Assembly (NCBI GenBank): GCA_947561395.2
Contig: OX387183.1
Coordinates: 4,211,883 to 4,275,882, forward strand
Direction: 5' to 3'
Length of the DNA stretch: 64,000 bases
DNA from: Buxus sempervirens
Lineage: Eukaryota; Streptophyta; Magnoliopsida; Buxales; Buxaceae
The translations under genes were made by a program, and so were the position numbers. Under the pieces are notes generated by a model. The model was not told the DNA's origin. It saw only the letters and a program-made list of their open reading frames with translations, and made no database searches. Shown piece by piece: positions 1 to 64,000 of this stretch; the first letter of the stretch is position 1, and each line of letters starts with the position of its first letter.

Positions 1-1022
1 GACACATGCTCGCAAGGAAAATATTGCGATTGGGATATTATTGGTCTACAATGGAGCACGATTGCTGCCTACATGTTAAGAGATGCCATTTGTGCCAAAT
101 ATATGCTGATAATAAGCATGCACCACCAAGTGAACTCCACAGCATGACCTCTCCATGGCCATTCTCTATGTGGGGTATTGATGTCATTGGGATGATTTCT
201 CCAAAAGCATCTAATGGACACCGGTTCATTCTAGTGGCAATTGATTATTTCACAAAGTGGGTTGAAGCTGCTTCGTATGCAAATATCACAGGAAACCATG
301 TTCTTAAGTTTCTAAAGCACAACATAATTTGTCGCTATGGGTTGCCAAAAGCCATAGTTTCAGACAATGCTTCAAATATTAAGAACAAGGATATGAAGGA
401 GATGTGTGAGCAGTTTCAGATAACTCATCACAAATCAGCCCCTTACAGGCCAAAGATGAATGGAGCAGTAGAAGCGGCAAATAAGAATATAAAGAAAATA
501 ATCCAGAAGATGGTGGTAAGCTATAGAGATTGGCACGAGATGTTGCCATTTGCTCTCCATGCTTACAGAACCTCGATCCGAACTTCTACTGGGGCAACGC
601 CGTATTCCTTGGTTTATGGAACAGAGGCAGTCTTACCGGTTGAGGTAGAAATCCCTTCATTAAGAGTGCTTATGGAAACAGAGCTTGAAGAGGCTGAATG
701 GGTTCAGTCTAGATATGAGCAACTTGATCTGATAGAAGAAAAGCGGTTGAATGCGCTTTGCCACGGTCAACTGTATCAGAAGAGAATGGCCAGGGCCTAC
801 AACAAGAAAGTGAAGCCCAGAGCTTTCCAAGTGGGTAATCTAGTCTTAAAAAAGATATTACCATTTCTGGAAGACCCTCGTGGAAAGTTTAAGCCAAATT
901 GGGAAGGACCTTATGTAGTAAAGAAGGTCTTGTCAGGAGGGGCTCTTATCTTGACAGAAATGGATGGGGCAGATTTTCCTGAGCCAATCAACTCCGACGC
1001 GGTCAAACAATATTTCCCTTGA
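1..1022 (+). CDS. Integrase, C-terminal part of pol (element 1, partial)
   Basis: The 3' part of a Ty3/gypsy pol gene, open from the window edge to the stop at 1020-1022. Integrase inserts the cDNA copy into chromosomal DNA. Visible are the end of the HHCC zinc-binding region (CHLCQ), the catalytic core with Asp in WGIDVIG, Asp in VSDNASNI and Glu in MNGAVEAANK, and the C-terminal fold ending near FPEPINSDAVKQYFP. There is no chromodomain, as usual in the Tat lineage. No stop or frameshift is seen in the about 340 residues present, and it aligns throughout with the integrase of element 3 (about 55250-56242). RT and RNase H would lie left of the window. Confidence 0.93.
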   Translation, partial: HMLARKILRLGYYWSTMEHDCCLHVKRCHLCQIYADNKHAPPSELHSMTSPWPFSMWGIDVIGMISPKASNGHRFILVAIDYFTKWVEAASYANITGNHVLKFLKHNIICRYGLPKAIVSDNASNIKNKDMKEMCEQFQITHHKSAPYRPKMNGAVEAANKNIKKIIQKMVVSYRDWHEMLPFALHAYRTSIRTSTGATPYSLVYGTEAVLPVEVEIPSLRVLMETELEEAEWVQSRYEQLDLIEEKRLNALCHGQLYQKRMARAYNKKVKPRAFQVGNLVLKKILPFLEDPRGKFKPNWEGPYVVKKVLSGGALILTEMDGADFPEPINSDAVKQYFP

Positions 1023-1446
1023 GGGAATGTCACAAAGAAATGATCCGAGGCCATTTTTCTTCATCCCTCACAAATTTTAATATCCCTAGATTAAGCCAAG
1101 TTGAGCCTGTTCGTGTCTTAAAGAACCCAAACTGGAGCTTACAGTCGCGACTGGGGCAGGGTTAATAAAAAAAAAAAAAAGGAAACAACAAAGAAAGGCC
1201 GAATGCAAAGAAAAGGAAAAAAGGCCAATATTGGAAAGGGGGGGGGGGGGGGGGGGTCGCATCCATTATGACTGTAAGCCCAGTTATCCCATTTTAAATA
1301 TGTTAAAATTTTGAGCCTATAATAACCTTCTTTCATAAACTCAACCCAGCCTTCGTTTCGTCCTATTGGTCAAGTCCTCGGTGATCTGGGTGTATTCCTT
1401 CAAGCTCGGGATGTTGAAAGGGCAATGACGGAATAAGTAAGCCGGT

Positions 1447-1474
1447 CCTAGTGAAAACCGTAACAGGCACTAGG
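1447..1474 (+). other. Conserved hairpin after pol (element 1)
   Basis: Perfect 7-bp stem CCTAGTG/CACTAGG with a 14-base loop containing AAAACCGTAA. The same structure occurs at 28650-28679 (element 2) and 56685-56714 (element 3), with G-U pairs there, always followed by GGGGCAATATTGG and an A-rich tract. It may be an RNA element of the genomic transcript; the function is unknown. Confidence 0.55.
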
Positions 1475-1573
1475 GGCAATATTGGGAGAAAGAAGGCGAA
1501 AAAAAAGGGAATAAAAGAAAAGGAAGAAACAGGAAAAAGGTCACCAACCGTACTTGAGATACAGATTGAACTA

Positions 1574-1661
1574 AACCGCCCTTTTTCTACAGTTTTGGCA
1601 GAAGGGCTATGCAACCGCATATTGAAGACGGTTTTGGCTCAACCGTTCTGAATGCGCGGTT
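1574..1661. promoter_or_regulatory. Dyad cluster, AACCGC type, after pol (3 sites)
   Basis: Three 21-bp inverted repeats at 1574-1594, 1613-1633 and 1641-1661, each about AACCGC-N9-GCGGTT with small deviations. Spacers are 18 and 7 bp. The same half-site recurs at the gene A promoter, the gene B promoter and the U3 of this element. I see no equivalent cluster at this spot in elements 2 or 3. Confidence 0.65.
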
Positions 1662-2081
1662 TTATGCAGCAAAATTGAATTGAGCAGATTTTCTGCACAG
1701 GACTGAACCAGTAGGCTGGGGCAGGCCCCCTGGAAGTCGGAAAGAAACTTGGGGATGAGTCTAAGGGTTCCAAGGGAGACGAATTGGCTTCCTCCTCATT
1801 AACTGAAATACCTTTTTTGCCCAACTTACTTCAATTCATCCAACTATATGGGATTAAAGCATTACGGACCAATTTACAATAAAAACACACAAAAATGAAA
1901 ACTATATTTTGGCCAATGATGAGAAATCAGTGACTTTTCATTAAAACTGTCAGTTTTTACAAGCATATGAGAGTTCTGAGGCCAATAGTATAAAAACCTA
2001 TTTTGTATTCTCCATCTTTCCACTAGTGGAGTTTCTCTTTGTACAGGAGTGTAAAAAAGAAAAAATATACAATAAAAGGGG

Positions 2082-3735
2082 CTAATCTCTTTCCCCTAGC
2101 CTTTCCTCAAGCTCTCTGATCCGAGCCGCCTGAACCGCCACAAGCCTTTCAGCCCCCTCTGCATCTGGGTCACTGAGGAATGAGATGACGTCATCTGAGA
2201 GAGTCTGCCTAGTCCTCATATCTCGGAGCCTGGCCATGGTTTCATCATGCCTACGCCATGCAGCTCTCACCTCAAAGCGACGGGCCTGTATCTGCTCTGA
2301 TAACCGTCTCTCCAGATCTTCCTTCTCCAATCTCAAAGTACGGGCCTCCTCCACCCATATGAGCTGAAGCCGCCTATGAGAAGCCCGCTCGGTCTCCAAG
2401 AGGTCCTCATAAGTAGGACACGGGATAGCAGGAGGATCCATCGGTATGGAAGCGCAGCTCTGCACCTGCTCTCTAATCCAGAAGATATAGTCCTTCTCAT
2501 GCAATTTGGAGAAGACAGGACCTCTCAAGAAGCAGGCCTGCGACCATTCCTTCAATAACCGGAAGCATAGGCCCATGGTAGCCGGTGTGAGCGGACCTAT
2601 GAGCTCTTCATATCCCTGAGGTACCAGAATCCCCTGCACCTCCTCTCCAAACTGTCGGATGACCCTCAAAGGCAAGTAGAGCAAGGCAGACCTCAAGCCC
2701 ATGAGCACAGCGAAGTTTTGGTCAGAGAAGCTGATCACTGTCTCGACGGAGGGCTGGTAAGCACCAGGCCATCTCACCTGGTCGTCCTGAAGAGTCCCCA
2801 AGAAAGCAAACCATCCCTGTTTGCCGCCATGTATATTGGGACACCCCCTGTTGCTCATCAAAACAGGAACGTCCAATCTGGGGAAGAAGCGCCGGGTTAT
2901 CTCTTCAACCTGACTCAGGTGGTCAAGTAACCAGAGCTGCACAAAACAGGGAAGCATTTCCAACCTTAGAAAATTTCAACATGGCAATAAAGATTACAAT
3001 TCAAAGAAAGAGATTCAGATTTTACCTGAAGTATAGGGGCGCAGGCAAGGAAACTTTTCTGCTTCCTGTGATAGCAGTCAGTCAAGGCCTGGTATATTTC
3101 AGCCAGGATCATAGGGGCAAGCCTTTCGCGCTCCCTAATTTGGCAAATGACTGAAATGAGGGATAAATCAACCTCGCTATCACCTCGGGGGAATAAAAGT
3201 TGATTGACCACTATCAATGTCAGAGCATTGAACCGGGCCGACTGGTTGGAGCTATTTAACAGCTTCTCAGTCAGAAATGACTTGGATAGGGTCAATAAAG
3301 CGTCGGCTTCCCTAACTCTTTCTTGTTAATCCCCAAAAAAGTGGAGGCTTCCTTTTTGAAGCTTGGTTTGAGAGGTGGGTTAACTACTTTCTTAGAATAA
3401 CTAAGGTTGAGGATGGTTTCAACCTCCTCGACTGTGGGGGTCATCTCTTTTTCCCCAAACCTGAAGAGGTTCAATTGAGGCTCCCAATGCCCAATTAGTG
3501 CCTCTATGATTTCCCATTTTAGAGGAATCTTTGGGATTGAAAGGAGGTGGCCTAGATTGGCAGAGGCCCAATCCATCTCATCTTGAGGGGTCATTGAGGA
3601 GACCCACCTCTCATAGAATGTATCTACAATGGCATACCTAGTCAAATTAGGATGTTTAGACCTAATTTTTGGTCTAGGTGCTAATATTTCAGGTACAGAA
3701 GATGAAGAAGGCACAGAAGCTGAACCAGAAGCCAT
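2082..3735 (-). pseudogene. Antisense gene A, PMD-like protein, one frameshift (element 1)
   Basis: Minus-strand gene in two exons: 3735-3026 (start MASGSASVP) and 2936-2082, joined at CAG|GTAAAA and TTGTGCAG|CT. The first exon has the block FRFGEKEMTPTVEEVETI, which resembles the plant mobile domain (PMD, aminotransferase-like) family. The second exon begins LWLLDHLSQVEEI and ends in a long charged coiled coil. Compared with the intact copy in element 3 (58902-57188), one base is missing in a G run near 3305-3315, so the frame closes at 3292 and resumes in another frame from 3295. The product would act in the plant cell, possibly in the nucleus, but its biochemical role is unknown. No other break was noticed. 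Confidence 0.8.
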
Positions 3736-4207
3736 TAATGGGCAAAAGTGGATTAAAGGCAGCTAGGAGAGAGAAAATCGCCGAAACAGGGGGTTTCTGA
3801 CCTAAGCAATACGTCAAAATGACATCCTGCCCGCAATTTGCGGTTTTAAAATAACCTAAGGGCGAAAACCGCATACACAGAACGGTTGTGCCTGAACCGC
3901 ACTTAATATGCGGTTACATTCCCGCAAAGTTTAAAAACCGCGGGATAAGTACGGTTCTTGCACAACCGCCCTGAATGTACGGTTTTTGCACAAAAAAAGG
4001 GTTTTACTTCTTTCTTTTAATAAGTCATGTTCACAGAAAACCTGTTACCTGTATAACAATTGTAACATGACAAACATACAAAAATAAACAAAAAAAGAAA
4101 CAAAACCAAAAAAAAAAATCTTCTCTTTTCATATAAACTGCCAATGAATACATCAAGTTTATGTACAAATATCTGATAAATCCTAATCTAGACCTATCTC
4201 TAACAGG
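3736..4207. other. Spacer between antisense genes A and B (element 1)
   Basis: Non-coding. It is the upstream region of gene A (minus strand) and the 3' flank of gene B. It holds the dyad cluster 3867-3984 and A-rich sequence up to 4135. A weak TATA-like stretch (RC of TTTTAAAATAA, about 3844-3854) lies between the dyads and the gene A start. Confidence 0.7.
3867..3984. promoter_or_regulatory. Dyad cluster upstream of gene A (element 1, 4 sites)
   Basis: Four 21-bp AACCGC-N9-GCGGTT-type dyads at 3867-3887, 3895-3915, 3936-3956 and 3964-3984. Spacers are 7, 20 and 7 bp. The cluster lies about 130 bp upstream of the gene A start codon on the minus strand, a promoter-like position. The 9-bp centre varies while the arms are kept. 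Confidence 0.7.
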
Positions 4208-7139
4208 TCAATCCCTATCGCCTCTACCCCGCCGTCGCTGCCGGATGAAGAAATGATCTAAGAAGCGCTGGCTAGCGGAAGATGAAGGCTCACCAAGCGA
4301 GGATGGACCAACAGGAGGCACCAGGTCTGCAGGAGGTGCAGGATCGGTAGAAGAGGCTGAGGCTGGAACTGGATCATCCCGGGTCAGGTCCATGAAGCAT
4401 GAAACTGAAATGTCCGTCGCCAAAGGGACCAGCTCCAGAACCCGAGAGTCCTCCTCTCTCATAAGCTCGGCCGCCTCTGGCTCAGCTACACCAGCATCCT
4501 CCTCTCTCGCAGGCTCGACCACCTAATGAACCGCGGGAACCTCCAAGTCACCCTCCGCTGTCTCGGGAGCAGTCTCTGGTTCAGATGCAGGAGCGGTCTC
4601 AGGCACAGGTGCAGCCTCGGGCATCTCGGCCGACTCAGGAACTACACCAGCAGAGGTAGCCTCGGCCGCCACCTCGCTCTCTCTCTCTCTCCGGGATCTC
4701 TACATCTCCTAAAGAGAAGGACAAAGTGCGGGAACTGGATGGAGAAGCCACCACATCCTCCTGAAAGGCAAAGACAGATTGATCAGTTTTTTTTTATAAG
4801 CAGAAAAGACAAGAAAAAATACAGAAACCAAAAAAGACAGACCTGAGCTCCTGAAGGCCCTGCCTGACCCTGGGCACTGGCCAACTGGGCCCGCAAGTCA
4901 GCAATGAGAGCGGCCTGCCCAGTAATGATGACATCGCTCTCAGCAATGGCGGCGTCCCTCTCAGCCAGCTGGCGCTCCAGATCCGTATATCGAGCCCGGA
5001 CCTCCTCCAGCTGTGCCTCCTGAAATAAGATAAGAAGAGAAAAGATATCAGTAAATAAGAAAGAAAGAAAGACTAGAAGAATTTACAAGAAAGGGAGGTT
5101 CATACCGTGGTGTCATAGAGGCGGATCACTACCCCTCCTATCTCAGTAACTCCACCTCGAACGGGCATGGGCTGCATCAGACAACCCACTGAGACCTGCC
5201 CGAACCAGGTATCATAGTCACCATCGACTAAAAGGCCATCTCCTGCCTCCCACTCGCCGAAATGGGCAGGGTCGAATGGACCAGGAGGGATGAAAGGTGC
5301 TGTATCTGGAGGAGCCACTGGGATCCGGAGCTCGCCAGTATGCTGGAAGAAGAAGCGCTCCCCGAGGTACCATATACTGCCCAACTGCCCGATAAAGAAT
5401 GGGTACCTTTGGCGCCGCTGATCCAGGGCGAAAGCGTCATCCACAAAGGGCTGAAAAGCCAGCTCGTCATGCAGGCCGTCAAGACGGGGGACAGATAGCT
5501 GAGGGTAAACAAAGAAGAATATCAGAATCTGATAAAAAGGAGAAAAGGAAATGAAGAAAAGAGAGACGGGAAAAGTGCTTACCTCTCTCCTGAAGGTCCT
5601 GTCCAGGTGAGCCCTGGCCGACCTAGGGCGACTCTTCTCTGAGTCACGCCTAATCTGATTCCATCGACGGGCCAAGGGAAATGTCCCCTCAGACAAGGTG
5701 GAGGTAGGGCGAAAGTGGGCCACATAGACCCGAGCAAAGAACTGAAAAGAAAAAAGAGAAGAGAAGAAGAAAAAAGAAAAAAGAACACCAAAAAAAAAGA
5801 AAAAAGAGGTTAAGCAAAAAAAGAAAAAAAAAGAAGAAGAGAGAAAAGAAAGGAAAGGAAGAAGAAAAGAATTTGTACCTGCAGAAAGGGCCAGAAAAAT
5901 CTGCAACCTACTCCGGCTCCCCTGGGAGAAGACAGGCCAGAAACCACTCGTCGAAGGCCCGCTAGCAGGGTGCCATAAACCAGCTGGCCCCAGGCATAGT
6001 CCCTCGCTCGGTGCAGATCCCGGAGAAGACTCAAGAAATGGGGGCTGACTGAAGTAGTATCCTCCAAGCAGAAGCAGGAGCCCATCATCAGAAGAAAAAG
6101 AAATCTGAAAGCCATCGGGAAACTGGGATGATCCGCTGCTAGGGTGCTGAATCCCCTCTCCACAAATGCCTCCCTCAACCATGTCCGGGAGATACGAGTG
6201 ATCCTGCTCCGATCCCACGCCTCCACGGGCATCTCATCATATCCTAACAGCTCGGCAATCTCCAAGTCCGCCGGCCGATCCATCTCAGTGATGACATCTC
6301 CAGTCATCCTGATCCCGGTAATGAGAGCGAAGTCGGAAGGACGAATACCGATCTCCACATCAGGCAGGTGAAAGCTCAGGGTCTCCGGGAAAAAGCGCTC
6401 CAACAAAGCCAAGATCAAAGGCCGATCCTGACGAACGCCGGTGATGGTGATAAAAGGGCCAAATCCAAAACGGCCCATCTCTCGGCGCAGAGAAGACGAG
6501 CAAGCCCCTACAACATCAGCAAAAAGGGCCCAGCTCCCTCGGAAATGGGAAGAAGGGTATCTAAGGGGGATGTCCGCCTTGACGCCTGCCGAAGGATGCG
6601 TCGCCAAACCACTAAGAAGAGAGGTGTCCCGGATCTGATCTGCTATCTCTGCAGGAATGGCGACACAGCTCCCTCGGAAATGGGAAGAAGGGTATCTAAG
6701 GGGGATGTCCGCCTTGACGCCTGCCGAAGGATGCGTCGCCAAACCACTAAGAAGAGAGGTGTCCCGGATCTGATCTGCTATCTCTGCAGGAATGGCGACA
6801 CGGGTCGCCCGGGCTCCTGCCCTACCTCTACGACGGCCTCCCCTACGCTCTCGGACCTCACCAGCAGGCTAGAAAGGCAGATAAAAGAGGGTTTAAGTTG
6901 AATGTGATAAAAGAAAGGCCGGGTTTTAAAAAAGGGAAAGGGAATACCTCTGGGATCAACTCCAGCGAATCCCCAGACGCCCCAGAGTCTGAATCTGAAA
7001 GCTCCAGACCACTGGGAGAAGAAGGCTCAGGGTCTGGCTCAGCCCTAGAGGAAGACGCCACATCGGCCGGATCCCTCCGAACCCTCGAAGATGAAGGCTC
7101 ATCTACGGGACCCCGAGAAGCGCGATGTGTACGGGCCAT
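4208..7139 (-). pseudogene. Antisense gene B, PMD-like protein with breaks (element 1)
   Basis: Minus-strand gene in six exons by comparison with element 3: 7139-6948, 6868-5879, 5741-5583, 5498-5106, 5019-4843 and 4760-4208, all with GT/AG borders. Exon 1 starts MARTHRASRGP and is Ser/Arg-rich. Exon 2 begins with an RG-rich stretch and carries the PMD-like block ERFFPETLSFHLPDVEIGI. Exon 5 is a coiled coil; exon 6 is acidic, ending in RQRRRGRGDRD. Exon 3 has the same length (159 bases) as in element 3. Exons 1-5 are open and in phase. Breaks: length change in a GA repeat (4673-4691) shifts the frame in exon 6, and a TAG lies at 4523-4525. Exon 2 also has an in-frame 135-bp tandem duplication (6531-6800). 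The role is unknown. Confidence 0.8.
6531..6800 (-). repeat. 135-bp tandem duplication inside gene B exon 2
   Basis: Two copies, 6531-6665 and 6666-6800, look identical by eye. The period of 135 bases is 45 codons, so the frame is kept. It duplicates the stretch just before the PMD-like core (VAIPAEIADQIRDTSLL to SSHFRGS). Elements 2 and 3 have one copy, so this is recent and specific to element 1. Confidence 0.9.
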
Positions 7140-8534
7140 CTACAGGATCAAATTGCAGGGAGAAATTCATTATGTTTCTACTTTTAAAGTCATAAATTTC
7201 TTTCATGTTCTTCTTAAAAACTGTTGTTCTTTAGATTAACGAAATTTGTTTTGTTTGCAGAAGAAAAGGAAATCGGAGAAGACACTTTAGAAAGCGCCCG
7301 GCCGAACCAGGATTCGATTTCTTTTATTCTTTATTAATTTCTTTATTATTTCTGTTATATATAAGAATTATATATAAGAAACAAAATTTCCTATATATCT
7401 TTCTTATAGAAAAAAAAAAAAAGAAGAAGAAGAAGAAAAGAAAAAAAAAGAGGGTTGTTTTTTGAAGCAAGCTATTCAGAATTTTCAATTCATTTCCAAA
7501 TTTTAGGATTCTGATAAGTTTACAAATTGTCTAAAGCCCTAAACTATTAAATGTGTTCTACTTGTCAGGTTTACAGAGGAAAGACAGTAGGAAGGACAGT
7601 CAAATCAGGACCCTAGCTAACGGGAAGTGCCAAGCTAGGTTCAATCCTATTCATTCTAATGGAGTGTCAGCATTAAATGGGTCCAAGAGCAATCCATACC
7701 AGACATCCGAATGTTCAATATTGATGGATCAAAATCAATGAGACCTTGACAATAAGTCAGAGCATGTGCAGAAAATAGCCAGTATCCAGAAGCATGTTAG
7801 GACTGAACACAAGTGACCAGAAAAGAAAGAGCAAACGCGTTCAGATATACATCAAGGCATAATTCCAACAAGAGCAACAAGACAATGTCATCAAAATTAA
7901 TATGGCAAATCAAGGCACCACACTAAATAAAATCAAGTGTTCGTCCATACATTAGCTCAAAGTTCATGTTCTCGGATAAAAGTGCTGCAGAAAAATGATC
8001 AAGATATGAACCAGTTCGAAATCTAAAGTGCATTTCAATCAATAACAGGAGATTAAATTCCTACATGAACCAGGATCATTTACTCAGTGATTCAAGATGT
8101 TAGAGCTCAGATTGGTTGCTTGCCAAAAGGAATGAGTATTCGGCCACTTACTTGTGGTAGCTGAAATCAAAGCTTTGCAATGAAAAATCGAAGCTGTGGC
8201 CTCACCGGAACCCCGACTGCACTCGATTGATGGCGTGGTTGAAGAAGAGTTCCAGTCGCCAAATTCTCACAGCCCAAACAGCGGTCAAGTCATGGCAGGA
8301 AGAAGAAATCGTTCGAATACCCGCCGGAAAGTGCCGTAGTTCACCAGGAGAAAAACAGAAATCACCGGGAGAAGATGATGTCACCGAAGGAGTTGTCTTC
8401 GTCGGAAGAGAAGAGAAGAAAACCGGAAGAAAAGCACGGTCGCCAGAGAAGAGGAACAGCACCAGAGTTCTAGGGTTTTCGCGAACGAAATGAAGCCAGG
8501 CGCGGTCACGGCCTCGGTTATATGAAACCTAGAG

Positions 8535-8633
8535 AACCGCATATACAGAACGGTTAGTATTGCAAGTGCCCAAAACCGCACATACAGCACGGTTGAAATT
8601 GAAAATGCTAAAAACCGCATGTTCAGTACAGTT
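8535..8633. promoter_or_regulatory. Dyad cluster upstream of gene B (element 1, 3 sites)
   Basis: Three 21-bp AACCGC-type dyads at 8535-8555, 8574-8594 and 8613-8633, separated by exactly 18 bp each (39-bp period). A minus-strand ATATAA (8519-8524) lies just 10 bp downstream in the gene B direction, as expected for sites upstream of a core promoter. Confidence 0.7.
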
Positions 8634-8756
8634 GGCACCCAAAAATGAATTTCCAAAACTTTTTTCAATCTATCTCAAAGGATCTATGTCCAGGGCAGTT
8701 GTGAATTGCAAGAAACACCATCCTATCAACTTTTGCTTTTTAAAATTTGCTCGAAT

Positions 8757-8786
8757 CTCACTTCATAGCCACGAGTGCTCTGTGAG
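8757..8786 (+). other. Conserved hairpin before the polypurine tract (element 1)
   Basis: Inverted repeat CTCAC...GTGAG around TTCATAGCCACGAG. It is matched at 38608-38637 (CTCACT/AGTGAG) and in two copies in element 3 (63764-63793 and 63908-63938), where the stem is TCCAC/GTGGA. The paired change suggests a conserved structure. Confidence 0.5.
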
Positions 8787-8959
8787 AGGCGAGGAGAGGA
8801 TTTGACCCTTAAGGTTAGGGACTTTTCATCAAATCCTTTAAACAAATTCTTTTTCAAAAACCACATTGGAATTCTTGCAGCTCATAATCGAATGGACATG
8901 ATCCTGAGGGGTGCAATTTGCGGGTCTTTTGCTCTCCGATGCCAATTGATTCCAATCCC

Positions 8960-8976
8960 AGCGAAGAGGGGGCAGT
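8960..8976 (+). other. Polypurine tract (element 1)
   Basis: AGCGAAGAGGGGGCAG directly before the 3' LTR start at 8977. This is where plus-strand DNA synthesis is primed in LTR retrotransposons. Element 2 has AGCAAAGAGGGGGCAG at the same place. Confidence 0.85.
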
Positions 8977-9089
8977 TGTAGACACCCCAAATTGCACCAC
9001 AATATAAGAGATTAACTAAGAAAGGCTCCAAAGGTCTTATTTGAGCCTTGACATATGTCAAACTTTCAAAAACTTTCAAAATCAGTGCC

Positions 9090-9355
9090 AACCGCACTGT
9101 GTATGCAGTTTTTATAATCTCGGTTTCAACCGCTCTGCATGTGCGGTTGCAACCGCACAAACAGCACGGTTCAGGTCCTTGCTTGTTGCGCTGGCGGCCA
9201 CGTGGCTTCGCGAAGCTTCGGCCGTTAAGCCGCGTGGACAGCACTCAATTAAAGCATAACTGAATTGAACCGTCCTGTATATGCGGTTTGGTCAAATTTG
9301 TATTGAACCGCACTTTGAGTGGCGGTTCTGTGGAAACCGCACTGAGTATACGGTT
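9090..9355. promoter_or_regulatory. U3 dyad cluster, AACCGC type (element 1, 6 sites)
   Basis: Dyads at 9090-9110, 9128-9148, 9151-9171, 9268-9288, 9306-9327 (22 bp) and 9335-9355. The arms match those at the gene A and gene B promoters of the same element. The cluster ends about 200 bp upstream of the TATA box at 9557. A CACGTG G-box lies between the two halves at about 9198-9203. Confidence 0.7.
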
Positions 9356-9556
9356 TTGGTTGTTTTGGGGATTTGCGAAATGGCTCGATCTCTGAGCCTT
9401 ATTTACGCATATTACCTCTCTCTCAAGGACCTAAACTCCCCATTTCACCCTCCGAAACTTGCTGAATTACACCAATTCATGCCTTGGAGGAGAATTGGAA
9501 TAATCTAGAAGGCCTTTTTGGCCTACCCTTGGGACCCTTCTACCCTTGACTTGGCC

Positions 9557-9563
9557 TATAAAT
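9557..9563 (+). promoter_or_regulatory. TATA box of the element 1 LTR
   Basis: CTATAAATAGAGGGG context, shared with the other family A LTRs (39241-39247 and 43576-43582) and with LTR-B copy 1 (23295-23301). Confidence 0.8.
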
Positions 9564-11391
9564 AGAGGGGTCCTCCTCTTGGAAATGGCTGGCAATTTGA
9601 AGCATAGAAGCTCTGCAAGAAGAAGAGAAACTCTGCTGGATTGTCTACTCAAAGCTCAAGCTACCTAAGGTAAAGCTCTCCTTTGGTTTTCCAGTACTCT
9701 CTTTACAATTCCAACTCCCATCTTCTACCTTTCTGTAGTGTAAGGCCTTTGTGCATTTTTGTAACCCCAAACCCCTTCTAAAGTACCTGGGAATCCTCTC
9801 TAGCCGTAAAACGTGAAGAGAGAGCCTGGGGAAAAGGAAGGTGGAATGGATCCTCTAGGTTTAGAACCTACAAGTGATGAAGAGCATGCTATGTGGTTAT
9901 TTTGAACCTATGGATGTTTATTTTCTGATGTTTTGCACTTGCTCATGGAGAAATATGTGGATCCTTGCTCTCAGTAGCAAAGGATTCCATCCTTCTCCTA
10001 GGGAGTGAATTTTCACTTGCTCACACACTTTCCACCATTTTTTATCAAGGAAGCTAGGTCTTGGATTTCCATGTTCAATACGGGAAATCTGAATCCATTG
10101 GCTTCAAAATGAATTTTAGAACTTCATGAGAAGGTTTTTTGTTGATTTTTGAGGTTTTGGTCGAATCCACATGCACACATGCACTGGTTTCCATGTTTCC
10201 TCTTCAAAATCTGCAAAACAGGACAGATCTGTGGCCTGTCTTGGAAGACTTATAACTTCATCCTCCGGATGAATTTTTGAGTGATTCCAAAGACATGGGA
10301 TAGATGGATGTGTCTACTTAATATCTGGAAATTTTCGTCCACTTCCATGTAGCCAATTTTTGATACCATCTCTTCAAAGTTTGTAAGACAGTTCAGCCCA
10401 GATTGCTGAACTTGCCGCTTTGATGGTGCACTATTTGCTCAGTTTTAATCCGTTTTATGTGATTCCAGTTTCTGAGTTTTCCTTGGGAAGTCTATTTTCA
10501 TTTCCAACTAGTTTCAACAGATTTTGACCTGTTTTGTGTCTTGGGTGCTCAGTTGACTCAGAAGTGGTCGCTGGCATAGTCCAGAGCTCATCTGTGGTCT
10601 TCTAGGCCTGTTCAAGAGAGCACACAAGTCACATCCGGACAGAGATTGGTGTGAGGTTTTTTTCTTTGGAAAGATGGCACTACATACTTCCTCCATACCA
10701 ATTTTCATGGATTTTTATTGAGCCAAACTCCACGAATAGAACTTTGAAAATGCCTACTTAACACTTTTTCTGAGTTATAACAGCAGATTTCATATGTGGA
10801 TTTCTCTCTAGTTTTGAATCGGATTGAGCTGAAATTTTTACTGTATATTCTAATATATACCAGTTTTTAAATGGCTTTGGTTTCATTTGATTTAGATTTA
10901 AATTGAATGAGTTATGGTTTATCAAAGCTTTCAAGCTCTTTTGACCGAATTTCTCCAGATTTACCTTGGCTTGATTTTCTTCATTTTTACTTTGATTTCA
11001 CTTCACTCATGAAGTTTTAGAAGTGATGAATCCACAAAGAGAGTCTAAACTCATTAGACTTCTCATGTGGAATGGTCACACACATTGTGCTTGTTAAGCA
11101 CCCTTTTGTTTATTTTGCTAGCAAACAATTTATAGCATAAGCAAGCATGTGGTAACCGTCCTAGACGGATGAGTGGGGGTGCCTAACACCTTCCCCCGCT
11201 CATAAATAATTCCCCGTACCCAATCTCTGGATTTTTCCTCATCTTAGAGCTACTTTGGCTCTATTTGACATCTATGAACCTTTTGGTGTCCATTCACACC
11301 CTAAGATGGATGGTGGCGACTCTTTACATTTTATCGATCCCCGCGTGACGATAATCGGAAGTCATCCGAGATGACGAATCCATGTCTCACA

Positions 11392-12202
11392 GAACCGGGC
11401 GGGCCAAACCCAATGCGGCCCACCCGAGCCTTGTTATGTGAAATTGATGCATGAATTGCGTGGTTTGGCCGAGACAAAGGGCAAGGGCCTACCGGGCCCG
11501 TCAAAGCCCACCAACCGAACCAAGGAAGGGTGCAAACCCTAATTTCTGGTAACTTGGGTTTACAAGCCCAGATTTGGACTACGGGCCCCAAGCCCAGTGT
11601 CCAGCTCACTTTGGCAGATTAAAAAGATAAATCTAATAAAAATACTTGGCCACCATGTGGGCCCACCTTAGGGGCCCACAAACCAGTCCGGCCCACTTGT
11701 GCATGAAAAACACTTAATCTTCAAAGCTTAACTTAAAGTAAAATCTGTTGAACTAACCAAAGCCCAAAGGACCTCTCAGGCTAGACTGAGGTCCACAAGG
11801 GTACACGGGCTTCACTAAGCCCACCAAGGATACCGTGGGCCTTCCAACAGGGCCCACCCAACCAGACCCAGATCACCTAATTAAACAAGATAAAAGCAAT
11901 TAAAGGAACCCACACCACTCAGGTGGTCCCGCCAGACTTAACCAAACTGCATATCGGATTAGGAATCGGGTGAGACCAATGGAAGCTGACTCAAACCAGG
12001 GAACCCACGGGACCCGTCATCCGACGGGGTGGACCGGGGTGTCTACGGACTTCCCCGGACTACAACCGAGAACAGACTTAGAATCTCAAGCCGCAGACCA
12101 AAAGCCCTAATAGACAGGATTAGGCACCCAGGTGTCCGCCTGCACCCCATCAGGCGGTGGCGACTCCGAATTACCCCGTGCCGCGTTTCCCACGCGTACA
12201 CA
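11392..12202 (+). mobile_element. LTR-B copy 4, 3' part only
   Basis: 811 bp that match, in reverse complement, the 3' third of LTR-B copy 3 (30331-31145) almost base for base. It ends ...CGCGTACACA at the LTR-B terminus. A hairpin CCGCCTG/CAGGCGG (12136-12157) leads directly into TGGCGACTC (12158-12166). Its left edge is the exact terminus of element 1, so the missing 5' part is expected beyond element 1's own 5' LTR. Its right edge lies inside the element 2 5' LTR. Confidence 0.88.
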
Positions 12203-13403
12203 GCCATCTTTTATTCTGTATTCCTAAACTTGTCTCTAAGTACCTCAAGAGTCTCTCTAGCCGTAAAACGTGAAGAGAGAGCTAGGGGAAAAGTGAATGG
12301 GTGGATCCCTAGAATAGAACCCCATATCTGTTTTTCTCTTTTTTTATAGAATAAAGCCTTAGATTGTGTTTGTATACCCAAACCTATCTCCAAGTACCTC
12401 AAGAATCCTCTCTAGCCGTAAAACGTGAAGAGAGAGCTAGGGGAAAAGAGAATATCCTGATCATGTGCTCTAATCTATGAGATGTGGCTGCTTGGAATAT
12501 CCTGATCATGTTTTAATGGTTTTTATGTTGAATCTGAATGAATTATATGAATCCATGATGTTTATAGCATGAGATCCCCACTTTTTTCTAAAATTAGGAT
12601 TTTTCACATCTTTGCACCTACAGCACTGTTTTCGTGATTTTTGTGATATTAGGCTAAGATCCTGGATTTATCATGATCAATATGATAGATCTGGATTCAG
12701 AAGCCTGAAAGTAACTTCTAAGGTTTCATGATGTGGTTTTTGAGTCCTTTTTCACTTTTGAGAGAAGACCCTATGGTTTAAGTTCTCCCCTTTTGATGTT
12801 CTTCATCAACGTGGGTATTTTTGGATTTGATTTCTTGATTTAATGTGAAATTTGGGCTACATCTATGTCCTAGACTATTCAGGTTCAATTCTGAAATATT
12901 TTATAAAAATCATATTTTTCTAGATTTCTAGAATTTAACTTGAAGTCAGATTTTTGAAGATTTCACTTTAGATTGGCTTTATTTGATTTTATCTCAATTT
13001 TATTTTACTCATGAAACCCTAGGAATGGTATGATCATATTTGAAAGTTCTGGATCAATCAGGCTATTCGTATGAAAAAACCATACACTTTTGTTTTTTTG
13101 TGATTTTTCATGAATTTTGTAGCAAGCCTTTTTTCCTTTGAAAAACATGAACAATACCTGGCAACCACCTTGTGTGGATGAATAGGGGTGCCTAACACCT
13201 TCCCCTGTTCATAACCTAATCCCCTTACCCATCTCTGGTTGTTTTTTTAATAGGGTTATTTTTACCTTAAATTTGCCTTTTTGTGCTTATTTGATATTTT
13301 GGTGTCCATTCACACCTAAACAGAATGGTGGCGACTCTTTGTTTTTAACCAATCCCGTGTGATGATCTGGAAGTCATCGAATTGATTTTTTCCATATCTC
13401 ACA
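12203..13403 (+). mobile_element. 5' LTR of element 2, 3' part
   Basis: Matches 39424-40636 of the 3' LTR with about 20 mismatches per 900 bases by hand count, plus small indels. It starts within the R-like region because LTR-B copy 4 is inserted there. It has two tandem hairpin units with core CCGTAAAACG (12253-12288 and 12408-12443). Near the end, CCATTC/GAATGG (13306-13328) leads into TGGCGACTC (13329-13337). It ends TATCTCACA at 13403. Confidence 0.9.
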
Positions 13404-13405
13404 AC

Positions 13406-13424
13406 TGGAGACTTCGCTGGGGAT
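13406..13424 (+). other. Primer-binding site (element 2, mutated)
   Basis: TGGAGACTTCGCTGGGGAT, two bases after the LTR end. It is a decayed version of the element 3 site (45465-45483), which resembles the complement of a tRNA-Arg 3' end. Confidence 0.75.
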
Positions 13425-13861
13425 TTGTGGATTTCAGCCTTTTGGTTTTTGTTCATGTTTTGGTGTTTTTGCTTGCTTGCTATTTTTAGCATGTTTGATA
13501 TGTTCTAGGGTTTTCCCTTGCTATTTTGTGTTATTAAGTATGTTTGGTATGTTTTAAATCTGATTTATTGCTTAAAAGCATGGGTGTAGAAACATGTTCA
13601 ATTCTGATTTATAGGATTGTTTCTAGATGCATGCATAGGGGGGGGGTTCGTTTTGTTGGACCATGCTTATTTCTTGCTATACTTTAATAATAGCATGTTT
13701 TGATTTTAAGCATGATCTCCATGATGATTTTTTTGGTGTATAACATGATCACATGTTTGTATGATTTGGGGTGATTCTTATGAGCTTCTTTAGGTGCTAT
13801 AGGATTGTTTTGTGTAATTTGTTTACTTTAAATATGCTTTCCTATTATGCCTTGGTTTGTT

Positions 13862-14300
13862 TATGCATGGTTGCGAAAAGAGTGGTAAGGGTTTGGGACG
13901 TTGTGAATGCACTCAATTTTTACAATGCACTGTGCACATTTTATTTTTACATAGCCTACCTATAACTTATAGGAAGTTGAACCCGAATGTGTGTAGCTTG
14001 GCACAACGAGGTCGATACTTCGGAAAGCGAAAGTGAAAACATTCACCTTAGAACTTTGGGCCAATGATGTGATGATAACATGGATCTGTGATTCGATCCT
14101 GGTCATCACTAGGCTTGAGTGCTAAGTTGCCATTAAGCCAAAACCCAAAACCCCTACGCTTGAAGGTGGAGTTACACATTTTTAGCTAAAGTACACAATT
14201 ACGTGGGGATATGGGTTTGTAATTGTGGGAAGGCCGTTTGCATGGTTAGCAAGCCAAGGCATAATTCGGATGCCATATTGAAGGTAAACAAGGTAACTTT
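13862..14300 (+). other. Conserved leader block (element 2)
   Basis: Roughly 430 bp that align well by eye with 46367-46810 of element 3, although the flanks differ strongly. Reading frames are not shared between the two copies, so the constraint looks non-coding. Position after the PBS fits a packaging or dimerisation signal, but this is inference. Confidence 0.55.
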
Positions 14301-14673
14301 AATTTTTGCATTATTTTCATGTCATAGGGGTGTCATGGTGTCCATCGGTTTGGGATAAAATTGGTCCCAAATAGGCATGTTTCCTAAAATTGGTGTAGCC
14401 CGTAGGAAGAGTTTTTAACTCTGTTCAGGATCAATCCTACCCAATGTTCATACTAGAGGCAACCAAAGGGTACCAAATTCTTGAATATGGTGTCAATTTG
14501 AAGGGTACATGTGCCCTCCTAAACAGGGATTTTTGCAAATAGGTCAAAATCCACTTTGGGATAGTTTAGAAGCCTAGCAAGGGTGAACCGTATGTTTGGA
14601 TGAGCAATCAAATTGGTCAAATCATGTAAAAATTGAAAAAAACAGAAAAGAGCTCCGTAAACCGCATTTATTA

Positions 14674-14778
14674 CACGAGCTGGGCTCACCCGTATTAGTT
14701 ATACGGGCTGGGCTCGCCCGTGTTTACTATACGGTCACGGCTTGCTCGTAATTTAAATACGGGCAAGGCCGGACCGTA
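14674..14778. promoter_or_regulatory. Leader dyad cluster, TACGGG type (element 2, 4 sites)
   Basis: Dyads at 14674-14694, 14702-14722, 14730-14750 and 14758-14778, each 21 bp with 7-bp AT-rich spacers, so the period is exactly 28 bp. Arms approximate TACGGG/CCCGTA; the 9-bp centres are GC-rich and vary. Extra half-sites flank the cluster. Confidence 0.75.
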
Positions 14779-14924
14779 CTGTATATGCGGTCTTAGCGGA
14801 AAATTCAATTTTAATTAGTTTTTTCCACTAAATCCTGTTACTTTAACCTTTAAATGATGATAAAGGGAAATGAGTTTGAATAAAATACTTCAAAAAAATA
14901 AATAAATAAATGTGAAAGAAAATC

Positions 14925-15515
14925 TTTTGGGCCTCTGAAAGCCTTTGAATTTCAGACTTTTTCTCAAAAAAATCTTCGGGCCTCTGAAAGCCTTTGAATT
15001 TCAAACCTTTTTCAAAAATATCCCTGGGCCTCTGAAAGCCTTTGAATTTCAGATTTTTTTCCTTTGGGCCTCTGAAAGCCTTTGAATTTCAGATCTTCTT
15101 GTTTTGGGCCTCTGAAAGCCTTTGAATTTCAGACTTTATCTTTTGGACCTCTGAAAGCCTTTGAATTTCAGATCTTTTTCCTTTGGGCCTCTGAAAGCCT
15201 TTGAATTTCAGATCTTTTTCTTTTGGGCCTCTGAAAGCCTTTGAATTTTAGACTTTATCTTTTGGGCCTCTGAAAGCCTTTGAATTTCAGATCTTTTTCT
15301 TTTGGGCCTCTGAAAGCCTTTGAATTTCAGACTTTTTCCTTTGGGCCTCTGAAAGCCTTTGAATTTCAGACCTTTCTCAAAAATCTATGGGCCTTTGAAA
15401 GCTTTTGAATTTCAGACTTTTTCCAAAAGTATCCCTGGGCCTCTGAAAGCCTTTGAATTTCAGACCTTTTCCAAAATACCCCTGGGCCCCTGAAAGCCTC
15501 TGAATTTCAGATCCT
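14925..15515 (+). repeat. 40-bp tandem array in the gag leader (element 2)
   Basis: About 14 units around GGGCCTCTGAAAGCC followed by TTTGAATTTCAGA and a variable T-rich tail. The period is near 40 bp. It occupies the same place as the unrelated array of element 3 (47420-48715). Both arrays end in a related stretch containing GGAAGCCCTAGAATATTCCA. Confidence 0.9.
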
Positions 15516-15755
15516 TTTCTTTTTTTGTGGGACCTATTGGAAGCCCTAGAATATTCCAACAATTAAATTCAAAAAAAAAAAAAAAAGAAGCAACTAAAGA
15601 AAAAAATCCAAAATCGTGTTCACCCAGCCTGCACATAGGCATTCATAAGTATGTGAATGAGATTAAATTGGCACTGATATTTTTCCTTTATTTTTTACCA
15701 GGTACCAAGTACACTTGCAACCATAGCTCCTGTAACCAGATCAAGAGCTCGCGCC

Positions 15756-18700
15756 ATGAATCCCATTGAGAATGAAACTAATGCTCCTCACCGAGATGTA
15801 GCCCTGCTCCAGGAGCAGGTGGCAGGACTAGCCTGAATGCTAGAGAACATACTATCGGTGCAGGCCTAACAAGTGCAAGCCCAGAACCAAGCATCCACTT
15901 CCAACCCAGCACCTCTACCCCAAATCAACATTCCACCTCTGGTTCAACCTATTCCTGAACCCACCCTTGAACCTATACTGATAAGGGATGAGACCGTTGA
16001 ATCAGACAAAGAAAAGGAAAAGGAAAGGATGAGGGAAGAAATGGAAAGGAAATTCATGCACTGACTAGAAATGATCCAAGCCGAACTGAGAGAGGTAAAA
16101 GGGGTGAACAACTTTGGGGGCACCAACTTTGAGGACTTGTGCCTATACCCTAATGTTAACCTGCTAGCTAAGTTCAAGTGCCCAGACCTAGACAAATATG
16201 ATGGCACTGACTGTCCCATGAGCCATCTGAAGTTGTACTGCGGTGCCTTATGCCAGTTCAATTGGGATGAGGGTGTCTTGATTCAGCTCTTCCAAAGGAG
16301 CTTAACTGGAACTGCGTTGAGATGGTTTGCCACTTTAGACCATGGAAAGATCCGAAGATGGAAGGACCTAGCAGATGCCTTCTTAGCTCAGTACCGGTTC
16401 AATTCAGAGATCGTGCCAGATAGGTACAATGTAATGAGAATGAGTACAGGAATGGACGAATCTGTAAGGCAGTATGCCAAAAGATGAAGGGAGACTGCCT
16501 CCCAGGTTAGGCCACCCATGCTAGAGTAGGAGATGATTTCTACTTTCATCAGTACATTGGGTCAACCATTCTACGGCCACTTGGTGGGTCAGACCACCAC
16601 TAATTTTGCGGTTTTAGTCCAAGTGGTTGACCGAATCGAAAACGGGATCAGGTCAGGTAAAATAATCGACCACTCTGCCATGGTCAGTCAACAGGACCCC
16701 AATCTGAAGAAAGGAAGCGGGATAAAGAAGAATGGGAACAAGAAAGAGGGTGAGGTAAACATGGTACAGCCACCGTCGGGCCCTAACATGCCCATACAGA
16801 TTAACATACCTGCTCATTTTCCTACTTCATCTGCTCCATCTACCCAGGCCCCCATGAGGGTTAATGTTCCAGCAGCACCCTCAGACCAAAAAAGGGCTTT
16901 TATTAAGGAGGAAAGGGATGCCTATTTCGTAGCAAGGAGAAATAGCGTTTTCACCCCTATTCCAATGACTCCGTCCCAGTTGCTACCCATTTTATTGCAA
17001 GCAGGTTATATTACTTTAAGAGAACCCAATCCGAATGCATCTAAGGGAGAAATTTTGACTCCTCCACCACTTGTGATTTCCACATGGGTGCACCTGGGTA
17101 CCCTACTGACAAGTTTGTGCCTTTGAAACATGCCATTTAGGATTTGCTTGACCAGAATACCCTGTCTTTCAATACAGGGGCTCCTAATCCTCCCAGAACA
17201 GACATTGGCCAAAACCCTTTGCCCTAGCATCATGGGGCAGGCCTGTCTAATGTTATAGGGGTCATCTCTTCTGATAAAATAACTTTTGACCCATCTAAGT
17301 TAATTGCTCCTATAGGGACAACGGTCAAAGTGTATTTTGACAGATGAAATAATACCAAAGAAATAAATGTAATTTCAAGAAAGAATGAGAGTGCTGCTGA
17401 GAATATTAGCTTTGCTTTGGACTGGGCCTCCTCTCTCATGTCCCAATTGAATATTGCAAAGCCACCTCTGGTAATCAATTGCAACCCATCCACCCATTTT
17501 TCACCCACTTTATCAAAACCACCACGGGTCATAAATTGTGACCATCTCAATGCTTCAGTCACTTCTGTAACCCCTCAACCAAAACAATGTCCACCATTGG
17601 TTGTAGATATTCCTCTTACTCAGACTTCATCATCCAAGTCCAAACTTCCCCCATTAGTGATAAATGTCCTTAAGCCTTCTTACTTTGAATCGGCTGTACC
17701 ATGGAACTACAGCGAAGCCTTCACCACTACATTCCCTGCAGCTGAGGCAGAAAGCAAGAAAGAAGTGAACCTCATGATGAGGTCAGGAAAATGTGTAGGT
17801 ATGGAAGAAAAACAAAAGGAAACAGAGAAAGAAAAGGAAGAAGAGAAAAACAAGGGAAAGACTAAGGTAAGGGAAGATGCCCCCAGGTAATTGACAGTGA
17901 GGCTGCTGACCTCATTAAAATCATAAAAAAGAGTGAGTTCAATGTTGTCGAGCAGTTGAACAAAGTTCCTGCCCAGATCTCGATTCTGGGATTATTGTTA
18001 AATTCTGAAAAACATAGGGACTCCTTGTTAAAGATACTTCAGGAGGCACATGTGCCTAAAAATATCGAACCAGACCAACTAGGTAAGATGGTTAGGCAGA
18101 TTTTATCCCATAATGTCATAACTTTCTCTGAAACCGAGATCAGCCCAGCAGGGTACCATCATGTTGATCCTTTGCACATAGCTGTGCTCAGTAAGGGTTG
18201 CATGATAGCCCGGGTTTTAATTGATAATGGGTCGGCTCTGAATGTCTGCCCATTAATAACCTTTGTTAAGCTCGGTTTGAAGCAAAATAAAATTAAACAA
18301 AATGGGAGAATCATAAGAGCCTTTGATAGCTCTAAAACACACTCCCTAAGGGAGATTGAATTGTCGGTCACTATTGGACCGTATATTTTTAACATCACAT
18401 TTGAAGTGATGGATATACCTGCAGCCTTCAACCTACTCCTAGGAAGGTCGTGGATTCATACGGCTAGGGCTATACCATCTACCCTCCACCAAAGAGTCAA
18501 ATATATTAGAGGGCAAATGGTGATTACAGTCTTAGCTGAAAACTTGATTCCTCCCATGTGGTCCCCTGATGTACCCTACATAAACATGGAAATGACTGCT
18601 GACAAGATGACATTTCACTCTTTCTAGTTTGAAACTGTTAATTTTATACCTGGAGGGTATCAGGAAAAGGAAGGAAAGTTGACCTGTGCTGAAAAAATGG

Positions 18701-19377
18701 TCAAGAAAGTACTGGGAAAGTACAATTTCCACCCTGGAAAAGGTCTGGGGGTTAACCTGCAAGGAAGGATAGAACCAGTAAAGGTTAAGAAGATGGTCCA
18801 TAGAGCAGGATTGGGATCCAAGCCAAGGAACTGGAGAAGACAAAAGGAAATGGAAGACATGAAATTCCCTCACATCAGGGAAACTTTTCCAAAGCTTTCT
18901 CATATGATTCAACTGTCTCCTCCTCAGGATCAGTCCAAACCTCCATACTATAACATCAACCCATTCCAGAAACCCAAGTCCTCAACCGTGCCACCATATG
19001 TTCCACCTTCACCTCAACAAGCATTGGGTGGGCCTGGGCCACAGGCAGAACAGGAGCATGATTTTTCGGAGGACGTTGGAGCCTTTTTTGCCATGACTGA
19101 AGGCAACCAAAAAGAAGGAGCAGAGGAGCTACCCTTCATTGATTGGGCTGCAGTAGAAGGTCCATCTGGGACAAGCCCTACAGAAGAAGCAGGCGATGCA
19201 ACTCACCCAGTACTGGTGATTTTGGATGTAGACCCAGAGCTTGAGGAGCAGGTTTGTACCCCTGCCCCAGATTCTTTTATGTTGAACAATTGGGAGGAAA
19301 CTCCCCTTACTTTTGAAGCCACGTTTGTTTGGCAAATAGCCATGGCTTCCAAAAAAAAAAAAAAACTCCATTAGTGG
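15756..19377 (+). pseudogene. gag-protease (element 2, decayed)
   Basis: Aligns with the element 3 gag-protease gene (48942-52655). It starts at the ATG in GCGCCATGAATCCC. Visible are the gag core (LKLYCGALCQFNWDEG), a protease block with DNGSALNVCP and LLGRSWIH, and a G-patch-like block (HPGKGLGVNLQG). It is broken by in-frame stops, for example near 15834, 16062, 16485, 16530 and 18625, and by frame changes between 17100 and 17420 and near 17890-17950. Several stops are TGG to TGA or CAG to TAG type, as expected from C-to-T decay. No functional Gag can be expected. Confidence 0.88.
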
Positions 19378-22300
19378 AATGCCCTTTTCTTGAAGGTTTT
19401 AATGAGCCTTCGTCTTCAGGAAAAGATTTTTCAGAAGGCTCTCAAAAAACACAAAAAGATTTTTCATTTTTTTTATAGAAAAGATAAATTTTTCAAAAAG
19501 GTTTAAACCACTTATGAACCATATAAGCAAACGGAATTGGATCAGGGTGAGTATGACTTCGACCTCGAGCTCGACTTTGACCTAATGGGGGTTGAGGAAG
19601 AGACCGAGGACGAAGAAGACGACCCTCCAAAAGAAATCACATATCAATTGGAGCGTCATGAGAAGGGGGTCCAACCCAATATTGAAGAGACCATATCAAT
19701 AAACCTAGGGACCGAAGATGACCCAAAAATAGTGAAGATTGGGGTATGTTTATCTGAGGTACAACGTGATGAAATGATGCGGTTCTTTGTTGATTATGAA
19801 GATGTATTTGCATGGTCGTATCGGGATATGCCAGGGTTAGACACGGACATGGTTGTGCACAGGCTACCAATTCTACTAGATGTTAAGCCAGTTAAGCAGA
19901 AATTGAGAAGGTTGAAACTTGTATGGACATTGAAGGTCAAAGATGAAGTGGTTAAACAATTCCAAGCTGGATTTTTGGCGGTCTCCACGTACCCTGAATA
20001 TATGGCTTGCAAATATAATGCCAGTACCAAAGAAGGATGGAAAGGTCAGAATGCGTGTAGACTACAGAGACTTGAATAAGGCAAGCCCAAAGGACGATTT
20101 TCCACTTCCACACATCGACATCTTGGTGGACAACACTGCTGTACATAGCCTATTCTCATTCATGGATGGTTTCTCTGGGAACAATCAGATTAAGATGGCT
20201 AAGGAAGATCAAGAAAAAACAGCCTTCATTACACCTTGGGGTACCTTCCACTACACTGTCATGCCATTTGGGCTTAAGAACTCTGGGTCAACCTACCAGC
20301 GGGCCATGATAGCATTATTCCATGATATGATCCATAAGGATATGGAGGTCTATGTGGATGATATGATAGCCAAATCATGTGAAGAAGAAGACCACCTGAT
20401 CAACTTGAAGAAGGTGTTTGACCGGCTCAGGAAATACAGTCTAAGGCTTAACCCTGCAAAATGTGTCTTTGGGGCTACATCAGGAAAATTATTGGGCTTT
20501 ATAGTAAGCAGAAGGGGAATTGAGATTGACCCAGCTAAAGCTAAAGCAATCATTGAAATGCCATCACTTAGAACGCAGAAGGAAGTTCATGGTTTTCTTG
20601 GAAGGATTCAGTACATAAGCCAGTTCATAGCACAACTCACTGCTATCTGTGACCCAATCTTCAAGCTTCTAAGAAAGAATAACTCGACGGTTTGGAATGA
20701 CGATTGCCAAGAAGCCTTCGACACAATAAAGGAGTATTTATTGAATCCACCTGTGCTAGTGCCACCAACTCCAGGAAGACCATTGATTTTATACTTGTCA
20801 GTTTTGGAGACGTCAATGGGGTGTGTCTTGGGACAGCATGACGACACAGGCAGAAAGGAAAGGGCGATTTACTACCTAAACAAGAAATTTACAGAATATG
20901 AAGCAAAGTATTCTCCTTTGGAAAAGACTTGTTGTGCTTTAATATGGGCAACTCAGAGACTGAGGCATTATTTCCTTAGTCATTCTACATTACTGATATC
21001 CCGAACGGACCCTCTGAAGTATCTGTTTGAAAAACCGGCTTTAACTGGCAGAACAGCAAAATGGCAGTTGTTACTCTCTGAATTTGATCTCACATACATC
21101 ACTCAGAAGGCCATTAAGGTTCAAGCCATTGCTGATCACTTAGCTGCACACCCTTTACCAGAATACCAACCTTTGAAGACTAATTTTCTTGATGAGGCAA
21201 TTCTGTTCACTGAAGAAGAAGAAAGTGAAAGCTCTTGGCAAATGTTCTTTGATGGGGCCGCCAATATGAATGGAAATGGAATAGGGGCAGTTTTTATCAA
21301 GCCAGATGGGGCACACATCCTAATCGCAGTAAAGTTGAGGTTCCAATGCACAAACAATATTGCAGAATATGAAGCATGCATAATTGGATTACAAGCAATC
21401 TTAGACCATGAAGTGGAGGAACTTGACGTATATGGAGATTCGAGTCTTATCATCTTCCAAACAACTGGTGAATGGAAAACCAAGGATCACAAACTGATTC
21501 CCTATCATCAGTATTTGGAAGAAATAAGCACTAAATTTACTCGAATTTCCTTCAACTATATGCCAAGGGCCAAGAACCAATTTGCAGATGCTTTAGCAAC
21601 ATTGGCTTCAATGGTCAGTATGCCAGAAGGTGTTGATATTAGACCACTGGAAATTGAAGTCAGAGATGAACCTGCTTATTGCCTTGTTCTAGAAGAAACT
21701 CTAGAAGAAGTACCATGGTTTCAAGATATTAAGAACTTCCTAAATGATCGGAGTTTGCCAGAAAACATCACTTCTACTGAGAAAAGAACAATACAGAGGT
21801 TGGCAGGTCAGTTTTTACTAAGTGGTGGGCAGTTGTACAAAAGATCACACAATGATATCCTGCTCAGATGTGTTGCCAAGACCGAGTCAGAAAGGTTAGT
21901 TGAAACTGTACATGGAGGAGTTTGTGGACCCCATATGAACGGGCACATGCTTGTCAGGAAGATTTTGCGATTGGGATGTTACTGGTCGACGATGGAGCAC
22001 GATTGCTATATACATGTCAAAAGGTGTCATTTATGCCAAGTGTATGCTGATAATAAGAATGCGCCCCCAAGTGAGTTGCACAACATGACATCTCCATGGC
22101 CCTTCTCTATGTGGGGTATAGACGTCATTGGAATGATCTCTCCAAAGGCATTAAATGGATACAGGTTTATACTTGTAGCAATTGATTACTTCACCAAGTG
22201 GGTAGAGGCAGCTTCATATGCAAACATCACAAGTAGCCACGTTCTTAAGTTTTTGAAGCACAACATCATTTGTCGCAATGGTTTGCCAATCACCATAGTA

Positions 22301-22474
22301 TCAGACAATGCTTCAAATATTAAGAACAATGATATGAAGAAAATGTGTGAATAGTTTCAGATCACCCACCACAAGTCAGCTCCTTACAGACCTAAGATGA
22401 ATGGGGCAGTAGAAGTAGCGAATAAGAACATAAAGAAGATCATTCAGAATATGGTAGTGAGTTTCAAAGATTGG
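19378..22474 (+). pseudogene. RT-RNaseH-integrase, left part (element 2)
   Basis: Pol region aligned with element 3 (52656-55750). It holds RT with YVDD (about 20350), the first RNase H, the second archaeal-type RNase H (FFDGAANMNGNG), and integrase up to the core. Frame 1 runs to about 20000, where a 4-base insertion relative to element 3 shifts the frame; from 19943 to 22354 the frame is open. A TAG at 22352-22354 replaces a CAG codon in the integrase core. LTR-B copy 1 then interrupts the gene at 22475, with target duplication ATTGG. RT and RNase H residues are largely preserved although the gene is dead. Confidence 0.9.
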
Positions 22475-24846
22475 TGTAGACACCTGATTTTTGCACCCCA
22501 AAAATAAAGAAAAATGAAAAGTCAAACTAAAAGTCAAACCCTGAGGAGGTCAAAAATTGACTTTTCCAATTAGGGAAATTTGGCCATCAAACTTTATATC
22601 ATTGAAAAGAGCATTTTGACACGATTCTAACGCAACTGAGTTTGCTGGAATCGGAGTCCAGGTAAGAAAAATATGGCCCGGTCAAACTTCCAGTAAGCAA
22701 AAAATTGACTTTTTGCTCGGCCCCAATCCAATTGTCAAACTTGATCTCTATAGATAGCTGGTTCCGAGTTGATTCCAACGATACTAAGTTTGCTGAAATC
22801 GGACACCAGATGAAGAAATTATGGGCAGTTGAAGTTTCAAGAAAACTGCCCGTTTGGAAGAATAGCAGCAAAAAAGCAAAATGAATTAACAAAATCAATA
22901 AAAAACATTTAATAAAACATATCTTAATATTTTAGCATTTAAAATAAACATATTTTAGATTTTTTAATAAAATATTAATAAAATCGGATAAGAATCTTTA
23001 ATTAAATCAAATTGGATAAAAGATTTCAGATCCGGCATTTAAAAAACATGCTTAACCGCACTTGAAGTACGGTTTAGTCTGAACCGTGCTTCAAATACGG
23101 TTTTGATCTTCTTGAAGGTGGACGCGTATCCTGTACGGCGACAGCTGGCAGATTCGCGCAGATGTGCACGTGTTGAACGCCAACCGCACTTAAAGTGCGG
23201 TTTTTGTTTTTTTAGTGCAATTTTGTCACAATCGCACTTCAAGTGCGGTTGTGACCGAACCGCACTGCAAGTGCGGTTCCGGCACTTTTTTGCCTATAAA
23301 TAGAGGGCCACCCCCCCATTTCAAGCAGGCCTTCCCTCTCGGTCCCCACACCCTCTCCCTGTTCTTTGCCCATCCGAAACTCTGTCCAAACTCTGTCCCT
23401 CTCAAAAATTAAACCCCAAATGCCCAAAATACCCCTGGTAAGCCTAAACCTTGCCTAAAACCCTCTCCTTTCACCCATTTGACTAAAGAACCCAGCAAAA
23501 CCCTGTTCAAATCATCTTGGGAAAACTAACGGGACGCGGAAGCGCTGCCAAAATTGCTTGGAAGAACCACAACCTATCAAGACTAACAAGCATTCTTACT
23601 GTAAGTGTATTTTTTAATGCAATGAGATTATCTTCCCTTCTCTTTAAGTTTTTATGCATTTTGTTCTAACCCTCTTATTAGTTGTTTAAAGCCACAATGA
23701 TCTCAAGTCAGGTTGATGACTCCATGAAAAGAAGAGAAGAATGTGTCTTAAAGAAAAAAGACACCTTTTACCAACAATTAAGTTTATTTGACTAACCAAT
23801 CTTAATGAACATATTTTACCCCTGTAAATTCCCTTCATTCCCTTCTTGGAAGTTGACTGTGGGTGACTAAGAGACAATCTCACCTCTCCAAATTGCAAAA
23901 GAGAAGAAGAAGATAGCTTTACAAGCCAAATAAAGAAAACGGAGAATCCTGGAGATGATGGAACTACAATTGGAGTCACCGGAGACCCCTGGAAGCTTGC
24001 CAGAATGATCCCAATTGAAATCGATGTAAACAAGTGAAACTGAGCAGCAACCGCACACACAGAACGGTTCTGACCAAACCGCACTAAGAGTACGGTCAGA
24101 TTAGAAAAATGACTAAAAAACTAATTCATTTGGACCGGTTGAACCCAATTCGACCCAAACCGGCCTGAACCAGTCTCTTAAATAACTTGGGCTATCTTAA
24201 GCCCATTTTTGGACTATAGGCCCAAATGGGCCCACTAAGACCACCTTGGGCCCACTTGTGTGGCCCATCTCAGACCGGCCCAAACCCGGCCCGTTCTCAA
24301 TAAAACGGGTCCAAGGCCAATTGACTCAGGCTAATGGGCCCATTCCAAGCCCACTAAGCCCAAACTAAAATTGTAAATACATAAAATTTAACAAAAAACC
24401 AAATGGGTTACCCAATAACCCAACTGGGCCTCAGGCCCAACCTTGGCAACCCACGGGTCTTCCAACATGACCCGGGTCCGACCCACTTCATCTAAATAAA
24501 TAAGAAAGATAAAATCAAAATAAAAGGGACCCACACCTTCAGAGGGTCCCGCCAGACCTAATAAGGCAGTATGCTGGTCTAGGAAAAGGGTGAAATTGAC
24601 TCAGAAACCAGGGAGACCCGAGGGACCCGTTAGATCGATGGGGCGGACCGGGGTGTCTTTAGGACTTCCCCTAACCGTAACCGAGGACTTAGCTAGATCT
24701 CTAATAAGCCGCAGACCAGACTTAGACCCGGTTAGGGCAAAACCGTGTCTGCCTGCACTCTCAGGCAGTGGCGACTCCGAATGTCCCGAGGCACGCACTG
24801 AAGGTGCGCCTGATGTGCGATCTAGGCCGAGTTTTAGGTGCGCACA
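22475..24846 (+). mobile_element. LTR-B copy 1, solo LTR in integrase
   Basis: 2372 bp, TGTAGACACC to GGTGCGCACA, flanked by a perfect 5-bp duplication ATTGG (22470-22474 and 24847-24851). No internal element sequence is present, so it is a solo LTR left by recombination. It has a TATA box at 23295-23301, seven AACCGC-type dyads (five at 23053-23278, two at 24049-24097), a G-box near 23170, and near the end a perfect hairpin CTGCCTG/CAGGCAG (24749-24768) leading into TGGCGACTC (24769-24777). The LTR family differs from that of elements 1-3. Confidence 0.93.
23053..23278. promoter_or_regulatory. U3 dyad cluster, AACCGC type (LTR-B copy 1, 5 sites)
   Basis: Dyads at 23053-23073, 23081-23101, 23182-23202, 23230-23250 and 23258-23278, all 21 bp. 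The closest pairs are separated by 7 bp. The last one ends 16 bp upstream of the TATA box. Centres such as ACTTGAAGT make several nearly perfect palindromes. The arms are those of element 1, not of its host element 2. Confidence 0.75.
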
Positions 24847-24851
24847 ATTGG

Positions 24852-25340
24852 CATGAAATGCTACCACTTGCACTACACGCCTACAGAACCTCAATCCGGA
24901 CTTCTACTGGGGCAACCCTGTACTCCTTGGTCTATGGAATGGAAGCAGTTTTACCAGTGGAAGTGGAAATACCTTCACTAAGAGTGCTAATGGAAGCTAA
25001 ATTAGAAGAAGCTGAATGGATACAGTCAAGACATTATCAACTCAATTTGATAGAGGAAAAGCGTTTGAAAGCGCTTTGTCATGGCCAATTGTATCAGAAG
25101 AGAATGGCCAGGGCTTACAATAAGAAGGTGAAGCCCAGAACTTTCCAAGAAGGAAATTTAGTATTGAAGAAAATTTTACCCATTTTGGAAGACCCTCGTG
25201 GAAAATTCAAACCAAGTTGGGAAGGGCCTTATGTTGTCAAAAAGGTCCTGTCAGGGGGTGCTTTCATCTTAACAGAAATGGATGGGAAGGATTTTCCTAA
25301 GCCAATTAACTCTGATGTAGTAAAGAGATATTTTCCTTGA
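24852..25340 (+). pseudogene. Integrase, right part after LTR-B copy 1 (element 2)
   Basis: Continues the integrase interrupted at 22474 (HEMLPLALHAYRTSIRTSTG onward) to the natural end near INSDVVKRYFP and a TGA at 25338-25340. This part is open and aligns with the C-terminus of element 3 integrase. It is separated from its N-terminal part by a 2.4-kb insertion, so it is not functional as such. Confidence 0.9.
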
Positions 25341-25640
25341 ATAAATATTACTAGGAAATGATCTGAGGTCATATTTCTATATTTCCCAAAATTTTCATCC
25401 CTAGTCAAGCCAATTCGAGCTTGTTCGTCTTCTTTGATAAACCTAAACTGGACTTACAGTCTTATACTGGGGTAAGGCCGATAGGGGCAAAGACAATAGG
25501 GACAAAAAGAGAAAGAAAAAAAGAAGAAGAAAAATAGTGGCAAATGAAAGCCAAATACCAAAAAAGGGAAATGGGGTCAAGTTCATCATGACTATAAGTC
25601 CGGTTGACCTATTTTCACACTTAGAAAATTTTGAGCCTTT
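25341..25640 (+). other. Post-pol spacer, left part (element 2)
   Basis: Non-coding and similar to 1023-1320 and 56243-56560 of the other elements. It ends in the CCTTT target duplication of LTR-B copy 2 and continues after it at 28521. Confidence 0.7.
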
Positions 25641-28520
25641 TGTAAGCACCTTATTTTTGCACCCCTGGAATTGCTGAAAATGAAAACCCTGGCAGAAAGT
25701 CAAACCCTGAGGGGACAAAAAGTTGACTTTTTCATTAAGTGATATTTGGCCACCTTGCTTTATATCAATGGATAGAGAATCTCGACACGAGTCTAACGCA
25801 ACTGAGTTTGTTGGAATTGGAGTCCGGATGAAGGTTCGGCGGGCAGTCAAACTTAAGGGAGAGCGAAAGTTGACTTTTTCTCGAATTCCGTGCCAAGTGC
25901 TTAGCCCCATATCATTGGATAGAGAATCTCGACACGTTTCCAACGCAACTGAGTTTGCGGGAATCGGGGTCCGGATGAAGGTTCTGCAGGCGGTCAAACT
26001 TGCGCGGAGCCAAAAGTTGACTTTCTGCTAAAATCCGATCCGGAGGCCTACCCCTAGGTCATGGGATGGAGGGCTCCGATACGATTCTAATGAAACTAAG
26101 TTTGCCCAGATCGGAGCCCGGATGAAGAAAATATGGGCTGGCGAAGTTGCCGAGCAGCAAAACCGGCGAACTGCGCACGTGGCAAAAAGCTGCACACGTG
26201 GCGAGTTGCGCAGGAAAATATCTCGGGGATTAAATCCGTAAATATCCAAGCATACGAAATATCCCAGGGACTAAATCCGTGAAAATCCGAGAATATCGGA
26301 TTAAAGCAAAAATTACCGGGGGCTAAATCTTGATTTTTCGATTCTTTAGACAAACGAGCGGCCGCATTTAATGATTTCTCATCATGCGGTCGCTCGAGCC
26401 AATGTGGCAAGCAAGTGGGCGCCCCTTTGATTTTCCCTTATATAAGCCGCGCGGAATCTCGCGCAGGGGGTTGGAAGTTTTTTTGAAAAAAAAGCTAAGT
26501 GTTCGGCATCATTTTTCTGGGCTCGGGGTTTTGAAGATAAAGACCAGACACACAGCCCCCTCCCTTCCTCTTCTTCCTCGTCAAATCCGAAGGAGGCCGC
26601 GCTCTTGGTGTGAGAAGAAGGTTGCTCCGGCGGCCGCTCGCGCGCTCCAAGGAGGCTTCCTCCACTTTGGAGAGGTGTTAGGAACACCCAGGTAATGTTC
26701 TCAATGGCCACTGTTTCAAAATAAATAAGTCCATTGGTATCTGTTATTTTATGTTATTTCGTATAGTAGCAGTGATGGTGTGATTCGAGGGGGGAGCATG
26801 TTCTCCCTGATGTTTGCATCTTCTGTATCCCATAAAGCCCCCAGTCCCCTTCCTTGCATGTTCTGTTAGTGTTTAGGTGTTCGAATTTGCAGGTTTACAA
26901 GGAGGTTTGATTTTCATAAAAATGTGTTTAGATTAAATCCAAAACTAGTTGGGAAGTGTTCTGGGCATGTTAGGAGGCTAGTGGAATAGTTACAGACCGA
27001 AAAAACCGGCCAGAGATGGAGATCTCAAAAAAACAGAGAGTTGAAAATCACAGTGACCTGCCGCCCACCTGGCGCTCACCTAGGAGGTGGGCGCCCCTTT
27101 TAGCTCACTTCCCGCCGAGCTGGCGCCCACCTGGCGCTCAGCTCGCGCCCAACAAAAAATAGGCGAAATTCTCGCGCCCATCTCGCGCTCACCTCCCGCC
27201 CATCTCGCGCTCACCTCCCGCCCAGCTCGCGCTCACCTGGTATCGGGTGAGCGCCAGGTCAAAATTTCGCCCAGATTCTGGTGCCCATCTGGCGCCCACC
27301 TGGCGCTCACCTCAGGAGGTGAGCGCCAGGTCCAAAACAGGCCGAATTGTCATTTTTTTTGAAAATTCCAAAAATACCCCTTACCATACCGCGGGGGGCT
27401 TTGCCCCCCGCACCCCCTACCCCTTTGTTCGCTGCGCATCCAACTCGTACCTTGGGACCCATCACAATGAGCCAATTTTTTCTTGATAGGGTGTCGATTT
27501 TGTGTATTTTCTTATGTGATTATTGCTGAATGTGGGTTTTATTTCCAAACCGAACCGGATAAACCAATAGGGTTCCCGGGTCACCCGGAAACCCAACATG
27601 GGCCATGGACCAACCCGGTCCAAATTGATTTCCGGTGGGCCTTCCAACGGGGCCCACCAAGCCCGACCAACCCATTCATGTTTAAATAAGATAATAAAAG
27701 ATTTGAGTGGGCCAGACCACTTGAGGCCCACCCAAGCCCTAATTGGGCCATGCATGATTAAAGTAAGATATGGTTTGGCCGAGACCACGGGTAGGGCTTA
27801 TCGGGCCCACTAAGCCCATGAACCCGACCAACTTAGGGTTTCCAAACCCTAAGTCCGGAAGCCTTGGGCTTTCAAGCCCAAGCCCAGGTAAAGGGCCCCA
27901 AGCCCAGTACTTGGCCCGTGTTGGCACAAATAAGAAAGATAAAATCAAAATCACTTGGCAACCAATTGTGGGGTCCACTCAAGGGCCCACAAAGCAATCC
28001 CGGCCCACTTTTTGGCATGAAATCCACTTAACTAAATCAACTTGAACTCCAAAAGAAAATCAATTCAAATTGAACCAAAGTCCAAAGGGCCACACTTGGC
28101 CCACCAAGGGATACCGTGGGCCTTCCAACGGGGCCCACCCCACCAGGCCCAGATCATCTTAATTAAAAAGATAAAATCAAGTAAAGGGACCCACACCACT
28201 TTGGCAGTCCCGCCAGACTTAATCAAAATTGCATGCTGGAATAGGAATCGGGTGAGTGAGAGACCAAAGTTGACTCAAACCAGGGAAACCTATGGGACCC
28301 GTCACTTGACGGGGTGGACTGGGGTGTCTACGGACTTCCCCAGACCGCAACCGAGCCCCTACTTAGAATCTCAAAGCCGCAGACCAAAAGCCTTAGTAGA
28401 AGAACTTAGGCACCCAGGTATCTGCCTGCACCCCATCAGGTAGTGGCGACTCCAAACAAATCCCGAGGCACGCGTCGTTACGCGTGCGCCTCGTCGTGCG
28501 ACCGAAATCGGGTGTGCACA
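25641..28520 (+). mobile_element. LTR-B copy 2, solo LTR after pol
   Basis: 2880 bp, TGTAAGCACC to GGTGTGCACA, with a perfect duplication CCTTT (25636-25640 and 28521-28525). U3 has three units of a 147-bp tandem repeat (phase points 25798, 25945 and 26092), two CACGTG G-boxes near 26175-26205, a 42-bp dyad (26355-26396) and a TATA box (26439-26445). Downstream lies a GC-rich cluster of 11-bp units (27060-27335). A hairpin CTGCCTG/CAGGTAG (28422-28443) leads into TGGCGACTC (28444-28452). Confidence 0.93.
27060..27335. repeat. GC-rich 11-bp repeat cluster (LTR-B copy 2)
   Basis: Direct units near GGCGCTCACCT recur at 11- or 22-bp steps, with inverted copies (GTGAGCGCC) forming near-perfect palindromes around 27237-27260 and 27305-27330. 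The same cluster is in LTR-B copy 3 (31425-31685), but copy 1 lacks it. Confidence 0.75.
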
Positions 28521-29185
28521 CCTTTAATACATTTTCTTTCATAAACTGAGCTTAGCCTTTGTTTCGTCCTATTCTTAAGTCATCAGTGATTTTAGTATGT
28601 TCATTCAACTTTCAGAGTAAGATTGGTGATGACGGAATGCAGAAGCCGGCCTTAGTGAAAACCGTAATTGGCGCTAGGGGCAATATTGGCAAAAAAAAAA
28701 AAAAAAAAAGAAAAAAAAGAAAAAAGAAAAAAGAAGAAAAGAAAGAAGAATAAAGGTTTGAGTTGATCATGTGGTCCGAATTTGAAGTCAACATGAGCAT
28801 CGGAAACTGAGCAGATTAGCAGGTTTAGTCATGAATAAAAAGCCATTTGGGGATGATTCTAAAGGTCACAGGATAGACAAATTTGGTCTCTCCCTATTGC
28901 TTGGACTACCCTTTTCATTATTCAACCTGATTTTAATTACTTTAATTATATGTGATTAAGTGTTTTGGATCAGCTTTCAAAAAAAAAAAACTATACTTTG
29001 GCCAGTGATGAGAAATCAAATACTTTTCATAAAACTTCTGTTTTTACAAGCATCTGAGAATTCTGAGGCCAATAATATAAAACCTATTTTTGAACTAAAT
29101 TCTTTATCATTCCACTATTGGAGTTTGCTTTTGTATAAAAGTATGAAAAAAAAGAAAAAAAAAGAAAAAAAGAAAAAAAAAGGAT
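28521..29185 (+). other. Post-pol spacer, right part (element 2)
   Basis: Continues the spacer cut by LTR-B copy 2. It holds the conserved hairpin (28650-28679), a long A-rich tract (28690-28750), the block conserved in all three elements (28985-29125), and TTCCACTATTGGAGTT at 29110-29125. No gene is seen. Confidence 0.7.
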
Positions 29186-31424
29186 CTAATCCCTATTCCC
29201 TAACTGCTCCTCAAGCTCCATAATCCTAGCTGCCTGAGTTGCAATGATTCCAGAAGCTCCCTTTGCATCGGGGTCGCTTAAAAAGGATATGATCTCATCT
29301 GAAAGTGATTGCTTGATCTTCAACGCCCTAAGGTCAGCCAAGGAATCCTGATATTTCTTCCGCATCGCTCGGACTTCAAAACGACGAGCCTGTCTTTGTT
29401 CTTCAAGTTTCTTCTCCATGGCAATGCGGCAAGACCTTTGCTCTTCAAGTTGCCTCTCCAGATCAATACCCTTTATCTTGAGCTCTTGTGCTTCTCGTAC
29501 CCAAATTTGTTGAAGCCGCTTGTGGGTTGCCCTTTCAGACTCCAGAATGTCCTCATAAGTAGGGGGAAGAACTGCAGGAGGATCTTCTGGTACTGGGGCA
29601 TGACTCTGCATTTGCTCTTTGATCTAGAAATGATAGTCCTTCACATGTGACTCAGAAAAGACTAGACCCCGCAAAAAGCGAACATAGGACTACTCATTCA
29701 TTAATTGAGCATTTAGCCCCATGGTGGCTGGTGTAAGTGGCCCTACAAAGTTCTCATATCCAGTTGGGACCATAATCCCCTGGGTCGCTCCAAACTGCCG
29801 AAGAACCCTCAAAGGAAGATAGAGAACAGCATATTTCAAGCCTGCTAGGACCAGAAAGTTCCTATCTTTGAAGCTGATCACTGTCTCTGGATTGGGCTGA
29901 TAAGTGCCAGGCCACCTCACTTGATCATCCTGGAGGGTACCCAAGAAAGTGAACCATCCCTGCTTGCCGCCTTGGATATTAGGACACCCCCTATTGCTCA
30001 TCAAAATAGGAACTTTCAATCTTGGAAAGAAGCAGCGAGTTATCTTTTCAACCTGATTCAGGTGGTCAAGCAACCAAAGCTGTAGAAAAGGGGAGAAGTT
30101 CAATTTATTTCAAAAGAAAAAAAAAGATAAAATAAAGAAAAAAAAAAGAAGAAAAGAGAAAAAGAGGAAAGAAGAAAGGAAAAGAAAAAAAAAGAAAGAA
30201 AGTAAAAAAATAATATATTTATTTCTCTTTTACCTGTAGGATAGGGGCGCAGGCAAGGAAGCGTTTCTTCTTTCTGAAATAGCAGTCAGTCAAGGCCTGG
30301 TATATCTCTGCCAAGATCATAGGGGCCAATTGTGCGCGCGTGGGAAACGCGGCACGGGGTAATTCGGAGTCGCCACCGCTTGATGGGGTGCAGGCGGACA
30401 CCTGGGTGCCTAATCCTGTCTATTAGGGCTTTTGGTCTGCGGCTTGAGATTCTAAGTCTGTTCTCGGTTGTGGTCCGGGGAAGTCCGTAGACACCCCGGT
30501 CCACCCCGTCGGATGACGGGTCCCGTGGGTTCCCTGGTTTGAGTCAGCTTCCATTGGTCTCACCCGATTCCTAATCCGATATGCAGTTTGGTTAAGTCTG
30601 GCGGGACCACCTGAGTGGTGTGGGTCCCTTTAATTGCTTTTATCCTGTTTAATTAAGTGATCTGGGTCTGGTTGGGTGGGCCCTGTTGGAAGGCCCACGG
30701 TATCCTTGGTGGGCTTAGTTAAGCCCGTGTACCCTTGTGGACCTCAGTCTAGCTTGAGAGGTCCTTTGGGCTTTGGTTAGTTCAATTGATTTTACTTTAA
30801 GTTCAGATTTGAAGATTAAGTGTTTTTCATGCACAAGTGGGCCGGACTGGTTTGTGGGCCCCTAAGGTGGGCCCACATGGTGGCCAAGTATTTTTATTGG
30901 ATTTATCTTTTTAATCTGCCAAAGTGAGTTGGACACTGGGCTTGGGGCCCGTAGTCCAAATCTGGGCTTGTAAGCCCAAGTTACCAGAGATTAGGGTTTG
31001 CACCCTTCCTTGGTTCGGTTGGTGGGCTTTGGCGGGCCCGGTAGGTCCTTGCCCTTGGTCTCGGCCAAACCACGCAATTCATGCATCAATTTCACATAAC
31101 AAGGCTCTCGGGTGGGTCGTATTGGGTTTGGCCCGCCCGGTTCAAATTGTTCGTTTTTACTTAAGTTATTTAATGGCATGCTTTGGTGTTTATTGGGCTG
31201 GGTGGGCCCCGTTGGAAGGCCCATTGGAAGTCAAGTTGGACCGGGGGTCCAAGTCCCACATTGGGTTTCAGGGTGACCCGAAAACCCTATTGGTTTATCC
31301 GGTTCGGAAATGGCATTCACATCTAGCAATAATCACAAAAAAAACAAAAGATGGACACTCTGTCAGAAAAAAAACTGGCTCATTGTGCTAGGTCCAAGGG
31401 GAGAAAAATAACAATTCGGCCTGT

Positions 31425-31685
31425 TTTGGACCTGGCGCTCACTTCCTGAAGTGAGCGCCAGATGGGCGCCAGAACCGGGCGAAATTTTGACCTGGCGCTC
31501 ACTTGATACCAAGTGAGCGCGAGCTGGGCGGGAGCTGAGCGCGAGATGGGCGCGAGAAGGGCGCCAGAATTTCACTTGGTTTTTAGTGGGCGCGAGCTGA
31601 GCGCCAAGTGGGCGCCAGCTCGGCGGGAAGTGAGATGAAAGGGGCGCCCACTTCCTAAGTGAGCGCCAAGTGGGCGGCAGCTCAC
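31425..31685. repeat. GC-rich 11-bp repeat cluster (LTR-B copy 3)
   Basis: Inverted counterpart of 27060-27335, with units near AGGTGAGCGCC/GGCGCTCACTT and palindromes such as GGCGCTCAC...GTGAGCGCC. Individual units differ between the two LTR copies but the 11-bp step is kept. Confidence 0.7.
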
Positions 31686-32702
31686 TGCGATTTTCAACTC
31701 TTTGTTTTTTTTTGAGATCTCCATCTCTGGCCGATTTTTTTGGTCTGTAACTGTTCCACTAGCCTCCTAACATGCCCAGAACACCTCCCAACTAATTTTG
31801 GATTTAATCTAAACACATTTTATTTCAAGTTTTGAAAACTCAGAAAACTCACAATACAACCATGCATTCAAATAATATGCCCAGGACACTTCCCCGGGCT
31901 TCGACCACTCCCCAGAAGGCACTCACACTTGTATTCAAATTAACTAAAATACTTCATCCCACAACTCCCAATCTCTTTAAAGGGAAAAGAAACCAAACCC
32001 GATAAAAAACAAACAGCTACAGATGCATTAACAGCTTATAAAAAAGGGGGGGGGGTGATGGGAGCATGCTCAAGGGTACACAAACAGCAAATAGCATGTT
32101 AGCAAGTCCAGCACAACAAAAACAAAGAAAACAACATGCAGACATTACATGCACTTTCATCCACAGACTGGTCCTTCAAGCAGGCATACTAACATCCGAA
32201 GAAGGGAATGAGGAGGGGGGGTTTACAGGGATACAATGGATGAAGGGAACTGGGGAACATACTCCCTTTTCGGCGCGAGCACCACACGCATCTACCTCTT
32301 CCTTACTTGGTGGTCTTCATCAGAGAGAGGTGAAAAGAAAAAAAAAAACATGGCAAGCTTTGCAGTGGTCCTATACCACCGAATAAGACCGACTTACGAA
32401 AAAACATGCATACTCATATATGTATAACCCAATGTAACAGGGATGTTTACCTGGTGGTTCTTGAGTTCTGGAGCAGAGTGGGGGAGCCTCCTCGAAGGCG
32501 GACAGCAGCTGGAGCCTCCTCTTTTCCGCACCGACAGTAGCAAGCCTCCACTGGTTTAGGTTGAGCAAAAACCTTTCGAACCCTCCCAAAAATCCCAACA
32601 CTTAGCTTTTTTTCGAAAAATCTTCCAACCCTCTGCGCGAAAAGTCGCGCGACTTATATAAGGGAAAATCAAAGGGGTGCCCACTTGCTTGCCACCTCGG
32701 CT

Positions 32703-32744
32703 CGAGCGACCGCATGATGAGAAATCATTAAATGCGGCCGCTCG
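32703..32744. promoter_or_regulatory. 42-bp dyad upstream of the TATA box (LTR-B copy 3)
   Basis: Arms CGAGCGACCGCAT/ATGCGGCCGCTCG, 13 bp with one mismatch, around a 16-base centre. The equivalent in copy 2 is 26355-26396. It lies about 43 bp upstream of the TATA box in both. Confidence 0.6.
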
Positions 32745-33748
32745 TTTGTCTAAAGAATCGGGAAATCAAGATTTAGTCCCTGGTAATTTTCAATTCAATC
32801 CGATATTCTCGGATTTTTACGGATTTAGTCCCTGGGATATTTTGTATGTTTGGATATTTACGGATTTGATCCCCGAGATATTTTCCTGCGCAACTCGCTA
32901 CGTGTGCAGCTTTTTGCCACGTGCGCAGATTGCCGGTTTTGCTGCTCGGGAATTTCGTCAGCTCATATTTTCTTCACCCGGGCTCCGATCTGGGCAAACT
33001 CAGTTGAGTTAGAATTGTATCGGCCCCCTCTATCCGATGACCTAGGGGTAGGCCTCCGGATTGGATTTTAGCAGAAAGTCAACTTTTGGCTCTGCTCAAG
33101 TTTGACCGCCCGCAGAACCTTCATCCGGACCCTGATTCCTGCAAACTCAGTTGCGTTGGAACCGTATCGAGATTCTCTATCCAATGACCTAGGGGTAGGC
33201 CTCTGGATCGGATTTTAGCAGAAAGTCAACTTTTGGCTCTGCTCAGGTTTGACTGCCCGCAGATCCTTCATCTGGACCCCGATTCCTGCAAACTCAGTTG
33301 CGTTGGAACCGTGTCGAGATTCTCTATCCAATGATATAAAGCAAGGTCTCTGGATCGGATTTTAGCAGAAAGTCAACTTTTGGCTCTGCTCAAGTTTGAC
33401 CGTCCGTAGAACCTTCATCCGGACCCCGATTCCTGCAAACTCGGTTGCGTTGGAACCGTGTCGAGATTCTCTATCCAATGGCATAAAGCGAGGTGGCCAA
33501 TTTTCACTTGATCAAAAAGTCAACTTTTCACCCCTTAGGGTTTGACTTTCTTTCCAGGGTTTGTATTTTTTGGTTTTTCGGGGAGCGCAAAAATGAGGTG
33601 CTTACACATCTCTCACGTTCCCTAACCTGGCAGATAACTGAGATAAGAGCCAAGTCAACCTGGTCGTCACCCCGTGGAAAAAGCAATTGGTTGACCACTA
33701 TCAAGGAGGAGATTCATCGGCAGAAGAGAAAGGGGCGAGGGAAGCCAT

Positions 33749-34191
33749 GGAAGCACCAAAAAAGCCAAGGAAAGCAGAAAACGGAAGGCTCAGGGAGTTT
33801 TCAAACTTCTAAAAACGTCACAGTGACGTTCCCCATGAGTTTATATAGAAAATTCGAAAAGGCAGTAAAATCCGTATTTAATATACGGGCAAGGCGTGCC
33901 CGTAATAAACTTACGGGCGCCGTGTGCCCGCATTCAATTTACGGGCACTCCTCGCCCGCATTTAAAATACGGTTTATTCGGAAAAATGCAAAAAAAGATG
34001 GGAAATTTCAATTTCATTGCTTCCCTAGGCTTCACCTGTCCCTGCTTTAACATATATCATGCAAGAAAAGCTGGAAATGAAAAAGAAAAGAGCATATATG
34101 AAGGAAAATGAATCAAACTTCTTTTATATATATAAAATTGTACATCAGTTTGTCAAAATACAAATACATGAGATGTCCTAATCTAATATGT
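33749..34191. other. Spacer between antisense genes A and B (element 2)
   Basis: Non-coding upstream region of gene A. It holds a minus-strand TATA box (TATATAA, 33841-33847) followed by the TACGGG dyad cluster 33884-33960, then AT-rich sequence to the gene B stop at 34192. Confidence 0.75.
33884..33960. promoter_or_regulatory. Dyad cluster upstream of gene A (element 2, 3 sites)
   Basis: Dyads at 33884-33904, 33912-33932 and 33940-33960, each 21 bp with 7-bp spacers. Half-sites continue on both sides at the same 28-bp period. The cluster is 37 bp upstream of the minus-strand TATA box at 33841-33847. Confidence 0.78.
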
Positions 34192-37002
34192 CTATACAGG
34201 TCCACCCCTATGGCCACGGCTACGTCCTCTGCCTCGACCACGGCTTGAAGATCGCAGGCGCTCAAAAACATGCCGCACAATGTTACGAGCTGTACTACGG
34301 GTCATCCTGCTCAAAACAGACTGAATATCATGCCACATATATAAAGGCACAAGGCCAGCAATGGGATGATCAGGAGGAACGTACCCTGAAGTATCTACAT
34401 ATCCCATAGACTCGGTATCAGAATCCGTAGAGACAGGCTCAGTCCCGGGATCGGCAGCAACATGATCAGTAGGAACGGACGCCCCAGGCACATCAGCATC
34501 ATGTATAGGCTCTGCAGGCTCAACAGAAGCCTCCTCTATCACCACGGCCTCCTCGGTAGGCTCCACCATAGCAGCATCCATGGCTGACTCCATATCCATA
34601 TCAGCAGACGCATCAGGAGTGGTCTCAGGTGCTGGAGCAGACTCTGGCAGATCTTCAGCAGTAGGTGCTATATCAGCCTCGATCTCAGGCTCTGCTGCAG
34701 GTGCCTCTACCGATCTAGGAGAAGTCACAAACTCCACCCATGCCACAGAGAAAACCTCTCCACGAAGGTGCATAGGCACAGATAAAGCAGGTGAAGAAGA
34801 GCTGGCTGTGTCATCCTAAAAATAAGAAAGAGAATTTTAGTCAGAATAGGATAAGCAGATATAAGAACAGGAATGGAAAGAGGTGAAAGAATTAACCTGG
34901 GTATGAGATGGACCCGCCTGGTCCTATGCACCAGAAGGGCCCGCCTGGCCCTGTGCCCTGGCAAGCTGTCCCCGGAGATCTGAAATAGTAATGAAGAGGG
35001 CGTCTCGCTCGGCAATAGCAGCATATCGCTGGCGCTCTAAATCAGCGTACCGAGACCGGATCTTTGCCAACCGAGCCTCCTGAAATAGAAGAGAAGGTGT
35101 CAGAAAATGCCAAGTCCAAATAAAATACAAGAATGGAAGATCAAAAAAGAGAAGGCATACCGTCGTGTCGTATGCCCTGATCACTACCCCTCCTATCTCC
35201 ATGACTCCGCCACGGACAGGCATAGGTGGCATAAGGCATCCGATTGAAGCCTGCCTGAACCAGGCATCATAGTCACCCTCCTCCAACAAAGTCTCTGCCT
35301 CAATCCAATCTAGGAACTGAGCAGGATCAATAGGCATAGGAGGAAAGGAAGGGATAGTATCTGGAGGGATGGCAGGAATCCGAGGCTCTCTAACATGTAG
35401 ATAAAAGAAGCGCTCGCCGCAATACCAGATGCTGCCCATCTGACCAATGAAGAATTGGTATCGCTGACGTCTCTGGTCAAGGGCAAAAGCATCATCTCTA
35501 GCCGCATGCAGGGCCAGCACCTCATGAATGTCCTCTATTCAGGGGACGAACAGCTGAAAAACAGAAAGAAGAATATTAGACATGTGATTCAGGAAGGAAA
35601 AAAGAGGAGGGAGGAAGAATTAAAGAAGATTACCTCAGACCGATATAGCCTGTCCAGGTGGGCCCGGGTAGACCTAGGACGACTCTTTTCAGAGTCGTGC
35701 TCCACATGACACCATCTACGAGCCATGGGATATGTCTCCTCTGGCATCGTAGAGGTAGGGCGGAAATAGGGAATATAAACCGTAGCAAAAACTGCAAAAA
35801 GAAGAAAAAGGGTCAGAAGAATAGAAAAGGAGAAAAGAGAGAGAAAGAGAAAGAAAGAGAAGAGAAATAGGTATTTCACCTGCAGGAAGGGCCAGAAGAA
35901 TCTGCACCCAACTCCAGCTCCTCTGGAAGTAGAGAGGCCGCTAACTGATCAGCGCAAGCCGGCCAGAATGGTGCCAAAAATGAGCGGGCCCCATGCATAC
36001 CTCCTCGCTCGCTGCAAGTCTCCCAATAAACTCAAAAAATGAGGACTGACAGAAGTCGTGTCCTTTGGGAAGAAGCAGGAGCCCATCATATACAAAAAGA
36101 TAAAACGGAAAGCGAATGGAAAAGCTGGATCACTGGCAGCAAGCTGGCCAAGCTGCCTCCTCCGGAAGGTCTTTCTCAACCAAGTCAGAGACAATCTCGC
36201 TCTCCCTCTATCCTAGGCCTCCGGAGGCAACACAATATAGCCAAGATAGGAGGCGATCTCCTCAGCATCAGGCATCACCATCTCGGGGATAATATCACCA
36301 GTCATCCTAATCCCGGTGATAAGAGTGAAGTCAGACGGTTGGATCCCAATCTCGACATCTGGAAAGTGGAAGCTCAGTGTCTCGGGGAAGAACCTCTCGA
36401 GCAGCGCTGCAATAAGGGCTCGATCCAAGCGAACATCTGGGATAGTGATGAATAGGCCAAAACCATACAAGCCTAACTCCCGGCAGAAGGCTGAACTGCA
36501 GTCTCGGATAAATCTAATAAAGCTGGCCCAGCTCCCTCGATACACGCTGAGAGATGAGTCCTCAAGCTATGCAAAAGATCAGTATCCCTAATCTGGGCAG
36601 CAACCACCTCAGGGACCTCAACCATGGTCCTAGCCTCATCTCTACCACGGCCTCCTCTGCAGCCTACTCTACGGCCCTCATCATGGCCTCCATCTCTGCC
36701 TCCGCTGCGGCGCCCTTTATGGCTCCTGTCTCTACCTGAAGCCTTCACTACCGGCTAAGGAAATAACCGAAAAGAAGAAAGAATCAGGGTGGGGAATTTG
36801 GTGAAGGAAATTTGAATCCAAAAGGGTTAGAATATACCTCTGGGGTCGCCTCACGCGAATCCCCAGAAGGGAGATCTGGGATATTAGAATTGGAATCCCT
36901 CTCGGCCCTCGAAGACGAGGCCACATTAGCATGATCCCGCCGAACCCTCGAGGAGGAGGGCTCATCTGTAGGATCCCTGGAAGCTGAACGAATACGGGCC
37001 AT
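34192..37002 (-). pseudogene. Antisense gene B, broken (element 2)
   Basis: Six exons by comparison: 37002-36838, 36754-35880, 35791-35634, 35553-35161, 35079-34897 and 34815-34192. Exon 1 starts MARIRSASRDP; exon 2 has the RG-rich start and the PMD-like block ERFFPETLSFHFPDVEIGI; exon 4 is 393 bases as in element 1. Breaks: a deletion of about 40 bases near 36540 shifts the frame, a TAG replaces a Trp codon near 36215, exon 3 is one base short at its 5' edge, a TGA replaces an Arg codon near 35538, and a TAG ends exon 5 early near 34925. The acidic C-terminal exon is long and open. Confidence 0.83.
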
Positions 37003-38394
37003 CTGCTAGTTCAAAGCAGGGGATGACTTGTTATTTATTTCTGTGAAATTTTACTTGTTCTAATCAAGTTTAATTATTTGCAAGATTGGAAAGTGAGGAG
37101 CAAAAAGGAAAATGCCTCAGAAATAGTACTGGATTAGGATCCTACCATAAGAGGTTGTCCTTCATAACCTAAAATTTTGTTTCTTGGAAACTTTATTGTT
37201 TAAAAGGAAAGTGTGAAGGAGTGGACTTTAAAATTAGAATTTTATATATTAATCTTCTCTCTTATAAAGATGCTTAATTTTATATTTTTGTTTGGTTTCA
37301 GGGCTTTCAAAGCATGTTAAAATGGCATGAACAGGAGTTTAAAGCTTACAAATCTAAGCTTATGGAGAAGCCAAAAGTTAGTTCAAGAGTGGCCGTTTCG
37401 AGTTAAAGTGTCCAGATTAGTAGATTAGCATTCAAGGATCAGGTTTCTTAAGAGCATCATTCAAAGTCAAGTGGCTTACACTCAATCATTAAGCCAAAAT
37501 AGCAGATGATCAAGTAAGATCAAAATGGATAAGAAGATTGCAAGAATCAAAACATGGAAATTGGGGATTTAGTCTCACAAATGCAAAGCGTCAAGGATCA
37601 TGCAAGCAATCATACAAAACAGGAAAAGTTAGAAGTCAAAATTTAGCATATACAATGAATTGGGAATTTGTTAGCCCAACAGCAGGAAATACAGAGAATT
37701 CGTTTGGATAGTCAAACATGAATGGAGAATTTATAGAAGGACATTCCTGATTGCAAATATACAGATAAATAAACTGTAAACAGTTGGAGATTCTTCTCAA
37801 ATCAAGGACAAGCATAAGATGTCATCTAAACTAGAGGGTTGCCATTCAGTTCCTAAAGTCAGAAAAATTGCAAATTAAAGAGGATTTCGGCCACTAGTGA
37901 ATTAACCATCTAAATGCATAGAAATGGTACTGCAAATCAGTCAGATACAATTTTTCAAAAAGAGGCAATGTTTGGGTTCGTTCAAGAGTAGAAGCAAAGC
38001 CATTCAATCATGGAATTAAAGTGCTAAATTTTGGATGAAAAAAAATGGGAAGGAAACATACCTGTTAGCAGTAGGAAAGAAGTAAGATTTCAAAGAGGGA
38101 GATCAAGTCGTGCCTCACCGGAATGAAACACAGTGAACAGCAAAAGCTCACTGTCGCTGAAGGATGCTCGAAGGGTTGGAGAGAAGGTCGACGCCGGAGA
38201 AGCAAGGACTCGCCGGAGAACGAGAGAGTTGCCGGAGAATGAGAGAGTCGCCGGAGAAGATGGGAAGCACTGTTAAGATTGAAGAAGGCTGGAGAAAAGA
38301 ATACGAGCACAAGAGATTTAGGGCAAAGTGCGAGCAGAAATGAAGAAGAAGTCGCGGCCGTTGTTAAGAAGGAACCCAAAATATGTAAAAGCAA

Positions 38395-38470
38395 TACGGT
38401 CCACAGGTACCCGTAAAGGTATTACGGTCGTTCGCGCCCGTATTCAAATTATGGGCATCATCTGCTCGCA
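38395..38470. promoter_or_regulatory. Dyad cluster upstream of gene B (element 2, 3 sites)
   Basis: Dyads at 38395-38415, 38423-38442 (20 bp) and 38450-38470, with 7-bp spacers and a further half-site at about 38478. It lies about 10 bp upstream of a minus-strand TATA-like stretch. Confidence 0.7.
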
Positions 38471-38815
38471 ATGCAAACACGGGTGAAGCAGAAAATTGTA
38501 TTTTTTATTATTTTCTCCACAAATTTCAAGAGATTAATGTTTATATTAGTTGTAAGTTGCAAGGATTGCCATCTTACCCACTTTTGTTTAAAATTTTTGT
38601 CTCAAATCTCACTTCATAGCCATGAGTACTCAGTGAGACTAGAGAGGAGGATTTGCCCCTTAAGGTTAGGGACTTTTCAGCAAATCTTCCGCAATAAATT
38701 CTTTTTCCAAAATCATCCATTTAATCCTTGCAAAATGCAACTAGTTAGACAAAGATCTCAAAAAGTGCAATTGGTGGGTCTTTTTGCTCTCTGCTTGTAA
38801 TTGGTTCCAATTACT

Positions 38816-38832
38816 AGCAAAGAGGGGGCAGT
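38816..38832 (+). other. Polypurine tract (element 2)
   Basis: AGCAAAGAGGGGGCAG directly before the 3' LTR start, the plus-strand primer site. Confidence 0.85.
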
Positions 38833-40636
38833 TGTAGACACCCCAAATTGCACTACAAAATGAGAAAATAATGAAAACATGTAATTGGGATTTAAAACAG
38901 GCCAAAAATGCATGAAATTCAATAATTTAAGCCTTGCCCGTATTGTATCTATGGGTTGAGCACGCCCGAATTTTGTATACGGGCATGCAGCGCCCGTAAT
39001 ACAAATACGGACACTACTTGCCCGTAATACATTTACGGGCGCATTAGATTTGTGCGAATTTTATCCTTTCTCGATTTCTGAGCTTTATCTTCAGTCTAAT
39101 ATCTCTTTAAATGAGCGAATTATATCTTTTATTCGTTCGGATTATTCTTGTTGGCCATGGATGGGCATTATCCTTGTGTTTAATTCAATCTGAAACTTTA
39201 TCTTGCCAAACCCTGGACCAAACATGCCCCTGAGTTTGCTTATAAATAGAGGGCCTCTCCTCAAGCAAAAGGCCACGAAAATTTGAAGTCCAAGGAGCTC
39301 CAAGAGAAGAAAGGAATCCCTGCTGCTCTGCTTGCTCAATCCAGGTAAGTCCCTTTTCCCTTTTATTTTCTGTCTTCAATTCTAGAAGTAATAGGATCTT
39401 CTCCATTGCTGTAGAATAAGACCATCTTTTATTCTGTGTTCCTAAACTTGTCTCTAAGTACCTCAAGAGTCTCTATAGCCGTAAAACGTGAAGAGAGAGC
39501 TAGGGGAAAAGAGAACGGGTGGATTTCTAGAATAGAACCCCATATCTGTTTTTTTCTTTTTTATAGAATAAAGCCTTGGATTGTGTTTGTATACCCAAAC
39601 CTATCTCCAAGTACCTCAAGAATCCTCTCTAGCCGTAAAACGTGAAGAGAGAGCTAGGGGAAAAGAGAACAGGTGGATCCGTAGGGTAGACCCCATGTGC
39701 TCTAATCTATGAGATGTGGCTGCTTGGAATATCCTGATCATGTTTTAATGGTTTTTATGTTGAATCTGAATGAATTATATGAATCCATGATGTTTATAGC
39801 ATGAGATCCCCACTTTTTTCTAAAATTAGGATTTTTCACATCTTTGTACCTACAGCACTGTTTTCGTGATTTTTGTGATATTAGGCTAAGATCCTGGATC
39901 TATCATGATCAATATGATAGATCTGGATTCAGAAGCCTGAAAGTAACTTCTAGGGTTTCATGATGTGGTTTTTAAGTCCTTTTTCACTTTTGAGAGAAGA
40001 CCCTATGGTCTAAGTTCTCCCCTTTTGATGTTCTTCATCAATGTGGGTATTTTTGGATTTGATTTCTTGATTTAATGTGAAATTTGGGCTATATCTATGT
40101 CCTAGACTATTCAGGTTCAATTCTGAAATATTTTATAAAAATCATATTTTTCTAGATTTCTAGAATTTAACTTGAAGTCAGATTTTTGAAGATTTCACTT
40201 TAGATTGGCTTTATTTGATTTTATCTCAATTTTATTTTATTCATGAAACCCTAGGAATGGTATGATCATATTTGAAAGTTCTGGATCAATCAGGCTATTC
40301 GTATGAAAAAAGCATACACTTTTGTTTTTTTTGTGATTTTTCATGAATTTTGTAGGAAGCCTTTTTTCCTTTGAAAAACATGAACAATACTTGGCAACCA
40401 CCTTGTGTGGATGAGTAGGGGTGCTTAACACCTTCCCCTGTTCATAACCTAATCCTCTTACCCATCTCTGGTTGTTTTTTTAATAGGGTTATTTTTATCC
40501 TAAATTTGCCTTTTTATGCTTATTTGATATTTTGGTGTCCATTCACACCTAAACAGAATGGTGGCAACTCTTTGTTTTTAACCAATCCCGTGTGATGATC
40601 TGGAAGTCATCGAATTGATTTTTTCCATGTCTCACA
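38833..40636 (+). mobile_element. 3' LTR of element 2
   Basis: 1804 bp, TGTAGACACC to ATGTCTCACA. U3 has three TACGGG dyads (38950-39026) with flanking half-sites. The TATA box is at 39241-39247, and a strong donor-like CCAG|GTAAGT at 39345. Two hairpin units with core CCGTAAAACG lie at 39471-39508 and 39626-39661. The U5 module is CCATTC/GAATGG followed by TGGCAACTC (40562-40570, one base changed). The following base is LINE sequence. Confidence 0.93.
38950..39026. promoter_or_regulatory. U3 dyad cluster, TACGGG type (element 2, 3 sites)
   Basis: Dyads at 38950-38970, 38978-38998 and 39006-39026, separated by 7 bp each (28-bp period), with half-sites CCCGTA at 38937 and TACGGG at 39034 in the same phase. 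The TATA box is about 215 bp downstream. Confidence 0.75.
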
Positions 40637-43187
40637 AGCTGATAACCATTTTCTAATTGCAATACCATCTGAACTTGAAATCCAGCAAACAGTTTTCTCT
40701 ATGGATCAAGATAGCTGCTCGGAACCTGATGGCTTCTCTGGCAAATTCTACGTAACTTGCTGGAACATTGTCAAAAAGGATGTGATTGAGGCAATCCAGA
40801 GCCTTTTTTCAGAAAGAGAACTTCCCAAAAGCTTCACTTCAGCCGACATGGTGTTGATTCCCAAGAAACCCAACCCGGAAGTTTTCGAAGACCTCAGGCC
40901 TATAAGTATGTGTAACTTCATCTATAAGGCAATGGCATCCATCATTGGGATGAGGCTTTCTACTATTCTTCTGAAAATTATCTCAAGGGAACAACATGCA
41001 TTTGTCAAAGGTAGGAATATTGCAGATTGCATAGGCATCCCCCAAGAGATGGTGGACCAATTGGACAGGAAAAGTTATGGGGGTAATCTTGTTGTCAAAG
41101 TTGATATGTCTAAAGCCTATGATAGATTGGAGTGGAGCTTCCTTCATGATGTGATGTTGAAATTTGGATTCTCGATTCCCTTCTGGAACCTAATCTTCAA
41201 GTGCATCTCGAATTGCTAGATGTCCCTTCTTATCAATGGGGGCTTGCATGGCTACTTCAAAGCATCCCATGGATTACGTCAGGGTGATCCTTTGGCACCG
41301 GCTTTGTTCATCATAGCAGAAGAAGTGCTAAGTCGGCAGCTCTCCCAAGCTTTTGCCTTGAACCATATCAAGCATTATGCCATGGGCAGGAACTGTATGC
41401 CGATAAGCCATCTATTATTTGCTAATGACGTGCTCATATTCTTGAGGGCTGATTCCAGATCAATTTGAAGTCTCCTAAAGCTGTGTAAGGATTATGAAAT
41501 GGCATCAGGACAAAGGATTAACGTTCAGAAGAGCTCTTTTACTGTCTCAACAAGATGCCAACCAAGTAAGGTCTCCCAAATCACTCGGTTAACCAATTTT
41601 AATCAGCAGAAGCTTCCCATAGATTATCTTGGTGCTCCACTTTTTAGAGGAAGGCCAAAAATTTCTTACTTTGAAAAGCCCACTCAGAACATTAGAAGAA
41701 GAATCAGTGGCTGGGGAAGCAAATGCCTAACCTTTGGGGGAAAGCTTTGTCTCATCAAGAGTGTCCTCTCGTCAGTCCCGATCCATATGATGAGCGTGCT
41801 TCCTATCCCTAAGATTGTAGTGAAGAGAATTGAGAGCATGCTAGCTAACTTCTTTTGGGGGGAAAGTGAGGGGCATCTGAAGCATCATTGGATAAGATGG
41901 AATAAAGCCTGTCGTCCCATGATTGAGGGTGGCTTGGGTATTCATTCTCTTTACCACACTATGCAAGGATTAAAAGCAAAGAGAATATGGATCTTAATTC
42001 AACAGAATTCCCTATGGGCAAATGTTGTGAGTCACAAGTACCGTGTCAAGCGTGGGTAGATGAGCTTATGTAGACCATATGGTACTGTGGGCTGGAGGAA
42101 CCTTGCTACCTTATACCCAGAGATAAAGAAGCATTGTTATTGGTTAATTGGGACAGGCAACTTATCTTTTTGGCATCAGAAATGGAATTCCTTGGGCTTC
42201 ATGGATGAGTGGCAATCTGTAGAGGAGCCGCACCATGATTTGATGGTCAACCAAATTGTTAACAACCAAGGCGAATGGGGCATATCCAAGCTTCAGAACC
42301 TCATTCCACCTGATGTTTTAGATCGTCTCATCAAGGAGCCGATTGCCTTATCTAATGAGGATTACAAGCCAATTTGGTCCCTCGAAGCATTTGGTAAGTT
42401 CCCCACGTCTTCAGCCTACCATGCTTTGCGCCCACATCATGACCGCATGGCTGCCCTCAGATGGTTATGGAGAAAGGAACTTCCCCCCAAAATCGGTGTT
42501 TTCATGTGGAAGCTCCTTAATAATGGCTTACCGACGGATGATGCTATCAAGCGCCTTGGAATTCCTCTGGCCTCTCATTGCTGTTGTTGTGCACTTTACA
42601 AGGAGGAGAGCAAAAACCACATCTTTTCCACAGGTACGCTGGCTCTTGGGGTTTGGGACTTCTTCTCCAACATCTTGGATGTACCATTCAGCACATCCCA
42701 ATCGGCTCATGCACGTATCATGTTATGGCTCAATGCTGCAAAAATGGTTACACCGAGCACTTTTTTAACAAGGCTGCTACCTTCTTTCATATGTTGGGAA
42801 CTATGGAACTCTGGGAACAAGGCTGTTCATGATAATGAGCCTGCATCTTTGCTCAATGTCATAAACCGCACAAAGAGATGGGTGAGAGGGATCTCGGGGG
42901 TGGCACCATCATGGGATTGCAATAGCTGGGTTGACAGGCTCAACATGCAGGTGCTAGGTTTTCAAGTGAATGTTGCACCACTGAAACAAGTGAGATTCAT
43001 TTGATGGCTGAAACCACTGGATGGAGAAGTGAAACTCAACACAGATGGGGCCTGTTTGGGGAATCCAGGACCGGCAGCAGGAGGAGGCATCTTGCGCAAT
43101 GATAGAGGGGAGATGATCCAGGCTTTTGCTCACTTTTATGGCGAGAGTGACAGTTTGAAGGCGGAGGCAAGGGCGATGTGGGACGGT
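40637..43187 (+). pseudogene. L1-type LINE pol remnant (RT and RNase H)
   Basis: One continuous reading frame from 40637 to 43187, broken by four stops: TAG at 41217, TGA at 41466, TAG at 42057 and TGA at 43002. It encodes non-LTR reverse transcriptase (DGFSGKFY, LIPKKPNPEVFEDLRPIS, HGLRQGDPLAPALFI), a zinc-binding RT domain and the start of an RNase H domain (LNTDGACLGNPGPAAGGG). The catalytic FADD motif reads FAND (about 41418-41429), so it was dead before or after the stops. The endonuclease part is absent on the left because element 2 is inserted there; element 3 cuts it on the right at 43187. Confidence 0.92.
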
Positions 43188-43279
43188 TGTAGACACCCCA
43201 AATTGCACAAACAATCATCAAAAATCATTATCTCCTGGAAAGCCAGCACAGAATTTGAAGAAAATAAACTTTTACCTGT

Positions 43280-43417
43280 ATCCGGATTGAGTATCCGGAT
43301 ACAAGTACCCTTTCCCGTATCCGGATACTCATACCGGATATATGTGAGCCTTAGCGTATCCGGTACCATGTACCGGATACCTTAAGGCCCTTTGTTATCC
43401 GGTCTGATGTACCGGAT
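43280..43417. promoter_or_regulatory. U3 dyad cluster, ATCCGG type (element 3, 4 sites)
   Basis: Dyads ATCCGG-N9-CCGGAT at 43280-43300, 43319-43339, 43358-43378 and 43397-43417. Each spacer is exactly 18 bp, so the period is 39 bp throughout. The arms are almost invariant and the 9-bp centres vary. The TATA box follows about 160 bp downstream. Confidence 0.82.
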
Positions 43418-43575
43418 ACCTTAAGTTTGCTCAAAATTAGGGTTTTCCGAGAGCTTTTCACTTTTACCATCATGTCCCTCATTAAATGAGGGGAAATCGC
43501 GGAAATAACCTTAGGGTTTAGGTTGGAGGGGTTCTAGACATTAAGTTGTGTCTACCAATGACCTTAGCCCTTGCC

Positions 43576-43582
43576 TATAAAT
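43576..43582 (+). promoter_or_regulatory. TATA box of the element 3 LTR
   Basis: CCTATAAATAGGAG, the presumed core promoter of the gag-pol transcript. Confidence 0.8.
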
Positions 43583-45464
43583 AGGAGCCTCCTCCTTGAG
43601 CAAATGGGACACAGAACTCTTGTTTTGAATTCTCGCAAAGAAGAACTCCAAGAGAAGAAGGAAACCGCTGTGGAATCGCCTCCAGAACTCAGGTAAGCCT
43701 CAACTTTTCTTTTTATTTTTGTCTTTACATTCCTAGATCTAGATCTCTTCTTCTACCTTTCTGTAGTGTAAAGCCTTGTTTGTATGTGTGGAAATCCTTC
43801 CCCGGCTCAAAGTATCTCAAGACTCCCCTAGCCGTAAAACGTGAAGGCGGATCTAGGAGAAACGAGACTGGGGATTGACCCTAGTGCTAGAACCCATGTA
43901 GCGTAAGGCTTTTGAATGTTTGAAAACCGTTCCATATTCAAAGTACCCTTGATTATCTTAAAGAGAACAAAGGGAAACGATAATGGAACGGAACCCTAGG
44001 CTATGCTAGAACCCATTTTGTTGAATCTATATGCATGTGTATGGATCTTGCTTGGTTTTTTTCACTTTTGCACACATATCACTATTTTGGCGGGATAGGC
44101 TCATATTTGGGATTTATTGCATTTATTGTGATAAAACTCAAATAAATGGCCTAAATCAATTCTGGAGTGTTTTTAAATGTTTTTCAAAGGTTTTGGATTC
44201 ATATCACACGAATCTCACACACTTTGTCAATTTTCGGATTTGATTTTCTTCAAAAGTGGCTTAACTTGACAGCACCTGTACCCATACTTTGGACGTCCGT
44301 AACTTCATCATCCGGATGAATTTTGGGACTATTCCAGAACCATGGGAAAGGTGAGGCTGTCTAGTTTATGTCCACCAAATTTCATGAATTTCTATCTAGC
44401 CGATTTTTGACACTTCTCTGTCGAAGTTAAGTGGACAGTTCAGGTCCAAGTACAGAACTTGTCACTTCGACGGACCGCCATGTGTTCGATTTAAGTCCGA
44501 TTCGAGTGATTTTTATTTCTGGGTACTCCTTTATGAGTCTATTTTCAAATCCAGTTGGTTTCATAATTTTTGGATTCCATTTGAATTATTGGTAGCCGAT
44601 TTACTCAGAACTGCTCATTTGCATTTTTCTGGGTAAATCTGTGATCTTCGGGGCCTGTTCGGGAGACCACCCAAGGCACATCCGAAGGGATTTTTGTATG
44701 AGGCTAGTTTCTGTTGAAAGATGGCCATACAGACTTCAATCACACCAAATTTCGTGGATTTCTATGTAGTGGATTTTTCTAGACAATTTTCCAAAGTTGC
44801 CCACTTACCACTTTTAAAAATCCCCAACAGCAACTTCAAAGGAGCATAACTCCTAGATTTTTCATCGGAATGAAGTGAAATTTTGCATGAGACTCTTGTT
44901 TACCCTAATCTTTCAAATGGATTTGGTTTGGGTCAATTTAGAATCGGATTTGAATGATTTCAAGGCAAATGGTATACTTTTTACCAAATTTTCCGAATTT
45001 GATTTAACTTGGTTTTGAGCAATTTGTGCTTTGATTTCCATCTTTTGAGATATTCCAGAAATGATATTGACATAAGAGAAGATCTAAAATCCATTTGGAT
45101 CTTCATGTGAAAATATCATACATTGTTCCTTTTTCAAGGTTTCTCATGATTTTTAGCAAGCTTTCTTACTTTGTTTTTTGCATGAACATACACTTGGCAA
45201 CCACTTCGTGTGGATGAATGGGGGTGCCTAACACCTTCCCCCGTTTATAATCTAATCCCCTTACCCATCTCTGGATTTGATTTTCAAGTAGGATTATTTT
45301 TATCCTAGAATGTGTCTTTTGGCTATTTTTGCCTACTTTTGAATCTTTGGTGTCCATTCTCACCCCAAAATCATGAATGGTGGCGACTCTCCCAATTTTT
45401 GCGTTGAGCCCGTGTGCTGACGGAGGGACGATCACTCCGGTGATTTTTTCCCATGTCTCACAAC

Positions 45465-45483
45465 TGGCGACTCTGCTGGGGAC
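45465..45483 (+). other. Primer-binding site (element 3)
   Basis: TGGCGACTCTGCTGGGGAC, two bases after the LTR end. It resembles the complement of a plant tRNA-Arg 3' end, the primer reported for Ogre elements. The exact isoacceptor was not checked. Confidence 0.85.
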
Positions 45484-46366
45484 TTGTGGATTTAAGCCAT
45501 TTTGTGTATATTCATGCTTTTTCACCACTTTTGAATGCTTGCTATTTTGTTTGTTTTATTTGTGCATAATGTTGTATTCTAAATCAGATTGGGATGCTTT
45601 TGAATATTATATGAATCAAATCATGTATGTTTTGCTTGATGTTGCCTAAAGGTTGATTTAGGAAAAGCCTATCTTGAAGCATGATTGGGTTGTATTTGGT
45701 GATAACATGCTCTAATTTGAATTTTGAATACCATGGTTTGAATATGAGAATTAGTATCATGAAATCTAGGAGTTCAGAATTTTTGGGTATTCAAACATGA
45801 TTCCTATAAAGCATGCTTTTTGTGCTTAAAAACATTTTTGTTATGCCATGCCTTTGATTTGGGGTATAGGGGGATTCAATTTGAGCATGAAAACCAAGAG
45901 CATGAAATCTGGAATTTTAGTGCACATTGTGGTTTTAGTATGTTCACCAATATACCATGTCAAGTAGTTGCTAAACTTTTAGGCATTAATTTGGGGTATA
46001 AAGGATGCACTTTTGAGCATGAGAAATCTGAAAATTTTAGTGCATATTTCTGGAGATTTCAAGCATATTTTACCTCATTGAAACACTTTGAACCATGCCA
46101 AGTAAGTGCTAAAATTTTAGGCTCCAATTTGGGGTAGAAATGGTATACTTTGAGCATGAAAAAGAGCATGAAATCTGGGATTTTAGGGAATGCTTTTGAG
46201 TTTCAAGCATGCTTACATGATTTAATGGTTGTTTGTACAAATGACATGTTTTGTATAACACTTTTTGGGCATGTAATATTTTTTGTGCATATTTAGTTGT
46301 TTTGGTGCTTGCTTGCTTGTATTTAGCTTCATTATTTTGTCATATATGCCTTGGCTTGAAATTGAA

Positions 46367-46810
46367 TGCATGGCTACGAAAAAGAGTGGCAAGGGGCTGG
46401 GACGTTATGAATGTTACCACAATTTTAAAATTGCACTTGAGCACTTGAAACAATTTGCACAGCCTACCCTTTACCTATTAGGAAGTTGAACCATGAATGT
46501 GTGTAGCTTGGCGCACCGAGGTCGTGACTTCGGAAAGCGAAAGTGAAAACATTTACCTTAGAATTTGGGTCAATGATGTGATGACAATGGGATCTGTGAT
46601 TCGATTCCGGGCATCACTAGACTTGAGTTCTAAGTTGCCAATTAAGCCAAAACCCAAAAACCATACGCTTGAAGGTGGAGAAACACGTTTTTGGCTAAAA
46701 GCACACAATTGCGTTTGGGGAATTGGGTGTAAATGTGGGAAGGCCGTTTGCATGTTTTACAGGCCAAGGTATAATGTGAATACCATATTGAATGAAGGTA
46801 ATACAAGGTG
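46367..46810 (+). other. Conserved leader block (element 3)
   Basis: Counterpart of 13862-14300. A short frame MATKKSGKGLGRYECYHNF at about 46370 is present here but shifted by one base in element 2, so coding is not supported. The strong similarity amid diverged flanks suggests an RNA signal. Confidence 0.55.
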
Positions 46811-46977
46811 GCAAGGTAAAGCCATGTCCTTTTCTTAAATTTGAGGAATTTTGCAAGTGTGATGTCCAAGCCCAATTTGGGGCAAGTTTTGAAGGTCAAA
46901 TTAAGGTGAACATCAATTGGGAATGAAAAAAATCAAATCTGGTGAAAAAATGAGTCAAAAAGGGCCATTTCGGCAAT

Positions 46978-47115
46978 AACCGGCAACTCAGGCCGGTTAA
47001 TAACAGCTCTAATCATATCCGGTACATATTTCCGGATACAAAGACATATGCGGATATCCGGTTAGATTGACCGGATACAATAAGGCATATTCTTATCCGG
47101 AATAATATACCGGAT
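46978..47115. promoter_or_regulatory. Leader dyad cluster, ATCCGG type (element 3, 4 sites)
   Basis: Dyads at 46978-46998 (arms AACCGG/CCGGTT), 47017-47037, 47056-47076 and 47095-47115. All spacers are 18 bp. Geometry and period match the U3 cluster. Confidence 0.8.
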
Positions 47116-47419
47116 ACGTTCAAAAATGCACAAATTGGCTTTTCAGCCCAAGTTTTCAGAATAAAATGCCTAAAACACTGTGGATAATCCTTAGGCACTC
47201 CGAAAAGAACATAAGAAATGTTCCCAAAAATACAAAAAAAAAAAGAAAAAAAAAAGAATAAAATAAAATATTCTTTCAGGATTTAACCTAAGTTTGAAAA
47301 TCAAAGAGGAAACCAAGGTGTCATATTTTGTGACACCAACTCAACTCAAACATATGTCAATCCAGCTTTAGAACTTGAAAATCTTCTAAAATGCGTCAAA
47401 TTTCAAATAACAAAAAAAA

Positions 47420-48715
47420 AAAAAGTGGGATACTTGGAAGCCCTAGAATTCTCCATGAGAACCTTGGTTGGTTATTTTTATCAATCAAATAAAAAAAAAA
47501 AATGAAAACCTTTGGTTGGTTATTTTTATCAATCAAATCAAAACATTTGTGGGATACTTGGATAGAGTAGTCCAAGACACCTTGGTTGGTTATTTTTATC
47601 AATCAAATCAAAAAAAAAATGAAAACCTTTGGTTGGTTATTTTTATCAATCAAATCAAAACATTTGTGGGATACTTGGATAGAATAGTCCAAGACACCTT
47701 TGGTTGGTTATTTTTATCAATCAAATCAAAACATTTGTGGGATACTTGGAAGCCCTAGAATATTCCAAGACACCTTTGGTTGGTTATTTTTATCAATCAA
47801 ATCAAAACATTTGTGGGATACTTGGATAGAGTAGTCCAAGACACCTTTGGTTGATTATTTTTATCAATCAAATCAAAACATTTGTGGGATACTTGGAAGC
47901 CCTAGAATATTCCAAGACACCTTTGGTTGGTTATTTTTATCAATCAAATCAAAACATTTGTGGGATACTTGGAAGCCCTAGAATATTCCAAGACACCTTT
48001 GGTTGGTTATTTTTATCAATCAAATCAAAACATTTGTGGGATACTTGGATAGAGTAGTCCAAGACACCTTTGGTTGATTATTTTTATCAATCAAATCAAA
48101 ACATTTGTGGGATACTTGGATAGAGTAGTCCAAGACACCTTTGGTTGATTATTTTTATCAATCAAATCAAAACATTTGTGGGATACTTGGAAGCCCTAGA
48201 ATATTCCAAGACACCTTTGGTTGGTTATTTTTATCAATCAAATCAAAACATTTGTGGGATACTTGGATAGAATATTCCAAGATACCTTTGGTTGGTTATT
48301 TTTATCAATCAAATCAAAAAAAAAATGAAAACCTTGGTTGGTTATTTTTATCAATCAAATCAAAAAAAAAAAAAATTGGGACCCTTGGAAGCCCTAGAAT
48401 ATTCCATAAAAACCTTGGTTGGTTATTTTTATCAATCAAATCAAAAAAAAAAAAAAAATTGGGACCCTTGGAAGCCCTAGAATATTCCATAAAAACCTTG
48501 GTTGGTTATTTTTATCAATCAAATCAAAAAAAAATTGGGACCCTTGGAAGCCCTAGAATATTCCATGAAAACCTTGGTTGGTTATTTTTATCAATCAAAT
48601 CAAAAAAAAAATTGGGACCCTTGGAAGCCCTAGAATATTCCATAAAAACCTTGGTTGGTTATTTTTATCAATCAAACCAAAAAAAATTATGGGACCCTTG
48701 GAAGCCCTAGAATAT
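47420..48715 (+). repeat. Tandem array of about 70-80 bp units in the gag leader (element 3)
   Basis: About 18 units built from TTGGTTGGTTATTTTTATC, then AATCAAATCAAAA, then a GGGATACTTGGA segment, with or without GGAAGCCCTAGAATATTCCA. Unit length varies from about 47 to 80 bp because segments are present or absent. It lies at the same position as the unrelated 40-bp array in element 2. Confidence 0.92.
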
Positions 48716-48941
48716 TCCAACACAAAATCAAAACAAAAAAAAAAACAAAAAAAACAAAAAACAAAAAAAAAAAAAAAATCTGGATTGGTGTTCACCTAAC
48801 CTACTGGTTTACATATATAGGGGTGTGACTCAAGTTAAATGGAAGCTAACATGTTCTATTCATTTTTTCCCTCAGGTACATTTAACCCAGGTGCACTTAT
48901 TTGCAGTCATTGCTCCCGTGACCAGATCCAAAGCAAGAGCC

Positions 48942-51900
48942 ATGAATACTGAAGAGAACCAAGCCCAAGCTACTGTCCCCGCTCAGGACTTCACTCAACT
49001 GCAGGAGCAAGTGGCCGGTCTGGCCAAAATGCTGGGGGACCTATTGGCGGCTCAGGCCCAAAAGGCCCAAGCCCCGAACCAGGCATCTACTTCTCATCAG
49101 GCACCACCACCTCAGGCCTACATTCCGCCTCCGGTTCAGCCCATGCCTGAGCCCATTTCTGAACCAGTCCCTGAACCCATTCTGATCAGGGAAAATATGG
49201 CGGAGTCTGAGAAAGAGCTGGAGAAAGAAAAGGCCCGAGATGAGATGGAGAAGAAAATGCTGCTGAGGATAGAGAGAATCCAGGCAGAGCTGAAAGAGGT
49301 GAAGGGGGGAGGCAGCCATGCAGGCACCACCTTCGAGGACCTGTGCATGTACCCGGACGTCTGTCTACCGGCTAAGTTCAGGTGCCCGGATTTTGACAAG
49401 TTTGATGGCACGGGCTGCCCATTAAGCCATCTGAAACAATACTGCGGGGCCCTGTGCCAATTTGGCCGGGACGATGGAATACTGATCCAGCTCTTCCAGA
49501 GGAGTCTGACCGGGTCAGCCCTTCGGTGGTTCGCTACAGTGGACCATGGAAGGATTAGAAGGTGGAAGGACTTGGCCGATGCTTTCCTGGACCAGTACAA
49601 GTTCAACTCTGAGATCGTGCCAGACCGGTACGACATGATGAGGATGACCAAGGGGAAGGATGAACCGGTACGGCAATACGCCAAGAGGTGGAGAGAGGCC
49701 GCCTCCCAGGTCAGGCCACCTATGCAAGAGCCGGAGATGATCTCCACATTTATGGGCACACTAGGGCAGCCCTTTTACAACCATCTGGTGGGCCAGATCA
49801 CCACCAACTTTACAGCCCTGGTGCAGGTGGCTGACCGGATCGAAGAAGGGGTCAGGTCAGGAAGGCTGATAGACTACTCTACTCTGACTGGGCAGTCTGA
49901 TTCCTCTGCCTCTATGGCCCAGAAGAAAGGGGCCGGGTTTAAAAAGACGGGGGCCCGAAAAGAAGGGGAGGTGAACCTGGTCCAGGCTCCTCCAGCCAAG
50001 AAGCCACTTCACGTCAACATCTCGGCACCCCAACAGGCCCAGCAGGCCCAGCAGTCGTACCAGACCCCGCTGAATGTCAACTTCTCTCCTTCTGTGCCAG
50101 CTAACACGAGGAGGACGTTTTCTAAGGAGGAGCGGGATGCCTGGTTCGCAGCAAGAAAGAACCGGGTTTTCACCCCTCTACCCATATCGCTGTCCCAACT
50201 ACTGCCAACCCTGCTAAAGGGTGAGTACTTGACTCTGAAAGAGCCCAACCCGAATGCCACCAGGGGGAGAAATTTTGACACGTCAGTCACCTGTGACTTC
50301 CACATGGGTGCACCGGGGCACTCTACAGATACCTGCTGGGTATTGAAGCATGCAGTCCAGGATTTGTTGGACCAGAAGGCCTTGGTGTTCAACACTGCTG
50401 CACCGGCCCCGTCCGGGAATGATATTGGGCAGAATCCTCTGCCTTACCACAATGGGGCAGGCCCATCCAACTCCATCACTGCCATATCCACCACCAGAAG
50501 GGCCTTTGACCCATCACAACTTATAGCACCAGTAGGGACCACTGTCCAGGTCCATTTTTTCCCAGAGGAGGACGAAGAGGAGATCAACATGGTCTCCCAA
50601 AAAAATAATAATCTTGCTGCTGAGGACATAAGTTCCTCTTTAAACCGGGTCTCTTCACTCATGGCCCAGATGAATACTGCAAGGCCCCCATTGGTCTTCA
50701 ATTGCAGTCCACCCATTTATTCCCCATCCAAGCCGTCTAAGGCTCCACTGGTCATCAATCTTGACCCCACTACTGCTTCCATCACTTCTTCTGTCCCCAC
50801 CAAATCCAAACTTCAACCCCTGGTTGTAAATGTGCAGCCAGCCCAAACTATCCCTAAACCGGCCCATACATCCCGGTCCAGACTCCAGCCATTAGTGGTT
50901 AACATCCCTAAACTAGCCTATTCTGAGGCCGCTGTACCATGGAATTACAGCGAGGGAATCACGGCTACGGTTCCAATGGTCAGGAACCAGAACCAGGAGG
51001 AGGTGAACCTCATGACGAGGTCGGGGAGATGTGCAGGGGGTGAAGAGAAAGAAAAGGAGACAGAAGTAGAAAAAGAAAAAACAGAAAAAGAAAATGAAGA
51101 AAAAAGAAAACAAAAAGGAAAAAATAAAGTGGGAGAAGACACCCCCCAGGGTGCAGACAATGAGGCAGCCGACCTCATAAAAATAATAAAGAAAAGTGAA
51201 TTCAATCTTGTGGATCAGCTGAACAAGGTCCCGGCCCAGATTTCAATACTGGGCCTTTTGCTGAATTCTGAAAAGCACAGGGATGCATTGTTAAGGGTGC
51301 TACAGAGTGCACACGTATCCCAGACCATTGATCCGGACCAGCTTGGTAAAATGGTTGGTCAAATCTTGTCACATAATGTGATAAGTTTCTCGGAGGGTGA
51401 GATCAGCCCAGGTGGGTGTTATCATGTGGACCCTTTGCACATCACTGTGCTTTGTAAGGGCTGCATGGTTGCACGGGTTTTAATTGACAACGGGTCGGCG
51501 TTAAACGTTTGCCCGTTAATCACTTTTACCAAGCTGGGTCTGGACCAGTCAAGGATCAAGCAAAATGGGCGGATAGTAAGGGCTTTTGATAGCTCCAAGA
51601 CCCACTCCCTAGGGGAGATTGAACTGCCGGTCACAATTGGGCCGAATATCTTTAACATCACATTTGAAGTGATGGATATACCCGCAGCCTTCAATCTACT
51701 CCTAGGAAGGCCGTGGATACATTCGGCTAGGGCAATACCATCCACGCTCCACCAGAGGGTGAAATATGTAAGAGGGCAAAGGGTGATAACAGTCCTAGCC
51801 GAAAACTTGGTGCCGCCCATCGTGTCACCTTATGTGCCCTTGATCAATGTGGACTTGACTGTCGACAAGATTGCATTCCACTCATTTCAATTTGAGGCAG

Positions 51901-52655
51901 TAAATTACATACCTGGGGGGAGTGAGAAAAAGAAGGAAAAAGGGACCACTGCAGAAAAGATGGTCAAGAAAGTGATGGAGAAATACCACTTTCACCCAGG
52001 GAAAGGCCTGGGGATCAATCTGCAGGGGATGGTGGAGCCAATCACGGCTAAGAAACTGATCCCCAAGGTAGGGTTGGGCTTCAAGCCCAGAGGTTGGAGG
52101 AGAATGAAGCATGAAGAAGGGGAGAGCAGAAGCAAAGGAAAACTCCCGCATCTGAGGGTGAACTTTCCAAAACCCTCCTACATAATCCAAATTTCTCCTC
52201 CTATGGACCAATCCAAACCTCCCTACTACAATGTCAACCCATTTCAAAAGCCTTCTGTTTCGGCTTTGCAACCATATAACCCCTCTCCGATACTGGAAGC
52301 AGTGGATGGGCCTGGTCCACAGCCCGAGCAGCAGGTGGACTTTTCTGAAGATGTTGGTGCATTCTTCGCCATGACTGAAGGCGAAAAGACAGGGGCAGAC
52401 ATGGAACTGCCGTTTATTGACTGGGCCGCAGTAAAGGTTCCAGACAAGGTCATTTCTGAACTGGGCCCCGTAGCAGAAAAGGGCAGTACCCACCCGGTGA
52501 TGATGGCATCGGATTCTGGTTTTGAAGAGCAGGCTTTCCCTATTTCCCCTGCTCCCCAAAATTTTGTACTGAACAATTGGGAGGAAACTCCCCTTACCTT
52601 TGAAGCAGCGTCTGTGTGGCAAACTGACGCGGCTTCCAAAAAAAAACTCCAATAG
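48942..52655 (+). CDS. gag-protease polyprotein (element 3)
   Basis: Open for about 1237 residues from the first in-frame ATG (48942) to TAG at 52653. Gag forms the virus-like particle; the protease cuts the polyprotein. Visible are a proline/alanine-rich N-terminus, a coiled-coil stretch (about residues 85-115), the retrotransposon gag core (about 135-270, LKQYCGALCQFG), a zinc-knuckle-like Cys-His-His-Cys (about 450-465, CDFHMGAPGHSTDTC), an aspartic protease with DNGSALNVCP (about 849) and LLGRPWIH (about 920), and a G-patch-like block HPGKGLGINLQG (about 1018). An upstream acceptor-like site at 48875 may define the 5' end of a spliced mRNA. Pol follows in another frame. Confidence 0.93.
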   Translation: MNTEENQAQATVPAQDFTQLQEQVAGLAKMLGDLLAAQAQKAQAPNQASTSHQAPPPQAYIPPPVQPMPEPISEPVPEPILIRENMAESEKELEKEKARDEMEKKMLLRIERIQAELKEVKGGGSHAGTTFEDLCMYPDVCLPAKFRCPDFDKFDGTGCPLSHLKQYCGALCQFGRDDGILIQLFQRSLTGSALRWFATVDHGRIRRWKDLADAFLDQYKFNSEIVPDRYDMMRMTKGKDEPVRQYAKRWREAASQVRPPMQEPEMISTFMGTLGQPFYNHLVGQITTNFTALVQVADRIEEGVRSGRLIDYSTLTGQSDSSASMAQKKGAGFKKTGARKEGEVNLVQAPPAKKPLHVNISAPQQAQQAQQSYQTPLNVNFSPSVPANTRRTFSKEERDAWFAARKNRVFTPLPISLSQLLPTLLKGEYLTLKEPNPNATRGRNFDTSVTCDFHMGAPGHSTDTCWVLKHAVQDLLDQKALVFNTAAPAPSGNDIGQNPLPYHNGAGPSNSITAISTTRRAFDPSQLIAPVGTTVQVHFFPEEDEEEINMVSQKNNNLAAEDISSSLNRVSSLMAQMNTARPPLVFNCSPPIYSPSKPSKAPLVINLDPTTASITSSVPTKSKLQPLVVNVQPAQTIPKPAHTSRSRLQPLVVNIPKLAYSEAAVPWNYSEGITATVPMVRNQNQEEVNLMTRSGRCAGGEEKEKETEVEKEKTEKENEEKRKQKGKNKVGEDTPQGADNEAADLIKIIKKSEFNLVDQLNKVPAQISILGLLLNSEKHRDALLRVLQSAHVSQTIDPDQLGKMVGQILSHNVISFSEGEISPGGCYHVDPLHITVLCKGCMVARVLIDNGSALNVCPLITFTKLGLDQSRIKQNGRIVRAFDSSKTHSLGEIELPVTIGPNIFNITFEVMDIPAAFNLLLGRPWIHSARAIPSTLHQRVKYVRGQRVITVLAENLVPPIVSPYVPLINVDLTVDKIAFHSFQFEAVNYIPGGSEKKKEKGTTAEKMVKKVMEKYHFHPGKGLGINLQGMVEPITAKKLIPKVGLGFKPRGWRRMKHEEGESRSKGKLPHLRVNFPKPSYIIQISPPMDQSKPPYYNVNPFQKPSVSALQPYNPSPILEAVDGPGPQPEQQVDFSEDVGAFFAMTEGEKTGADMELPFIDWAAVKVPDKVISELGPVAEKGSTHPVMMASDSGFEEQAFPISPAPQNFVLNNWEETPLTFEAASVWQTDAASKKKLQ

Positions 52656-55600
52656 TGGAATGCCATTTCCCTGAAGGTTCTAATGGGCCTTCGTCTTCAG
52701 GGGAATTATGTTTAGAAGGCCCACAAAAAACCCAAAAAGATTTTTCTATTTTTTCTAGAAAATTTAAATTTTTCAAAAAAGTCCAAACCACTTATGAACC
52801 ATATAATCAAACCGAATTGGACCAGGTTGAATATGACTTCGATCTTGAGCTCGACTTTGATCTCATGGGGGTCGAAGAAGAGACCGAGGTCGAAGAAGAA
52901 GACGTTCCAAAAGAAATTGAATACCAATTGGAACGTCATGAAAAGGGGGTCCAACCTAATATTGAGGAGACCATATCCATAAATCTTGGGACCGAAGAGG
53001 ACCCAAAAATTGTGAAAATCGGGTCATGCTTGTCTGATGTGCAGAAAAATGAAATGTCACAGTTCTTGGCAGATTACAAGGATGTGTTTGCTTGGTCATA
53101 TCGGGACATGCCAGGGTTGGACACGGACATGGTGGTGCATAAGTTGCCAATTTTACCAGGGGTTAAGCCGATTAAGCAAAAGCTGAGAAGATTGAAACCT
53201 GAATGGACCTTAAAGGTCAAGGACGAAGTGGTCAAGCAGTTCCAAGCTGGATTTCTGGCAGTCTCTACGTACCCAGAGTGGCTCGCAAACATAGTGCCAG
53301 TACCAAAGAAGGACGGGAAGGTCCGAATGTGCGTGGATTATAGAGACTTAAACAGGGCAAGCCCAAAGGATGATTTTCCGCTTCCACACATCGACATTCT
53401 GGTCGATAATACTGCGGTACATAGCCTGTTCTCCTTCATGGATGGTTTCTCAGGATATAATCAGATCAAGATGGCTAAGGAGGATCAAGAGAAAACAGCA
53501 TTCATCACGCCTTGGGGCACATTCCACTATACAGTCATGCCATTTGGGCTTAAAAACGCTGGGGCAACATACCAGCGGGCCATGACTGCACTATTTCATG
53601 ACATGATCCATAAGGAGATGGAGGTCTACGTGGACGATATGATTGCCAAATCATGCAAAGAGGAGGACCACTTGATCAATCTGAAGAAAGTGTTTGATCG
53701 GCTCAGGAAATACAGTTTACGGCTTAACCCGGCTAAATGCGTCTTTGGGGCTACATCAGGGAAATTACTGGGGTTTATAGTGAGCCGGAGAGGAATTGAA
53801 ATCGACCCGGCTAAAGCCAAGGCCATAATTGAAATGCCAGCACCCAGAACTGAGAAGGAGGTCAGGGGCTTTCTTGGAAGGATTCAATACATAAGCCGGT
53901 TCATAGCACAGCTCACTGCTATCTGTGAACCAATTTTCAAACTTCTAAGGAAAGATAACCCTACGGTCTGGAATGAGGACTGCCAGCAGGCATTTGACAC
54001 CATAAAGAGGTATTTGCTGAACCCACCGGTACTAGTGCCACCAACTCCAGGAAGACAGCTGATCCTGTACTTGTCAGTGTTGGAAACGTCGATGGGATGT
54101 GTCTTGGGGCAACATGATGAGACTGGTAGAAAAGAAAGGGCAATTTACTATCTGAGTAAAAAATTCACAGAATATGAAGCTAAATACTCACCATTGGAGA
54201 AGACTTGCTGTGCTCTAGTGTGGGCCACTCAGAGGCTAAGGCATTATTTCCTTAGTCACTCCACACTATTGATATCCCGGATGGACCCGCTGAAATATTT
54301 ATTTGAGAAACCGGCACTGACTGGCAGAACGGCAAAGTGGCAACTACTATTGTCCGAGTTTGACCTCACATACATCACCCAGAAGGCGATCAAGGGTCAA
54401 GCCATAGCTGATCACCTGGCTGCACATCCTTTACCAAAATATCAACCCTTGAAGACCAACTTTCCCGATGAGGCAATCCTGTACACTGAAGAGGAGAACA
54501 GTGAGAGTTCCTGGAAGATGTTCTTTGATGGGGCCGCCAACATGAATGGGAACGGAATAGGGGCAGTCTTGGTTAAACCAGATGGTTCACACATCCCGAT
54601 TGCAGTAAATCTGAGATTCCAGTGCACCAATAACATAGCAGAATATGAGGCATGCATAATTGGATTGCAAGCAGCCATGGATCATGGAGTAGAGGAACTT
54701 GACGTATATGGGGATTCGAGTCTTATCATCTTCCAAACAACTGGTGAGTGGAAAACCAAGGATCACAAATTGATCCCCTATCACCAGTATTTGGAAGAAA
54801 TAAGCACAAATTTCACTCGAATTTCCTTCAACTATATGCCAAGAGCCAAGAATCAGTTTGCGGATGCTCTAGCAACCTTGGCTTCAATGGTCAGCATACC
54901 AGAAGGAGTAGACATCAGACCACTGGAAATTGAGGTCCGAGATGAACCGGCTTACTGTCTCGTTCTAGAGGGAGCACCAGAAGAAGAAACACCATGGTTT
55001 CAAGACATCAAGAATTTCTTGAATAATCGGAGTCTGCCAGAAAATGCCACTGCTACTGAGAAGAGGACAATACAGAGATTGGCTGGTCAATTTCTGCTAA
55101 GCGGTGGACATGTGTACAAGAGATCACATAACGACATTCTGCTAAGATGTGTTGCCAAGGCGGAATCGGAAAGGCTGATTGAGACTGTACATGGAGGAGT
55201 CTGTGGGCCTCATATGAGTGGACACATGCTGGCTAAGAAGATCCTGAGGCTGGGATACTACTGGACAACCATGGGGCATGATTGCTGTATACATGTCAGG
55301 AGGTGCCACCAATGTCAGATATATGCAGATAATAAGCATGCACCCCCGGGTGAGCTGCACAACATGACATCACCCTGGCCCTTCTCTATGTGGGGCATAG
55401 ATGTCATTGGCATGATCTCCCCTAAGGCATCGAACGGGCACAGATTCATCCTGGTGGCGATTGACTATTTCACTAAGTGGGTGGAAGCAGCCTCATATGC
55501 AAACATCACTAGCAACCATGTTATTAAATTTTTGAAGCACAATATTATTTGTCGCTATGGACTGCCAAGTGCTATAGTATCAGACAATGCTTCAAATATT

Positions 55601-56242
55601 AAGAACAAGGACATGAAGAAAATGTGTGAGCAGTTTCAGATCACCCACCACAAGTCAGCTCCATATAGGCCAAAGATGAATGGGGCAGTAGAAGCAGCAA
55701 ACAAGAATATAAAGAAAATCATTCAGAAGATGGTAGTAAGTTACAAAGATTGGCATGAAATGCTACCACTTGCTCTACATGCCTACAGAACCTCGATCCG
55801 GACTTCAACTGGGGCAACCCCATACTCCCTAGTCTATGGGATGGAAGCAGTCTTGCCCGTGGAAGTAGAGATCCCCTCACTCCGAGTGCTCATGGAAGCA
55901 GAGCTAGAAGAAGCCGAATGGGTCCAGTCGAGACATGATCAACTTAACCTGATAGAAGAAAAGCGGTTGAAAGCACTTTGCCATGGACAGTTGTACCAGA
56001 AGAGAATGGCCCGGGCTTACAATAAGAAAGTGAGACCCAGAACTTTCCAAGAAGGAAACTTAGTGCTAAAGAAAATTCTACCATTTTTGGAAGACCCCCG
56101 TGGTAAGTTTAAGCCCAATTGGGAAGGCCCATATGTCGTTAAAAAAGTACTGTCAGGGGGTGCACTCATCTTAGCAGAAATGGATGGGTCAGATTTTCCT
56201 GAGCCCATTAACTCTGATGCGGTAAAAAGGTATTTTCCTTGA
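52656..56242 (+). CDS. RT-RNaseH-aRNaseH-integrase polyprotein (element 3)
   Basis: Open for about 1195 residues; no ATG is needed if it is made by splicing or frameshift from gag. Domains in order: an acidic linker (YDFDLELDFDL), reverse transcriptase (about 200-380, YVDD at about 325), a Ty3-type RNase H (about 470-535), an additional archaeal-type RNase H (about 620-740, with Asp in FFDGAANMNG, Glu in NNIAEYEA and Asp in VYGDSS), then integrase with HHCC (HVRRCHQCQ) and the D-D-E core (WGIDVIG, VSDNASNI, MNGAVEAANK). There is no chromodomain. The double RNase H is the hallmark of the Tat lineage. It overlaps the gag stop by one base in a different frame. Confidence 0.95.
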
Positions 56243-57187
56243 GTGAATATTTCTAGGAAATGACCCGAGGCCATTTTTCTTTATTTCCTTCAAAAATCTT
56301 AATCCCTAGTCTAGCCAAGTTGAGCCGGTTCGTTTCTTTGATCAACCTAAACCGGATTTACAGTCAAATTGGGGCAAAATCAATTGGGGTAAAAGTGAGG
56401 AAAGAAAAAGAAAAAGAGAGGAAAAGCAATGGAAATGGCAAATGAAAGCCAAGTGTGAAAAAAAAATACAAAAAAAATGCAATTTGGGGAAAAAGGATTA
56501 AATTTATCATGACTGTAAATCCGGTTGACCTATTTCCACACTTGAAAATTTTGGGCCTTTAATACCCTTTCTTTCATAAACTGAGCCTAGCCTTTATTTC
56601 GTCCTATTTTTAAGCCCTCGGTGATCTTAGCTTGTTCATTCAAATATCAGAGTAAGATGGGTGATGACGGAATTCAGAAGCCGGCCCTAGTGAAAACCGT
56701 AACTGGCGCTAGGGGCAATATTGGCAAAAAGGCAAAAAGAAAAAAAAAGAAAAATGAAAGAAAATCAGAGGTTGAGTTGATCATGGGGATCCGGGCTTCA
56801 AGCAAAGTCGGCATGAGCAGAATGGGGCAGTTTTGGCAGTTGGGGATGACTCTAAAGGTCCTAAGATGGATGGTTCTGATCCCTCAGTATTTTGTGGACT
56901 ACCCTTTTCATTATTTAACCTGGTTTTAATTCCCTTAATTATAGGTAATTAAGTGCATGGACCAAATTTCAAAAAAATACAAAAAAAAATATATATATAA
57001 AAAGGAAAAATTATACTTTGGCCAGTGATGAGAAATCAAATACTTTTCATAAAACCTTTGTTTTTACAAGCATCTGAGCATTCTGAGGCCAATAATATAA
57101 AAACTTTATTTTGAATTAAATCCTTTGTATTTCCACTATTGGAGTTCAATTTTGTACAAAGGTGTGAAAAATGTACAGGAAATAAAG
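56243..57187 (+). other. Post-pol spacer (element 3)
   Basis: No gene. It holds the conserved hairpin 56685-56714, A-rich tracts, the block shared by all elements (57005-57130), and TTCCACTATTGGAGTT at 57131-57146, which is the exact reverse complement of 52645-52660 at the gag/pol junction. Confidence 0.72.
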
Positions 57188-58097
57188 CTAGTCTCCTAGC
57201 CGCTCCTCAAGCTCCCGAATCCGAGCTGCCTGAGCTGCAATGACTCCTGAAGCCCCCTCCGCAGCAGGATCACTCAGGAAGGAAATGACCTCATCTGAAA
57301 GGGCCTGCTGGATCCTCATACTCCTAAGGCTGGCCAAAGTATCCTGGTACTTCTGCCGGATCATACGGACCTCGAAGCGACGGGCCTGCCTCTGCTCCTC
57401 CAGCTTTTCTTCCACGGCAATACGGCGTGAGGTCTGCTCATCAAGCTGCTTCTCCAGATAAGCACTCTGTATCCTGAGCTCCTGGGCCTCCCGTACCCAT
57501 ATCTGCTGAAGCCGCTTATGAGAAGCCCGCTCAGACTCTAGAATGTCCTCATAGATGGGAGCCAAGACTACAGGAGGATCTTCGGGTACTGGGGCCTGAG
57601 TCTGTATCTGTTCCTTGATCCAGAAGAAATAATCCTTCACATGGGTTTCCGAGAAGACGGGACCATGCATAAAGCGGACATAAGACCACTCCTTCATCAA
57701 CCAGGCATTCAGCTTCATAGAAAGAGGCCCAAGACGATCCTCATATCCACATGGGATGATAATCCCCTGGGTCGCTCGGAACTGACGAAGGACCCGCAGA
57801 GGAAGATAAAGCACTGCATGTCTCAGGCCAGCCAGAATCAAAAAGTTGCGGTCTCGGAAGCTAATCACTGTCTCCGCATTAGGCTGGTAAGTACCAGGCC
57901 ATCTCACCTGGTCATCCTGAAGCGAGCCCAAGAAAGTGAACCAGCCCTGTTTGCCCCCTGGAATATCGGGGCACCCCCTGTTGCTCATCAAGAGAGGGAC
58001 TTTCAGACTCGGGAAGAAGTGTCGATTGATCTCTTCAATCTGGCTCAAATGATCAAGTAGCCAAAGCTGCAAATGATCAAATGATCAGCACATTGTA

Positions 58098-58139
<42 letters not shown>

Positions 58140-58902
58140 AGCAAAAAAGGCAAAAAGAAAGCCAAAAAGAAAGAAAAAAAAAAAACTTGTTTACCTGCAG
58201 GATCTGGGCACATGCTAAGAAGCGTTTCGACTTCCTGTTGTAGCAGTCAGTCAAGGCCTGATATATCCCAGCTAAAATCATAGGGGCCAACCTCTCCCGC
58301 TCCCTGACCTGGCATATAACAGAAATCAAGGCCAAGTCCACCTCGTCATCCTCCCGTGGGAAAAGCAACTGGTTGACCACTATTAGGGTCAACGCATTGA
58401 ATCGGGCCTCCTTATCTTCTCCCCTCAAAAGCTTCTCAGTCAAAAAAGCCTTAGATAGGGTCAAAAGGGTGTCAGAATCCCCCAAGTCCTTCTTCCCTAT
58501 GCCCAAAAAAGTAGAAGCTTCCTTCTTATAACTGGGCCTAAGAGGTGGATTCACCACCTTCTCATCAAACCTCAGGCCCAGGATGGTTTCCACCTCTTCA
58601 ATGGTTGGGGTCATCTCATGGGTCCCAAAACGGAACAAGTTGAGATCAGGAACCCAATGACCAATCATGGCCTCTATAATCTCCCACCTGAAGGGAACCT
58701 TGGGAATGAGCAGGGTATGGCCTAGATTGGTGGTACCCCATCTCCTCTCCTCATCTAGGGACATAGAGTTAACCCACCTTGTGTAAAAGGAATCCACAGG
58801 GTTGTACCTAGTGAGATTTGGGGGTTTTGATCTAAAAGGCTGTTTTGCAGGGGAGGCAGTGTGGACAGACAATAATGGGGCAGAAGATGATCCGGATTCC
58901 AT
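57188..58902 (-). CDS. Antisense gene A, PMD-like protein, intact (element 3)
   Basis: Two exons on the minus strand: 58902-58195 (708 bases, start MESGSSSAP) and 58066-57188 (879 bases with stop), joined by CTGCAG|GTAAAC and TTTGCAG|CT in phase 0. The 528-residue protein has a Ser-rich N-terminus, a PMD-like region (about 40-240; FRFGTHEMTPTIEEVETILG) and a second conserved block (LWLLDHLSQIEEINRHFF). A long charged coiled coil follows (about 400-500; ERASHKRLQQIWVREA) and ends at ELEERLGD. The intron has a 39-base A run on the plus strand, i.e. a T tract before the acceptor. Host PMD proteins (MAIN, MAIL1) are nuclear and affect transposon silencing; whether this protein does is unknown. 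An upstream TATA box and four dyads suggest its own promoter. Confidence 0.88.
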
Positions 58903-59013
58903 TGGATTTGACGGGAGCAAGCTAGAACTCAAGAGGAGGAAGAAAAAGGCGGAAAAGGGGGTTTCTAAACTCAAAAACTCGTAAAAAAATGCCCAAATCC
59001 CGAGACTGGTTGC

Positions 59014-59020
59014 ATTTATA
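59014..59020 (-). promoter_or_regulatory. TATA box of antisense gene A (element 3)
   Basis: Minus-strand TATAAAT in context GCTATAAATGC, about 112 bp upstream of the gene A ATG and 14 bp downstream (minus direction) of the nearest dyad. Confidence 0.75.
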
Positions 59021-59034
59021 GCATCTTTTAACAT

Positions 59035-59171
59035 ATCCGGTAACTCAGACCGGATACAAAGGCTTTGGTAATATCCGGATAAGTATACCGGATACAAAGT
59101 ATCTCATGAATATCCGGTATAACATACCGGATACAAAGACCAATCCATGTATCCGGTATGTCAGACCGGAT
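59035..59171. promoter_or_regulatory. Dyad cluster upstream of gene A (element 3, 4 sites)
   Basis: Dyads at 59035-59055, 59073-59093, 59112-59132 and 59151-59171, separated by 17, 18 and 18 bp. Arms ATCCGG/CCGGAT match those in the LTR and leader of the same element. Confidence 0.82.
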
Positions 59172-59380
59172 ACCGAGAAAAAATGCAAAAAAAGAGCTAA
59201 GGATAAAAAAAATCCGAATTTTTTACCTGTTTTACCTGCTTACAAGTCATAATTGCATAGAATTGAGAGCAGGAGATGTGCAGGACATGATAGAATGAAT
59301 AAAAAGTTTTTTTCATATATATCTGAAAGTTTTTGTACAGGGATGATAAAATACAAGAAAATGAAAAATATAATCCTAAT

Positions 59381-62074
59381 CTACTCCTGTGCAGGATCAT
59401 CCCCACGTCCTCGGCCGCGTCCACCTCTACGGCGTCTCCCCCAAAGGGCTCGGCCTCTAGAGTATGCAAGAATCCGCTCGGCCGCATGGCGAGGATGCCG
59501 ACCTACCACCTGCTGAAGATGATACTCCAAGCAATAATCCTCGAGATCTGGGGGAGGAGCAGGAGTAGAATCGGGGGAAGAAGCCTCGGGCTCAGCAGCA
59601 ACCGGCCCAACTGGGCCCTCATCCAAAGCATCCTCTGCTCCCGCAGCTCCAGAAGGCCCAGCATCAGCAGCAGAGGGGCCGGGATCAGAAGTAGCTGAGT
59701 CCACAGAAAAAAGAAAAATCAGAAGATTCAGATATAAGGAAGAATAAAAGAGGAGAATGAAAAGAAGATCATACCAGGAATGTCTGCAGAGGGAGCAGGG
59801 GGATCCGGCTCGTCAGGATCAGCAGCTGGGACATCCACAGGATCAGAGGCCCGAGCAGGAGATGGGTCAGGAATCAGGAAATCATGCCTAAAGAAGGCAT
59901 CCTGATCATGGACCGGGCCCTGCACAAGTCAAACAAGCATATCAGAATAGCAGAAACAGAAAAATAATGAAAGAAATGAACATATAAGAAGGCCAAGTAC
60001 CTGTCTAGCCTGGAGCTCAGCAACCAAGGCCTCCAGCTCCCTGATCCGGGCATCCCGCTGAGCCACGACCGCATCGTGCTCCGCGATCATATCATCGATC
60101 GCAGCCCGCTGGCTCTCGAACCGGTCCCGAATGGAGTTCAGCTCGTGTACCTGCCAGCAAGAACGGAAGCATGGTCAAAAAGGCATAAGGAAGGAAAAGA
60201 GGATAAAAATGGGAAGAATACAAGGCTTACCGTGTCCTCATGGATCCGGATACGGATCCCGCCAATCTCAGTCACCCCAGCACGAGTGGGTCGATCCATC
60301 AAGCATCCAATAGACACCCGCTGGAACCACTCGTCATAATCTCCAGCTACTGTAAGCCCCTCCGCATCCAAGAAGTGATCGAACTGATCAACATCAAAGC
60401 CCGGGAGGAGTGTGTCGGGACCCACAGCAGGAGGAGGGACGGGGATGCGAAGTGCGCCAGTGTGCTGGTGGTACAGGCGCTCTCCCAAGTACATCACCCT
60501 ACCAAGCCTCCCAAGGAAGCACTGGTAAGACTGACGTCGGAGATCTCGCTCAAAAGCATCCTGTACTGCTATCTCACGGGCGACTCCGACATCCACGTCA
60601 TCTGGACGGGATAGAATGAGCTGCAAAGAAGCGAAGTGGTCAGATACAGTCAAGGTACAGGAAAGAAAATAAAAGAAAAAAAGATAGAGGACTTACATCA
60701 GATCGGCGTGCACGGTCTAAGTGCACCCGAGCGGTACGAGGCTGGCTCCTATCGGCATCTCGAACCTGGGCCGACCATCGCAGGGCCACAGGGAAATCCG
60801 CAACCTCAGGAACCGGGGAGGGGCGGAAGAAGGTCATATAGGTGTACATGAACACCTAGCAAAAGAATAATCAGTCAGGAAAGGATAAAAGCCTAAAGAA
60901 TTAAGCCAGACAGATGAATGCAATACCTGTAGAATCTGCCAGAAGAACCGGCTGCTAACTCCATCACCTCTCGGAGATGCTAAGCCTCGAACCGCTCGGC
61001 ACAGCCCGGCCAAGATGGTCCCATAGATCAGCCGACCCCATGCTAGCTGGCGGGTCTGCTGGAAATCTCTCAAGGCGTCCAAAAAGAGCGGACTGACACC
61101 AGTCGTATCCTCCGGGAAGAAGCAGCTCCCCAACATCAGCAGAAATACATGTCGGAAGATCGGCGCAAAGGCTGCATCCTCCACAGAAACGGTCTCGTGC
61201 CTCCTCTCAAAATGGCGAGCCAGACTCTCCCGCAACCAACTAATGGAGAGCCGGCCACTCCGCCCATCCCAAGCAGTAGGAGACAGGGCCTGATATCCCA
61301 GGAGAAGTCCCATATCCTCCGCAGAAGGCCGCTCCAAGACGATGGTCCGCCCCGTCAGAGGAATGCCAGTAATCATCACAAAATCGGAGGGGCGGATCCC
61401 CAGCTCCACGTCCGGCAGGTGGAACGACTGTGTCTCTGGAAAGTATCTCTCCATCATGGCAAAGATGAGTGGACGGTCGGCTCTGAATGATGGAATGCTG
61501 AGGAAGTGATCCAGATGACACCTCCCAAACTCCCGCCTGAGTGCTGGAGAAAGCGACTGAGCTAGATCACTAAATCTGCCCCAGCTACCTCGTAAGTGGG
61601 AGGAATAATAGGGAAGCGGCACATCTGCCCGGATGCACATAGAGGGGTGGCTATCCAAGCCATGGAGGAGCTCTGTATCATGCACAGAAGCCCTCAACTC
61701 CTCAGAGACCCCTGCCAGAGCTACAGCAACCCCCTCTGGAGCCATATCTCTGGCTCTGCCTCGGCCTCTACCACGGCCTCTCTCGCCCTCAGGGGCCTGA
61801 TCCTGAACTCTGCCTCTGCCTCTGCCTCGACCTCGAGCCGGTGCAACCACGGGCTAAAATCCAAGGGCAGTGTGAAGATTGTGTGGGAAAGGAGAATAGA
61901 AGAAAGAAAAGAAAGGAAAATTTTTTGAAAGCCTACCTCAGCAGAGCTCTCTCGAGAGCCGCCTAATGGCTCGGACAGGGTGGCACTAGAACTAGTCTCA
62001 ATCCGAGCTCGAGAAGAAGAAGGCCGGTCGGCCGGGTCAACCTCCTCACGCACACGAGAGCGACTCCTAGCCAT
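59381..62074 (-). CDS. Antisense gene B, PMD-like protein, intact 7-exon gene (element 3)
   Basis: Exons on the minus strand: 62074-61937, 61853-60927, 60855-60697, 60620-60231, 60150-60001, 59919-59775 and 59694-59381, all with GT/AG borders and matching phases. The total is 2223 bases, 740 residues and a stop. Exon 1 starts MARSRSRVREE and is Ser/Arg-rich. Exon 2 begins with an RG-rich tract and carries the PMD-like core ERYFPETQSFHLPDVELGI. Exon 4 has GERLYHQHTGALRIPVPPP, exon 5 is a coiled coil, exons 6-7 are acidic, and the end is basic (RRRRGGRGRGRG). RG-rich and coiled-coil parts suggest nucleic-acid binding and oligomerisation, but this is inference. Elements 1 and 2 carry broken copies with the same intron positions. 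Confidence 0.9.
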
Positions 62075-63451
62075 CTACAACAGGGAAGTGTCCTATGAAA
62101 TTCAGTCCTACTTTACTTTGAATCTCAATTCAGTTCAAATTTATCAGGAATACTACTTTGTTTTGATCTATATTCATGGCATATTTGTTAGGAGTAATGC
62201 TTTACTTTTGGGTCCAGATTCAATTCATATTTAATAGGACTTTGGTCTCTTCAAAGCTATTGTCAAGAATTCTAACTTAATCTGGTTGTCTGTCACAGTT
62301 CAAGTGTTTCTGGGAAGATTTGAGACTAATGCAGAAGTTGTAATGAGTGGTTCTCCAGATACGAGTTGGTCTCAGGAATCATCAAGGTGGCAAAAACACA
62401 GGGAAATATAATAGTTCAGTACAATCAGAGCATTACTACAATTTGAATGAAGGAAATGTCAATTGCAAGAAAAGAATTACCATATGATCAAGAATTGGCC
62501 ATCAAGTCCGAAAAGAGCCAATGGCATCAATTCAGAATAACATCAAGGTGATCATGCAAAGAGAAGTCAAGAGCAAGTCATGGGCAGACAGAGTATCACT
62601 TTATTCAGAACAGATGAAAATGAAAAAAAAAAAATCAATGAAGGCATCAAAATCAGGTTGTCAAGCTTCTTCTAATCAAGAGGAACCATGGGAATTCAGC
62701 CAAGACAAATATGGGGAAATGCAAAATCATGCCATTCAGTGGGAAAGGCAATCCCAATCAGTGCAAGTAAAAGTCATGACATCACAAAAAAATTTGAAGC
62801 ATTGTAATCCAGCATGGTTTGTCCAAAACAACCAAGGCAATGGCAAGATTGGATTCATTAAAGCATCAATTCAGAAATTCAAACTCAAACTTGGCAGAAA
62901 TTCAGAAATTCATGCAATTGACAGAAATCCAGACTTGGCAGATGCAGGCAATTGGGGAAATGGACAATTCTCCACAATTAAGAGAAATCCTAGCATGGCA
63001 AAATTTCTTGGATGTGGCAGTAAGCACATTACAAAGGAAAAATAGCACATGGCATTGAAATTCGTCCAAATAAGCATGAATGGATTACCCAGAACAATTC
63101 CAATCTCACTAACCTGGGCAAGCAGTTGAGAAGCAAGTGTCTGATTGCAAATGGGACTCAAGGGACCAGTAGCCGGAGCAAGACCTCCAATGTCAGGCTG
63201 AGAAATCACAAGAGAATGGGAAAAATCGAGCTAGGGCTCGACTGCGGCTGTCAAAGAGCAATCACTGAAGTCGCCGGAGTTGCAGGTCGTCGCCGGCAGC
63301 AATAGGTATCGCCGGAGTTGCTGGAGATCGCCGGAGAAGCAGGACGAGTCGTCGGGTGAAGAAGAAGAAGGAGATGGCCGGTCTGGGTAATCGGAGCAAG
63401 AAGAAAAGGAATGAAAGGTCGCGGTCGCGCGCGACTTAAGTAAACATGCGG

Positions 63452-63511
63452 GATCCGGATACTCAGGCCGGATACCCGCAGACCCTGTATTATCCGGATA
63501 CACTTACCGGA
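63452..63511. promoter_or_regulatory. Dyad cluster upstream of gene B (element 3, 2 sites)
   Basis: Dyads at 63452-63472 and 63491-63511, spaced by 18 bp, arms ATCCGG/CCGGAT. Position relative to gene B matches the clusters of elements 1 and 2. Confidence 0.75.
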
Positions 63512-63512
63512 T

Positions 63513-63710
63513 ACTAAAGAAAAAAAGAAAAAAAAAATAGAAAAAAGCAGAAAAAAATAGAAAAAATAGAGGAAAAAACAGGAAAGAATAGAAAAAAAAG
63601 GGAAATGAAAAGAAAAAAAAAAGAAGAAAAGGAAATGAAAAAAAAAAAGGAAAAAAGAAAGAAAAAAAAAAGAAGAAAAGAAAAAAAAAGAGAAGGAAAA
63701 GGAGGGAGCA
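63513..63710 (+). repeat. Purine-rich tract next to the gene B dyads (element 3)
   Basis: About 200 bases almost wholly A and G on the plus strand. Elements 1 and 2 lack it at this place. It may be simple-sequence expansion. Confidence 0.8.
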
Positions 63711-64000
63711 AACTTGTGCTATAATGCTTACTATTTTCTCAAAATCCTATTTTTGCCTTGAAATCCACCTCACAGCCACGAGAGCTCTGTGGAATTCGGG
63801 ACAACTTTGGGAAATGTGCCTGGTCAAAAGGATGATATCCACTCAATTTTCAACTTGGTTTGATAAAAAATCAGTTTTTCAAAAAAATCCTATTTTTGGG
63901 CTTAAAATCCACTTCACAGCCACAAAGGGCTCAGTGGAATTTAAGAATTCTTGGAGAGATGCCCCCTTAAAGTGAGGGCTTTTTGGCAAATCTCCACTCA

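Follow-up and report, generated by a model that had tools for sequence, protein, structure and literature searches.

Three LTR retrotransposons (elements 1, 2 and 3; E1, E2 and E3) and copy 1 of a further LTR family (LTR-B) in the Buxus sempervirens genome carry clustered 21-bp dyads whose arms differ between groups of elements. Judging by their sequence and placement, the dyads are probably operators bound by an element-encoded protein, most likely a dimer of plant mobile domain (PMD) proteins, that would control both the sense and the antisense promoters. Across the 64,000-nt stretch analysed (the window; GCA_947561395.2, contig OX387183.1, 4,211,883-4,275,882, forward strand), we counted 50 dyads, 48 of them exactly 21 bp (6-9-6), in agreement with the roughly 50 of constant geometry in the initial annotation. 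Its per-element counts were also reproduced: 16 in E1 (15 with a 9-bp centre and one, at 9306, with 10 bp), 13 in E2 (12 with a 9-bp centre and one, at 38423, with 8 bp), 14 in E3 (13 with exact ATCCGG/CCGGAT arms, and AACCGG/CCGGTT at 46978) and 7 of AACCGC type in LTR-B copy 1. This tally admits clustered sites whose 12 arm bases include as many as three mismatches, the worst being 38450 in E2. The description of the half-site as specific to each element was too strong, because E1 and LTR-B copy 1 have one in common, although the three groups do differ. Half-sites mark groups, of which three were seen, and not single elements, and are common to several LTR families.

The dyads are not chance occurrences. 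With a gap of 9 and at most one arm mismatch, the whole window holds 41 sites (18 AACCGC, 9 TACGGG and 14 ATCCGG), 39 of them in clusters and two, at 2339 and 57341, isolated. Under the same limits, 40 dinucleotide shuffles gave mean counts of 0.05, 0.025 and 0, respectively, so that the shuffled control proposed in the initial annotation yields means of 0-0.05 sites per type against 9-18 in the real window. When 4096 half-sites by 31 gaps were scanned de novo, the E3 type came first, having 9 perfect sites with distinct centres, compared with a maximum of 4 in the same scan of 60 shuffles; the E1 and E2 types, which have few perfect sites, were inconspicuous in this perfect-site scan. When sites were compared within elements, arms were 81-98% alike, centres 39-66% and flanks 30-51%, confirming the variable 9-bp centre. 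The conserved half-site exceeds 6 bp (about AACCGCACT, TACGGGC and TATCCGG), and takes the form AACCG[C/T] in E1. Adjacent sites within a cluster commonly lie at intervals of 28 or 38-39 bp, in some cases of 23, 41, 48 and 100 bp, and the 28-bp array of E2 amounts to a 7-bp half-site flipping direction every 14 bp, so that neither phase of the array is privileged. Equivalent places in E1, E2 and E3 hold clusters with different arms; over two clusters, E1 and E2 align with 73% mean column identity, and the arms are nonetheless different.

Some other patterns and sequences were set aside. The inverted repeat TGGGCC-N9-GGCCCA has 8 perfect sites with 5 distinct centres in the window, exceeding the shuffle maximum of 4; in LTR-B copies 2 and 3, five of the eight follow the TATA box by >1 kb; in LTR-B copy 1, one follows it by about 950 bp; the other two lie in a fragment. 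It was left out as a further operator; several centres recur, other gaps give at most 4 sites, and the pattern is not fully explained. CTGAAA-GCCTTTGAA-TTTCAG (14935-15510) has a centre that hardly varies and is simply a 40-bp tandem repeat, and C1:3385808-3395481, considered as an LTR-B-type element, was rejected, a 4.1-kb piece of it being gag and leader from an E3 relative with 89.5% identity.

Clusters, given here without strand, occupy the U3, the leader and the regions upstream of two antisense genes (A and B) between pol and the 3' LTR. In E3, four ATCCGG-N9-CCGGAT dyads with a period of 39 bp occupy the U3 (43280-43417), ending 159 bp from the TATA box at 43576, and four, of which the AACCGG/CCGGTT dyad is the first, lie in the leader (46978-47115), after a PBS-like site (45465) and before gag. 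Another four form the gene B promoter cluster (59035-59171), 15 bp from a minus-strand TATAAAT at 59020, and two lie on the 3' LTR side of gene A (63453-63512), a cluster taken by its place as the gene A promoter. E3 gene B (57188-58902, minus strand; DUF7745/PMD) has at least two exons (58195-58902 and about 57188-58072), and gene A (60138-61853, minus strand; plant mobile domain) has several, with the first PMD exon at about 60927-61715.

The AACCG[C/T]-type dyads of E1 form a post-pol cluster of three (1574-1661), a gene B promoter cluster of four (3867-3984), a cluster of three with period 39 on the 3' LTR side of gene A (8535-8633), and a set in the 3' LTR U3 (9090-9355; sites at 9090, 9128, 9151, 9268, 9306, the one with the 10-bp centre, and 9335), the LTR starting at 8977 with its TATA box at 9557. 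Gene B (2082-3735, minus strand) has its frame broken near 3310, and gene A (5100-6868, minus strand) matches the plant mobile domain (PF10536). E2 has four TACGGG-type dyads of period 28 in its leader (14674-14778), and clusters of three in the gene B promoter (33884-33960, with a minus-strand TATATAAA at 33847), on the side of gene A facing the 3' LTR (38395-38470, including 38423 with its 8-bp centre and 38450 with three mismatches) and in the 3' LTR U3 (38950-39026; LTR start 38833, TATA 39241). Both its antisense genes were identified by similarity: gene A (34192-36566, minus strand) is decayed, with stops in exon 1 and no Pfam match of its own, and gene B (29195-33748, minus strand) is interrupted by an insertion (about 30331-33609). 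Five AACCGC-type dyads in the U3 of LTR-B copy 1 (23054-23278) stop 17 bp short of the TATA box at 23295, with two more downstream (24049-24097), and among related LTRs of this family two copies bear E1-type sites and one bears E3-type sites. The U3 sites of E1, E2 and E3 end 159-215 bp upstream of their TATA boxes. Leader clusters are remote from every promoter found, which counts against an operator role.

Genome-wide, ATCCGG-N9-CCGGAT occurs 32,622 times, compared with 36 for the reversed pattern and 1,625 for gaps 10-30 pooled; further dyad counts were 15,414 vs 1,171 and 8,067 vs 25 for the reversed patterns. Perfect sites occupy all five places in each of five further E3-type copies, chosen from the genome-wide match list for looking complete; E3-group copies are near-identical (98-100% alike in 150 of 150 scored). 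Randomly sampled stretches (20 of 10 kb) held few related copies; gap 9 was richest in perfect sites there (130 dyads, against 57-117 for other gaps from 3 to 30), and clusters of at least two sites at gap 9 numbered two, not above other gaps (0-5). No match was obtained in viral contigs, scanned with a piece of the E3 RT and with a pattern of two E3 dyads.

Arms also vary least between copies. Out of 40 gene B promoters picked by protein match, 34 were scored and six excluded for indels >10 bp. Among the 34 E3-type promoters, substitutions amounted to 11/1680 in arms (0.65%), 37/1260 in centres (2.9%) and 171/1846 in linkers (9.3%), and E1-type and E2-type promoters varied in the same direction, with arms lowest. 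Arm cells were significantly less variable than flanking promoter cells, unlike arm columns, where 9/48 variable columns in arms and 48/183 in flanking promoter do not differ significantly (P = 0.35). The substitutions-only count supersedes an earlier tally with gaps scored as changes, in which arms did not differ from centres plus linkers in variable columns (P = 1.0).

The antisense genes of E1 and E3 have plant mobile domain/DUF7745 matches in Pfam, and those of E2 were recognised through similarity to them. Gene A matches PF10536 at E = 1.6e-15 (E1) and 1.5e-14 (E3), and E3 gene B exon 1 matches PF24924 at 2.8e-17 and PF10536 at 2.4e-14, the Pfam entries by which Gypsy-encoded PMDs (clades PMD-A1 and PMD-A2) are recognised. 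Every antisense frame with any above-cut-off match matched PMD/DUF7745, and PF04195 (Transposase_28), the mark of Retand TRP28 ORFs, had no match at E ≤0.1 among 10 antisense frames. The order in E3 pol is RT (225-385), RNase H (474-578), RVT_3 (633-751) and integrase (from 844), in which RNase H is followed by an additional RNase H ahead of integrase, as in the definition of Ogre elements (Tat lineage, Ty3/gypsy) given in PMC6317226; Retand has the same order. A PMD in the extra ORF, reported for 57% of Ogre elements (PMC6317226), is present in E1 and E3 directly and in E2 via similarity. Identity to E3 pol over the longest matched pieces is 90% in E2 and 92% in E1 (79% for a 198-aa N-terminal piece of E2), whereas gene A exon 1 is merely 52-53% identical. 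AlphaFold2 models of exon 1 of both antisense proteins were poor (mean pLDDT 43 and 50). Profile searches against solved structures found nothing for gene A, and the two matches for gene B (E = 0.13 and 1.3) were not significant; in a crude heptad count the best coiled coil of gene B was not its C-terminal stretch.

Twenty promoters were selected on DUF7745 alone, ignoring dyads, and 1 kb of each was searched. Twelve of these have a cluster at the same distance (7 of the 20 being of AACCGC type), and 8 have no dyads within the 1 kb searched, which counts against the operator reading; seven of these eight loci are mutual relatives, and a repeated 7-mer count in the eight shows no dyad-like substitute. 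Operator type matches gene A type at all 11 loci with an identified gene A (12 inspected), an agreement that plain family descent also explains, and gene B likewise separates the operator types. The suggestion of a co-evolving DNA-binding protein and its operators is supported in part, by the fixed geometry, the changing arms, the equivalent places and the gene A agreement, and for groups, not for each element.

We propose that a dimer of the antisense-encoded PMD proteins binds the 21-bp site with one subunit per arm, the 15-bp arm-to-arm distance holding the two contacts in fixed register, and that the arrays would seat dimers side by side at the U3 promoter, the leader and the promoters of genes A and B. 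A regulator at these places would control both genomic RNA and its own synthesis. Each group has its own half-site, and the likeliest candidate for setting this specificity is the gene A protein, which evolves fast; activation or relief of silencing seems to us more likely than repression. An autorepressor acting on the same operators to limit expression and copy number, which we regard as unlikely, would accord with sites in the U3 and near antisense gene starts (15 bp from the TATA box in E3 gene B); however, the TATA boxes found are left uncovered, with the sites upstream of them, and the E3 group, with sites mostly intact, has many near-identical copies, though neither point is strong. Some plant factors, such as auxin response factors, recognise inverted half-sites with a fixed spacing, and the dyads are positioned where plant promoters are controlled, as they would be if they were bound by a host transcription factor dimer, or by several related ones, of which each group had adopted a different member. 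This we consider rather improbable, as the arms switch among elements with about 90% identical pol while the spacing stays at 9 bp, and operator type tracks antisense gene type.

Explanations without a bound protein fare worse. Tandem Repeats Finder detects 28- and 39-bp arrays at some clusters, and five of the six promoter copies (of 40) with indels >10 bp lack 39-41 bp, as slippage of functionless minisatellite units of 28 or 39 bp would produce; yet arms are retained while centres and linkers drift, and the half-site is repeated at at least four separate places per element, group-specific at all, making this origin very improbable. Hairpins of RNA or DNA, with a 6-bp stem and 9-nt loop, would suit the inverted symmetry of every site, the exact complementarity of the arms in 14 of 14 E3 sites and the joint departure of both arms at 46978 (AACCGG/CCGGTT) from the other E3 sites. 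They are scarcely credible given imperfectly complementary arms in 13/15 E1, 4/7 LTR-B and 10/12 E2 sites, the recurrence of one half-site per element where hairpins would permit any paired arms, and the many sites upstream of TATA boxes.

An element-encoded PMD regulator would have partial counterparts elsewhere. TnpA of maize Spm/En binds repeated end motifs and acts on the element's promoter and methylation, but belongs to a DNA transposon, is an unrelated protein and has another motif layout. Foamy viruses are animal retroviruses whose Tas, an unrelated protein, is encoded by a sense-strand gene, and we know of no arrayed group-specific dyads in them. Like the regulator proposed here, Tas is a retroelement protein, reported as essential for, or as binding, the LTR promoter and an internal promoter alike (PMC8670036, PMC4929722). 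The analogy drawn in the initial annotation with the anti-silencing VANC proteins of Arabidopsis VANDALs stands as a way of working, in which an element protein acts on short motifs of its own family in non-coding DNA, motif and protein diverge together, and an unrelated repeat, AT9TSD1, bears the VANC6 motif (PMC5735166), much as the LTR-B family bears E1- or E3-type sites. It fails as membership, since VANDALs are Mutator-like DNA transposons and the carriers here have the RT, RNase H and integrase of LTR retrotransposons, fixed-spacing dyads and PMD/DUF7745 proteins; VANC motifs are described as short and accumulated via tandem repeats, not as fixed dyads (PMC5735166). The TRP28 ORFs of Retand are likewise antisense between pol and 3' LTR, with predicted DNA binding and a suggested regulatory role, but have another Pfam domain, and the available part of PMC11963269 describes neither binding sites nor dyads. 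The MAIN/MAIL1 proteins have their domain family in common with the antisense genes but are host-encoded. PMD proteins occur throughout angiosperms (PMC5418596); those of the host have roles in gene expression and silencing (PMC5418596, PMC7156037), and two of them act in one pathway, perhaps as heterodimers (PMC5418596). A promoter motif (DOWN) is tied to MAIN/MAIL1 targets; its form in the MORC1 promoter, CATGCAGTTT, is unlike the 6-9-6 dyad (PMC7156037, PMC9899485), and contact of the MAIN/MAIL1 complex with chromatin is an open question per PMC9899485, which counts against the operator reading. No earlier description of such dyads was found in the literature searched.

More tentatively, and at somewhat less than even probability in our judgement, Gypsy PMDs may be dimeric sequence-specific regulators whose fast turnover of specificity splits one lineage into distinct regulatory groups inside a single genome, which other LTR families join by acquiring the operator. 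The host MAIN/MAIL proteins would in that case be their relatives. What the plant mobile domain does biochemically is described as open (PMC5418596), and the dyads offer a directly testable candidate DNA ligand, in three variants with specificity controls built in. Operator exchange among families would, moreover, be traceable within one genome. An LTR retrotransposon lineage would then own a private, diverging transcription system, of a kind known in plants, to our knowledge, only from DNA transposons (VANC and TnpA).

The window (C3:4211883-4275882, in a genome of 676.5 Mb) holds three related long Ty3/gypsy elements, E1 to E3, and inserted LTRs, including those of another family, LTR-B. LTRs start at the word TGTAGACACC at 8977 in E1, 38833 in E2, 43188 in E3 and 22475 in LTR-B copy 1, with TATA boxes at 9557, 39241, 43576 and 23295, respectively. 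In the E3 pol, RT is followed by RNase H, another RNase H-like domain and then integrase, the order of Ogre and Retand in the consulted part of PMC6317226, and a G-patch is found in one frame each of E2 and E3. The region separating pol from the 3' LTR contains two antisense genes, A and B, which appear to be split into exons. In E1 and E3, gene A matched PF10536 (plant mobile domain, PMD) and gene B PF24924 (DUF7745), with exon 1 of E3 gene B additionally matching PF10536 above the cut-off; a domain scan of the two E2 antisense frames gave zero matches, and genes A and B of E2 were identified via similarity to those of the other elements. Tandem repeats stand directly ahead of gag, with units of ~40 bp in E2 (14923-15523) and ~71-77 bp in E3 (47461-48719), and 135 bp of E1 gene A are duplicated in exact tandem (6531-6801). 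Directly before the E3 5' LTR, an open frame with a zf-RVT domain (42060-43004; E 6.9e-20) is a piece of some other type of element or gene.

The initial annotation had reported about 50 N6-N9-N6 inverted repeats (dyads) of constant geometry, and 50 of 50 were located (E1 16, E2 13, E3 14, LTR-B 7), a count that takes in sites of clusters whose arms carry as many as three mismatches; in 39 of the clustered sites there was at most one. Exactly 21 bp was measured in 48, the exceptions starting at 9306 (22 bp) and 38423 (20 bp). Its claim that the half-site is specific to each element held for E1 (AACCGC), E2 (TACGGG) and E3 (ATCCGG), whose arms differ, but not for the LTR-B copy, which shares the AACCGC type with E1. 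When 4096 half-sites were scanned at 31 gaps, the most perfect sites with distinct centres were the nine of the E3 type, against a maximum of four or fewer in 60 dinucleotide shuffles. At gap 9 with at most one mismatch, the window held 18 AACCGC, 9 TACGGG and 14 ATCCGG sites (2 of these 41 isolated), compared with shuffle means of 0.05, 0.025 and 0. Between sites inside one element, arms were 81-98% alike, centres 39-66% and flanks 30-51%, and the conserved half-sites ran slightly beyond six bases (AACCGCACT, TACGGGC, TATCCGG). Neighbouring dyads were usually spaced by 28 or 38-39 bp, a difference of about one helical turn. TGGGCC-N9-GGCCCA, with eight occurrences in LTR-B-like stretches (11658-31223), exceeded its frequency in shuffles; lacking clustering at promoters, it was left uncounted as an operator.

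Clusters of E3 lie in the U3 (43280-43417), leader (46978-47115), gene B promoter (59035-59171) and gene A side (63453-63512), and those of E2 in the leader (14674-14778), gene B promoter, gene A side and 3' LTR U3. E1, whose 5' part is beyond the window, has clusters at the gene B promoter, gene A side and U3, and an extra one after pol (1574-1661). The end of the last U3 dyad is 202 (E1), 215 (E2), 159 (E3) and 17 bp (LTR-B) upstream of the TATA box. At gene B, TATAAAT starts 15 bp from the closest dyad in E3 and TATATAAA lies downstream of the dyads in E2; a search for a clear TATA box found none at gene B of E1 or gene A of E2 and E3, and the sole TATA-like sequence at E1 gene A was TATAACC. 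Aligned across the gene A side and on into U3, E1 and E2 share 73% mean column identity, and their arms differ at both clusters. The leader clusters are remote from every promoter found.

Genome-wide, ATCCGG-N9-CCGGAT occurred at 32,622 sites compared with 36 for the reversed control, AACCGY-N9-RCGGTT at 15,414 against 1,171 and TACGGG-N9-CCCGTA at 8,067 against 25. All 21 gaps of 10-30 pooled gave 1,625 ATCCGG/CCGGAT matches (control 778), many of those listed being echoes within the same arrays. Unsupervised cluster scanning covered the window, 20 stretches of 10 kb drawn at random and a chosen one of 4.1 kb. Clusters of at least three dyads numbered 12 at gap 9 (window 7, random 4, chosen 1), one at gap 12, four at gap 14 and five at gap 16, and there were none at gap 6, 8 or 10; the 13 at gap 7 and 10 at gap 11 are interpreted, for the most part, as echoes that arise from longer arms and from the alternating array of E2. 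Five E3-type copies on another contig, C1, were hand-picked as complete-looking from genome-wide matches that also included partial copies. With sites assigned by distance, the perfect ones, in the order U3, leader, gene B, gene A and 3' U3, numbered 4/3/4/2/4 (start C1:3409340), 4/3/3/2/4 (C1:3441586), 4/1/3/1/4 (C1:3679720), 4/2/4/2/4 (C1:4234113) and 3/3/4/2/3 (C1:4516490), so that these picked relatives keep one half-site at all five equivalent places.

Searching with the protein sequence of exon 1 of E3 gene B gave 5,858 candidates, of which the 150 scored were all 98-100% identical. The 320 bp upstream of gene B, taken for 40 of the lowest 43 among these 150, held four exact dyads in 27 copies, three in 10, two in 2 and one in 1. 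Across 34 copies and the window (6 copies with indels >10 bp set aside), the substitution counts were 11/1680 for arms, 37/1260 for centres, 171/1846 for linkers and 151/6303 for flanks. Fewer columns varied in arms (9/48) than in centres (16/36, P 0.016) or linkers (40/53, P 1e-8); the difference from flanks (48/183) was not significant (P 0.35). By cells, which are non-independent given the shared ancestry of the copies, arms were less variable than flanks (P 8e-7), and CpG bases were changed in 3/560 arm and 20/418 flank cells. E1-type promoters (7 and the window) had 17/384 substitutions in arms, 32/288 in centres, 30/272 in linkers and 128/1929 in flanks (columns, arms vs centres and linkers, P 0.08), and E2-type promoters (5 and the window) 9/216, 29/162, 17/84 and 102/1265 (P 0.001).

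Twenty loci, chosen blind to dyads from 118 DUF7745 matches and spread by open-frame length, were examined over 1 kb upstream. At least two dyads (at most one mismatch) were present in 12, at 323-427 bp before the domain match (AACCGC 7, TACGGG 5), and absent from that 1 kb in 8, seven of them related to one another; the system thus belongs to some DUF7745 lineages, not all. A second DUF7745 gene lineage (L064, L066 and L068-L072; reported open frames 446-509 aa) is dyad-free over the upstream 1 kb. When gene B pieces and the 1.3 kb at the expected gene A position were compared among the 12 positive loci, gene A was found in 11, with identities of 81-98% to E1 and 61-67% to E2 at six AACCGC-type loci, and of 86-89% to E2 and 66-72% to E1 at five TACGGG-type loci. 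Gene B distinguishes the types as well, its identity to the E1 piece being 86-99% vs 77-79%. Because both proteins follow family descent, this association alone cannot part cause from ancestry. From few sequences, between-group identity was 52-69% for gene A exon 1 and 66-78% for gene B exon 2 (89% and 85-88% inside the E2 group), and the longest matched pol pieces were 90% (E2) and 92% (E1) identical to E3, so gene A changes faster, as would suit a specificity determinant, short of proof. Between the AACCGC and TACGGG types, 47 of 262 gene A columns are diagnostic, most densely at 136-180.

Related LTRs can bear either dyad type. An LTR 69% identical to LTR-B over its first 363 bp (L015:1566-1805) bears five dyads of the ATCCGG type (two exact, the others with 1-2 mismatches), and another, 72% identical over 742 bp, has AACCGC-type dyads (L003:3064-3192), like LTR-B itself, in both cases just upstream of the TATA box. 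Neither 10-kb stretch contained a long open frame settling the presence of a matching PMD gene. Exchange of operators between LTR families is possible.

The sites, their fixed geometry and places, the lower arm variation and the link between operator type and gene type are established, and we propose that the dyads would be bound by the element's own PMD protein, probably as a dimer given their symmetry, with the half-site read by the gene A product. Were the dyads instead to act as hairpins, the exact complementarity of arms in 14/14 E3 sites would suit them, but arms are inexact complements in 13/15 E1, 4/7 LTR-B and 10/12 E2 sites, which argues against this reading; binding by a host factor is likewise argued against by spacing and places that stay constant while arms differ. 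For the proposed PMD dimer, coiled-coil-like C-terminal stretches were noted by eye, but a crude heptad count placed the best gene B window elsewhere. In E1 (1574-9355), the innermost base is C-type in one arm and T-type in the other in 12 of 15 dyads (P 0.02 under random dealing of arms), an order kept in several orthologous promoters, and a heterodimer made of both PMD proteins might account for this. Binding would more probably activate, or relieve silencing, than repress.

Earlier papers already describe PMD for Ogre (PMC6317226) as well as for the gypsy clades PMD-A1/A2 (PMC5418596), and propose a regulatory role for antisense Retand proteins (PMC11963269). Such operators are undescribed in the titles, abstract starts and parts of papers surveyed in the open-licence literature of PubMed Central. 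What is new, as far as can be seen, is a candidate DNA ligand whose arms are specific to each group.
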